The position numbers were made by a program, and so were the translations under genes. 64,000 nucleotides of DNA from Sipunculus nudus (Eukaryota; Annelida; Sipuncula; Golfingiida; Sipunculidae): NCBI GenBank assembly GCA_026874595.1, contig CM049306.1:11803019-11867018 (forward strand). Reading direction: 5' to 3'. Shown piece after piece: positions 1-64,000 of the stretch (the first letter of the stretch is position 1; every line of letters begins with the position of its first letter). The notes below the pieces were generated by a model. The model made no database searches. It was not told the DNA's origin and saw only the letters and a program-made list of their open reading frames with translations.

Positions 1-1249
1 TTTAAATTTTTTAGAATATCAGCAAAAATATAAAATTGGTACCTTAAATTTTGCCAAAATTTGACCATGGCACTTTTTTCCCCGTAAGTATATTAAATTT
101 ATTTTTCAAAGCCAGGATACATGTGGATTTAATCTGTTGAATTCTGAAATTTGAAAGTAAAAGCTTAAAAATTATTCTAATTATTGAAGTTTTTCAGATG
201 CTCTAATGTATTTGCATTTTGTATATCCAAGACCCCACTCTTGCTCACTACATCCTTGCCTAGGTAACCTTTTTAGTGATGCAGCTCTGGCAGAACATCC
301 CTGCTGTAATAAACATACACTTATTCTCATGGGCCCTACCCTAACACCCCCCCCCCCCCCACCACCACCACCATTTATATTGCAACACATGGTTTGTTAT
401 TGTCAACTGTATTTCTTTAAATGTAAAGCTGTTTTTGGTCCAATGTGCACAACTTTCTTGAAATAGTAATTCAAGAAGTAATCCAAGAGATGCCACATTG
501 TTATGATGTAGCATTTTTAAGAATTATTTCCTTTTAAATAATTAAACAAAATATAATTTAACCCATCAGCAGGCATAATTTGATAATACATAAAACAAAA
601 CAAATCATGGATAAATAAAGGTGCAATTTAATATTGTGAATTTTGGAGTGTTATTTTCATAAATCTATTGCTTTGAAAATTTAAAACATATGTTTTATAA
701 AAAAAAAAGAAATATATCTGTGTGCATACTGTGATGTCACCTGGCTTAATTAAGTATAAATGTTGATGCCATTTAGATTTGTGAATCAATTTAAATATTC
801 AGATATATATGATATACTGTAAATATATAGTAAAATTTATAAACTTTAAAAAAATGACTTAACAAAAGAATAGTAGGATCTAATGCAAATATTTATTCAT
901 TATTTTCCTGTATAAGTAGAATGGAAATTAAAGTTATTTGTTATGTTTTCCATCTCCCTGCCTGTTTTTAAATATTTAAAAATAATTTCATTTAAATTAA
1001 ATTTTATCCTTTACGTTTATATATGCAGAGGTGCTGTAACTCCCACCAGTCCCTGTAAGCACCATTGAATTTAATTCGGTATTCTGTATTTATATCCAAA
1101 GGTGTTGTAACTCTCCCCCCCCCCCAGTCATTGAGCCCTAGTTCCTAAGCACTGAGGATAGTATTTTTATTGCAACTTAAAAAAATCTATGGTGATGCAG
1201 TTATTACTGTCACAATCAGCTGAGCGCCATGACCCATTGGTCCCTTGTT
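1..1249 (+). repeat. Family A element, 3' part (cut by window edge)
   Basis: It opens in the core segment seen at 12060 (TTGGTACCTTAAATTTTGCC) and ends with CAGCTGAGCGCCATGACCC and CCCTTGTT at 1216-1249. A C tract next to CCA repeats lies at 347-372 and another at 1117. The 5' end is outside the window. Confidence 0.7.
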
Positions 1250-2250
1250 ATGTAATTAATTTAATTAGCATTGGGGGACAAGTGGTAACAGGCATATCTA
1301 ACTCAGATACAAGTCCCAGTAATCACATATGTTTAGATTAGCTTTTCGGTTTCCAAATTTCCCTGCTAATCATTTTCCAAAATTTTCATTGTCTCGTAGA
1401 ATTTAAGGATCAATTGTGCATCAACTGATAGTTGAACCTGTAATTTAAAATAGCTCATTAAATGTAAATTTGTGTCAGTTGTTTTGGTTAAAATGAGAAG
1501 TGCAATATGAGGTTATATGTAGTTAAGACATGCTAGTCATAGTAACCAGGGGCTGGCCGGTTAAGTACATGGTCACAGCCAGACTCATAGTGTTGGACGA
1601 TAATGATAAGACATCGTGCAAGATCAAGTATAATGGGAGGGAGTTTATAAACTTGACCTCGAACTACTTTGACCTCAAACTTGACGGGGCCTATCCTGAT
1701 ACCTGACCTTTATTAGTAAAAGGTAGACCTTTGATAAAAATATGCCGGAGACACTGATTCAACCACACACAGGCTATTTGTTTTGTTTATATCATATGTT
1801 TATAACATGGGTACCTGCCAAAATAATCAAAACACTTTTGACATCTGTCAACATGCCAAGCAAACCAGAGTTATGCAAAGTTTTACAGCTACTTACCTTT
1901 TAACTTCCACATATATACAGCCAACCACCTTATAATAGGTTTCACTTTTTTACCGTTTTTCACTTTTTTTGTGTTTACTAACATCTCATTGATAAACGTG
2001 CCCATACATCCATTGATATGACAAGGTTTAATGTCTGAGTTACATTTTTGTGACATTTATGCTAAAAATACATTTGTTGCTTTGAGGATTCAAAGCATAT
2101 ATATCAGTTTAAGTGAAAACACTCACAGGAACTGGAAAATGAAGTAAAAAATGCAAAATCTTCTATTGTTTTCATACTACACACCTTTTATTAACATGAT
2201 ATCATAATTGGAAATCTTACTTTTATCTTTGTCTATAGTTTAAGTATAAT
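1250..2250. other. AT-rich, no gene seen
   Basis: Mostly unique-looking AT-rich DNA. No splice-flanked open frame, RNA gene or terminal repeat was recognised. Confidence 0.5.
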
Positions 2251-2252
2251 AG

Positions 2253-2892
2253 GGGACCGTTGCGCTGCTGGGATGGTCCGGAATGGTCCAGGACGGTACG
2301 AAAGGGTGAGCCGGCAAGTTTTTGGATGTCAAAAACTGCAGGGCGATTCGTGGTGATCCGGGGCGGAATGTAATCTGTAGTGATCTGGGGCTGATCCGTA
2401 CCTCTGAAGGGGCTATGCCGTGGGCGTCCGTGCCATTGCCATTGAAGTCCAGGGCACTGCCATGACAGTCTTTGGAGGTCCAAGACATTGAAAAACCACC
2501 CGAACTACCCTGGCAGAGTGACAGACCAACACTGCAGAGCTGATTGCCACCTCCGTTTATAGCCAGGCCTCTATCCGGGGCTCTGCCAGGACAGTCCGCG
2601 GCTATACCGCAACTGTCCAGGGCGTTGCCGGGACGGTCCGGGGCTCTGCCGGGACAAATTGGGGCTCTGCCAGGACGGTCCGGGGTAATCCGGGGTGCTG
2701 CCATGGTGGTCCAGGGCTATCTGTGGCTGTGCCGGGGTTATTTCCAGGGCATCAGGGGTGCTGCCGGGATGGTCCTTGGTTTTGCCGGGACAATCTGGGG
2801 CTCTACCGTAGTGCTGCTGTGTGAAATGGCGATTTCTGCCAAAAAACACCCCGGATCACCACGGACTGCCACCGGACCGTATCGGGGGTGAT
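2253..2892. repeat. GC-rich minisatellite, about 21-bp unit
   Basis: Degenerate tandem copies close to CCGGGGCTCTGCCGGGACGG run through an island much richer in G+C than its flanks. Because 21 is a multiple of three, long frames stay open on both strands (115 codons plus, 154 codons minus, the latter a seven-residue GRAPDRP-like repeat). There are no splice sites or conserved domain, so I treat it as a repeat, not a gene. Confidence 0.75.
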
Positions 2893-3091
2893 CCATGGTT
2901 ATCCTTACTTACTGTAGTAATGCCTGCTTCAGTAGGACTGTAGCTTCATGAAAGCCGCTCAATATATCAGTCTTAGGTCAGCTACAGCAAGGTGATGTTA
3001 CAAATTTATTTGGCACTGTTATCTACCCTGGAAGCATCAGTTTTATTCTAGACTTATATGTCAAGGTTAACAATTTTTAAAACACAGCTTT

Positions 3092-3282
3092 AAATGTCCT
3101 TTCCAAACCATGTAACAACCACAGGATCATGCCTCTTTAATATCAATTGCATTATTTTAAAGGTGAGAACTTGGGAAGTCACCTCAGAACTGGACACTCC
3201 CTTTGCTGCAGACCCAAGCTTGGCATATTTTATCTGTACTATTTCACCGGGAGTCAGATTTCCTGGGAATGCTCAGCTTCTG
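3092..3282 (-). pseudogene. Possible downstream exon or remnant, out of frame
   Basis: The minus strand here is open through AFPGNLTPGEIVQIKYAKLG, then SAAKGVSSSEVTSQVLTFKI, and closes with TAA. It is in a different frame from the open segment at 3298-3500, only about 15 bases away. Either a very short intron or a frameshift separates them, so this could be a broken gene copy. A TCTGAG|GTGACT donor-like site lies within it. The product is not recognised. Confidence 0.25.
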
Positions 3283-3297
3283 AAGCCAAGGACATAC

Positions 3298-3500
3298 CAC
3301 TTGCTCCATTGTCTTTCATCTCAAGTAATTGGGAGAACCTATTCAGGTGCATCAACACTAAATGATGGAGCTTTAACGGCATCTTATTTCTAAGGGAGGC
3401 ATATTGTTTAGGAAAGCTTTTCTGCAAGAATTTAACCATTTTAGGCAAGAAATCTTTGTATGTGAATGATGCCTGCCAAAGCAGACTAGAGTCAATGACT
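3298..3500 (-). CDS. Exon-like open segment of an unrecognised protein (minus strand)
   Basis: On the minus strand a long T-rich tract ends in TTTTTGTCAG, a good acceptor. It is followed by an open frame of normal-looking protein composition: VIDSSLLWQASFTYKDFLPK, then MVKFLQKSFPKQYASLRNKM, then a helical, Leu-rich stretch with LVLMHLNRFSQLLEMKDNGA. A GTATGT donor just after this gives an exon of about 203 bases; without that donor the frame runs on to a stop at about 3254. The composition suggests an alpha-helical repeat protein, but I do not recognise the family. Two neighbouring open segments (3092-3282 and 3629-3817) have a similar look. It may be a host exon or a decayed gene copy. Confidence 0.4.
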
Positions 3501-3628
3501 CTGACAAAAACTCAATAAAAAAAAGGAAAAAAATTAGCAGTAGATTCCCTCACTACACTACAAATGATAGAAAAAGATCATGTCAACTAATAATATCTTC
3601 ATTTTGTTTAGTGATTCCTATCTTGAAT

Positions 3629-3817
3629 TCAAACTTGATGACTGTCCAGTGCTGCCTGAAATGTGTTTGCCCCAAATAGGCTTAAGTATTCAAATGACAA
3701 ACTGCTCAGTGGCCAACTGCTGAGGGCAGTTTGAGATTTTATGCTTTTCTGGATTTGAACTGTGCAGCACATGCACCCCTCTGTCTCTGCAAGATATTTA
3801 TAAGGCCAGGGAATTCT
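3629..3817 (-). CDS. Possible upstream exon of the same minus-strand gene
   Basis: Reading the minus strand between stops gives about 62 codons including QTALSSWPLSSLSFEYLSLF and GANTFQAALDSHQV. A plausible acceptor, ATAAATATCTTGCAG, lies inside at about 3805. The frame closes with TGA at 3629-3631, and no strong donor is seen just before it, so the 3' boundary is uncertain. The peptide has the Leu- and Ser-rich helical character of the next segment downstream (3298-3500), and lies in the right order and strand to be its preceding exon. No family was recognised; the evidence is composition and position only. Confidence 0.25.
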   Translation of the reverse strand, partial: RIPWPYKYLAETEGCMCCTVQIQKSIKSQTALSSWPLSSLSFEYLSLFGANTFQAALDSHQV

Positions 3818-3959
3818 TCATGTAAGATATTAAACATTCTAATATTAACAGCTTCTACCTGATGAAAATCATGCTACTTCTGTACGATATAAATACAAAT
3901 GTTCACCTTTTTTGTGGATTTGATTATCATCCAGATAAGATAAAGACTCATCGGACAGT

Positions 3960-5520
3960 TTCAAGTTTTCAGGACTCATTTTCAAGTTATTAGCATAAAT
4001 AAAAAATCAGTACCTTAAATTTTGTCCAAAGTTGGCAATGGCACGTTTTTTCCCTGTAAGCACTGTTGATTTAATTTTCACAGCATATATACATAAGGGT
4101 TTAATCTTTTAAAATCTGAAATTTCAGAGGAATTGATGGAAAAGAGTAGCTTTTATTCAAGTTTTCATACACCATGTCACGTGTTGTTTACATCTAGCCC
4201 ACCTAGTAGTACAGCCTTCACTTGCATTATGTAACCCACCCCAGGCAGCTTGCCTTGGCTTAGCTTGGCCACTACTAGCAGGCTTCCCCTCTGTCCTGCA
4301 CCCCCCCCCCTGATGGTGCATTAACTAGATGAATGTTATAATTTTCTGTATTTTATTTCATTCTTGCCTATGCTACATTTTAGATTTTGTATTGTACCAC
4401 CAGGGTTACAATGATTAAAGTGCACATGATTAATTGTGTCCACAAAGTGATGTATTGCTTTGAAAGTATGGATGTTCATCAGATAAGTAATTCCTTATTT
4501 CAGAAGTGTAGAAACTTCACCAGGTGTGAAATTGACTATTAATTCCAGTAGTAAATTATAGCTGAGATTGTAACTAGCATAATGATATTGTTTGTCCCTC
4601 ATTCAACCAACAGTGTGTATACTTTATTTGAAAAGATGTTTTCATTTTATCAAATTTACTGAATCTTTTATTTTATTTCGGTGAAAAAAATTAGCATGTA
4701 CTTAAAACTCCAATGTGCAAAACTTTTTAATAGTGATTCAAGGAATAATCTTGTAGATGCCATGTTGCAGCATTATTTTCTTTTAAATTCAGATTAAACA
4801 TTTGTGATTTAAAAATAATAAAATATATGTGTATGAATAATATGACCCAATATGAGCTACACTCTGGATATATAATGATTGCAACTAAGAATTCTAAAAT
4901 TTTAACTTATTTTCAGTTTTTTTTATTACAAATTTATAAAACTTATAAATAAAAAAAAATGAATCAGATTAAAACTAAATGGAAAAGTGGATATGCTGAA
5001 AAAATAGGCTTATATATAAACTTAAATGCATTATTCCCTTGAAAGTGAAATAAAGGTTATAGTCCTTTCTGTCCACTTGCCTGTCCATCTGTAAATTTTT
5101 CATATGCATCACAGTATCTCAAAAACTTTACTGTTTCCTCTATATAGTTCCTATGTACATGCCTGAAATTATATTATAATAATAATTATATTATATAATT
5201 TAAAAAAGTTATGGGCCCAAACATAGTGGGACTTTTTTCAGTAATACAACTTTAATTAATCAAAATTTAATTGTATACCAAAAATTAGATCAAAATCTGT
5301 TAATTTTTTTAAAAATATTTTCAAAAATATAAAATTGGTACCTTAAATTTTGGCCAAGTTTGACTATGGCACGTTTTTTCTTGTAAGAACATATGATTTA
5401 CTTTTCACAGTTGGTATATATATAGATTTAATCTGTTAAATTCTGAAACTTGAAAGTAAAAGCTTAAAAATTATTCTAGTTATTGAAGTTTTTCTGAGGC
5501 TCTAAATTTACATTTTGAAC
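3960..5520 (+). repeat. Family A core fragments
   Basis: 3989-5100 matches 32100-33010 through most of its length: the CAGTACCTTAAATTTTGTCC segment, the 'caccatgtcacgtgttgttt' type segment, a C tract at 4301, and the CACAGTATCTC segment. 5150-5520 repeats another part of the family A core (CCTCTATATAGTTCCTATGT). No terminal hairpins remain. Confidence 0.65.
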
Positions 5521-5617
5521 CTCCAGACCAGCCATGTCTGGTCCCTACAGCCTTGTCTGGGTAAACGTATCAGTGATGCAACACTGCTTTTACAAATGTA
5601 GAATTACATGTGGCATC

Positions 5618-5645
5618 CCCCCCCCCCCCCACACACACACACACA
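5618..5645 (+). repeat. C tract followed by CA microsatellite
   Basis: A run of about 12 C is followed directly by about eight CA units, typical of slippage-prone simple sequence. Confidence 0.9.
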
Positions 5646-5727
5646 GAGGCAGATATGTTGCATTACTTTCATTCTTTAACCGATTGCTGTTTCGATCCAA
5701 TGTATACATGTGTACACATTTTGGCTG

Positions 5728-5861
5728 CAGACATCCATGCTAATATGCAATACACCTCACTCTATTAACCCTTGCAACTCAATCCATGCCTCACTTTACC
5801 TGTCCCACTGTGATTTCGGCGGATACACTTAGTCGCTTGTTGACTACCCGTATTCTAGTTG
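5728..5861 (+). repeat. Family G 3'-end fragment
   Basis: The segment from AGACATCCATGCTAATATGC to TATTCTAGTT recurs at 29681-29808. Near its end TAGTCG and an imperfect CGACTA can pair, followed by ATTCTAGTT, the same tail as family B. Its 5' end was not identified. Confidence 0.65.
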
Positions 5862-7054
5862 TTTTTTTAAAGCCAGGTAATTTTTTCACAAAATCAAAAT
5901 TTATGGGGTTATGATTAGTAAACAGAGGAATATTAATTAATTATTAGTTTTAGGAAACTGTTCTGCAGTTGGTGCATTTTGTTCCACACAACTTTTCTAA
6001 AAGAATGGTGTATGGCACAAGCAGGGATTTGTTAAACCATCATCACAAGATATATATCAATCCTAATTCTTTACTAAAAATTGAAATTTTTTTACGACAA
6101 TTGTCACACAACACATAAGGCTTTTTGGAGGTTGTATCAAGGTGATACAAAAAGGTGACTTAAAAGTCTTACAACTAATGTTTTTCACTAGTACATACTT
6201 GTAATTTAGGGTTAAAAAGTAAGCATTTCATATTGTAATCCTTGACATAAAGTGTAATAGAGATAGCATTGGCAAATATTGTGTCATGCAAAAATGGCCT
6301 TTTATGCATGTTTTTTTTATCATGTTTACCTAATAACATGTTTAAGACCAAAATAAACATTTTTCTGAAAGTACACCATTTTGGCTGCAGAAATTACAAT
6401 AGACACTGAAGATATAGCATATTTTTATGCCATAATAATTTTTTGACATGAATATCACATAAATGTAACTCAGACTTTCAACCTTGTCAAATTATGCATA
6501 CTGAGACTGAGTAATCCAGAAATTACATAAATTCTTTAGAAAACTTAGGTGAGAAGCTGGCTTTCAGACTTTGGAGGCACTGTTTATAATCAGCAAGTGT
6601 CAGTTTTGAACCTACACCTCTCAGTAATCTGCTTTAAGAGTCAGATATTGCTTATTTAACTACTTGGACTGGTGGAATGAGAGAGTTTTTATAATATATC
6701 AATATACACAGTCAAAAGTATCTTTTGTGTATTATACACATTCCAACTGCCTGACCGAGACTATTTATGGGTTGTGATTTTCTGCGATATCCAAATATGG
6801 TTCTGAGGGGAATTAAGTCATTTCAGCAGAGTATGATAAAAACAAAAACCAAAGATCTCAAGTCTATATCTGTAGCAACACATTGGTAAAGATTGCCATA
6901 AAGTACACAAAGAAGATTGTTATAGATTTTGCCATAGATGCTTCAGAAGGAGTTATACTTATTCAATAATTTTATATGAAGATAATAAAGCTGCAAGAAT
7001 TGATTCTGTATAGACTGTCCCCCAGTTCAATTGGTGCCTGAGTCATAAAGACAA
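5862..7054. other. AT-rich, no gene seen
   Basis: Only short accidental open frames; no repeat boundary or RNA gene recognised. Confidence 0.45.
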
Positions 7055-9335
7055 AAATTAGTAGCGAACCTGTGAGCTTATGGGATGGTGTGGCATCGTC
7101 CATTATCCATACATGATCAACAAATTTAATGCAAAAATCAGTCTTCTGAAAAACTCTATTAGATTTTGCTTCTTTTTTGCTATCTCTATTGACTTAGATG
7201 TATAGGGAGAAAGCTGAAAAATATTTTAAAATCTTCTTCTCTGGAACTGTCCAGCCAAATTGTTCAATATTTCACAAAAACGATCCCAGGAACAAAAATT
7301 CCTCAAATTTGTCCAAATTGTTTCAGTTCAGTGATTTTTGGCTGAATTTCAGGAAGCTGAACTTAGTCATTTGGCCAAAAATTATACTAAAATCTCAGAA
7401 ATGGCTTGGGCTATCATCACCAAATTTTATGCAAATGTTGGTCAAGTAAGTCATATTTGAAATTGCATCAATGTTTTTTGTACCAGGATCATCAGTCATC
7501 AGTACATTAACCAAAAATTTCTCTAGAAGAGCAGCAGCTAGCTTCCCCAAATTTAATGCAAAAATCATATCAAATGTTGTGGGATTGAGCTTTTTGTGGC
7601 GCCACCTGCATAAACTGTCATTTTATGGGGATATAGCTTAAAAAATTTCTCCGAAATCATCCAGCAAAATTGTTAAATATTTCACAGAAATTATTCAAAA
7701 GATGAGCTCTCTCAAGTTTGTTTAAATGGTTTAGAATTGATGAATTTTTGTCAAGTTACAGGAATTTGTACTAAGTCATTTGGCCAAGTAAGTATGCTAA
7801 CATAACAATCTTAGAAACAACAGGAGCTAGCATCACCTAGTTTTGTGCAAATGATGGTCAAATGACTCACGTTTGAAATTGAGGTTTTTATGGCGCCACT
7901 TACATCGACCTGTTTTTTATAGGCAAAAACCTCCTAATTATAGCCTCGTTCATCTTGAAAATGTTTAAATGATGAAACTGTCAAGCTTAATGGTTTAATT
8001 TTTCACAAGAATTATCAGATGGAAGGGTTCTTTCAATTGTAAAAGAATAATTTGGGTAAATTGATTTTTGGTAGAGTCAGATAGAAATTAAGCTGAAGTT
8101 GGTCTTGTGGCCATTAGGGAGCTGATTTCAAACTTAGGGCTGCGATAGTCTTCATCTGCAAAACTGTTGTTTCAACTTCTGTAATATTACACAAAAATGA
8201 TTCCTAGGTGCCCTTTGTTCAAATGTACTAAAATGGTTTCTGCCAGAATTATTTGTCTTTTAACAATGAAAAGGACTGATATTCTGATTATGCTTTTAAT
8301 ATTATTCTTAACATTTTGATAAAAAATCTTATGAATATGTAGCTTGAGAAATTTATTGTAGCCAAAGTCTTTCGGTATGTATAAACAGATTTGGCAAGAT
8401 GCCAAGATTTTATCTATCTATAATAGCTTGGCAGACTGCCAACTTTTTCAATTGGCAACAAGCCAAGATTCAGTCTGGATCTATATATAGCTTTGGCAGA
8501 CTGCCAACCATAACAGATTTTGCAACAAGTCACGAGAACACTCATTGCAGCCAGGTACAGGTCAAGAGTTCACTCATTGCGGTTGCTGTAGCCTGAAATT
8601 AGCTTCGCTTTGTTTTTAGGAAACTGCCTGCCAGCTGAGCTTGGTCAACCCAGTGCACCTGACTCAAGAGAAGTTTGATGTATCTTCCTGAAATTTGACC
8701 TGTCCATGCATCTTTTATGATTTTCTTGTACATGAGACTAGCGTTGCCACCTACAATGATTTTTGCACAGTGTATGTACTTGCTTATTTCTCAGGAGGGA
8801 TTTGATATATCAGCCTGAAATTGTGCAAATCTATACATATCAGTTAGCTTCTTCATATACAAGTCTGGTGGCGCCACCTTCAAAATGTTTGCACAGTGTA
8901 TGTCCCTGCTAATTTCTAAGGAGGGATTTGAAAAATCAGCCTGAAATTGGGCATTCCCATATATCTCAGATAGTTTTGTTGTATACAAGACTTGAGGTGC
9001 AACCTACGATTGTTTTTTGGTGTCATGCATCTGTGCACAAGGCCCAATAGTGGTTTGAAGTATCTGCCTGAAATTTTGCATGTCCATACATCTCCGATGG
9101 CTTTCTTGTACACAAGACTGGAGGTGCCACCTATACAATCATTTTGTGTTTATGTACATCCATGCCAATATTCAGGAGTGACGTTTCTGAAATTGGTGCT
9201 TATACTCAGTTTCAAAATGCTTAGTACTTGCATTTGTACATATACATGTCACACATTTATGGACAAGTAATGGTCCATCATGGAAGCATTATACCTGATG
9301 TATATCCCATTGCATTAGGCCTGTAGGCTTTGTAT
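7055..9335 (+). repeat. Family D element
   Basis: It begins TAGCGAACCTGTGAGCTTAT and ends with ATTAGGCCTGTAGGCTTTGT. Inside are 300-400-bp related units with 'aactgtccagccaaattgtt' and 'atttcacaaaaa' phrases, each passing a GTGGCGCCACC palindrome, then shorter units at 8640-9180 with 'cctgaaattttgcatgtcca'. Family D lacks an evident 5' hairpin, but its start GCGAACCTGTG is the inverse complement of CACAGGTTCGC near the end of other copies (62411). Confidence 0.7.
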
Positions 9336-11530
9336 TATTTTAAATGGATGTTTACAAATGTTAAGAATCTCTAAAAATGATTCTTAATATGGTATACACA
9401 CAAAGGTACTTTGTTTACATGTTATGATACTAATTTTTTTAACTTATGAGTGCTTAATTACAGAGACAAGATCATTTCCCATTTGATGAAATATTCTGCA
9501 GTGCTTTGCATGCCTGATTTGTCAGTGAAAGTTGTGATAGTTCCTGTATCTAGTAGTCTCAATAATAACATAGCTGGATGTAGCATCCTATAAGTTCTGG
9601 GTTTATCTGACACTCGAACAGTAATTGTTGTTTCTGTAGGAGGTTGCTGTTAATGTTTGTAAAGCTGTTTCTGCTGATCATGCACTTATTCCCTGAGCTG
9701 ATTGACCTGGAGACGGCTCCATCTCTGTCATTACCGTTTCTCACATTACTCTTACATGATATGAACATTAAAAGTTATCACAGCTGTACTCATCTCTTTC
9801 ATATGAACATCATTTATCTCAAGTTGAACTTTTATAAGCTAGATTATAATTAGGTACTATGTTATAATTTTGTTAATATCAACAAATTGTTTATCCAGTG
9901 GACCAGTTATATAAACATACTGAGCATTTTCACTGACTATGCTGTCTCTGTTTAACTGTCATTCAAATGTCTTTGTCTGACAGTTATCCTCTGTGTTAAA
10001 ATTATTCTTTAAAGTCCAGAAAATACCTCAATAAGTTTTCTTCAGCACAAGTTCTACAGTTTATTTTTGGTTCTGTTGAAGCTGCCAATAACATTGATCA
10101 TCTGAAGAATTAATTCAGTGAGGTATCCAAATAAGATTAAAGGGGCTATTCAGATATGTCACAATCCCTTAAACCATTTATGTCCTACCAATGTTATGTA
10201 ATTTGAAGCTACACTCTACGGAACAAGATGTATTTATATACCAACATATGTTGAGATTCAGATACTGACTTTTATATAAGTATATTGTGCTTTAAAAAGA
10301 CTTCATATATATGTATAGAGAATCCTTGAAACTTGTACAGAGAAGCGGCTCAAAACTGAGCAAGCTAAGAGATACATGAGTGTAGATAAAAGTTACTTAA
10401 TAAATGTGGATTAAACTAGTTAAAGCTAATAATACTGTGATGATACTGTGGAAAGGGTCTGGTACCTGGCAGCAAATTAATGCATAGAGAAACTAAAATA
10501 GAAAATATTTGATGGAGATCAGGCATTTTCAGTTCAAGAGAAAAAAGTACCATAGATAATGATAAGAGAAGGTAGGGCACTTACCCCTGGCTGGTAAGAA
10601 AAACTATGTAGATAGATGTAAGAGGCTTTACAGCTGATCACACAGCGGCTGTCTCACAGGAAATGCTTCACTTCAGTAGAACAGAGCGATTAACCACAGC
10701 AATTGCATCTATATCCTAATCATGCAGGATTGGTTAGCTTGTTATTGCTCTGCTAAGGTCAGTCCAGCAATAAAGTCCAGATATCCCTTTTTGGTTGGTG
10801 ATTGATAAAACACAAAAATTGCCTCAGGTTGAGGTAAGTGATGTCTGTATGAGGGCAGAGGAAGCTGAGCTCTCAGGACAGCTGATGTATGTCAGATGAG
10901 GCTGGAATGTGGGCAACCACAGCTTGTCCCCAGCCAGTTGCTGATGCTTCAAGAGTATTGACATTTGATACAGTACGGCACCCCAAAGGGTTTATATCCT
11001 TGGCTTAATCAAGCATAATAACTAACTTCTTCAGGAGTTGATTTACCTAAGGCTATAATACTTCAGATCTTATATGTCTAAAGGGGTTTAAATGTTCTGC
11101 CATTTACCTGGAATCAATTGACATTTTACAGACTTAACAGATGAGGCCTGTTATTCTGTCACTTTAAAGTAAGCCACTGGGACTTGGACAGTTTCAGGAT
11201 CACTCTGTAAGGGACACTAGGTCTGCTTACCCTATCAGTATCATCTGCAGCATGTTAAGCTGGCCTATCTTGGGACACAGACTAATGGCTTATTAATTGA
11301 CTGATAGGAGAGAAGATGATGAACAGTGGGGGTCTGGTTTCTATTTTTATCTATGTACAGTGTTTGTGGCCTTCTTCTTCTTTCACTACCCCCCCCCCCC
11401 CCCCAACACTCCACCAACTTTCCTTTTGGTGTCATTCACTCCTAAAGGGGCCTATTCTGTTATCTGAATTCTGTGAACTAAAAACCTTTCATAAAAATAG
11501 GCCAGAAAATGTGATCCCATCCTATATAAG
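9336..11530. other. No gene seen; C tract near its end
   Basis: AT-rich sequence without recognised exons. A run of C at 11389-11404 sits about 135 bp before a family A element. Confidence 0.45.
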
Positions 11531-11539
11531 CTGTTTTTT

Positions 11540-13874
11540 AGCTCAGCTGACTACAAGTCATCTGAGCTATGGTCATGGTCCATTGTCCGTCGTCCGTCTG
11601 TCTGTCTGTCTGTCCGTCCGTAGATGTAACACATTTTGAAACTGTAATACTTAGGAATCCAAAATTCGGCATAATGTTAGATGTCCCCAAGATCTCCTAC
11701 CAAGCCGAAAACTGGGTCTTTGCGACTTCATTCCTTTGAATAATTAAGGAAAAACCTCAATTTTTTTTTAAAAACCTATTTTCACACTTCAGGACTGCCT
11801 AATATCAAAACCACTCATCTGTTTTTCCTCATATTTGCCATAAATATTCCTCTATATAGTTCCTATGTACATGCCAGAAATTAGGTCTGTATTATATAAT
11901 TTAAAAAAGTTATGGGCTCAAACGTAATGCATTTTGTAAAAAATCAGGAAAGATATTTGATCACTTAACACAAAACATGTTAAAGCTAAGGACTTTTTTT
12001 CCAGTAATATAACTTTAATTAATCAAAATTAAATTGTATACCCAAAATTAGATCAATATCTTTTAAATTTTTAAAAATATTAGCAAAAATAAAAAATTGG
12101 TACCTTAAATTTTGCCCAACTTTGGCCACGGCACTTTTTTTCCTGTAAGTACTGTGGATTTAATTTTCACAGCATGTACACATAAGGATTTAATCTGTTA
12201 AAATCTGAAATTTGAAAATAAAAGCTGCAAAATTAGGCTAGTTATTGAATTTTTTTGGAGGCTCTTGTTGTATTCCCTTACATTGTCAAGCAGTCCACTT
12301 TGGTCACTGTAGGTCATTCAGTGCAGCTCTCTATGCTCCCCAGGCTGTTGGCATAATGTTAGATGTCCCAAAGATCTTCTATCAAGCTGAAACTGGGTCT
12401 TTGTGACTTTGTTCCTTTGAGAAATTAAGGAAAAACCTCAATTTTTTTTATTAAAAACTTATTTTCACACTTCAGGACTGCCTAATATCAAAACCACTCA
12501 TCTGTTTTTCCTCATATTTACCATAAATATTCCTCTATATAGTTCCTATGGACATGCCAGAAATAAGGTCTGTATTATATAATTTGAAAAAGTTATGGGC
12601 TCAAACATAATGCATTTTGTAAAAAATCAGGAAAGATATTTGATCACTTAACACAAAACATGTTAAAGCTAAGGACTTTTTTTCCAGTAATATAACTTTA
12701 ATTAATCAAAATTAAATTGTATACCCAAAATTAGATCAAAATCTTTAAAAAATTTTAAAATAATAGCAAAAATAAAAAATTGGTAACTTAAATTTTACCT
12801 AACTTTGGCCACGGCACGTTTTCTTCCTGTAAGTACTGTGGATTTAATTTTCACAGCATGTGCACATAAGGATTTAATCTGTTAAAATCTGAAAGTTGAA
12901 AATAAAAGCTGCAAAATTAGGCTAGTTATTGAATTTTTTGGAGGCTCTTGTTGTATTCCCTTACATTGTCAAGCAGTCCACTTTGCCCACGGTAGGTCAT
13001 TCAGTGCAGCTCTCTATGCTCCCCAGGCTGTTGGCATAATGTTATGCAATCCCATCACTAGGGCAAGCCCTCTCTCCACTGAGTTGAGCTTGATCAGGCT
13101 GTCTGCAGTTAATACCATACCACATGGAGCCTTTTTCTCCCCCCCCCCCCCCACCCCATTCTTTTGACAGACCTGTACTATGAACTAGATGAATCTTAAA
13201 ATTAACATTTTTTTCAGCAACGAGCAGTAACAACGGAGACCCCTCCCCCACCCACCCCTTCAATATTTAATACACAGGACTAATAAACAAGACGAATCTT
13301 ATAATTTTAATGTTAAATAATTTTTTTTTATGATACTTGGATAATTTTGATTTTTTTTTAAGAAAAAAATTTCAGGAATTTAATCCTAATATTCAAATGT
13401 GATAAAATATTAGGATCTAATTTAAGTGCTAACAGACAAGTTTTAAGAAGATATAAATACTTTGTAGCATATCATTCATATCTCTCAAAGTTGGCAGGGC
13501 CTAGGTGTGAATAACACTGTTACCTTAGTATTAAAATTAGGAATATTGGTCAAACTTTGTGGGATTAATTTTTAACTCATATGGCCATATATTTAACTTT
13601 TGAAAACTTAATTACCTTCACACATTATTTGTTTATGAAATGTTACTTTTATATAACAATTACCATAGGCCTATTTGTTACCTTGGTGCATCACTAAATG
13701 GTTTAGCTCATGTCCATTATTCTATAATTTACAGAGTTTCATTTTAGCAGGGCCATTTTCTCATAGCTTTTCTAATGAGAATTTACATGAAAAACCAAAA
13801 GAAATAAAAATATTTTGCAGTTACTAATATTTTCCAAAATTCAGCTGAGCGATGTGACCCATGGGTCCCTTGTT
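11540..13874 (+). repeat. Family A element, full length with internal duplication
   Basis: The 5' end has a hairpin: arm AGCTCAGCTGACT, short loop, arm AGTCATCTGAGCT (loop ACA here), followed by a GTCCGTC/GTCTGTC stretch. The 3' end has CAGCTGAGC (an inverted copy of the 5' GCTCAGCTG), the palindrome TGACCCATGGGTC and the tail CCTTGTT. The core holds two direct copies of a 682-bp unit (11668-12349 and 12350-13032); each begins GGCATAATGTTA. The copy at 53309 has only one unit. No protein is encoded. The layout resembles non-autonomous Helentron (HINE) elements; this is inference. Confidence 0.8.
11668..13032 (+). repeat. Two 682-bp direct repeats inside family A
   Basis: The stretch starting GGCATAATGTTAGATGTCCC at 11668 restarts at 12350 with near-identical sequence, including the TTGGTACCTTAAATTTTGCC-like segment and the 'caagcagtccactttg' segment. 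A third start at 13033 enters the unique 3' part. Identity looks high by eye, so the duplication is recent relative to the other copies. Confidence 0.85.
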
Positions 13875-13931
13875 TTAATATCCACATGTTTATAATGTGC
13901 TGGCTTCAATAGTGACCTTTCATGACAGCAA

Positions 13932-14345
13932 ATGACAAACAAAACACGCTTCCACACAACATATCCCATCATGCATATCGAAAGTGAAGGTAATATTTTC
14001 AACTTGTGTAAACTTTTTACAACAATAACTCGTGTAACAAACAAGAAACGAATCGATTCCAACTTTAATATCAGTACCCAGCGAGTGCCATTTTCGATGT
14101 ACAAACTGATGTTAGACATAGGCTGTAACGAAATGCCCCCTTATATAAATACCAGCCGCTCAGGCTCCATTAGACGAACAACTAAATACTACCGCCATCA
14201 TTTTAACTTTGTAAACCGCGATTTTTCTTATCTAAAATTCTATTCAAATTGTGATCACCTATATTTAGTAATTAGAAATATTTTACAAATAAGTGGCGAC
14301 ATTGAATTAAACCCTGGCCCAAAAAACAAAACGTTGGACATCTAA
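13932..14345 (+). pseudogene. N-terminal segment with 2A-like motif, CR1-like element
   Basis: This open frame of 137 codons starts at ATG and ends at a single TAA, beyond which the same frame continues directly into the endonuclease domain (HINIRSILNK). The frame is basic and has no domain I recognise until its end, where SGDIELNPGP at 14292-14321 is a full match to the D-x-E-x-N-P-G-P 2A consensus. In some CR1-like and trypanosome retrotransposons such a motif near the N-terminus of the polyprotein causes ribosomes to skip one peptide bond (published family knowledge). Function here is inferred only from the motif. The TAA between motif and endonuclease would stop translation unless it is a late mutation. 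Confidence 0.7.
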
Positions 14346-15070
14346 CATATTAATATCCGCAGCATTTTAAATAAGATAGAAGATGTAGAAATCGAAATAC
14401 AAAATTTTGACATTGTCTGCTTTACAGAGACCCACTTAGACAGTACAGTTCCAAATGAAAAAATACTAAAACCTGGTTATCAGGTGCCCGAAAGGCTTAG
14501 ACAGATCGAGACATGGAGGTGGCATAGGAGTATATATTAAGAATACCCTAGCTTATAAAAGAAAACATGATCTTGAATCAAAATATATTGAATCAATATG
14601 TGTAGAAATAATGAACCAGCCATCCAAATTTGTATGTACCACAGTTTACAAACCTCTAAATCAACCTGTAGAAAGCTGGGAAAATCTTAAAGAATTTCTC
14701 TTTGATTTGAATTCTCTGCCAAACACAAGGCATACAGTTGTTGGCGACCTTAACTGCGATCTGATGGTGACATCACCAACCCCCAAACTTAGAACCATAC
14801 TGAAAGAGTTAGATCTTCACCAACATATGTCAACCTACCAGACTAACAAACAATACGGCAACCCTCCTGGACATGGCTATTACAAATTTTGATGAATATA
14901 CAATTCAATCAGGAACCTTCCCTAAGAATTACAGCGACCATTGTGCAATATTTATAAAGATAAACTGGTTCACAAATAGTCACTTACAATCAAAACCCTT
15001 CAAAGTTTGGAAATACAAAAATGGTAATTATGAGGAAATGAGACTTAGAAATGTAAACTTAGAAATGTAA
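14346..15070 (+). pseudogene. Endonuclease domain of CR1-like element, frameshifted
   Basis: The domain is read by moving between frames. It starts with NIRSILNK, then FTETHLD at 14421-14441 (the catalytic Glu motif of exonuclease-endonuclease-phosphatase folds), then HGGGIGVYIKN after a frameshift near 14490, GDLNCD at 14753-14770 (usual form GDFN) and SDHCAI at 14933-14950 (the conserved SDH motif). These are the landmarks of the target-nicking endonuclease of CR1-type elements. A second shift falls near 14850-14890. A short duplicated stretch around 15045-15075 (ttagaaatgtaaact twice) adds a stop. The active site is intact in pieces, but no continuous protein could be made. Confidence 0.8.
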
Positions 15071-15555
15071 ACTGGAACAATATTTTTAACGCAACAGATG
15101 ATATAGAAGCTATCTATGACAAAATAATAACAGAAATTCAAAACATAAAAATCCAATGCATACCTACTCATATTATTACACATAATTCTTATAATAAAGA
15201 ATGGTACACCCGAGATCTTAAACTGTTTAAAAGAAAATGCCTCAGGCTTCGTACAAGAGCAATGAAATCAAACAAGCCTAAAGACATGGAAATCTATAAA
15301 TCTACTAGAAATAAGTTCAACACAGAAGCAAGAAAAGCCAAAGCCAATTACCCATCAAAAGTTGCAGCTGAACTTAAAAATAACCTACATAATGAAAAAC
15401 AGTGGTGGAAAACTGTAAATATCTTAATGAAGGGTAATAACCAACAACTCATACCTCCACTCATCAATAAAGATGGAACATTTGCAACAGAGTCAAAGGA
15501 TAAGGCAAATTTATTAAATGAACAATTTATTAAACAAAGTCTGAAGGCCTCCTCA
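15071..15555 (+). pseudogene. Linker between endonuclease and reverse transcriptase
   Basis: This part encodes the Lys-rich linker usual between the two enzyme domains: EWYTRDLKLFKRKC, then a run including ARKAKANYPSKVAAEL, QWWKTVNILM and DKANLLNEQFIKQS. The last motif normally precedes the start of the reverse transcriptase domain. The frame breaks at about 15540, where the sequence jumps to a much later part of the reverse transcriptase. Confidence 0.65.
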
Positions 15556-16523
15556 CCAAATTGTCATCAGTTGGAATTAAAGGAAAATTACTTCGGTGGT
15601 TAGCACAGTATTTAAAAAATAGGAAAAAAAGAGTAATAATTGAAAATGAACTTTCTGATTGGGGATCACTTCATGCAGGAGTACCCCAAGGGTCCATACT
15701 GGGACCCCTATTATTTTTAATATTCATCAACGACATCACAGAAAACATAGTGAGCAATATTAGATTATTTGCTGATGATACTATGTTATATCTCACCATA
15801 GAAAATCCATCATTAGCAGAAAAAATATTAAACAATGACTTGGATAAAATATTTAAATGGTCCACAAAATGGTTAGTCACTTTTAACGCAAAGAAAACCA
15901 AATCCTTAATATTTTCATCTAAATCATCTAAAACTTCTCACCCAGACCTATATTTAAATGGCATTAAAATAAATAAATTTAACAGTCACAAACATCTAGG
16001 ATTAACATTCAGAAAGGACTGTAAATGGAATGATCACATAGAAAATATAAAAGCCAAAGCAAACTCTAAAGTATTTATACTAAGCAAACTGAAATATATG
16101 CTTGATAGGAAAACTCTTGAAAACATATACTTCACTTATATAAGGCCAATATTGGAATATAGCAATGTTGTGTGGTGTAACTGCACACAAGAGCAAAGTG
16201 ATACATTGGAGGCAGTGCAGCTACAAGCTGCCAGGATTGTGACAGGCTGTGTCAGAGGAACTAGCCATGCCAAACTATACAAAGAAACAGGCTGGCCCCA
16301 ATTAAAAAAACGTAGGGAAAACTCTGTGGTCATCCAACTACACAAAATGTTAAAACAAGAAACTCCAAAGTACCTTTACCTTCTATTACCTCCACCAAGA
16401 AACTATACCTTTAATACAAGGTCAAGTGCTCTACTCAATATACAAAACATTTTCTCTAGAACAGAGCTGTACTACAACTCCTTCCTACCAAAATCTATAC
16501 GACTATTAAAACAAACTAGATGA
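15556..16523 (+). pseudogene. Reverse transcriptase, C-terminal part (fingers and first palm motif deleted)
   Basis: The 320-codon frame begins with SSVGIKGKLLRWLAQYLKNR, a mid-domain motif of CR1/Jockey reverse transcriptases. It has GVPQGSILGPLLF, the catalytic FADD at 15768-15779, and HLGLTF with a thumb region ending in YIRPILEYSNVVW. The upstream motifs, including the first catalytic Asp, are absent: the sequence passes from FIKQS directly to EGLLTKLSS. I infer an internal deletion of roughly 150 codons plus a frame change. The frame ends at TGA (16521-16523), but shifting one base gives KLDDRLK, so this stop comes from a further frameshift. The enzyme is inactive. Confidence 0.85.
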
Positions 16524-16526
16524 TAG

Positions 16527-16920
16527 ACTTAAACACTGCCAGACCAGTAAATTGCTAAAATATAATATATCAAGAGAAATTGCTAAAAACAAACCACCTA
16601 AATATTATAATTCAGGATCAAGAAGAGCCCAGATAATTCACACACGGCTAAGAACACAGTGCAGTAATCTAAACCATGATTTATATAGAAGACACTTATC
16701 AAACGATTCAAAATGCCAATGTGGATTCGAAACAGAAAACGCAGAACATTACCTACTGCAGTGTCACCTCCATGTCAACTCTAGATATAAACATCTCCCC
16801 TTAGATATACCTGTAGAAGAACTTCTTTATGGAAATCCCTATGCAAGCCACATCAGAAATGAAGAAATTTTTGAAGCAGTATCTTCATACATAGAAGACA
16901 CAAAAAGGTTCAAAATATAA
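16527..16920 (+). pseudogene. C-terminal Cys/His region of CR1-like polyprotein
   Basis: After the frameshift the protein continues through KLLKYNISREIAKN, RRAQIIHTRLRTQC, then a CQCGFETENAEHYLLQC motif and ends at TAA. The C-x-CG-x-E-x-H-x-LL-x-C cluster is a zinc-binding-like feature found at the C-terminus of many non-LTR retrotransposon polyproteins. The frame is open over its whole length, so the decay seen upstream has spared this part. Confidence 0.75.
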
Positions 16921-17325
16921 TATTCCCCACCATATTTTCCCCTAAAAGTGATATTCATAATTCAGTCATGAAATTAGTCCTAATATACTAGGACCTGAAA
17001 CAAAAATGAAACAAAAACAATTTTAAATACTTGTCTTCCAAATGATTAAATAAATTTAAAAAAAAAGAACAAATGAACAATTTCTTCCATTCTTACTAAG
17101 AAAATTTACAACTTGCCTTCACTTACCCAACATCCATACCACCCTACCTCACCTAAACTCACTCACATCCAAACACTCTGAATACTGCCATTGTATATTG
17201 TTAATGGAAACATTCTGGAGAGAGTCAAGGTAAGCTTTAAGTAGCTTGCACTTAATCCCACTGATGCTTGTATTATGTGATTTATATGTGCATATTCAGT
17301 ATCAATAAAATATCTAAAACAAAAA
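16921..17325 (+). other. 3' UTR of the CR1-like element
   Basis: Non-coding tail after the polyprotein stop. It is A- and C-rich and has CAATAAAAT at about 17303, a polyadenylation signal. The exact end and target-site duplication are not clear. Confidence 0.5.
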
Positions 17326-17349
17326 CAAATGAAACCACCTCCTTAGGTG

Positions 17350-17500
17350 ACATGGTTCTATAGCTTTAAGTCATCTGAGCTACAGCAGTAGTCCTTTGTC
17401 TGTGGTCTGTCCATCTAGCTATCCATTAACAGGGCAAGTTTTGAAACAACTGGACTTACAAATCCAAAATTTGACATACAGTTAGGTGTCAGATATATAA
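17350..17500 (+). repeat. Family A 5'-end remnant
   Basis: TAAGTCATCTGAGCTACAG followed by GTCTGTCC-like sequence and the family A phrase 'ggacttacaaatccaaaatt' mark a 5'-truncated copy with only the right hairpin arm. Confidence 0.6.
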
Positions 17501-17876
17501 GAAAAACCTGTTTTAACAACGGATATAGATGACATCAAAGATAATGTTTTTACCTGTTTTCAGTTTCAAAAAGTGTAATTTAAGAGTAATGTTATGACTC
17601 ATTAGCTATCAGTGTCATTGGTATAATTTATGCTGTCAGCAGCAGGACGTTTTGCTGTATGCTGCATGAGCAGGATACTTCTAATTTTACATCCCAGCTG
17701 TTACTGCTTAGGTCTCAAACTTCAGTCACATGGCCTAAAGAAAAGATAAATAGAATATAACATCTAAATTACAAAGGGAGAATGAATTAGAGCTGCTATT
17801 GCAAGACAATGTAAGATTTTATATAACATAAATAAGAGTAACACAGTATTACCTAAGTTAACACATAGGCCTCTTG
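17501..17876. other. No gene seen
   Basis: Unassigned AT-rich sequence between two repeats. Confidence 0.4.
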
Positions 17877-19400
17877 TTGTATCCCCAGACAAAGTCAGGG
17901 GAAAGTATGGTATAGGCACGGTCGTGCCGTTGCCTCCACTGCGACAGAGATTTCATTCAGGCGAGATAACTAAAAAAATATTTTACGGATCTTTACAAAA
18001 CTTGACATGTGCATAGATATGGATGACAGGAGGAAGCCTATTTAAAATGGGGTCATGGCCAAAGTTGACCAAAGATCTTGGATAATGTTGTCATGTACGC
18101 AAAACTGGTGGCGCCATCTATTATCTGTTTCTTGTTTTTGTGCCGGTTTATACCAGAATCATTGCAACTTGACAGTATTGTGAAGATTAATAGTCAAAAA
18201 CTAAATGGACAGATTTCTTTCATATTATGCATATCCATAGGTATGGGTATGGGATGATGCATATTTAAATCGTGGTCATTACCTATCCTATGAGAGTGGC
18301 CTTGACTTTAAACATTGCCATATAGTGAAAATCACACAAAATCATAAATATCTTAATAAGGAATGCATGGAATAATCCAAAAATCAAATTGACTGATGAT
18401 CTTGGATAGCTTTGTCTTCTGCAGAAAACAGGTGGGTTCACTTTCTGTCCTTTTCTTGTTTTTGTACCTTCTAAAACCCCATTATTGCCACTTAACGGTA
18501 CTGTGAGCATTATAAGTAAAAAACTAATGGACAGATTTGGCTAAAATTACACATGTCCATTGATCTCGGATACCTCCATCTTGTATTCAAGATTGGTAGT
18601 GTCATCTTGCCATCAGTTTTTGTGTGGCGTCCATCTGTACATCTGTGCTTTGGGTGAAAATTGCTTATATCTCAGGAGTGGTTCAAGGTATGCGTCCAAA
18701 ATTTAGCATGTCCAACCATCTTTGAGAGTTTTCTCTTTTCTTGTTTTCGTGCCTTCTAATACCCCATCATTGCCACTTAATGGTGGTGCCACCTACCTTA
18801 CCATTTACATAGTATACAAGAATGCCCTTTTCTCAGGAACAATTTGCTGATTTGGCCTGAAATTGTGCATGTCCATAGATCTTGGATACCTCCATCTAAT
18901 GTTCAAGACTAGTGGCACCATCTGCAATTCTTTTCATGTGGCGTCCATCTGTACATTTGCTTTAGGTGAAAATTGCTCATATCTGAGGATTCATTCAACG
19001 TATATGTCTGAAATTAGGCATGTACATCCACCTTGGAGAGTTTTCTCATAAAGCAGAAAGATGTTGGCACCTACCTTACCGTTTTCATAGTATACATCAA
19101 TGTCCTTTTCTAAGGAATGATTTGTTGTATTGGCCTGAAATTATGTTTTCCATAGATCTTGGATACCTCCATCTCATATTCATGACTGGTAGTGTCATCT
19201 TCAATATTTTTTGTGCGATGTCCATGTGCTGTAGGTGAATATTGATCATATCTGAGGAATCATTCAATGTGTTGGTAAGTGTGTTGGTTTGCAATTTGGC
19301 ATTTACATCCATCTTGTAGAGTTTTCTCATCAACTAGACAGATGGCGCCACCTACCTTACCATTTTAATACTTAAACTTAATTGCCTTTTCTCAAGAATG
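17877..19400 (+). repeat. Family E element with tandem core
   Basis: The 5' end has the hairpin arms CCCCAGAC and GTCAGGGG with loop AAA, and shortly after it a second perfect hairpin, GGCACG-GT-CGTGCC. The core repeats phrases such as 'cctgaaattgtgcatgtcca' and 'cttggatacctccatct' and includes GGTGGCGCCATC (18106) and GATGGCGCCACC (19341). The same core units occur inside families D and A'. The 3' end was not found. Confidence 0.6.
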
Positions 19401-22400
19401 AATCACCATATTGGCCCCCATATTTGGTGAAAAATATTGTTTCTCAAGTTAATAGATTGAAAAAACCATGGTTGCTTGCCAAGTGTCAATATAAGCTGCT
19501 GAAGATGGGGGCCTATTCTTAAAGGGGAGGATTACTATGTCTGGGGAAACAATGCGCAGGTGCCAAGACATGTCTAGTTTCAAGTATATTTCTTCATATT
19601 TTGAGAGTGTATTTTGAGATTTACTTATGGTTTTAGACCATTTAGATCTACCAAGATGATCAGTGCTGGTCAATGCATGCAGAAGACCTGATCACATTGT
19701 CTTCAAATCTAAATCTCCAAACCACACAGGACTTGGTAAATTTCAGAGGCAAGGACAGAAGCCTGTAGGTTATCAATAACTTTACTCAGGAAGTAACATG
19801 GTGATACCAAGAGGTGGTGTCATTTCTGTTATCAATGTATTTAATGAATGTAAAAAATTTTGAAATTAAATAAGTTCCATGTAAAAACGGACAGCTAATA
19901 AGAGTTCTGACTTATTTATAAAAGAATGCTGAAGGTTTAAATGTGGGTTCAGATTAAGCTGCAAAATGGAAACTAAATTCATCGGTTGCCAGTAGCAGAA
20001 TGGTATGTTCCATCAAAGCTACCTTATGATCTAATAAAGGTATAAAGAAAAAGAATCACTCTCAAACAGTTAAAAAGGAATCATAGTATTTATCTGTTAT
20101 AAGTATTACAGTTACTGTAATTTGCAATGTAATTAATAATGATAGAATTATTCTACTCTGAAACAAGATGTTATTGATTACAGTTACTGATTAGGCCAAA
20201 AAAACATTCTTTGTTTCTGATTACATGGCCAAAATAAATAGGGTAGGTAGGGCAAAAAAATTTTTTTTCAAGAAATTTTTTTATTGACAAAATTATTGAG
20301 GATTTCAGGTCTTATCATGTTAAAAGTGTACATATTTAATCTATATAAGAATACAATACAATTTTCTACATGTTTAATAATGATTATAATATAATATAAA
20401 ATAATTTGATATTAAATAATAATATTAATAAAAAAATATTTTATTTAAAAAGTACAAACTTAAGTAATAAATGACAAGTTCCATTACCAATTGTTACCAG
20501 GCAATTTGACGCACAAGTTGTGAACTTCATTACTATATATAGCAGTACTATATGTGGCATTTCAGGGGCGGGAAAATATATTATAATTATAAAAGCCTAT
20601 GTGGTATCATTTCTGAATCCCCCAATAGATGGTGACAAAACGGAACTTCTAAAACTTTGAGAATTAAAGGAGGGAATGAGAATTAATGACGATAATTATA
20701 TGAGCTGTATAATAAATTTTTGGGTAAGATTTTACATGGGAATAAGATGACAAAATATTCATAATCCCAACCCAATCTCATCATATTTGCTGGTAAAAAT
20801 TCATCTCAAGCTATGTTTTATAGTCTGTCTGTTCAAACTCTCCAAGAATCCTACCATTCTCTGCCAGTTTTCTGCTTCTCAGAAAAACACTGACCTCGCT
20901 TCATGCTCGTGCAAACAGGCAATATTTAGGGCACTAGGGCCTGAAAACAATCTTAATATATTAAAAAAAAAGGATAAATTATATCACATTAATTAGCAGT
21001 ATTTGTTAATGTTAAATGGTACGCAAACTTCTTTGTAGTTTCACGCTTTGGAACAATCATATACCTCACAAATATGAGATTGTGGTATGATCGATCGATG
21101 GTACATTGTCTGCTTTAATTAATTTGCCAGTTTTGGGTTGCTGTTTTGTAAGGGTCGGTAACATAACCAGAAACAAAGATTTAAGTTTTTTTGGCCTTAT
21201 GAGGGTGTGATTCAACAAAGATTGCATAGAAACCACGATCTTATTTTGTGTCAGCTCATGGTTATTTTGGAAGCCAGTCATATTTAATCAGATACATGTG
21301 ATGGCATTCTCATGGCCACATAAATTTAATGTAACACATTTTATACATCCACACACATATTCATGCAATCAAATAAGGATAGAAAACAAGGTCTGTCACT
21401 TATTATGTCATTTATTACAATGGCCCAATAACCAGCTGGCAATGCTCAAATTAAATGTCATTCATTCCAAGCATAAAAGTAGATTGCCTGGGAGAGGATA
21501 TTAATATGAACTAGTTATTTATTATAATGCATTAAAACTTCTCAAGGGGCACTGCCAGGTGAACTCAAACATCAAGAGATACAATTATAATTATAAATAC
21601 AAGGCATAGTGCTGGGGGAGCCCAAAACAGGCCATCCTTGCATAATAACACAAAGGCATGGATATCAAGTAGTGCCAGTATATTAAAATTAGGCGCAAAA
21701 TGGAGCACCAATGAAGTGTAGATGGCAGAAAAAGCATGGTTTCTTGCGAAATGCTGCTCCGCAGCATGGAAAAATTGTGAAAAGACTGATTATCATATGT
21801 TAAACTCAGACCATCATTTGTGTGTATGTGCAGTGGAGAAATAATCAAGTGTGATAAATTTTCATCGAATCAGGTACCTGCTGACCTTTGAAGCCATGTA
21901 GCGGAAGTTTAAGCCCCGGGTCACCTGTGCAATGACCCAAATTTAGAATCATCAGGTCACTGTCACTGTCCCATGGTTTTTAAGCCTATTGAATCACAAT
22001 GTTATAATGTTTCACGTGAGCTGCAAATATACGATTTGCTTTGTGTTTTACCCGTGTCGATTTCATGACGATCATGCACTGTCAACAATACGGTGGCACG
22101 CATGTATTACAGTCAATCGTGCGTTGAGGTATTCGTTATTTTTAATGAAGACACATTAATAAAGTACAATGAAATGACAAACACCATACAGGTATATATT
22201 TTATTTACTGAAATGGCCACATACGTACCTACTTTCCGCTGGAACCGACATCGTTTGGTGTCATGACGGATTTGGTTCAACACGGCTGAGGTTGCCACAC
22301 ATACAAACCATTTGAACATAATCACTGATAACGATGGAAATTGGACTTTCCAGATAAAATCACAAAATAAAAATCATTAGTCTTAGTAAATATATTACCA

Positions 22401-23304
22401 GAAAATTCAGTTATATTTATTTTACATTTAACTGACCGGTTAATAAAGCGTTCATTATCCCCTTATTGACCAACATATTTCAGTGATTACAGTAATACGT
22501 ATGTGCCGTGCCTTGATGGTCAGTTGTAACAATTAAATCAAGGGTTACTTAATTCAGTTTTAGAGCCCATTTTAGAAATACGGTGAATAAATTCAAAATA
22601 AATTATTCTTTCCATCCTTCAGTTATCTTTAGCCAGTTAAAAATATGCCCAATGCAGCGGATTGGGGCTCGTTACGCATGCGCAAAGTAAGCACAATCTA
22701 ATGAATCAACTCTACTTTTGACGATCTTTAAGGATTTAAACAGTCACTCGATTGTGATAGCATTTTGCTTCAGACTCTTAATTTTATTCAAAAAGCCATT
22801 TAACTCGATATTTGCATTCTTATATTACTTAACCTAGTAAGAAACGGCAATAATGACATCGTTTCACAGAACAAAATGTTATCCGATGCATCTGACTCTG
22901 GCATTGTACAAATCTTACCTGACAACTGAACCCCGACTTTAAATGTAATGATTCTGTTGTTATTCCTTAAATATAAACATTTATTAAAGCTGTTTCATTT
23001 ATTTTTATGTTTATAAACCATGTTAGTACTACGGGGACGTTAGTTGTCATCTTGTACCGCAGGGAGTGATACTTTAATTCGATAAGTATCAGGTGGTTGG
23101 GAGGTCTCTGAAGTCTAGGTGAGACTTCTTTAATGGACTTTTCCTGAAACAAAACTTTAACGGCTATTCTCCAGGGGGATCCTTTAAGTCAGGGTGCGAC
23201 TTTGTAATAAGGATGCAACTTCTGCAACGACTTTTACGGTAGAAGCTGGAGGAACACTGGTGGTGACCACGCCCTCATCTGCATATTAAAGTAGTATATA
23301 TATG
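19401..23304. other. No gene seen
   Basis: Mostly unique AT-rich DNA with a very AT-rich patch at about 20200-20460. Near 22655-22690 there is an ATTGG motif and a CGCATGCGCA motif (NRF1-like), a pairing found in some promoters, but no first exon could be placed beside it. Confidence 0.4.
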
Positions 23305-23487
23305 CAGGGGCGGATCCAGGATTTAGGAAAAGGAGAGGTCAAACCCAGGAGGACTAATGAAAAATCTAAAAAAAGGTCCTCAGGTCTGGAAAAGAGGGGT
23401 CCAGGCCAAAATTTTGTCTGAAACCCTTAAAATTAGGTTGCTTTAGATGAAAAAGGGGGATCTGGACCTCCCCTGGATCCACTTCTG
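23305..23487. mobile_element. MITE with terminal inverted repeats and ATATG duplication
   Basis: The left end CAGGGGCGGATCCAGG pairs with the right end, whose complement reads CAGAAGTGGATCCAGG. ATATG is present directly on both sides (23300-23304 and 23488-23492). The 183-bp interior is purine-rich and non-coding. A related, reversed sequence lies at about 35735-35935. The superfamily is not assigned. Confidence 0.7.
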
Positions 23488-23492
23488 ATATG

Positions 23493-25345
23493 TGTACCTT
23501 TGTGCCGGTAAATAATTAAGTTTTAGATATAAATCAGATGGTCATTCATCATAGAAAATGTTGTAGCCATGCAGAGTATCTAGGTTCATGTATTAAGATA
23601 GGGATTTTGGCAAAGTTGTCTTCCAAATGTTACATTAATGGAATATGGTAATGAAGATTGACTAAATATGATTCTATAGAGAAATTAGACACTTGAGACC
23701 ATGGTCCTGTTAATGTCTGTTTGTACAAGTCCTTGGGATGAAAATATGTCAAATATGGTTGTCATGGACTGATATATAGGGCTGGTTTAGTTAAAATCAT
23801 CTTGGGTCTTGAAACATTATTCTGGTGGTAGTCTGAGGGTCATCAGGAAATCCAGACAGAGTCCTTCACAAAATTTACCTAAACCTAGCTTTGTCCAGTC
23901 CCCTAACACTATATCTGTATAATCATTCTGAATTCACAGACGCCATGAGCAGGCTGCCAGTGATGATCAAATCAGTACATTCTGTGTGGCTTATTATATT
24001 GTATTGAGCCAGGGGTCATATAGGACAAACAGGATCCAATAGTCATGCCAGTGTATGACAGGTGGCTTAAAAAATAAACAAGATTATCTGACACATTCCA
24101 GCTTTATTGTGGTATTTTCCTTCTATTAGCAGTTATTGTTTTGATAAAGAAGCTGTGTTTTTACCAAAATGTGACTTCTTTGACATTTATAAACAAATTA
24201 TGAAGATAATAAACATCATGTTCCAAAATATCCAGGCACTTGCCTTTTCAAAGGAGTTCATTTTGTGTTTTCATAAAGTTGATCAAGCAAACAACATTAA
24301 TTATATGTATAAAAAAATATATGTTCAGTTAATCTAGCATTTATATGAAAGCTGTATAATTAAGTTTAAGTGAAGAGTACATCATCAGACAAACTAAAGA
24401 ATAAGAAAACATTTCGCTCAGCATATTAAAAAGTCTGATAACAATAAACATTTAATCTCAGAAAATTAAATGATACGATGGGGCAGAGGATTTTTGCTAT
24501 TCTGAAACAGATTGAATTATTCCTGGGTATTTTGTAATCAACGTGCGTTAACTTTAATATATTAAGGAATCAGGTAATAGATTATTGGTAAAAGTTTATT
24601 GTAATATTTTTTACTGCATACCAAGTACTTGCTTGAGTTCTTTTAAAGTTTTATTGGAAGTTTGTGAAGGTTTATATGTAACAGTGCATGATGGTCTTCC
24701 TTTATATTATAACAAGTTTGATACACATGATCAGTCCACTTTTGTTTTATACAAAAGTTTCCCAGCAAAACCATTCCAGCACACAGTCTAAGTACATACA
24801 TCAGTTTCAAGGCAGGTTCACACCAGATGCACACGAACAAATATGACACCGTCTAATATTTCTGTGCCTCACTAAAATTCTCCCTCATCCAAAATTATCA
24901 TTCACACAAAACCTGAACTATATTTTTAGTTTCTGACCAAAGAATTTTTGTATCCTAAATTTGTATTGGACAGCCATATGAGAATTGAATTGATGCACTA
25001 CAATATAGGTTTTATTGGCCCTTCAGAAAAATGTTGAACATTTTTTAACTTGTTAAATGATTTTCTCATTCATTTGAAGTTTATCTCTGAATGTACTGGC
25101 AGTTTCTAGCCTGAAATCTCATGAAAATAACTTTGCTGAAATGATGGTGACAAACTCTAACCCCAAGGCAGGGTTGGTTGACTTAAATAATTTGATTGAA
25201 ATCACAGATTAAAGTTATGATTAAATATAGCTAAAATAATTTAATTGATTTTTTGTTTTCAGAAATTTAAATAATATAATTCATGTAAAGATTCATGTTT
25301 GAAAATATATTCCATCCAGGTATAATTGAAAATGATTAGGCCTTT
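23493..25345. other. No gene seen
   Basis: AT-rich DNA without recognised exons or repeat ends. Confidence 0.4.
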
Positions 25346-25837
25346 TTAGCGAACCTGTGAGCTTATGCGATGGTGCGTCGTCGTCCGTCCTGCGTCGTCT
25401 GTATGTTAACCATAGCTATCTCAAAAACGGCAGAAGCTCGCATCACTAAATTTTTGCAAATAATCAGTCATCTGAAAAACACTATCAGATTTTGTTAATT
25501 TTTTTTCTAACTGCATTTTCTTAGATATAATAGGGAAAAAGCAAAAAAAAGCTTTAAAAATCTTCTTCTTCAAAACTGTCTAGCCAAATTGTCCAATATT
25601 TAACAGAAATGATCCCTGGAACAATCTTTTTCAAGTTTGTTCAAATGGTTCCAGTTCGGAGATTTTTGGCTGAGTTACAGGAGGTTGAACTTAGTCATCT
25701 GTCCAAAAAAGCACACTAAAATTAAAATCTCAGAAACAGCTAGAGCTATAATCACCAAATTTTATACCACTGTTTGTCACATGTGTCATATCTGAAATTG
25801 AGGTATTGGTGGCGCCACCTACATTGATGTGTTTTTT

Positions 25838-28800
25838 AGCTCAGCTGACTATAAGTCATCTGAGCTATAGTCGTGGTCCGTCGTCCGTCCGGATGTCCGT
25901 CCGTAAGACTGGCATGTTTCGACACCATTGGACCTACAACCTGAAATTTGCCATACAGTTAGATGTCCCACAAATCTCCTACCATGCCGAAAATTGGGTC
26001 AATAGGACTTCGTTCCTTCGAGATATTAAGGAAAAACCTCAATTTTTATTAGAAATCTATTTTCACACTTCAGGACTGCCTAATATCAAAACCACTCATC
26101 TTTTTTTTTTTAAATATTTTTTTGTTGGAGGTAACCGCCTCCATTTTTTTTAATGCTAGCTTAACTAATTATATGTACATCTGCAGATTTCCATTTCCGT
26201 TTCGGACTACGTGACAGGGCAGTATAACACGCTTCCTCTCATTTGATATACTGGCGTTAACCAGGCCCAGTGACTACTGCACCTGCAGGCCCTGGGTTGG
26301 TAATCATACCACCGAGGACCCCCGAAAGGCGCACTCGTTTGTGAGTGAAACAAGGCCGTTGGGCACGACCTTCCCATTAAGCCTGCAGAGCGCTCACCCT
26401 GGGTGGGGGCCGACCATGAAAAACCTCACCGCCTCGGCTGAGGTTCGAACTCATGATCTCCCGGCTTTTAGTCCTGCGCTCTACCCCTGAGCCACAGAAG
26501 CCGGTTAAACCACTCATCTGGTTTTCTTCATATTTACCATAAATATTTCTCTATATAGTTCCTATGTACAAGCAAGAAATTAAGTCAGTATAATTTAATG
26601 TAAAAAAGTTATGGGCCCAAACATAATGGACTTTGTAAAAAATATAGGAAAGATATTTGGTCACTTAAGACCAAAAGTGTTAAAGGTAGGGACTTTTTTC
26701 AGTAATACAACTTTTATTGATCAAAATTTAATTGTATACCAAAAATTAGATCAAAATCTGTTAAATTTTTTAAAATTATGGCAAAAATATAAAATTGGTA
26801 CCTTAAATTTTGCCCAAGTTTGACCATGGCACGTTTTTTTCCTGTAAGTACTGTGAATTTAATTTTCACAGCATGTTTTTGTTAGCATTTTGTCTGTTAA
26901 CACCAAAAATTTGAAACCAGTTGATCAAAACTGTAGATTTTATTCAAGTTTTCAAGCACCATGTCACATCAAGTTTACATCAAGCTAGTGTTATGCAGTT
27001 TGCTAGAGCTCAGCTGCCCAGCTTCAGCTCTAAGTTCCTTAAATTTAGCATACAGTTAGATGTCTCCATAATCCCCTACCATGCCAAGAATTTTATCACT
27101 AGGACTTAATTCCTTCGAAATATTAATGAAAAACTTCCTTTTTCCATTAAAAACCCGTTGTTACACTCTAAGACTGCCTAATATCAAAACCACTGATGTG
27201 ACTTTGATCATATATAATATACATATTTTTCTATACATTCGCTATGCACATGCCAGAAATGATGTCAGTATTGTGTAATTGTTTTAAGTTATGGGCCCAA
27301 ACATAATGCACTTTTTAAAAAATCAAGAAATATATTTACTCCCTTAACAAGAGGATTGCTGAAGCTAGAGATTTTTGTCAGGGATGTAACATTATTTAAT
27401 CAAGATTCAATTGAATACCAAAAATTAGTTCTGAATTTTTCAAATTTTATAAGTTATTAGTATAAATATAAAATTAGTACCTTAAATGTTGCCCAACTTT
27501 GACCATGGCACATTTGTTTCCTGAGAGCACTGTTGATATAATTTTCATATCATGCACACATAAGGATTTCATCTTTGTAGTTTAGAAAGCTGAAAGAAAT
27601 TGGCCAAATATTGTAGCTTTTATTAATGTTTATATGAGACCATGTCAGACCCAGGCTTAATCCAGCCCCTCTTCAGTCACCTGTATGTTGACCTTGTTGA
27701 CCTTTCATCAGATTATGCATGCTTGAGTGAAGCATACACTGGGGCAGCCAGGCAGCTAATGCCCAGCCACAGTTGATCCAGGTGTCCAACCCAACTCATC
27801 TAGTAGTTGTTTTGAAAAACAACATAACAATAAACAATAAATTAATAATTTTGTATTTTTTTTTTATTACAAATTAGATAAAAATTAATAGAAAAGGAAT
27901 TTGTTAGTTGATGAGTAACAGAAAATTAACTTGCAGTTACTGATGATGTAAGAATCTTGTATGGATGGATAGAATGTCAGTCTCAATGTTATTCCAAATA
28001 ACACCATGCAGTCCCCTATGGTATTTTTCAGTGAAATTTTAATGATAAAAAAATAAATTATATTATTCATTACTAATCATTAGGGATCATATGAAGGAAA
28101 TTAATGATAGTCAAAGATGCAGTTGATAATATTTATCTAGATTCCTACTGTGTCTAGTGTGTAGATTGATGTGAAAGTAGTCCAAAGTGAATATATTACA
28201 TTTATTTTTTTTTAATATAAATAAAAGCCATAAAACCAGGTACTTATGATCATTATTTAAATTTGTGAATTTTGTATATTCTGGATTCTCAACATCTTTG
28301 TTTGGCTAAAACTGAATAAATACTAGACATGATGCGAATGCTTTGCAAATGTAATTGAATACGAATATGAATATGTACTGCACTAAACAATTTTATTGCA
28401 TAAGAATGGGAATTCAGGTAAAAATGAAAGTATTTGAATACCAGTGCAGATACTTTCAAAATGTATTCATGAATGCATTCATGAATATATTCTATAATAT
28501 TATTTCGATGATCATTTCAGTTATATTTTATTTTAAAAAATCATATGATTTTCTTATTATTTTTTTAAATAAAAATTATATTGGCACAATATTTGTTATT
28601 AAATTTTAATAAATAGTTAAACTCTTTTATAATATGTGCTGCTTATAAGTTATATGGCCAAGTCAAAATCTGTGTGACAATAGCACTCCATTTGTTAATA
28701 AAATAAATGAAATCAATCCTCTTCCCTGTCTTCAAAGATACTTTCAAAATCATACATAAGCTAAACACCAACAACTCATAATAAAGCTTATATTTATTAC

Positions 28801-28887
28801 CACACAAAACAAGCATGTGCCTCTTTCCCAAATCATATTTTTTATCATATATAACAGCTGAGTGCTGTGACCCATGGGTCCCTTGTT
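25838..28887 (+). repeat. Family A element nested in family D
   Basis: 5' hairpin arms AGCTCAGCTGACT and AGTCATCTGAGCT with loop ATA, then GTCCGTCGTCCGTCC. The end is CAGCTGAGTGCTGTGACCCA with GGGTCCCTTGTT. It contains the SINE at 26102-26506 and two core units. Family D sequence lies on both sides, so this insertion is younger than the family D copy. Confidence 0.75.
26102..26506 (-). mobile_element. tRNA-derived SINE
   Basis: Read on the minus strand, the head contains TGGCTCAGGGGTAGAGCG (RNA polymerase III A box) and GAGTTCGAACCTC (B box), that is, a tRNA-like head. The body is about 300 bp and the tail is A-rich (T run on the plus strand at 26101-26112). The direct repeat AAACCACTCATCT flanks it at 26089-26101 and 26507-26519, and the interrupted family A sequence resumes exactly. 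The parental tRNA and SINE family were not assigned. Confidence 0.85.
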
Positions 28888-29680
28888 ACAAGCGAAAATG
28901 TAATTTTAACTTTTCTAGCATATACACTGATTTATGATGAAACTGTTGAGCTGTTTGGTTTAATCTATACAAGAATTATTCTATGGTAGGGTTCTGCCAG
29001 TTTTATAAGAATAGATTGGGTAAATACAGCTTTAAAAAGGCATTGTAGCCAATTGAAAAAGGCTTTCTGTGTTTGAAAACAGATTTGACAACATGCTGAG
29101 TTACAGCAGCCAAGTCATGAGGTCACTCGGTACAAACAGGTGGGGTCCAGACATCACCATGGCAACTGACCTGGCTCTGTTTGGTGTCTAGACACAGCGT
29201 TTAGCAGCTAAACACAATGTATAGATGCAGAATTCCCAGATTATTGGAACTATATCTTTCAACTGTTTGAAAAAACTTGGTTTGCATTTCAAGGGAATCG
29301 GGTTTATCATCAGGTCACATGTGAACTACTGCGCCCTCATTTTTGGTTGACCTCTGACCTTTCCTCGCTGCCCAGCGTCCATTTGTGCGTCTGTTTCCAT
29401 ACATAAACCCACATATCTTGGGAACCGTTTGACCGATCAGGCTAAAAATTTTGCACACATGTAGCCCTTTGATAGCTTTATAACATACACTAACAATTAT
29501 GGCGCCACCTGCAACCACTTATGCACAGGGTCCATCTGTTCATCTGCCTTGAGATAAAATCACTCATATCTCAGCAGTGGTTGACTTATCCACCTGAAAT
29601 TTTGCTGGTTTATACATCCTGGACAATTTTCCAGATTTTATGACAGGTGGCACCGCCTAAATTCACGTTTACTCAGCAGA

Positions 29681-29808
29681 CATCCATGCTAATATGCAAC
29701 ACACCTCACTCTATTCCCCTTGCCACTCAATCCATGCCTCACTTCACCCGTCCCACTCTGATTTCTGCAGATACACATAGTCGCTTGTCGACTACCCATA
29801 TTCTAGTT
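29681..29808 (+). repeat. Family G 3'-end fragment
   Basis: It matches 5728-5861. Here the hairpin TAGTCG-CTTGT-CGACTA is perfect and is followed by CCCATATTCTAGTT. Confidence 0.65.
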
Positions 29809-30012
29809 TTAAAATGTCCTAGTCTGAATTTGCAGGTCTGAAAAGTCCATTTTACTGAAATCATAATGACTAAGGTAGATATGCAGGACTTAAGAAGATC
29901 AATATCAGATCTTAAAAATAAACCTCCATTTATACTCCGAAACTCTGCACAGGTTCACATTAGGCCTGTAGGCCTTGTTTAAAAATTGTTAAGAACTTTC
30001 TTCTATACTTTT

Positions 30013-31040
30013 TAGCCCTCAGCCCTTAGGCTGATGGGCTATTGTCGTCACCCAAGCTGTCCGTCCATCCGTCCGGCGTCTGTTAACTTTTACCTTGTGA
30101 GCAGGATATCTGGAAAAGGATTCACTGTCAGAATTTTATTTCCTCGGTAAAGATGTATATCGACTAAATCTCAGTCAAGTTTGAAGATGGGTGACCTTGA
30201 CCTATTTTTCTACATTTTAGAGCTGATCATAGAAAAACACTTAGGTGCTTATTACTCAGGAACCTTTTGGTGGATATTCACAATACTTACTATGATCATA
30301 TGGACTGATAGTCTGTACCTGTTTCACAAGTTTGGTGGCGCCACCTACAATTTCTAATTTTTAATGAATTTTTATCGGATTTTTCAACTTTGGGCTTGTG
30401 AGCGGGATATTTCTAAAACGATTCACCGTAGGAATTTTATTTTTTCGGTGAAGATGTATATTGACAAAATCTCGGTCAAGTTCGAAGATGGGTGACCTTG
30501 ACCTATTTTTCAACGTTTTAGAGCTGATTATAGAAAAAACATTTAGAAGCTTATTTCTCAGGAACCATTGGGTGGATTTTCACAATACTTACTATGATCA
30601 TATGGACTGATGGTCTGTAACTGCTGCACAAGTTTGGGGGCGCCACCTACAATTTCTGATTTTTAATGAATTTTTCTTGGATATTTCAACTTTGGCCTTG
30701 TGAGCGGGATATCTCTATAAGGATTCACAATAGGAATTTTATTTCTTTGGTGAAGATGTATATCGACAAAATCTCGGTCAAGTTCGAAGATGGGTGACCT
30801 TGACCTACTTTTCAAGGTCACAGAACTTATAATAGGATAAAACTTAGAAGCTTATTTTTCAGGAAGCCTTTGGTGGATTGTTATAAATCATGGTACATAC
30901 CTCTCCATTTTAAATTTATAACTGAGACATGTACAGATATACATCCATGTTAGAACAGATATTTAGTACTTGTTACTGTTACCACCTTTAAACACTGTTC
31001 TTTTGGCTGAGGGCTTTTGTCAGCTTCTGCTGATATTCTA
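30013..31040 (+). repeat. Family B element, complete
   Basis: 5' hairpin: AGCCCTCAGCC, loop CTTA, GGCTGATGGGCT (one bulged T), then CCGTCCATCCGTCC. The core has about three units of 300 bp, each with GTGAGCGGGATAT, TGGGTGACCTTGACCTA and a (G)GTGGCGCCACC-type palindrome. The 3' end has GGCTGAGGGCT (inverse complement of the 5' start), the small hairpin TCAGC-TTCT-GCTGA and ATTCTAGTT. A near-identical copy lies at 49824-50877. Confidence 0.8.
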
Positions 31041-31522
31041 GTTAAACCTCTCAAGATGCAGTCATCTGTTAACAGGGCACAAATCATAACAACTGTACCT
31101 AAAATCTTCTAACTTGACATCCAGGGAGGTCCATGAAAAGCCTTCTTGTCAACCTGAAATTAGGTCTCTATTATCCATATTCTCAAAGCTATGGGGCTTA
31201 TAAGCACCCCCCCCCCCCCAGAATAATTGAAAATTCAGTACCAAAGCAAGGCACAAATCATAACCATTGGACCTAGAATCTTCTAATTTGACATCCTGAG
31301 AGTTCGTCAAAAGTTCTCCTCAGAAACCTGAAATGGGGTTAATCTGGCATATATTCTCCGCAATACAATCCAAGTTTGAGCACCCCAGAAAAAATGCAAA
31401 ATACATACAAATTGCCAGATTCCTCAGGAACAGCTGGATGGATTGTCATCAAACTTGGTGTGCTTATTGGTCTTGATGAACTTGAGCTAACTTGAGCGTC
31501 ATGACCCATGGGTCACTTGTTG
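31041..31522 (+). repeat. Family A' core unit and 3' end
   Basis: It shows AACAGGGCACAAATCATAAC and the 'gacctagaatcttc' phrase of A', a C tract at 31206-31219, and the 3' end TGAGCGTCATGACCCATGGG with TCACTTGTT. Confidence 0.65.
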
Positions 31523-31578
31523 TATGCATATTGATCATGGAGAGTTTCCTGCAGACTGGTGTCACCAGCTGGATTTTT

Positions 31579-33816
31579 AGCTCAGCTGACTATAAGTCAT
31601 CTGAGCTTTAGTCGTGGTCCTTTGTCCGTCGTCCGTCCGGCCGGCCGGCCGTTAACAGGGCACATTTTAAAACTGTTGGACCTACGAATCCAAAATTCTG
31701 CATACCATTAGCTGTCCCCAAAATCTCCTACCATACCAAAAATTGGGTCATTAGAACTTCGTTCCTTCGAGATATTAAGGAAAAACCTCCGTTTTCCATA
31801 AAAAGCCATTGTTACACTTCAAGGCTGCCTAATATCAAAACCACTGATCTGTTTTTGATCAGATTAAGTATTCATATTCTTCCATACATTTTCTGTGCAC
31901 ATACCAAAAATTAGGTCAGTATTGGGTATTATTTTGAAGTTATAGGCCCAAATATAATGCAAATTTTTAAAAATCAGGAAATATATTTGCTCACTTAACA
32001 TGAGAATTGCTGAAGCTGGAGACTTTTTTTCAGGAATATAACTTTATTTAATCAAGATTCAATTGTTTATCCAAAATTAGATCTGAATTTTGCAAATTGT
32101 TCAAGTTATTAGCATAAATAAAAAATCAATACTTTAAATTTTGTCCAAATTTGGCAGTGGCACGTTTTTTCCCTGTAAGTACTGTTGATTTTATTTTCAC
32201 AGCATATATACATAAGGATTTAATCTTTTTAAAATCTGAAATTTCAAAGAAATTGTTTGAAAATAGTAGCTTTTATTCAAGTTTTTATACACCATGTTAA
32301 GTGTTGTTTACATCAGGCCCACCTAGTAGTACAGCCTTCACTTGCATTATGTAACCCACCCACAAGCAGCTTGCCTTGGCCCAGCTTGGCCACTACTAGC
32401 AGGCTCCCCCCCCCCCCCCAGCTGGTGCATAATGTTGAATGATGAATGTTATAATTTTCTGTATTTTATTTTATTCTTGGACATGCTACATTTTAGATTT
32501 TCTATTGTACCACCAGGGTTACAATGATTAAAGTGCTCATTTAATTGGGTCCACAAAGTGATGTATTGCTATGAAAGTGTGGATGTTCATCAGATAAGTA
32601 ATGCTTAACTTCAGAAGAGTAAAACTTCACCAGGTGTGAAATTGACTAATAATTCCAGTAATTAATTATAGCTGAGATTGTAATTAGCATAATGATATTG
32701 TTTGTCCCTCATTCAACCAACAGTATGTATACTTAATTTGAAAAGATGTTTTTATTTTATCAAATGTACTGAATCTTTTATTTTATTTGGGTGAATAAAA
32801 TTAAGCATGTACTGAAAACTCCAATGTGCAAAACGTTTTAATAGGGATTCAAGGAATAATTTTGTAGATGCCATGTTGTTATATATAAACTTAAATGCAT
32901 TATTCCCTTGAAAGTGAAATGAAGGTATTAGTCCATTCTGTCCACTTTCCTGTCCATCTGCAAATTTTTCATATGCATCACAGTATCTCGAAACTTTTAC
33001 TGTTTTTCTTCATGACATTCTTGTCAGAGTATTAGTTTTGCAATCATATATTGAGAACTTTACTATAACCAAGTAGGAGGGCCCTTTCCTCTTAGCTTCT
33101 CATATGTTTATATAAATAAAAAACATTACAATAGAATATTTTTCATACTTTGCATTTGCAAAAATTTCAAACTTAAGCTGGTTGTCGTGACCCATGGGTC
33201 CTTTGTTTATATTCTGGATTCTCAACATCATTGTTTGGCTAAAACTGAATAAATACCAGACATGGTGCAAATACTTGGCAAATGTATATGAATATGAATA
33301 TGAATATGTACTCCATTATAAAATTTCTTGCATAAGAATGGGAATTCAGGTAAAATGAAAGTATTTGAATACCAGTGCAAATACTTTCAAAATGTATTCA
33401 TGAATGCATTCATTAATATATTCTATAATATTATTTTAATAATCATTTCAGTCATATTTTATTAAAAAAATCATATGGTTCTCTTATTATTTTTAATAAA
33501 AATTATTTTTGGCACAATATTTGTTATTAAATTTTAATAAATAATTAAACTCATTATCTTATATGTGCTTCTTATCAGTTATATTGCCAAGTCAAAATCT
33601 GTATGACAGTGGCACTCCATTTGTTAATAAAATAAATGAAATCAATCTCTTCCCTGTCTCCAAAGAAACTATCAAAATCATACATAAGCTTAACACTAAC
33701 AACTCATAATACAGCTTATATTTATTTCCACACAAAACCAGCATGTGCCTCATTTCAAAATCATATTTTTTTTATCTTATATAACAGCTGAGCGCCGTGA
33801 CCCATAGGTCCCTTGT
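31579..33816 (+). repeat. Family A element, inserted in family A'
   Basis: The 5' hairpin with loop ATA is followed by CGTCCGTCC and a GGCCGGCCGGCC run. The end is CAGCTGAGCGCCGTGACCCA and CCCTTGTTT. The left flank (GCAGACTGGTGTCACCAGCT) and right flank (CCAATTTTTAAG...) are contiguous in A' copies at 56720-56770. A family A-like end at 33183-33210 lies inside, which suggests further nesting. 33190-33816 matches 28230-28887. Confidence 0.7.
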
Positions 33817-34689
33817 TTCCAATTTTTAAGTATTTTTTTCTATTATTGAGACCTTTAAAGATGCTGTTGTCTGTAACAGGGCACAAATTGTATTCGTTGG
33901 TCCTAGAATCTTCTTACTTGTCATCCAGGGAGGTTCACGGAAAGTCTTCTTGGAAACCTGAAATTAGATCTCTCTTACCCATATTCTCCAAGCTATGAGG
34001 CGTATAAATGCTCCCCTGAATAATTGAAAAACTGATACCAAAGCAGGGCACAAACCCTAACCATTGAACCTAGAATCTTTTAATTTTACATACAGGGAGG
34101 TCCATGAAAAATCTCCTTGGAAACCTGAGATGGTCTCTGATTCCCATATTTCCAAGCTATGGGGCTCAGAATTACCCCAAGAATAGTTAATAGTGTGATA
34201 CAAAAGCTCCAGTATGGTATATTGATCATGGAGTGTTTCATTAGTTCGAGCAGACTGGTGGCTGCACCTGGATTTTTTCAAATTTTTTTAGCATTTTGTC
34301 TCTAGTTTTTAACCTTTAAAGGTGCGGTCATCTGTTAACAGAACACAAATCATATCCACTGTTTGCTAGAATCTCCTAACTTGACATCCTGAGAGTTCCT
34401 AAAAAATTCTCAGAAACCTGAAATTAGGTCACTGTGACCTATATTCTCAGAGTTACAGGCCATGTTTGAGCACCCAAGAAAAAATGGAAAATAAACTCAA
34501 AATGCCAAAATGCTCAGAATCGGCTGAATGGATTGTCATCAAATTTGGTGTGCTTATGGGTCTTTATGAACTTGAACTAATATGCATGAACAATGATGCC
34601 ACCAGCATTATCTTTATTAGTTGCCTGTGCAAGGACATATTGTCAACATGTTAGTTGGCTGAGTGTCATGACCCATGGGTCACTTGTTA
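33817..34689 (+). repeat. Family A' continuation and 3' end
   Basis: Two to three A' units ('gagacctttaaagatg', 'aacagggcacaaat') run to GGCTGAGTGTCATGACCCAT and GGGTCACTTGTT. Confidence 0.65.
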
Positions 34690-35115
34690 ATTTTTCCTTC
34701 ATACAGTAAAGTTTTGTTTGAACATTAAATTTGTTGTGACGCATCTGATGTGAAACTGCCTTAACACCTTGTTATGAAGCTGGGTGTTGGTAAACACAGT
34801 CCACTTGAGTCTGATTATAACGAGGCTGCTTGACCTAAAGTCTGATTGTGAACTGCAACACGCAATGTTTCAACCAGAGGAAACATGTATCACATATCAG
34901 GGCATCTCCTGATTGACAAGTGTTGTGGCTGGGGAGATGTGGGCGTGGGTTTATGTTGACACCTGTGATTGCGCCCAGGCCACTTTTTTTAACACTCGTT
35001 TACAGGAGTCAGCAGATAGTTTTAGGGCAATATTTTGGTGTGTATAAATTTATTTTTAAGAAAAGAAGCTATTTCCATGTCAATTCATCATGCTTTATAG
35101 TTGACTAACTGATAG
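34690..35115. other. No gene seen
   Basis: Unique-looking sequence with no recognised feature. Confidence 0.4.
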
Positions 35116-35116
35116 A

Positions 35117-35134
35117 CCCGGTATACCGGGCTTA
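35117..35134. other. Perfect 14-bp palindrome CCCGGTATACCGGG
   Basis: GACCCGGTATACCGGGC is a short perfect inverted repeat without loop in otherwise AT-rich DNA, about 130 bp before the inverted-repeat element at 35266. Its role is unknown. Confidence 0.6.
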
Positions 35135-35265
35135 TTGCCGGGGTTGGGGAGATTTATTAACTGAGATGTGAAATGTTTGCTCATTTTTTTAATCCAAATG
35201 TTAACAGAAAATATAGGTTTTCAGTGGGAAACTGTCTCCATAAGATATGTATAAACATTTTGGCA

Positions 35266-35453
35266 CGACTGCAGAATAACTCACGCACCTCTCTTAACCT
35301 CTCTTTCTGTGAACAGAAAACGTTTCTATGTACAGCTGCTTGTATCTTAATTTTGCCACTTACTTTTAAATTACATGAATCCTTAACATCATACCGTCCA
35401 TCTGTATAAACTCATAATCTGGTGGAGACAGTGCGTGAGTGATCCTGCAGTCG
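35266..35453. mobile_element. Small element with 23-bp inverted repeats
   Basis: CGACTGCAGAATAACTCACG (left, continuing CAC) and the complement of the right arm at 35431-35453, CGACTGCAGGATCACTCACG (continuing CAC), agree at 21 of 23 positions. Weaker similarity extends outwards. The inside is non-coding. It may be a MITE; no clear target-site duplication was found. Confidence 0.55.
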
Positions 35454-35734
35454 CTTCAATATTTTTAACATTCATTCTGTGGTTCTGTCCTCTTGGCAAG
35501 AAATTTATACCCCGGTATGTTTACCTGACCTGGCCAGTGATGGTGTTGACATTGCGAACCAGAATGAGACGCGGGGGCATTCAGGTTTTCGATGATATTT
35601 GACTGGATTCTATCGGTGGACGTATAAAGATTAGGTTGATGTGAGGAACTCATGAAAGATTTATTAAATGTACGTTGCAAGGAAACTGTTCCTGAAGAAA
35701 GAAACAGAAATATGCATACCTCGTAAGTAGCAGA

Positions 35735-35935
35735 AGCGGACCCAACGGAATTCCATGCAGAGGGTCCGTATTCATTTTCAACCGCCGCAATGTTTTTTTT
35801 TCATTGTATTAGGCAAATTTTGAGGCCTGAAACCCCAGACACCACTCCACCCCACCCCACCCACGCATGTTCCTGAAATTGGGACCTTGAATAAGGTTTT
35901 GTCATTAATCCTCCTGGGTTGAACTCTCCATTTCA
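35735..35935 (-). repeat. Diverged reversed relative of the 23305 MITE
   Basis: GCAGAAGCGGACCCAACGG on the left and 'taatcctcctgggttgaactctcc' phrases on the right correspond, reversed, to the interior of 23305-23487. Ends are eroded. Confidence 0.4.
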
Positions 35936-37380
35936 TAAAGCGAGAAACATGTGTTTTTCTCTTTTACTGACCTCGCACGTGGATCAAATCCCTCATTGAA
36001 AGCAAGCGCTATTCATATGAACAATAGTCCTTAGTGTTAGGGGTTAAGTGACCACGATGCACGCATTCCGGTGATTGCCAAAGGCAGTTCGGCTGTGCTC
36101 GGTAAAAAAATGGAAAAATCCCTCAAAATTATATGTATATTTAAAATTATTTATTTTCATATCGCCTATGTCACTGCAGGGATAATAACCTTTAAAATGA
36201 TGTATGGCACAATATTGTACACAGCGCGGTTTTAGAGAACATTGCGCACAAACGTGAACTGAATTCCTTTTATAAGTATTAGATTAGGCCCCTTTAACAA
36301 GGATACAGGAAGTTGTGCATCTGTGTCCAAACAGGGCATGAAACACTGATTTCATTTAACAGTCTTCTTCCATTTCTTTCTCATATAAATAAGAAAATTA
36401 CATAAAATGCACAATTAAAGACTCACGAGTCACTGCAGACATCTTTCCTTGAAAATTGTTACAAGCATCATATATATTGTGGCATTTCCATACTTTGTAT
36501 ACAAAAATTATTACTTTGTACTGTTTTATGAATATATTATTTAATCCAGAGCGCACATTGTGTCATCAGATGTTACCAGATAAGTCCTTGCTGGTATCAC
36601 CTAGATTGTTCTAGTGATGGAAGTATTATGACAAAGTGGGAACAAGTATAACAAGTTGAACTACAGCTAGACAATTGAAAAGCTGAAACTTATAAATGGA
36701 ACAAGCTGTGTAATACTCTCCTCTTAGACACAGGTGATGCTGATCTTCTCCTCCGCATCCTGACAATATGATCTCATTAACCCCTCCAAGGTCACAGAAT
36801 AATTGTGATAATTTACTGACGAACCATCTGAGACTGTATTTCTTCAGCTGTTGATTTTGTTTCCACAGCGTCAGCCCCAAGGACCTTGGGGTCTAACTGC
36901 AGATATTCCTGGAGCCATTTAATTGACTTGCACCCTCTATAATGTAATCAGAAACCCATCACTAATGGTGGCATATAGTTAAAGGGTGCCCCAGGGACTA
37001 ATAATTTGAAGTATCCTGTGTCCAGCCTGAGCACAGCTTGACCAGTGAAGCATAGGGATCAGCAGAATGAAACGCCACAGGGACATGTACTTTTTCACTT
37101 ATTTGCAAGGTTGTAAATGTGTGTGGGTGTATGGTGAAGGGTTTGTTAGGTAATGATTAATTTGACTCACTTTCAAAGATTACCTAGCCTGTTTTAGTGA
37201 TGGAAGTATTATGACAAAGTGGGAACAAGAATAACAAGTTGTATGCCAAGGATGTTCCTGGACTTTATGTTTCAATAGTTAGTTTCTACTTAATAATCAT
37301 GGTTGTCCATGTACGGATGTGATGGGTTACATGGATAGATGGATAGATTAAATTAGACAGCATGCATGTCTTTCTGTCCG
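35936..37380. repeat. No gene seen; one 46-bp direct repeat pair
   Basis: TAGTGATGGAAGTATTATGA and the bases after it to ACAAGTTG occur at 36613-36658 and again at 37195-37241 with one difference, about 580 bp apart. The sequence between has no recognised gene or terminal inverted repeats. Confidence 0.5.
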
Positions 37381-37389
37381 GAATTGGTT

Positions 37390-38040
37390 TGTGGATTGAT
37401 TACAAACCAAACCATTTGACTAAAACTTTCTATCTTGTACATATGGCTCACCCACTTAAGATGAAGAACCTTATTGATTCTGAGGTCACGGGGTCAAGGT
37501 CACACCCATAGGGCCCACTTCTTGAAAAAGATTATGGACCCATTTAAAGCCAAATTGTTTGATCCAAACCTTTCATCTTGCACATATGGTTCACCCACCC
37601 ATTGATGCAGAACCCTATCGATTTTGAGGTCACCGGGTCAAAGGTCACACCCACAGGGCCCACTTCTTGAAAAAGCTTATACACCCATTTAAAGCCAAAC
37701 TGTTTGACCAAAACCTTTCATCTTGCACATATGGCTCAACCCCCCCCCCCCCCCCCCCCCATGGATGAAGACCCCCTGTTGTACTTTGAGGTCATGGGGT
37801 CAAAGGTCATAGCCACAGGGCCCACTTCTTGAAAAAGCTTGTGGACCCATTTTAAGCAAAACCTTTTGACCAAAACCTTTCATCTTGCACATAGGGATTA
37901 CATACCCATGGATGAAGACCCCTATTGATTTTGAGGTCATGGGGTCAAAGGTCACAGCCACAGGGCCCATTGCTTGAAAAAGCATATGGACCCATTTTAG
38001 GCCAATTAACTGTTTGACCAACAACTGTCAGTGTCAGCTT
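37390..38040 (+). repeat. Four tandem copies of a ~145-bp unit
   Basis: The unit includes CATCTTGCACATATGGCTCA, GAGGTCATGGGGTCAAAGGT and AGGGCCCACTTCTTGAAAAA. The GAGGTCA points lie at 37482, 37626, 37788 and 37933. The third spacing is longer because of a C run at about 37740-37760. Three units carry GGGTCAAAGGTCA, a direct repeat of nuclear-receptor half-sites. Confidence 0.8.
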
Positions 38041-38332
38041 GCTCATATGGCTCATATAAAGAAAATTATGGATATAAGGAAGATTGATCCCTTTGTGCAG
38101 TAGATAGGTAACTTATATATATATCCATAAATATTTTCTAACAAAACATAAATTAGCATCATTGTGGCTTAATTTAGATAGCCATGACCTTTTGTCAAGT
38201 CTGTAACTTTAACTAACCACAAATAATATTTTTTTTATAAATTTAACAAGCAGTTGATACATTAAATGTCTACCTGATGAGTGTAAATATAGGTCATATT
38301 GTTAATGGTAAAAAACCAGGCCAAGGGCCCCC

Positions 38333-38850
38333 TGTAATGGATGATTCATTTTCTTCAGCTTGTAATGACAAAAAAATCACCACTTTGGTGATTTATCATC
38401 AGATACCCCAGATATGAATAATTAATTAATATTCTAGCTTGTATGACTGGCCATCAATAATATTTGACATTTGACAGACACAGATTGTGACTTCCTAATA
38501 GACTTGCTGTTATGTATTAAACCAAGGTGTGTCACTAGATCAGTGATTAGTGTTTACACATTTCAGAATTTTCATTTGTAATTACTGGTGACAGGAAACA
38601 GTTCAGCTCTTATAGTAATAGGTGATCATTCTCTTCAACTATGTATAACTAAAAAAAATCAGCATATTATTGATATACTTTCATTTGTCCCCATATATGA
38701 ATAATTCATTATAGCTTGCATGATGAGATATCAATAAAATTTGACATTTGAGAGACACACAGTATGACTCTCTCTGACTTCTTATGATCCTGCTTATGAT
38801 TTACCAACCAAGGTGTCAGCCTTGATCAGTTGTAGATTTGACCTACTAAT
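38333..38850 (+). repeat. Diverged direct duplication of ~280 bp
   Basis: 38333 onward and 38614 onward share, in order, 'gtaat.g.tgat..att.tcttca', 'atatgaataatt', 'tttgacatttga.agacaca' and 'accaaggtgt' phrases. No coding potential. Confidence 0.55.
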
Positions 38851-39279
38851 AGAACATGACACCATCAACACTTATCAACATCATCAGAGAAAGTCTACAG
38901 CATTTTGATCATAATATATTAGATTGCTATATAATTCATTATAACAACACCAGTTAATGAGACCAAGCTAAAGAATTTAAAGTAGACCTACAGATATGTG
39001 AACTTGTTTCGTCAATTGTGATATTATTTTTTTCTCTATTCACAGAGAAATCTACCCCAATGCCACTTTAAATTGAGTAACTTGAAACTGAAGTGAAGGC
39101 CCTTGAAGAACATTTATTGAAAATGTGAATCTCAGATACCATTGTGTCAGAACATTACAATGTCCAGACAACTAACCATCATGGCAAATTTGCCTTTTGA
39201 TGTTTTATATCGAACATGTGATAAACATAAACTCATCAACATATCAGAAAGTTGATTTCTCCATAGTATTAGACACAGT
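38851..39279. other. No gene seen
   Basis: AT-rich spacer before the minisatellite. Confidence 0.4.
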
Positions 39280-42200
39280 AGGTAGAATTGCCTGGAGCTG
39301 GTGAGGTTGTGGAAGGTAGAATTACCTTGAGGCTGTTAGGTATTGGAAGGTAGAATTACCTGGAGGCTGTGAGTAAGTAGAAGGTAAAAATACCTCTAGG
39401 CTGTGAGGTTAAGGAAGGTGGAATTATCTCGAGGAGTCAGGTGGTGGAGGTAGGATTACCTCGAGAATCTGAGGTAGTGAAGGCAGAATCACCTGGAGGC
39501 TGTGAGGTAGTGGATGGTAGGATTACCTGGAGGCTGTAAGATGGTGGAAGGTGAGATAACCTGGAGGCTGTGAGGTAGTGAAAGGTATAATTACCAGGAG
39601 GCTTTGAGGTAGAGAAAGGTAGAATTACCTCGAGGCTTGAAGGTAGTGGAAGGTAGGATTACCTGGAGGCTCTGAGGAAATAGAAGGTAGAATTATCTCG
39701 AGGAGTCAGGTGGTGGAGGTAGGATTACCTCGAGAATCTGAGGTAGTGAAGGCAGAATCACCTGGAGGCTGTGAGGTAGTGGATGGTAGGATTACCTGGA
39801 ATCTGTGATGTAGTGGAAGGTAGGATTACCTGAAGGCTGAGGTAGTGGAGGCAGAATTACCTGGAGGCTGTGAGATAGTGGAGAATAGAATTACCTGAAG
39901 GCTGTGAATTAGTGTTATGTAGGATTACCTGAAGGCTGTGAGGAAGTGGGGGTAGGATTACCTGGAGGCTGTAAGATGGTGGAAGGTGAGATAACCTGGA
40001 GGCTGTGAGGTAGTGAAAGGTATAATTACAGGAGGCTTTGAGGTAGAGAAAGGAAGAATTACCTCGAGGCTGTAAGGTAGTGGAAGGTAGGATTACCTGG
40101 AGGCTGTGAGGTAGTGGAAGGTAGGATTACCTGAAGGCTGTGAGGTAGTGGATGGTAGGATTACCTCGAAGCTGTGATGTAGTGGAAGGTAGGATTACCT
40201 GAAGGCTGTGAGGTAGTGGAGGCAGAATTACCTGAAGGCTGTGAGGTAGCAGAACATAGGATTACCTAAAGGCTGTGAGGTAGTGGAAGGTAGTAATAAC
40301 TGGAGGCTCTGAGGTAATGGAAGGTAGAATTACATGTGAGGTATTGGTGATAGAATTACCTGAAGGCTTAGAGGTAGTGGAGGTAGGATTACCTGGAGGC
40401 TGTGAGGTAGTGGAGGTAGGATTACCTGGAGGCTTTGAGGTAGTAGAAGTAGAATTACCTGAATGCTGTGAGGTAGCAGAAGGTAGGATTACCTTGAGGC
40501 TGTAAGGTAGTGGAGGTAGTATTACCTGGAGGCTGTAAGGTAGTGGAGGTAGTATTACCTGGAGTCTGTAAGGTAGTGGAAGGTAGGATTACCTTGAGGC
40601 TGTAAGGTAGTGGAGGTAGGATTACCTTGAGGCTGTAAGGTAGTGGAGGTAGTATTACCTGGAGTCTGTAAGGTAGTGGAAGGTAGGATTACCTGAAGGC
40701 TTAGAGCTAGTGGAGGTAGGATTCTGTGGAGGCTTTGAGGTAGTGGAGGTAAAATTACCTGGAGGCTTTGAGGTAGTAGAAGTAGAATTATCTGAAGGCT
40801 GTGAGGTAGCAGAAGGTAGGATTACCTTGAGGCTGTAAGGTAGTGGAAGGTAGGATTACCATGAGGCTGTGAGGAAATGGAAGATAGAATTGCCTGGTGG
40901 TGGTGGTAGATGAAAGTGTCTGGAAGCTGTAGAATAGGTAGAATTACCTGGAGGCTGTGAGGTATTGGAAGGTAGAATCACCTTGAGGCTGTGAGGTAGT
41001 GGAAGGTAGGATTATTTTGAGGCTGTGAGGTAGTGGAAGGTAGGATTACTTTGAGGCTGTGAGGAAATGGAAGGTAGAATTGCCTGGAGGTGGTGGTAGG
41101 TGAAATTGTCTGGAAGCTTTAGAGGAAGGTAGAATTACCTGGAGGCTGTGAGGTAGTGGAAGGTAGAATTATCTGAAGGCTGTGAAGTAGTGGAAGGTAG
41201 GATTACCTGAAGGCTGTGAGGTAGTGGAGGTAGAATTACCTGGAGGCTGTGAGGTATTGCAAGGTAGAATTACCTGGAGGATGTGAGGTATTGAAGGTAG
41301 ATTACCTGAAGGCTGTGAGGTACTGGAGGTAGAATTACCAAGAGGCTATGAGATAGTGAAAGGTAGGATTACCTAGAGGCTTTGAGGTAATGGAAGGTAG
41401 GATTACCTTGAGGCTGTGAGGTAGTGGAGGTAGATTTACCTGAAGGCTGTAAGGTAGTGGAAGGAAGGATTACCTGGAGGCTTTAAGGTAGTGAAAGGTA
41501 GTATTATCTTGAGGCTGCAAGATAGAGGAAGATTGAATTACCTGTAGGCTTTGAGGCAGTGGAAGGTAGGATTATTTTGAGGCTGTGAGGAAACGGAAGG
41601 TAGAATTGCCTGGAGGTGGTGGCAGGTGAAATGGTCTGGAAGCTGTAGAGGAAGGATAGGATTACCTGGAGGCTGTGAAGTAGTGGAGGTAGAATCACCT
41701 TGAGGGTGTGAGGTAGTGGAAGGTAGGATTATTTTGAGGCTGTGAGGTAGTGGAAGGTAGGATTACTTTGAGGCTGTGAGGAAATGGAAGGTAGAATTGC
41801 CTGGTGGTGGTGGTAGATGAAAGTGTCTGGAAGCTGTAGAATAGGTAGAATTACCTGGAGGCTGTGAGGTAGTGGAAGGTAGAATCACCTTGAGGCTGTG
41901 AGGTAGTGGAAGGTAGGATTATTTTGAGGCTGTGAGGTAGTGGAAGGTAGGATTACTTTGAGGCTGTGAGGAAATGGAAGGTAGAATTGCCTGGAGGTGG
42001 TGGTAGGTGAAATTGTCTGGAAGCTGTAGAGGAAGGTAGAATTACCTGGAGGCTGTGAGGTAGTGGAAGGTAGAATTATCTGAAGGCTGTGAAGTAGTGG
42101 AAGGTAGGATTACCTGAAGGCTGTGAGGTAGTGGAGGTAGAATTACCTGGAGGCTGTGAGGTATTGCAAGGTAGAATTACCTGGAGGATGTGAGGTATTG

Positions 42201-43440
42201 AAGGTAGATTACCTGAAGGCTGTGAGGTACTGGAGGTAGAATTACCAAGAGGCTATGAGATAGTGAAAGGTAGGATTACCTAGAGGCTTTGAGGTAATGG
42301 AAGGTAGGATTACCTTGAGGCTGTGAGGTAGTGGAGGTAGATTTACCTGAAGGCTGTAAGGTAGTGGAAGGAAGGATTACCTGGAGGCTTTAAGGTAGTG
42401 AAAGGTAGTATTATCTTGAGGCTGCAAGATAGAGGAAGATTGAATTACCTGTAGGCTTTGAGGCAGTGGAAGGTAGGATTATTTTGAGGCTGTGAGGAAA
42501 TGGAAGGTAGAATTGCCTTGAGGTGGTGGCAGGTGAAATGGTCTGGAAGCTGTAGAGGAAGGATAGGATTACCTGGAGGCTGTGAAGTAGTGGAGGTAGA
42601 TTTACCTGAAGGCTGTGAGGTAGTAGGAGCAGTATTACCTGAAGGCTGTGAGGTAGTGGAGGTAGAATTACCTGGAGGCTGCGAGGTAATGGAAGGTAGA
42701 ATTACCTGGAGGCTGTGAGGTAATGGAAGGTAGAATTAACTGAAGGCTATGAGGTAGTGGAAGGTAGGATTACCTGAAGACTTAGAGGTAGTGGAAGTAG
42801 GATTACATGGAGGCTGTGAGGTAGTGAAGGTAGGATTACCTTGAGGCTGTGAGGAAATGGAAGGTAGAATTGCCTGGAGGTGGTGGTAGGTGAAATCGTA
42901 TGGAAGCTGTAGAGGAAGGTAGAATTACCTGGAGGCTGTGAGGTAGTGGAAGGTAGAATTACCTAAAGGCTGTGAGTTAGTGGAGGTAGAATTACCTGAA
43001 GGCTGTGAGGTAGTGGAGGTAGAATTACCTGAAGACTTAGAGGTAGTGGAAGTAGGATTACATGGAGGCTGTGAGGTAGTGAAGGTAGGATTACCTTGAG
43101 GCTGTGAGGAAATGGAAGGTAGAATTGCCTGGAGGTGGTGGTAGGTGAAATCGTATGGAAGCTGTAGAGGAAGGTAGAATTACCTGAAGGCTGTGAGGTA
43201 GTGGAGGTAGAATTACCTAAAGGCTGTGAGTTAGTGGAGGTAGAATTACCTGAAGGCTGTGAGGTAGTGGAGGTAGAATTACCTGGAAGCTGTCAGATTC
43301 TGGAAGGCTTGGGTTGTATTTGTGGATAGAATTAGGTAGAATTACTTGGAGGCTGTGAGGTAGTGGAGGTAGAATGACCTGAAGGCTGTGAGGTAGTGGA
43401 GGTAGAACTACCTGGAGGCTGTCAGATTCTGGAAGACTTA
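39280..43440 (+). repeat. Large minisatellite, ~34-bp unit, about 120 copies
   Basis: The unit is close to GGTAGAATTACCTGGAGGCT followed by GTGAGGTAGTGGAA (34 bases); variants of 32-33 bases lack part of the GGAA. It contains the near-palindrome GGTA(A/G)...TACC. Larger blocks are also repeated: 40891 matches 41798 (period 907) over several hundred bases, and 42871 matches 43126 (period 255). Open frames inside are repeat-driven; no splice signal or start points to a gene. Confidence 0.92.
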
Positions 43441-44009
43441 GGTTGTATTAGTTTGGTTGTATAAACTATCATTCTATAAGGCCTACCCTACACAGTGTGA
43501 CTTGTTATGGGAAAAGTTGCAGAACATGTTTGTTCTGTGACATATTACTCAACATGAAGAGTCCAGAGACACACACCAAACATGCCCTGCAAAACAATGA
43601 TAAAAACTACATGCACCAAACATAACCTCTAGAATTCCACTGTTATTCTGCCTTGGAACTGCATTTTATCTATATATGTGCATGTGAAGAAAAAATGTGC
43701 CCTTCACACAATATATTCTTTCTGTTTCTCTTAATTATATGGATCTATAAGAAATATTGGCATGGGTAATTTGGAATAGCTACACAACTTCTTCTGAGTT
43801 TGTTGACCAAGCAAAACACATGGCACCCTCCTCAGAAAGAAGATAACATGGCCAATTTTTATATTCTTTGGCTGCTCACTAGGTAGCCATGACAAACACA
43901 CCTTGGAAGATCCTGCTACTTCAGTCGTGACACAAGCCAAATTGAGGATCACACCGCAATACCTGGCTATGCTTTGAAACTGTATCTCCGCATTCAGTCA
44001 ACATTTTTT
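43441..44009. other. No gene seen
   Basis: Unique AT-rich sequence; only a short accidental minus-strand open frame. Confidence 0.4.
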
Positions 44010-44600
44010 AGCTCAGCTGACTGAAAGTCAACTGAGGTATAGGTATGGTGCTTTGTCCATTGTCTGTCTGGCCGTTCGGCCCTCTGTTAGGAGGGAACAA
44101 ATTGTAACTGCTGGACCTAGAAACTTCTTAGTGTACATCTAGGGAGATCAATAAAAAATATCTTTGGAAACCTGAAATTAGGTCAATGTGACCTAAATCC
44201 TCCGAGCTATAGGGCTTATAAATATCCCCCACAATAATTAAAAAAATTGATACAAAAACTCCAGTGTCTTGATAATTAATGCATGGATTGCCTTGTATCT
44301 TGCCTTGAATATTGATCATGACTAGTTTATGCAATCCAGAAAACTGGTGGGGTAATTTTTATGTTTTTTTTTCTGATTTTGAGAATGTCAGATTAGAGTA
44401 ATTATGTCAGGTTCTCAGCTATGGTTTTATCCAGTGTCTTGAAACCCAATGTAATTATTGATTATGATTGGTTTTCTCAGTTCCTGAAGACTGGTGGTGC
44501 CACCTTATTTTTTTATTTTTGATGCATTTTTCCTTTATTTTGAGACTGCTAAATTATATTGATAATATCAAATTTGCAACTTAGGTTTCATCTGTGTCCT
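44010..44600 (+). repeat. Family A' 5' part
   Basis: It starts AGCTCAGCTGACTGAAAGTC with a partly decayed second arm (AACTGAGGT), then GTCTGTCTGGCC. A' units follow, with 'gctggacctagaaacttctta' and a degenerate GGTGGTGCCACC at about 44493. No A-type 3' end before the exon at 44723. Confidence 0.65.
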
Positions 44601-44619
44601 AAAACTTGGTGATGTTTAT

Positions 44620-44700
44620 AAGGGCCCTGCTTGAAAAAGCAGATGCCCTATATTAATCACCCTGTCAGTCCGTCTGTTTGTCTAACTGTGTCCTATGTGT
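44620..44700 (+). repeat. Family H 5'-end hairpin close to a splice acceptor
   Basis: AGGGCCCTGCTT and AAGCAGATGCCCT can pair around GAA(A) with one bulge, and are followed by CACCCTGTCAGTCCGTCTGT, as in the other families. It ends within about 20-80 bases of the exon acceptor at 44722. Confidence 0.5.
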
Positions 44701-44722
44701 TACCTGTTTGTTATATTTTCAG

Positions 44723-44957
44723 ATTGCACATGTCTGTATGGGGTATGTGATAACAGTATTAAGGGAAAGGGAACTTGCAAACCCAACACCTGCAAACCAA
44801 ATATTGTGGGCACCAACTGCAACCAGAAGAAGAGTACTTGCTTCAACAAGAGATGCCATGCCCATGCCTACTGTAAAGTCCCCCTGGATTGGCAGATCCC
44901 CCATAGATTAATATCAAGACATCCCAGTCTCTCCTTCATTCTGAAGGGGTGGTCACG
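44723..44957 (+). CDS. Internal exon, EGF-like module of a stabilin-like receptor
   Basis: The exon follows a pyrimidine-rich acceptor ending TTTTCAG and ends at a strong donor, CACG|GTGAGT. The reading frame has the pattern C-x-C-x4-C, then GKGTC, then a paired C-x4-C segment with VGTNC, then CFNKRCHAHAYC. This spacing is typical of the EGF/laminin-EGF-like clusters between fasciclin domains of stabilins, which are large type I scavenger receptors of animal cells; that assignment is family knowledge plus inference. The exon begins with the last two bases of a codon and ends with the first two bases of one, which fits the exon at 52582. After the last Cys there is a stretch of about 30 residues without Cys (from KVPLDW), longer than a usual EGF loop. 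No fasciclin or Link domain is in the window, so another multi-EGF protein is possible. A repeat hairpin lies about 75 bp upstream of the acceptor. Confidence 0.62.
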
Positions 44958-45779
44958 GTGAGTTCATTTTGTTTTCTTCTATTACATTTATTATCAACAT
45001 CATAACCACTGCAGCTTAGCTACCCAGGTTCGTATTCCAGTAGGTACAACAGGGTCTGCTTTAAGTGTCAAGTCATGCCAAAAATGCACTGCAAAGGCTG
45101 CATGTCCCTGTTAAACCAACATCATTGCTGCACACAGCTTATAATCCTAAAATTCACAAAAAGAAAAAAGGAAACATATATGCCAAATAGAAAAGCCCAT
45201 CTCTCTGGTGACAAAGATTTCCTTTGTCTCAAATGACCTAATCATGAGAGACATTTTTGTATGTGGTAAACAATTCCACAAACATGCTTGGAGATTGACT
45301 AATAAATTAAATTTACTGCATATTTTAAAACCTTTGCAAGAATTGTTTATAACTAGGTAAAATATAGAGCCTAACAAATCTGTATTTGCTGACTCAATAT
45401 GAGACAGTATTTAGTTTATTACTATCCCTTGTGTTGTTAAGTGCTTACATTTTGGCAACTGTAGGTGATGATGTAAGTCAGGCATGCTTATTTGAGAAGT
45501 TGTATCACTGATATATCCTCCATTAATGAGTTAATTTAGATATCATAGGTATGAATCTTGAATAATTTGACTATGTTGTAAATTAGATTGTTGCAATATG
45601 TTGTTAGACCACATCATACAACACAACTTTTTTGCTGTCATGAATATTATTATATTATCATACGATTATTGTTTAAGGTATCATACATATCATCCACAAT
45701 TTTCAGTATGTCAGATATGAATAATAGGATTAATTTCTATCTCTGCCATCAGTTGAGATGCAGCCTACTTTCTTAAACA

Positions 45780-46685
45780 TTCTAGCTAGCATCACTAAAA
45801 TTTATACAAAAGTCATTCTCCTGTCAAGTGTCATTGGATTGAGCTTATTTGGGGCCATCTTTATCGACTTTAATTTTACAGGGAAAAATATGAAAATACT
45901 TTTAAAATAATCTTAATAATTGCCAAGCCAAATTGATTAATATTCCACAGAAATAATCACAGAAACAAACTCTCTCAGTTACTTCTCGAGTTACCAGCAG
46001 GAAGCAGAAGGGCAGGTGGTAGTACCAAATTTTATTAAAATGTTGGTCACATATGACTCATATTTGAAACAGATGTACTGATGATACCACCTGCATCAAC
46101 CTTACTTTTATGGGGTCATCTGTCTTCTTTACATTAAGTCATAATATCTCAGAAACAGTAGGAGTTAGCATCACTAAATTTTATGCAAAAATTTTATTTT
46201 ATTTATTTTTGTTTAGGGTAATACCTACATTGACTTGCATTTTACAGGTCAAAGCCCAGAACATCTTTGAAAATCTTCTTCTCCAAAATCTTACAGCTAG
46301 ATTGTTAAATATTTCAGAGAAAATAACCCAGAGAAGAGTTTTATCAAGTTTGTTCAAATGGTTCAAGTTTGGTGAATTTTGACCAGATTGCAGGACTTTT
46401 AACAACATGAGAAGTTGATTTTTTGTGGTACCTTTCTGCATTGACCTGTTTTTTACTTTGGGAAAGCTATTTTAGCCACTTCTTTACAAATCTTTTCTAA
46501 GGAAACTGTCAAGCCAAATTATTTAATATTCACCAGAATGATCCTCAGGAAGATGCTCACAATTGTATCAGGAGAGATTAGGGTCACTGATGTTTGGCAG
46601 AGTCATAGAAAGATAAAGTTGGTTTTGTGGATAAGTAGTAAGTGACTGTGACATTCAACATAGGACATTGTTCTCTCTGATGATT
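45780..46685 (+). repeat. Family D core fragment
   Basis: Phrases such as 'agctagcatcactaaa', 'aagccaaattg...aatattcaca' and 'tttgttcaaatggttcaa' match family D cores. The 5' end is missing, and family C interrupts it at 46690. Confidence 0.6.
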
Positions 46686-46689
46686 TTGT

Positions 46690-47524
46690 TATGCCCCTGC
46701 CACAAAGTGGTTGGGGCATATAGTTTTACCAATGTCCGTCATTCCGTCCTTCCATATTCCGAAATGAAACAGTTTTTTGGACTCTTTTTGCAATGCCTGC
46801 AGATATTGGCCTGATTTTTGGCGTGTGGGCAGTTAATGACCAGTTACAGATCGAGTTCGCGTTTCGTCCTGGTTGACCTATTTTGACTGTATGACGGCTC
46901 CAGAACATAGAAAATTTCAGGAAAAATAGAAATTTTCATGACAAATGCACATGTACGGACTTTTTTTTTTGAATGCTTGCAGATATTGGCCTAATTTTTG
47001 GTGTGTACGTGCATAATGACCACTTAAAGATTGACTTCACTTTTTGTCCAGGTTGACCTACTTTTGACCGTATGATGTCTTCGGAACTTAAATCACATGA
47101 AAAATAGAAATTTTCATGATAAATGCACATGTAAGGACTTTTTTTCGCAATGCCCGCAGATATTGGCCTAATTATTGGTTTGTGGAAGCAAAATGACCAC
47201 TACAGAACGAGTTTGCATTTTGTCCTAGTTGACCTACTTTTGACCGTATGATGGCCCCTGAACTTAGGAAAAATTTCATGAAAAAATATAAATTCTCCCG
47301 ACAAATGCACATGTCTGGACTTTTTTTCACAATGCCTGCAGATATTGGCTAATTTTTTGTGTGTGACAGCAAAATGACCACTTACAGATCAGGTTCGCGT
47401 TTTGTCCTAGTTGACCTACTTTTGACCGTATGACGGCTCCTGACATAGAATATTTTACAAACTTTAACAAATATTTCTAATTTGCTCCAGGCGGGGGCAT
47501 TTGTGACATTTTGACACATCTATT
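46690..47524 (+). repeat. Family C element, four ~180-bp core units
   Basis: 5' hairpin ATGCCCCTGCCAC, loop AAA, GTGGTTGGGGCAT, then GTCCGTCATTCCGTCC. TTGACCTA points at 46873, 47053, 47229 and 47411 give a core unit of about 180 bp. The 3' end has GGCGGGGGCAT (inverted copy of the 5' start), a weak hairpin and ACACATCTA. Confidence 0.75.
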
Positions 47525-48741
47525 TAAATCTTAACTTAATGCAGCTTATGGAAAAAACTAACTTCAATTCTGAATTTGTCATGAACATTTGAGTCCTAAT
47601 CAAAATATGAAGGAGACTATATAATAATTTGATTGGGATATTGGCAGCCACCTTGTGATGCAGTAAATTTACTATAAGACCAATGAAATATTAAACATTC
47701 TCTTTTTAGAAGAGCCAAATTTTTAGCTCATTCTGCACCAAAGTACGGGCATCTAGATCTGTCAGGGTAGATCAAATACATTTGATACATCTGTCCCCTT
47801 TGTTGGCTTCTTCATCAGTGTGAACTTGATGTGATGCTTTCCCTGAAATTTCTATGTATATCATCCATGGAGGAAACTGATGTTGTCAATTATATTGTTA
47901 TCAAACATACATATTTAGCTTACTTTTACATATTTTCATGTCATTTTCATGTCCACGTTAGACTCTATTTCTATGTTCACCCATTACAGTAGTAATACAA
48001 TATTTTATGAATTTCTTTTATAAGTATATAAATAAAAATAACTGCATAAAAGAAAATTAATTTGTAAAGAGATAATAAATAAAAATTACACATAGTATTT
48101 AGCATGTAACTGACATTATATGGAACATCTGCAGAAAATCTTATACTTGTAAAAAGCAATTTTTCCACTTTTGTCCTCAGTGTTACCTGAAACCACATAG
48201 TGTATGGCACTGTGTTATACCTCATTTTAAAGGTTATTGTTCTTGCAGTGACCTCGCTTATATGAGAATCAATAATTTTTAATGTACACATCATTTTTAG
48301 TGGGATTTCATGGTTTTAAAATTGTGTGGAGGCTACCACCAAAAACAGCTGAACTGCCTTTGGCAAAGACTTAAATGCACCATGCCTGGTTGGTGTTCTA
48401 CATGATAAATGCAGCATGTGACATAATCTCAGGATTAAGGTTTATTGTGCATATGAATACCCCTGCTGTGGGTGACGGATTTAAGCATGTTTGGCCTGAC
48501 ATTTGACCCATTGCAGTCACTGGCCCACTTGTATGGTCAGTCAGTGTGAGAAACATGTGACTCTCAATTAGGGTTAATTAATTATATTATAACCTATATA
48601 ATTAATACATAGTTGGTTTACCTGCTTCAGCTCTGGTTTGGCTCGATCTTCAAATTTGGCGCACATGTCATTGAAGCATTCTCATAGAGCAAGTTTGTTT
48701 TCTTTTGAGTGACTATTTTAGCTGCATATTCAATACTTTTA

Positions 48742-49121
48742 GGGTGCTTTTCCATGTGCGCGACAGAAACTGCCGCGCGTCAAACGCATGCGTTTGCCGC
48801 GCGGCCAGTCCTTTTCCATGTGAGCGTTTCGTATGCGTTTGCCGCGCGGCAATGGCATGCCTTCCTGACACAGCTGAAAGGACTTCAACATACGAGTATG
48901 GGGAAATCCCACATGAGACGTCATTAAGGCGGAATTCCCATGCGTTTGCCGCGTGGCAAACGCAGAAATCCAGCACTGCTGGATTCCAAAACTGACGCGT
49001 GCGTTTGCCGCGCGGCAATCACATACATGGAAATAGCACATGGCTTTTTAACTGGTTTGATTTTCGCCGCGTGGCAGCCGCGCGGCAAACGCTTGCAAAA
49101 CGCGTACATGGAAAAGCACCC
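48742..49121. mobile_element. Harbinger-like MITE with GC-rich palindromes
   Basis: The left end GGGTGCTTTTCCATGTGCGC and the complement of the right end, GGGTGCTTTTCCATGTACGC, match except one base. TTA precedes the left end and GTAA follows the right end, so a TTA/TAA duplication is possible but imperfect. The 380-bp inside has about six copies of TTGCCGCGCGGCAA or close forms. Ends of this kind and a three-base TWA duplication fit PIF/Harbinger MITEs (family knowledge). No transposase is present. Confidence 0.7.
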
Positions 49122-49335
49122 GTAATATTTAATAATTTTAATACACCCACAGGTGCCCCTTTTCTCTTTCAGCATGAGACTGGAAACACTATTGGCACAG
49201 AAGGTGTCATGCCAAGGCTGACCTATGTGGGTTTTCTTGTATTTCATGATCACTGGCTTGGAATAATCCTCACTGATTTATTATAATGCCTGTAACAGAA
49301 TTTTGCTCCCTTGAAAGCAAGTAGCCTGGAGGTTT

Positions 49336-51560
49336 TAAGCAAACTTGTGAGCTTATGCGATGGTGTGGTGTCATCCTCCATCCAGCGTCTGTACTTTAAC
49401 CCGTACTACTATACTGTCTAAAAAAAATGGCTGGAACTAGCATCACTAAATTTTATGCAAAATATGTGTCATCTAAAAAAACTTTCAGATTGAGCATATG
49501 TTTTGACTATCTGCATTGACTTAGATTTGAAAGGGAAAAGCTAAAAAAACCTTTTAAAATCATCTCAGAAACTGTCCAGCCAAATTTTTAATATTTCACA
49601 GAAATAATCCAAGAAACAACCTCTCTCAAGTTTGTTCAAATAGGTCCAGTTCAGTGATTTTTGGCAGAGTTACAGAAAGCTGAACTTAGTCATTTGGTCA
49701 AAAAGTATACTAAAGTTACAATCTCAGAAATGGCTGGAGCTATCATCACCAAATTTTATGCAAATTTTGGTTACATGAGCCATACTTGAAACTTGAGGTA
49801 GTGGTGGCACCACCTGCTTTTTTAGCCCTCCGCCCTTAGGCTGATGGGCTATTGTCGTCACCCAAGCTGTCCGTCCGTTCGTCCCTCTGTCTGTCCATCC
49901 GTCCGTACGGCGTCCGTTAACTTTTACCTTGTGAGCGGGATATCTGGAAAAGGATTCACCGTCAGAATTTTATTTCCTCGGTACAGATGTATATCGACAA
50001 AATCTCGGTCAAGTTCGAAGATGGGTGACCTTGACCTATTTTTCTACATTTTAGAGCTGATTATAGAAAAACACTTAGATGCTTATTACTCAGGAACTAT
50101 TTGGTGGTTTTTCACAAAACTTACTATGGTTATTTGGACTGATAGTCTGTACCTGCTACACAAGTTTGGTGGCGCCACCTACAATTTCTGATTTTTTATG
50201 AATTTTTATCAGATTTTTCAACTTTGGGCTTGTGAGTGGGATATCTCTAAAAGGATTCACCGTAGGAATTTTATTTTTATGGTAAAGATGTATATTGACA
50301 AAATCTCGGTCAAGTTTGAATATGGGTGACCTTGACCTATTTTTCTACGTTTCAGAGCTGATTATAGAAAAAACATTTAGAAGCTTATTTCTCAGGAACC
50401 ATTGGATGGATTTTCACAATACTTACTTTGATCATAAGGACTGATGGTCTGTAACTGCTGCACAAGTTTGGGGGCACCACCTACAATTTCTGATTTTTAA
50501 TGAATTTTTCTTGGATTTTTCAACTTTGGCCTTGTGAGCGAGATATCCCTAAAAGGATTCACAATAGGAATTTTATTTCTTTGGTGAAGATGTATATCGA
50601 CAAAATCTCGTTCAAGTTTGAAGATGGGTGACCTTGACCTACTTTTCAAGGTCACAGAGCTTTTAATAGAATAAAACTTAGAAGCTTATTTTTCAGGAAG
50701 CATTTGGTGGATTAATTATGAATCATGGTACATACCTCTCCAGTTTAAATTTATAACTGAGACATGTACAGATATACATCCATGTGAGAACAGATATTGA
50801 GTACTTGTTACTGTTACCACCTTTAAACACTGTTCTTTTGGCTGAGGGCTTTTGTCAGATTCTGCTGATATTCTAGTTGTATGTGTTTCATCAATCATCA
50901 GCAAATTAACCCATAATTTCTCAGGTGAAGCAGGAGTTGGCATCCCAAAATTTAATGCAAAATAGTCACATGTCAAATGTTTTGGGATCGAGCTTTTTGT
51001 GGTGCCACCTGCATCGCCTTATATTTTATGGGGAATAAGCTGGGAAACCTGTGAAAATCTTCTTCTCAGAAATCATTCAGCCAAATTATTCAGTATTTCA
51101 CAGGAATGATTCCAGAGATGAGCTCTCTCAAGTTTGTTCAAATGGTTTTGGTTTGGCTGATTTACAGGAATTTGAACTTAGTCATTTTGCCAAATAAGCA
51201 TACTGACATAACAATCTTATAAACAACAGGAGCTAACAATACCACGTCTTGTGCAAATGTTGGTCACATGACTCGTGTTTGAAATTGAGTTTTTTTGTGG
51301 CACCACTGACATTGACCTGATTTTACAGGCAAAAACCTTGTAATTTTAGCCTCTTTCAGCTTCTACTTTATAATGTTTTTGATGAAACTGTCAAACCAAA
51401 TAGTTTAATATTTCACATGGATCATCCATGGGTAGGGTTATCTCAGTTGAATAAGAATAGATAAAGTTCATTGCTTTTTGGTTGAGTCATAAAAAGCTGA
51501 AGTTAATCTTATGTTCAAGATCTTATCTGACAAGATTGAGATTTATGATGATGCAATGTA
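49336..51560 (+). repeat. Family D element interrupted by family B
   Basis: It begins AGCAAACTTGTGAGCTTATG, runs to about 49820, and resumes after 50877 with 'aatttctcaggtgaagcagg...ttggcatccc', matching 7520-7600. Its own 3' end was not found. Confidence 0.65.
49824..50877 (+). repeat. Family B element, complete, nested in family D
   Basis: The same hairpin, 300-bp units and ATTCTAGTT end as the copy at 30013-31040, with very high similarity along its length. GGTGGCGCCACC lies at 50168. Confidence 0.8.
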
Positions 51561-52581
51561 GAATTATGAATCAACTTTTATATTCAGATATATATGTTAT
51601 ATTATAATAAAAAAATTGATGTCATAAAAAATGAGGATCTAATACAAACTTTTGTTCATTATTTTCCTGCCTCAGCAGAATTTGAGATCAGGCTTTGTTT
51701 GCCCTGTATGTATATGCAGAAGTATTGTTAATCCCTCCATCCCCCCCCCATTGCCATTCATTCTGTTGCACCTGTGCACTGGGACTTTAGTTTTTATTGC
51801 AAATATGTAAATTTTTTTTAATTTTAAAAAATAATTAGATTAGAAAAAAATAAGATCTAATTGAAACATATTCTTGCCTAAGTAGAATGGAACATAAATT
51901 GATCAGCTCTCTCTGTCGATCATCTCTCCATTATCATTAAATATATATATTAATAATGAAATTAATCCTATAAGCACTGTTTAAATAACTCTCATATTAG
52001 CTGTATGTGGATGAATTAAAGGTATTAAAGTCTGAAATTTGAAAGCAACTTATATATTCAGTTATAATATACAATTTCTTACTGATCAATACAAACCAGT
52101 CATATCAACCAACCATGGCCTATATTGCCTCTTCCCCTCAGACACTAACTCCATTTGATATTATTTTAGATTTTACCTTCAAGGTCAAATTCAGCTAAAC
52201 ATAGTGACACATAAAATATACAGCATATAACATATATCTTTCTTGCATTTGTCAAATAATCACAAAACCATATACATCATATGATATATGTTAATCATAG
52301 TCCTATCAGCGTAAAGCTTTTAAAATTTGATGAAGTGTTCTGAATATATTATATAATACCTTACATACTATTTGGATAACAAAGTACAGAGTTTATAAAC
52401 ACATGATACCTGTATATAATTATTACAAAGGCTTCACAGTATATAATGTACAGTATCATAAATTATCCAGCAAATGACATAGAGTGCGACATTCATCTAG
52501 TTTAGTTTGTATATTACAAGTATTATGTAACATTGTACAATATGATGTATAACAGGTATTACCTTTAACTTTCTTCCACAG

Positions 52582-52693
52582 GGGGATGACAGGTTTTTGC
52601 AGATGCTTAGATGGTTACACTGGAGACGGAACCACATCTTGCATAGCAGTAGATCCCTGTCAGCAGGATAACCGAGGAGGCTGTCACATACAG
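52582..52693 (+). CDS. Internal exon, EGF-like module of the same stabilin-like gene
   Basis: The acceptor is CTTTCTTCCACAG and the donor is CAG|GTAGAG. The first base completes the CGG codon split from the exon ending at 44957, so the two join in frame across an intron of about 7.6 kb. The frame reads MTGFCRCLDGYTGDG, then SCIAVDPC, then GGCH. C-x-C-x2-GY-x-GDG-x-x-C followed by a new PC...GGCH start is a classic EGF-like sequence, and the 'GY.GDG..C....PC...GGCH' succession is common in stabilins (family knowledge). The exon is 112 bases long and ends in phase 0 just after a Gln codon, in the middle of the next EGF-like module, so at least one further exon must follow. None was recognised in the remaining 11.3 kb. 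The missing membrane and adhesion domains leave the gene name open. Confidence 0.65.
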
Positions 52694-53308
52694 GTAGAGC
52701 AGTAATAGAACACAACATAGAAATAGTCCAGAGCTGATATGTCAGATGATCATGACCAGAATATGAGCATCTGTCTAACAACGAGATGAATATATTGAAA
52801 AGTGTATGAAATAATAAAAAAGTTGAGTAAATTGAGTTTATTGTATGCTGGCTCACTGTATACCAGCAAGCTGTCATATTTAATTGTAGAATATATGGTG
52901 ATATGTTGTGACTTATGAGTCTCAGGATAACCTTTTCCTATTGAAATGCAATAATGTAATAACTGTATATTGATTGTTTTTTTTTTTATAATTTATTATT
53001 CCACATCTGTGTTAAATTAGCAACCTAGCCTGATTAAAATTAGGCCAACACTCTTGTTGTCTGGTTTCAGTGGGAAATTTAAGTTCACATCGGTCATAAT
53101 AAAAAGCCAGACTGACCCATGCACTCCTCCTTGATCAAGGTTTTTTAGTCCTTTGTAAAGCATCATCATACTACATGACTACATATTCACAGACCTTGAT
53201 TCTGTGACCTTCTCGGGTATCACTATTTCAGGAATAATGAATAAGGCAATTGAACCAATCAGATGACATGCAAACACTTGTTTCATGTGGATGACTGGTG
53301 TGATTTTT
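52694..53308. other. Intron sequence, no gene seen
   Basis: AT-rich DNA following the EGF exon donor, before a family A element. Confidence 0.4.
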
Positions 53309-54915
53309 AGCTCAGCTGACTATAAGTCATCTGAGCTATAGTGGTGGTTCATTGTCCGTCATCCGTCTGTCTGTCCGTCGGTCCGTCCATCCGGATGTCT
53401 GTCTGTAAGACTGGCACGTTTCGACACCATTGGACCTATGAATCTGAAATTCGGCATACAGTTAGATGTCCCCAAAATCTCCTACCATGCTAAAAATAGG
53501 ACTTTGTTCCTTCGAGATATTAAGGAAAAACCTCAATTTTTTATTAGAAATCTATTTTCACACTTCAGGACTGCCTAATATCAAAACCACTCATCTGGTT
53601 TTCTTCATATTTACCATAAATATTCCTCTATATAGTTCCTATGTACATGCCAGAAATTAAGTCAGTATTATTTAATTTAAAAAAGTTATGGGCCCAAACA
53701 TAATGGACTTTGTAAAAAAATCAGAAAAGATATTTGATTGCTTAACACAAAACATGTTAAAGCTAAGGACTTTTTTCTGGTAATATAACTTTAATTAATC
53801 AAAATTAAATTGTATACCGAAAATTAGATCAGAATCTTTAAAATTTATTAAAATACTAGCAAAAATAAAAATTTGTACCTTAAATTTTGCCCAACTTTGG
53901 CCAAGGCACGTTTTTTTCCTGTAAGTACTGTGGATTTAATTTTCACAGCATGTACACATAAGGATTTAATCTGTTAACATCTGAAATTTGAAAATAAAAG
54001 CTGCAAAATTAGGCTAGTAATTGAATTTATTTTGGGGCTCTTGTTGTATTTCCTTACATTGTCAAGCCGTCCACTTTGGTGACTGTAGGTCATTCAGTGC
54101 AGCTCTCTCCACTGAGTTGAGCTTGATTAGGCTGTCTGCAGTTAATACCATACCACAGGGTGCCTTTTTCTCTGGCAACCCCCCCCCCCCCCCCCCCCCC
54201 CTCACCATTCTGTTGACAGACCTGTACTATGAACTAGATGAATCTTAAAATTAACATTTTTTTCAGCAACGAGCAGTATTAATGGAGACCCCTCCCCCCA
54301 CCCACCCCTTCAATCCACAGGACTAATAAACAAGATGAATCTTATAATTTTAATGTTAAATAAATTCTTTTTGATGAGACTTGGACAATTTTGATTGTTT
54401 TTAAGAAAAAAATTTCAGGAATTTAATCCTAATATTCAAATGTGATAAAATATTAGGATCTAATGTAAGTGCTTACTGACAAGATTTAAGAAGATATAAA
54501 TACCTTGTAGCATTTCATTCATATCTCTTAAAGTTGGCGGGGCCTAGGTGTGAATAACACTGTTAACTTAGTATTAAAATTAGGAATATTGGTCAAACTT
54601 TATGTGATTAATTTTTAACTCAAATGGCCATATATTTAACTTTTGAAAACTTAATTACCTTAACACATTATTTGTTTATGAAATGTTACTTTTAAATAAC
54701 ACTTACAATAGGCCTATTTGTTCCATTGGTGCATCACTAAATGGTTTAGCTCATGTCCATTATTCTATAATTTTACAGTTTCATTTTAGCAGGGCCATTT
54801 TCTCATAGCTTTTCTAATGATAATATAGATGAAAAACCAAAAGAAATAAAAATATTTTGCAGTTACTAATATTTTCCAAAATTCAGCTGAGCGATGTGAC
54901 CCATGGATCCCTTGT
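53309..54915 (+). repeat. Family A element, single core unit
   Basis: The 5' hairpin with loop ATA and a long GTCCGTC/GTCTGTC tract are followed by one core unit, a C run of about 22 (54179-54200), and the same 3' region as 13190-13874, ending CAGCTGAGCGATGTGACCCA and CCCTTGTTTT. Confidence 0.8.
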
Positions 54916-55094
54916 TTTATTCAACATAAAGCATTGCCGGGAGGGCATTGAAAATCAAACCAATCTGATCAGGTGGTCCCATTTCTGGTACATGTGTTGT
55001 TGTTTAGAGGCCTTGTGATCAGTGTGTTGCTTGCATTCTATTGGTTGGTTTTGAATGATGTCAGTTGAGATTTTGGCCAAAACTCAAGAGAGGG

Positions 55095-55265
55095 TCATAG
55101 AATCAAGGTCTGTGAATGCATGGAAATGTCCAGATATGGTCATGTCACAGCCAGACTTGGTAGTATGAAGATGAATTAAGGTCTGTGAATGTGTGGTCAT
55201 ATCACAGCCAGACTTGGTAGTATGAAGATAAAACAACGTTTGTGAATGTGTGGTCATATCAAAGC
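55095..55265 (+). repeat. 57-bp tandem repeat, about three copies
   Basis: CAGCCAGACTTGGTAGTATG recurs at 55148 and 55205, with GTCTGTGAATG between. The unit is 57 bases, so the minus frame stays open as a 19-residue repeat; I see no other sign of a gene. Confidence 0.8.
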
Positions 55266-55373
55266 ATATTTCTGAATAATGCTTGTTTGCATATTTCTGA
55301 CAGTTGTATAATTTCACATGTTTTGTTTTTACCAGTAAATTAAAGAAAATTTCCCTTGCACTGAATATTTTTT

Positions 55374-55430
55374 TAGCTCACCAGAACCAAGTTCAGGAGA
55401 GCTTTAATACTGTTACCCTGTCTGTGTTCA
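55374..55430 (+). repeat. Family F 5'-end hairpin
   Basis: Arms AGCTCACCAGAAC and GTTCAGGAGAGCT pair at 11 of 13 positions around loop CAA, then 'taatactgttaccctgtctg' follows. The body and 3' end were not resolved. Confidence 0.55.
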
Positions 55431-56394
55431 TCAATCATATGGGTGTTCTAGGGGTTATGGGAAAGCATTTCCCATGATTTTGAAATCAAAAGTTCAGATA
55501 TTATGGTCTTTTAAGTTCTCTTAAGTCTATAACTGTTGAATACCTATTGTATTCATATTTGTCCCTTGCCATTGCCAAAGGCGCCATCAGCTAGGGACAT
55601 AGAAATCGGGGGCATCCATCCGTCTTTCCATTCGTTTGTCCATCACAGGACATACTTGTTCCTGAAGGAATAAGGATAAAATAATTTTCATGTAGGCTCA
55701 TTGCTCCATTACTGGTGAAGATATTTCTGTGTAACTTGTTGTAATGACCAGTTGTGAGAGTAGCCAGATACTTGTTCACTGCACAAGGTTAAGTTTTATT
55801 GCTGTCCACTGTTTTGTGTCCTGTATATCCAATATATCTGACAGGATTTAAATATTTTTTTCTGGATAATATGACATCTTTGCATGTTCATACATAATCG
55901 TTTTGGATCGATTATGTGAAAATGCAACCAATTAATTGATTATGAAAGAAAACAACCAATCACATATATAAAGTCAGTTAATTACCACACCACTCATATG
56001 GCCTGATTAATTCTGCTGGATGTAATTTGTTTTCTTCTCCACACTGATTCCATGAAAGCTATTTAAGTCTTTGTTAAATTTGGAACCATGAAGAGACTTT
56101 TATAAGAGATGTCCCTCTGGTGTGTGTGGTGTATTTGTTTTCAACCTTGACCCAAGGATGGACAAAGAAATAAAATGCTTGATGCCTTATCCATAGCACT
56201 CCTCCCTGAAGTCAGTGCACATATATTTTAAAATTCTGAATAAAAAATGTTACAAGGAGTGCGCAAAGTGACACATGGGTACAGATTGTTTGGAATGACA
56301 CAATTTGAATTTAAAAAAAAATGTTTATGCTTATTCTGTAAAACCTGGTGTGACAGAACAGGAAGTGTGATAAACTCCAAGGAACAGCATTTTT
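55431..56394. other. No gene seen
   Basis: Possible family F body at the start, otherwise unassigned AT-rich DNA. Confidence 0.4.
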
Positions 56395-59392
56395 AGCTGA
56401 GCTGACTGAAAGTCATCTGAGCTATAGCGATCACCCTTTGTCTGTCGTCTGTCTGGCCTTCTGTCCGTCCATTAACAGGGCACAAATCATAACCGCTGGA
56501 CCTGGAATCCTCTCACTTGACATCCAGGGAGGTCCATGAAAAAAATCTCCTTGGAAACCTGAAATTAGGTCTCTGTTACCCATATCCTTTGAGCTATGGG
56601 GCTCAAAAGTACCCCCAGAATAATGCAAAATTTGATACAAAAGCTCAAGTATCTGAATATCTTCTGCATTGATCACCATGATTCTGTGCATGAATATAGA
56701 TCATGGGATGTTCCATCAGTTCCTGCAAACTGGTGGTGCCACCTGTATTTTTTTCCAATTTTTATGAATTTTGTTATGCCCCTGCCACAAAGTGGCCGGG
56801 GCATATAGTTTTACCCATATCCGTCCTTCTGTCATTCCGAAATCAAACAGTTGTACTGACTTTTTTCGCAAAGCCTGCAGATATTGGCCTGATTTTTGGT
56901 GTGTGGGCAGATAATGACCAGTTACAGTTCGAGTTCGCGTTTTGTCCCGGTTGACCTACTTTTAACCGTTTTACGGCTTCTAAACTTAGAAAATTTCATG
57001 AAAAATAGAAATATTCATGACAGATACACATGTACAGACTTTTTTTCGTAATGCCTGCAGATATTGGCCTGATTTTTGGTGTGTGGGCAGATATAGACCA
57101 TTTACAGATCGAGTTCGCATTTCGTCCTGGTTGACCTACTTTTGACTGTTTTACAGCTCCTGAACATAGAAAATTTCATAAAAAATATGTAATTTTATGA
57201 CAAATACACATGTACGCATTTTTTTTCGCAATGCCTGCAGATATTGCCCTGATTTTTGGTGTGTGGGCAGATAATGACCAGTTACAGATCGAGTTCACGT
57301 TTTGTCCCAGTTGACCTACTTTTGACCATTTGACGGTGCTCTAACATAGAAAATTTCATAAAAAAGTGCACATGTATGGACTTTTTTTCGCAGTGCCTGA
57401 TGATACGGGCCTGATTTTTGGTGTGTAGGCAGATAATGACCAGTTACAGATCGAGTTCTTGTTTTGTCCCAGTTGACCTACTTTTGACCATTTCACTGCT
57501 CCTGAACATAGAAAGTTTCATGAAAAATAGAAATTTTCATAACAAATGCATATGTACATATGTACGCGTTTCGTCCCAGTTGACCTACTTTTGATTGTTT
57601 TACGGCTCCTAAACATAGAAAATTTCATGAAAGACAGAAATTTTTATGGAAAATACACATGTATGGACTTTTTTTCACAATGCCTGTATATACTAGCATG
57701 ATTTTTGGTGTGTTGCTTGATAATGACCCGTTACAGATCGAGTTTGCATTTTGCCCTTGTTGACCTACTTTTGACCATACGACACCTCCTGAAATTAAAA
57801 AATTTTTCAAAATTTTACAAATGTTTCTAATTTGCCCCAGGCGGGGGCATTCTTGTCGTTCCGACACATCTAGTTTTTCTCTATTTTTGAGACTTTTAAA
57901 AATGAGGACATCTGTTAACAGGGCACAAATCGTAAAGACTGGACCTAGAATCTTAATTCTTGACATTCTGAGAGACCTATGAAAAGTCTCCATGGAAACC
58001 AGAAATTAGGTCTCTGTTACCCATATCCTTTGAGCTATGGGGCCCCTAAGTACCCCCCCCCCCAGAATAGTGAAAAATTTCTTACAAAAACTTCAATATC
58101 TCATTAACTACATCACTGATGGTCATGATTTTTGGCATACATATTGATCATGAGATGTTTCATCAGTTTCTGCGACTGGTGGCGCCACCTGTATTTTTTT
58201 ATTTTTTTACGAACTGTTTTCTCTATTTTTGAGACGTTTAAAAATGTGAACATCTGTTAACAGGGCACAAATCAAAAAGACTGATTCTAGAATCTTCATT
58301 TTTGACATTCTGAGAGATCTATGAAAAGCCTCCATGGAAACCAGAAATTAGGTCTCTGTTACCCATATCCTTTGAGCTATGTGGCCCCAAAGTACCCCCC
58401 AGAACAGTCAAAAATTTCATAAAAAAACTTCAATATCTGATTAACTACATAACTGATGGTCATGATTTTTGGCATACATATTGATCATGAGATGTTTCAT
58501 CAGTTTCTGCAGACTGGTGGCGCCATCTGTATTTTTTCAAATTTTTACAATTTTTTATCCCTATTTTTGATACCTTTTAGGATGTAGTTATCTGTCAACA
58601 GGGTTCAAATTGTAACGACTGGACCTAGAATCTTCATGCTTGACACACAGGAAGACCCATGAAAAGACTCCATGGAAACCTGGAATTAGGTCTCTGCTAC
58701 CCATATCCTTTGAGCTATGGCACTCCAAAATACAGCTCAGAATAATGGAAAATTTGATACAAAAGCTGAAGTATCTGAACAACTAATGCAGAGATCACCA
58801 TAATTGTTTGCATGGATATTGTTCATGGAGTGTTTCATCAGTTTCTGCAGACTGGGTGCGCCACCTCTATTTTTTTCCAAATTTTTCACAAATTTTTTTC
58901 TCTATTTTTGAGACCTTTAAAGATGTGGTTATCTTTTAACAGGGTACAAATTGTAACCACTGGACCTAGAATCTTCATTCTTGTCATGCAAGGGACCCAT
59001 GAAAAGTGTCTGTGGAAACCTGAAATTAGGTCTCTGTTACCCATATCCTCCAAGCTATAGGACTCCAAAGTATCCCTTAGAATAATGGTAATTTGATACA
59101 AAAGCTGAAGTATCTGAACAACTAATCCAGAGACCACCATGCTTCTTTGCATGGATAATGACCATTAAGTGTTTTTATTAGTTTCTGCAGACTGGTGGAT
59201 CCACCTGTATTTTTTTTTTTAATTTTTTTATTAATTTTTTTAGATATATTTATACAGACACAATCTCAGCCTGTTTGTTAATCTGTTTGATGCTTCAGGT
59301 GAATGGGTATATACTACCATTCAGATGATAAAATTTCCTTTTACTAATCTCTTTCCAGTCAGCTGAGCGTCATGACCCATGGGTCACTTGTT
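56395..59392 (+). repeat. Family A' element with five ~340-bp units
   Basis: Start AGCTGAGCTGACTGAAAGTC and ATCTGAGCT, then GTCTGTCGTCTGTC. 'aacagggcacaaat' points at 56477, 57917, 58260, 58599 and 58937 give a 340-bp unit once the family C insertion is removed. Units carry GGTGGCGCCACC (58178) and GGTGGCGCCATC (58516). The end is CAGCTGAGCGTCATGACCCA and GGGTCACTTGTT. Confidence 0.78.
56774..57873 (+). repeat. Family C element nested in A', six core units
   Basis: 5' hairpin ATGCCCCTGCCAC, AAA, GTGGCCGGGGCAT. TTGACCTACTTTT points are at 56951, 57131, 57311, 57473, 57580 and 57760 (180-bp unit, one shortened). The end is GGCGGGGGCATTCTTGTCGT and GACACATCTAG. The flanks 'ttttatgaatttt' and 'tttttctctatttttgag' are contiguous in other A' units, so the target was a T run. 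Confidence 0.8.
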
Positions 59393-60710
59393 TTCTTTTT
59401 GAGATTTTCAAATAAAGCCTTATCTTGTAACAGGGCACAAATCATAACCACTTGACCTAGAATCTTCTCACTTGACATCCAGGAAGGTCCATGAAAAGTC
59501 TTCATTGAAATCTGAAATAAGGTCTCTGTTGCCCATATCCTCTGAGGTATGGGGCTTGAATACCCCCCAAATAATTAAAAATGTGATACAAAAACTGTGT
59601 TCGTTTCTGGAGAACTCTTCTGAGACCCTTGGACGGATCTTTCCGTAACCTGGCATAGTTGTTCCCTCACCTATGTAGTTGTGCATAACAAAGACAGATG
59701 GCAACACCTGCAATTGTATCTGTGCAGTCTGAATCTCGGTGTCTTTTAGATAACAGCAGATATCTCAGGAGTGGCTCAATGCAGAGCTGAAAGTTTGCAT
59801 GTCCATAGATTTTGGATCTCTCCATCTTGTAATTGTGACTGGTGGCGCCACCTACAATACTTTTTGCGTAGCATCCATCTGACCATTTGCCATCTGTTCT
59901 TCTTAGTGGTTCGTCAATGTATTGGGTCGAAATTGTGCATGTTCATAGATCCTCGACACCTCCATCTCATAAACAAGACTGGTGGCGCCATCTGCAATAA
60001 TTTTCACATGGCGTCCATCCACATATTTGCTTTTGCTAAAAATTGTTCATATCTCAGGAGTGGTCTGAAATTTGGCATGATCATCCATCTTGGAAAGTTT
60101 TCTCATAAACCAGACAGGTAGCGCCACCTAGCTTCCTGTTTTTGTAGAATAAATTAATGCCAATTTCTAAGGAGTGATTAGCCGTATTGGCCTGAAATTA
60201 AGCATATCCATAGTTCATGGACTCCTCCATCTTGTACTCAAGACTGATGGTGCCATCTGCAATCATTTTCCGGTGGTGTCCATCCGTATGTGTGCTTTGT
60301 GTGGAAATTGCTCATATCTCCGAAGTGGTTCAAGGTATTGGTCTGAAATTTGGCATGTCCATCCATCTTGGAAAATTTTCTCGTAAACCAGATAGGTGGC
60401 ACCTCTTACCTTCCTGTTTCCATAGAATAAATTACTGCTCTTTTCATAGGAGTGGTTTGCCATATTGGCCTGAAATTGTGCATGTCCATATATCTTAGAC
60501 TCCTCCTCCGTGTTGTACTCAAGACTGGTGGTGCCATCTGCAATAATTTTCCGGTGGTTCCACCTGTATTTTTTTTCAATTTTTTTAGGCATTTTTTCTC
60601 TATTTATGAGACCTTTAAATGAAGTGGTTTGCACTCTGGCAGTCATTTTGCCCCTTTATTCAACATTCCTTGAATTCAGCTGAGTGTCATGGCCCATGGG
60701 CCACTAGTTA
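59393..60710 (+). repeat. Family A' piece with E-type core units
   Basis: An A' unit at 59430-59600 is followed by four or five E-type units (59740-60560) with GGTGGCGCCACC (59841) and GGTGGCGCCATC (59981), ending CAGCTGAGTGTCATGGCCCA and GGGCCACTAGTT, where the terminal palindrome has changed on both sides (GGCCCATGGGCC). Confidence 0.65.
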
Positions 60711-61450
60711 CTTGTGTTGTAGACATCACTCTCCAGCCATTAGCCACAGAGAATAATGCCATTTTCTCTAAAAGTAATCCAGCTGCCATTCAGGGATAAC
60801 CTGATTAAAAGGAGAACACATTACTGCAGCTTAGCCTATTGTTACTTCTCCATTATTTGTTAAATGGGCCGTTAATTGTAGAGAAAGGCTGAGAATATTT
60901 GTTTTCACACCAGTTAGAGACAGAAACACTGTGTATCATCACAATAGACAGTCACTTTTGTTGAGATTTATTGATAGTTGCAGCTGGCACTTCTGGCAGA
61001 CAAAGCCACACAAGAGTGAGTTTTATTGGTTTCAGTAGTTGTCATTTTAGATATATGATAGGAAGGGACTAGAGATGGTTTGATTCTAGATTACTGTAAC
61101 ATTAAGTCTGTCTGAAGCTTGAGATTGACGTGTGCTCTTTGGGACAAGCGAAGCTGTCTTTGTTAACCCTGTGTCCCCTGTGATGTCAGTCTTCATACAG
61201 AGTCTGACTGGGAGACAATGAAATGCTTTCTTGGCCTGAGGAGAGAATTAGTGGTATGAGACAAATGATTCAGGCTGTGTAAACTTCCTTGTTGAAGATT
61301 ATTCATTTCATGCAGTTGTGATAGAAGGAACAAATAATAACTAAATTATGAAGTCAGTCTTCTGACCCGAACCACATAGATGTATAGTGAAATTTTGCTA
61401 ACCCAACTGCCTGTGGGACCAGCCAAAGTGGGATGGCTGGTGAGCCTGAA
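60711..61450. other. No gene seen
   Basis: Unassigned sequence without recognised exons. Confidence 0.4.
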
Positions 61451-61451
61451 T

Positions 61452-62622
61452 TTTAATGCCCCCGCCACAAAGTGTACATGTACAGACTTTTTTTGCAGTG
61501 CCTGCAGAAACTGGTCTGATTTTTGGTGTGTGGGCAGATAATGACCAATTACAGATCGAGTTCGTGTTTTGTCCGAGTTGACCTATTTTTGTCTGTTTGA
61601 CTGCTCCTGAACATAGAAAATTTCATGAAAAATAGAAATTTTCATAACAAATGCATATGTACAGATTTTTATTTGCAGATACCACCCTGAATTTTTTATG
61701 TCTGGGCAGATAATGACCAGTTACAGATCGAGTTCGCGTTCCGTCCCGGTTGACCTACTTTTGACTGTTTTACGGCTCCTAAACATAGAAAATTCATGAA
61801 AAATAGAAATTTTCATGAGAAACGTACATGTACAGCCTTTTTTAGCCCTCAGCTCATAGGCTGATGGGCTATTGTCATCACCCAAGCTGTCCATCTGTCT
61901 GTCCGTCCGTCTGGTGTTCATTTGATGTCTGTTTTATTTTCACCTTGGTTTGCATTTTTAGTGAAACTGTGAGCTTATACAATTGTGTGGCGTCGTCCAT
62001 CTTCCGTTGTCCATTGTGCGTCATAGCTATCTCAAAAAGGGCAGGAGTTAGCATCACCATATTTTTTTGCAAAAAAATTGTCATCTAAAAAATTCTATTG
62101 GATTTTGCTTATTTCTTTGCTAACTGCATTTTCTTAGATTTTAAAGGGAAGAAGCTAAAAAACATTAAAAAATTTTCTTCACTGAACCCATGCTGCCAAA
62201 TTGTCCGTTCATCTCGCCCAATAATCCTCCCTGGTAAAAAGAACATATCTGGAATATCCTGACTGATACATCCTAGTTATAAAATGTCCTAATCCGAAAC
62301 TTGCAGGTCCGAAATGTCCATTTTGCTGAAATCATAATGACTAAGGTAGATATGTAGGACATAAGAGGATCAATATTAGATTTTAAAAATAAACCTCCAT
62401 TCATACTCCCAAACTTTGCACAGGTTCGCATTAGGCTTGTAGGCCTTGTTGGTGTGTTACTTGATAATGACCCATTACAGATCAAGTTTGCATTTTGCCC
62501 TCGTTGACCGACTTTTGACCATATGACAGCTCCTGAACTTAAACATTTTTACAAAATTTAACAAATATTTCATATTTGCTCCAGGCGGGGGCATTTGTGT
62601 CGTTCTGACACATCTAGTTTAA
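61452..62622 (+). repeat. Family C element split by B and D fragments
   Basis: A shortened 5' end (ATGCCCCCGCCACAAAGTG) and core units run to about 61840. After 62450 the core resumes ('ggtgtgttacttgataatgacc', as at 57713) and ends GGCGGGGGCATTTGTGTCGT, GACACATCTAGTTT. The insert is a family B 5' piece (61842-61960) and a family D piece (61962-62450) ending AGGCTTGTAGGCCTTGTT. Confidence 0.7.
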
Positions 62623-64000
62623 TATGATTTACATTAATCCAGAACCTAATAAAGTGGTCAGTATAGCATGGGTGGTCATCAGAGCATTGTTGTCATCAGG
62701 CCAGATTTTACTGAATATGCAATGTGACACTTCAGTACCACAGGCTGTCCAAGTGAATGCAGAACAATGAAGTAACCCGAGGCTCTAATTCCTATCAATG
62801 GGCAGCTTGAAACAGGGACAAAGGAAATTTTAGCAATGTCACAAAGGAAAAGAAGCCTTTGAATGAAGAAAAACATATGATGGTGATCCAGAGTACCTAC
62901 AAACCCAGGAGAAAACATAATATATTCCTGGCAGAGGTATAAATAGATGGTTTAGATTATATTTGATTATTATCTAAATGCCTTTACCTGTGTATATTGA
63001 TAAAACATGTCATATAACTCTTGTTTCAGTAAATGTGTTACATAATTCAGAGAAAAACTGCAAAAAAGTAGCTAGGATATGGTTGTAAAGAAACACCATT
63101 TTCTGACAAACCATTTAAGTCAGAGACAGAATATTTGACAAAAATTGTTCAAGACATTACCCTTCACAAACAAAGCTTCTTTTTTATTTTGTCAAAAATT
63201 CATTTTCACCACATGGGTCACCAAAAGGCACCAAAAACCCAGGAGCTGCCAATGCTATTGTTGCATGCCCCAGTTTTAACCAGTGAGTGAATATAATCAA
63301 TATTTCTCAGAAGATATTCTGCTACATACAAAAGAGGATGATCTTAGAAAACTGAATTTACTCTATCAGGGATATTTCTTTCAATGGCAGGTATATGTAG
63401 AATGAGTTTCAGGTCATATGTAATATTAACAGGTCATATGGTCATTTTTAATTTTGGAGACTACAGTTGTGTAGCAATTTCAGATGTGAGAAACTTGGGG
63501 AAGGCTATTTGAACTAACCATATACAACACACTGGATTATGGAAGGTGAATCTTAAAGCTACATGCCACACTTATATCCAGAAGTTACCAGAGAGACATC
63601 TTTCTTGATATCAGATATGATCATACCTGCATGATTACATAGGGGTAAAGATAAGAAAAAGGATTTTCTAGCTCAAACAGCTTCATAATTTTCATAAGGT
63701 TTGCAGTTATTACAACTTCTAAAATGTCAGCAAACTGGCATGTTCTAGTTAAGAGAACTTTAAGGCCATAAAGAAATAAAAAATGCTAGAAAAAGTAGAA
63801 CTTTTGTAAGGCAATATACATATGTAGCAAATATAAATATGAGATAAAAACCTGAAGTTGCAGTGCAACAAATATAACAAGACAGAGATTAAGCAGAATT
63901 TGAGAGCATTTCTCTTTTAATATTCTAATAGTAGTCACTTGACATAATTAAAACCCAGATATGAATCTAGAAAAAAAGTCCTCAATGTGGATTTCTTTGC
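62623..64000. other. No gene seen
   Basis: AT-rich sequence; no exon, RNA gene or repeat end recognised. Confidence 0.4.

Follow-up and report, generated by a model that had tools for sequence, protein, structure and literature searches.

Helentron-type non-autonomous elements in the genome of Sipunculus nudus and their orientation relative to host genes

Elements of the window and the anatomy of their ends

The window, a 64-kb stretch of the Sipunculus nudus genome, contains an exon of a stabilin-like host gene together with repeats of several families (Table 1). Library-detected HINEs occupy 21,806 bp on the plus strand and 0 bp on the minus strand, and the host gene is also on the plus strand. 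A preliminary description of this DNA proposed that unrelated families share a terminal hairpin design without sharing its sequence. The hairpins quoted for families A, C and F were all found where that description had placed them, with 0 matches in 100 shuffles of each. In a scan of the window, the A hairpin lies at 11540, 25838, 31579 and 53309 (0-1 mismatch) and at 56395 (3 mismatches), and that of C at 56776 and 46691. The F hairpin has one site, 55375, so that F, with a single copy in the window, could not be upheld there as a repeat family. Hairpins with 13-bp arms, a 3-base loop and no more than two mispairs were found at 12 sites, and five shuffles that keep first-order Markov statistics gave 0-3 each.

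Table 1. Elements, element parts and host exon located in the window.
Feature	Position	Strand	Details
Family A HINE copy 1	11535..13874	+	T-tract, 5' hairpin 11540-11568, GTCC tract, 3' partner, palindrome, CTTGTT
Family A HINE copy 2	25833..28887	+	tRNA-like SINE inserted at ~26121-26504, - strand
Family J HINE	30014..31043	+	Own hairpin, 302-bp tandem repeats, 3' partner 31005, palindrome, CTAGTT
Family A HINE copy 3	31574..33207	+	
A/B-like 5' module	44005..44660	+	Hairpin 44010-44038, two mispairs
Host gene exon, stabilin-like EGF domain	44723..44957	+	PF24887, E 2.1e-10; flanked by cag / gtgagt
Family C HINE, second copy	46691..47525	+	Hairpin 46691-46719
Family J HINE, second copy	49800..50878	+	302-bp repeats, 3' partner 50840, CTAGTT
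Family A HINE copy 4	53304..54916	+	
F 5' module	55370..55480	+	Hairpin 55375-55403, two mispairs; one copy in window
Family B HINE	56390..59392	+	Hairpin 56395-56423, 338-bp tandem repeats (57874-59216), palindrome 59374, CTTGTT; interrupted by nested C
Family C HINE nested in B	56774..57875	+	Hairpin 56776-56804, ~180-bp tandem repeats, partner, palindrome, CTAGTT
C-type element, 3' end	62446..62619	+	Partner 62584, terminal CTAGTT

The A and C hairpins fold alike, each with seven pairs, a 1x1 mismatch, five pairs and a 3-base loop, and with energies of -15.4 and -21.1 kcal/mol, respectively; F, with two mispairs, folds more weakly (-11.1 kcal/mol). A further family, labelled J and additional to those of the preliminary description, has the hairpin AGCCCTCAGCC-CTTA-GGCTGATGGGCT, with one bulged base. 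A, C and J have a common design in unlike sequences, and the likeness of A and C extends to the internal mismatch. In A, C and J the hairpin holds the 5' inverted repeat and lies at or adjoining the 5' end. The inverted end pair, the second 3' hairpin and the CTTGTT or CTAGTT tail are visible in A and C, as had been described, and also in J. Family A has a subterminal 3' partner, TCAGCTGAGC, at 13841 and a 3' palindrome, GACCCATGGGTC, at 13856, followed by CTTGTT; C has the partner GGGGCAT after 57840, the palindrome TGTCG-TTC-CGACA and the tail CTAGTT; and J has an exact 11-bp inverted partner, GGCTGAGGGCT, at 31005, the palindrome TCAGC-TTCT-GCTGA and the tail CTAGTT. The elements contain GTCC tracts and internal tandem repeats of 180, 302 and 338 bp, and their insertion sites are T-rich, with at least five T ahead of the hairpin in 19 of the 22 sampled A copies. 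For target-site duplications, both ends were read for one nested insertion (C in B), and T-tracts mask such duplications.

Genomic copies and candidate Helentron partners

Across the genome, with up to two mismatches there are 33,327 matches to the A hairpin and 4,002 to that of C, with up to three mismatches 3,316 to that of J, and 7,241 exact matches to the B-type 3' end, the reversed-pattern control giving 0 in each case. Family B was tracked by its 3' end because the exact B hairpin was found at just 24 genome sites. Compensatory changes in the arms, which selection for structure would have predicted, were scarce. A pattern with the outer arms fixed and base 7 other than G had 423 matches, those listed being nearly all decayed A copies, and among 100 of them only 7 pair at positions 7-23; among the matches listed, hairpins with A7 carry T23 in 4 of 45. 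Pairing kept through double changes has little support in these scattered copies. Such a scarcity is the pattern expected of decaying dead copies, and selection on the source elements is therefore neither proved nor excluded by it.

The families are almost certainly HINEs, i.e. non-autonomous Helitron2/Helentron elements. This assignment, also made in the preliminary description, is well supported by the terminal anatomy and by the Helentron frames of the genome. The genome carries open frames with OTU, Rep, PIF1 helicase and C-terminal endonuclease domains. Two of them, L042 (2237 aa) and L043 (at least 2151 aa, open at the edge of the sequence examined), combine Rep, helicase and C-terminal endonuclease in one protein. 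Judged by their sequences, they would be Helentron partners in the genome generally and, for A, C or J, are no more than candidates. Neither L042 nor L043 has an 11-bp-arm hairpin or a library match, and the sequence examined yielded no autonomous Rep/helicase element that shares the ends of these families. When the Helentron copies of C8, C11, C4 and C13 were compared, and those of C8 and C4 extended, similarity and tandem repeats continued and no ends were reached.

Orientation within introns and along contigs

The strand orientation of the elements is absent from the preliminary description and is their most surprising feature. The introns sampled, 34 pieces with a total of 215,100 bp, belong to 30 genes whose strand is known; their HINE clusters are 28 sense and 3 antisense (p 5e-6). 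In the kinesin genes among them, which served as an independent test, the clusters are 16 and 1, respectively. By gene, 16 are mostly sense, 2 mostly antisense and 12 without HINE, and antisense copies occur in 3 of the 18 HINE-bearing genes. Over 31 pieces, with the SINE removed from the library and matches shorter than 60 bp dropped, HINEs amount to 31,940 bp sense vs 4,126 bp antisense; besides SINE-only matches, this excluded short sense fragments (two in L015, one in L004) and one short antisense fragment (L007). The first count, with a library including the SINE inside the second A copy, gave 16,559 and 5,151 bp. Of the family ends listed for the first 31 pieces, 12 are sense and 0 antisense; library-free 5' ends are 5 and 0, and library-free 3' ends 4 and 2, one of the antisense ends lying outside any known HINE. 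When all introns are read in the direction of their genes, HINE sequences that match from one gene to another are on the same strand in 404 cases and on opposite strands in 139, and all 139 involve the two pieces that carry the antisense clusters of the 31-piece count. A sense bias of HINEs is very probably a real property of this genome, as sampled in one genome and two gene families.

Non-HINE repeats common to the introns also tend to agree (50 same vs 8 opposite matches; 28 vs 7 by gene pair), and the effect may thus partly extend beyond HINEs, or reflect unlisted HINE families. SINE matches in introns are 3, all sense and in 2 genes; the LINE of the window has no match there by blastn or tblastn; and the single retroelement domain found by a Pfam scan of 10 of the 116 intron frames, zf-RVT in L059, is weak and antisense. 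Because these in-intron controls are thin, LINE and SINE controls were taken on contig 1.

Along the contigs, where the nearest element of another HINE family is no more than 30 kb away, the two are on the same strand in 33 of 35 cases, and consecutive copies 1-50 kb apart agree in 68 of 75 cases for A and in 26 of 31 for B-type ends; most of the listed A positions come from one block of contig 1. LINEs and SINEs agree in strand with the nearest HINE in just 6 of 11 cases at distances up to 30 kb and in 17 of 29 at up to 100 kb, which argues for a HINE-specific effect; the comparison at 100 kb, with 22 of 30 for J and C, is not significant (p 0.28). In the sample, strand domains are common to unrelated HINE families and are not shared by LINEs and SINEs. 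Agreement decays over 100-300 kb, and among A copies it falls as local density grows (0.98, 0.90, 0.86).

The one-strand runs could in principle have arisen when a single insertion was duplicated in tandem or segmentally, and three A hairpin pairs only 232-258 bp apart, as well as the common tandem repeats within elements, are of the kind that such local duplication would leave. However, among 22 A copies compared in the densest block of contig 1, only 2 pairs have related flanks, and in one of these pairs both copies lie at an identical position inside a further A element. Moreover, strand agreement spans unrelated families and different genes. For the copies sampled, local duplication is largely refuted, and as a general explanation it is extremely improbable.

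Insertion into the lagging-strand template at replication forks, the mode of IS200/IS605 elements, with agreement to genes arising through co-direction of genes and forks, is unlikely. Strand domains can indeed be large, since at 0.1-1.05 Mb of contig 1 the minus strand has 42 of the 43 A copies and all 11 B-type ends among the matches listed, and the orientation of IS200/IS605 elements is described as recording replication (PMC5371812). Nevertheless, the strand of an element follows from that of its gene in 28 of the 31 clusters, and the decay over 100-300 kb has a gene-like scale. From human data, a looser link to gene strand would be expected were forks the cause.

Transcription as a possible cause, and known systems

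The target DNA of Helitrons and Helentrons in living cells could be exposed by replication or by transcription. The direction of HINEs in introns suggests that transcription steers either the insertion or the survival of copies. Chances are about even that the sense bias arises at insertion, with HINEs entering the non-template strand of DNA under transcription. Helentron proteins with Rep, helicase and endonuclease domains would mobilise HINEs in trans, recognising them by the form of the 5' hairpin together with the 3' inverted partner and palindrome. The element would travel as a single strand and join T-rich single-stranded DNA, which germline-transcribed genes may expose on their non-template strand in transcription bubbles or R-loops; the exposed strand being the non-template one, the element strand would land in the coding strand. 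Somewhat more tentatively, Helentron-type rolling-circle transposition could be strand-locked to transcription, and HINE direction could be a fossil record of germline transcription.

Selection is a less probable but still plausible cause: both orientations would insert, and antisense copies would be lost through harm to the transcript by poly(A) hexamers, purine-rich enhancer-like words or G-rich non-template DNA on the antisense strand. Enhancer-like words are commoner on that strand in 5 of the 6 elements counted, poly(A) hexamers are clearly antisense-rich in 3 of the 6 (sense:antisense 4:12 in A3, 0:5 in J, 0:4 in B), orientation-dependent harm by intronic human L1 has been described (PMC10030826), and the somewhat lower agreement at high density fits as well. 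On the other hand, the hexamers are nearly balanced between the strands in A1 (10:10), A4 (8:9) and C (1:0), whose families are likewise sense-biased, and neighbour agreement of ~0.9 would leave few randomly oriented intergenic copies unless nearly all of the genome were transcribed. Nor are introns depleted: they hold 12 HINE ends vs 6.8 expected at the genome mean (P about 0.04, in introns picked for length). This number, together with the finding that the coding strand is not enriched in target tracts (TTTTT 915, AAAAA 935), is why insertion into the non-template strand is favoured over selection. Counting against insertion are the antisense copies in 3 of 18 genes, an intron excess resting on 12 ends, and agreement among A copies that falls, rather than rises, with density.

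Were the sense bias all but absolute, it would implicate single strands exposed by transcription, and the question could be tested in any annotated HINE-rich genome. If the bias is insertional, HINE direction could mark germline transcription where a genome lacks annotation; a selective bias would represent unusually strong orientation-dependent purging of intronic elements.

Sense orientation is the unexpected part of these observations; the hairpin anatomy was already known, and the hairpins described here add to a known element type. In the Helitron2 group, for which unlike sequences with a common shape and compensatory changes between two related elements are in print, the 5' hairpin likewise includes the 5' asymmetric terminal inverted repeat, its 3' partner lies upstream of the 3' hairpin, the 5' end has a T and insertions adjoin T-tracts; the family sequences differ, and gene orientation is absent from the text compared (PMC3627910). 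HINE, DINE-1 and Helentron elements share the subterminal inverted repeats (palindromic in mite families), 3' stem-loop, T-rich target, microsatellite and Rep/helicase/endonuclease partners, but no sense bias is described in the text compared, the word 'bias' occurring 0 times in the main text (PMC4067079). The Cg_HINE elements of the Pacific oyster resemble ours in the GTCC-type microsatellite after the 5' inverted repeats, the 3' palindrome, the satellite-like core tandem repeats and the existence of several unrelated families; the text compared reports integration in both orientations of the assembly, notes that some genes carry insertions in their non-coding portions, and gives no orientation relative to genes (PMC7492417). 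No report of a sense bias of Helitrons or Helentrons was found in the open-access literature searched. As judged from the portions compared, a study of rice found no strong orientation bias for any family of intronic elements, 'helitrons' being absent from its main text (PMC7145194), silkworm Helitrons exceed expectation in introns, orientation not being treated (PMC3789558), and a wheat Helitron paper uses orientation in read pairing only (PMC13286980). The IS200/IS605 elements, although of an unrelated class and comparable by analogy only, share a single-stranded intermediate, hairpin ends and an orientation that records a strand-exposing process, which is replication there whereas the correlate here is transcription (PMC5371812). 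If the link to transcription is true, HINEs would provide an animal counterpart of that bacterial record.

Orientation of HINEs relative to host genes

The orientation of the HINEs, non-autonomous elements of Helitron2/Helentron type, is an unexpected result of the analysis. Many myosin and kinesin exons were matched genome-wide, and the pieces between exons of one gene, inferred from ordered same-strand matches, were treated as introns. The sample, entirely intronic, represents one genome and two gene families (myosin head and kinesin), with introns chosen for length; the strand of the fetched pieces was verified by two long frames concordant with the search listing. In the myosin-head genes (17 pieces, 13 genes), 12 clusters of matches to a library of HINE sequences are sense to the gene and 2 antisense. 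The kinesin genes, taken afterwards as a fresh test set, gave 14 sense clusters and 0 antisense in a first batch (14 pieces, 14 genes), and 2 sense and 1 antisense in 3 further genes. Altogether, 34 pieces (215,100 bp, 30 genes) hold 28 sense clusters versus 3 antisense; by gene, 16 are mostly sense, 2 mostly antisense and 12 without HINE. Within the first 31 pieces, every listed family end is sense: 5 of A, 2 of C, 4 of J and 1 of B. With introns laid in gene direction, HINE matches between genes number 404 in the same direction versus 139 opposite, and every one of the latter involves either of two pieces carrying antisense clusters. The direction of shared non-HINE repeats likewise tends to agree (28 gene pairs vs 7). 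In one kinesin piece (L069, C12:42573001-42577500), sense and antisense B-type stretches within 1905-4500 meet at 3418-3420 as an inverted pair, the antisense stretch being the only antisense cluster of the kinesin set.

Library matches in the window extend over 21,806 bp of the + strand and 0 of the -, and the sole identified host exon (stabilin-like) is on +. The tandem array listed below lies about 1.3 kb upstream of this exon, and the GC-rich stretch stands within an AT-rich window. A search of the open-access literature found no report of sense bias for Helitrons or Helentrons.

Further features of the window
Feature	Position	Strand
Tandem array, about 127 copies of 33-34-bp unit AGGTAGAATTACCTGGAGGCTGTGAGGTAGTGA	39280-43422	
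GC-rich stretch with repeated CGTTTGCC/GGCAAACG inverted pairs	48770-49090	
Degraded non-LTR retrotransposon (LINE), endonuclease and reverse-transcriptase pieces	13926-16917	+

Insertion, selection and strand domains

The chances seem about even that this orientation arises from insertion bias, whereby the element's single strand would join T-rich non-template DNA left exposed. Insertion bias is favoured because unrelated families share the orientation and retroelements do not, because target tracts are not in excess on the coding strand of introns (TTTTT, 915; AAAAA, 935), and because HINE ends in introns exceed expectation (12 observed vs 6.8 expected, P about 0.04); agreement among A copies, which declines with density (0.98, 0.90, 0.86), counts against it, as does the choice of introns by length. 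Selection removing antisense copies is a possible but rather doubtful explanation, to which the elements themselves lend some weight: on their antisense strand, enhancer-like words are more numerous in 5 of 6 and poly(A) hexamers clearly so in 3 of 6.

Pattern searches covered the 1.43-Gb genome (153 contigs), evidently that of an animal given its stabilin-like, myosin and kinesin exons, with positions for at most the first 100 matches per pattern, and counted 33,327 A, 4,002 C, 3,316 J and 7,241 B-type 3' ends; reversed-pattern controls for these four gave 0 matches each in the whole genome. On contig 1, the A copies listed (100) form long single-strand runs. Among the matches listed, consecutive copies 1-50 kb apart share a strand in 68 of 75 cases for A and 26 of 31 for B-type ends, and of the 35 nearest pairs formed by different HINE families at up to 30 kb, none counted twice, 33 agree; neighbouring pairs are not fully independent. 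For LINE motifs and SINEs, the strand matches that of the nearest HINE in 6 of 11 cases at up to 30 kb and in 17 of 29 at up to 100 kb; at 100 kb, B agrees in 36 of 44 and J plus C in 22 of 30, the latter not significantly different from LINE/SINE (p 0.28). That strand domains can reach large size might suggest that replication sets the orientation, but elements follow the strand of their gene in 28 of 31 clusters, and this account appears improbable.

In the densest block (C1:96420-1053329, about 0.96 Mb), the - strand carries 42 of the 43 A copies listed and all 11 listed B-type ends. Because the flanks of 22 A copies sampled there are unrelated save for 2 pairs, these copies are mostly separate insertions. 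A is denser in this block, with 32 exact copies in the first 0.41 Mb, than in the genome as a whole, which averages one copy per 43 kb when up to 2 mismatches are allowed. Two A elements, in the pieces L026 (C1:190852-191400) and L029 (C1:223381-223950), apparently inserted at one and the same T-tract of a further A element, their flanks being 85% alike over 100 bp; these two sites and C1:455490/455728 make up the close pairs of A hairpins on contig 1.

Hairpin form and relation to Helitron2

The hairpins that the preliminary description quoted for A, C and F were confirmed in place, where none is expected by chance. Those of A and C, unrelated in sequence, fold identically (7 pairs, a 1x1 mismatch, 5 pairs and a 3-base loop); F, with one copy in the window, folds more weakly. 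Family J combines a hairpin of its own with an exact 11-bp inverted partner, a further hairpin and CTAGTT. One unpaired C/T position (8 and 22) is kept at the same place in A and C; it is present in 84 of 100 listed A variants and absent from one C copy (L003). A-type hairpins with a changed base 7 number 423 in the genome, and pairing at that base is found in 7 of 100 listed. For the proposed selection for structure in the source elements, this compensatory check speaks neither way, because dead copies would give the same result. A passage of the Helitron2 paper (PMC3627910) already makes the point that shape is conserved despite differing sequence, and describes compensatory changes between two related elements.

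The suggested Helentron-type affiliation was borne out by terminal anatomy: the families are Helitron2/HINE elements, given a 5' hairpin with 5' inverted repeat, a GTCC microsatellite, internal tandem repeats (units of 302 bp in J, 338 bp in B and about 180 bp in C), a subterminal 3' partner, a 3' palindrome and a T-rich target (19 of the 22 A copies sampled carry five or more T ahead of the hairpin). The Helitron Rep family has 143 matches across the genome, several within long open frames. Two Helentron copies, on C11 and C13 (L045, L049), start their coding region with many tandem 69-bp units, variable in number between copies. Neither of two frames examined among the Rep matches could be connected to A, B, C or J ends; both encode OTU, Rep, PIF1 helicase and C-terminal endonuclease domains, which is the Helentron arrangement.
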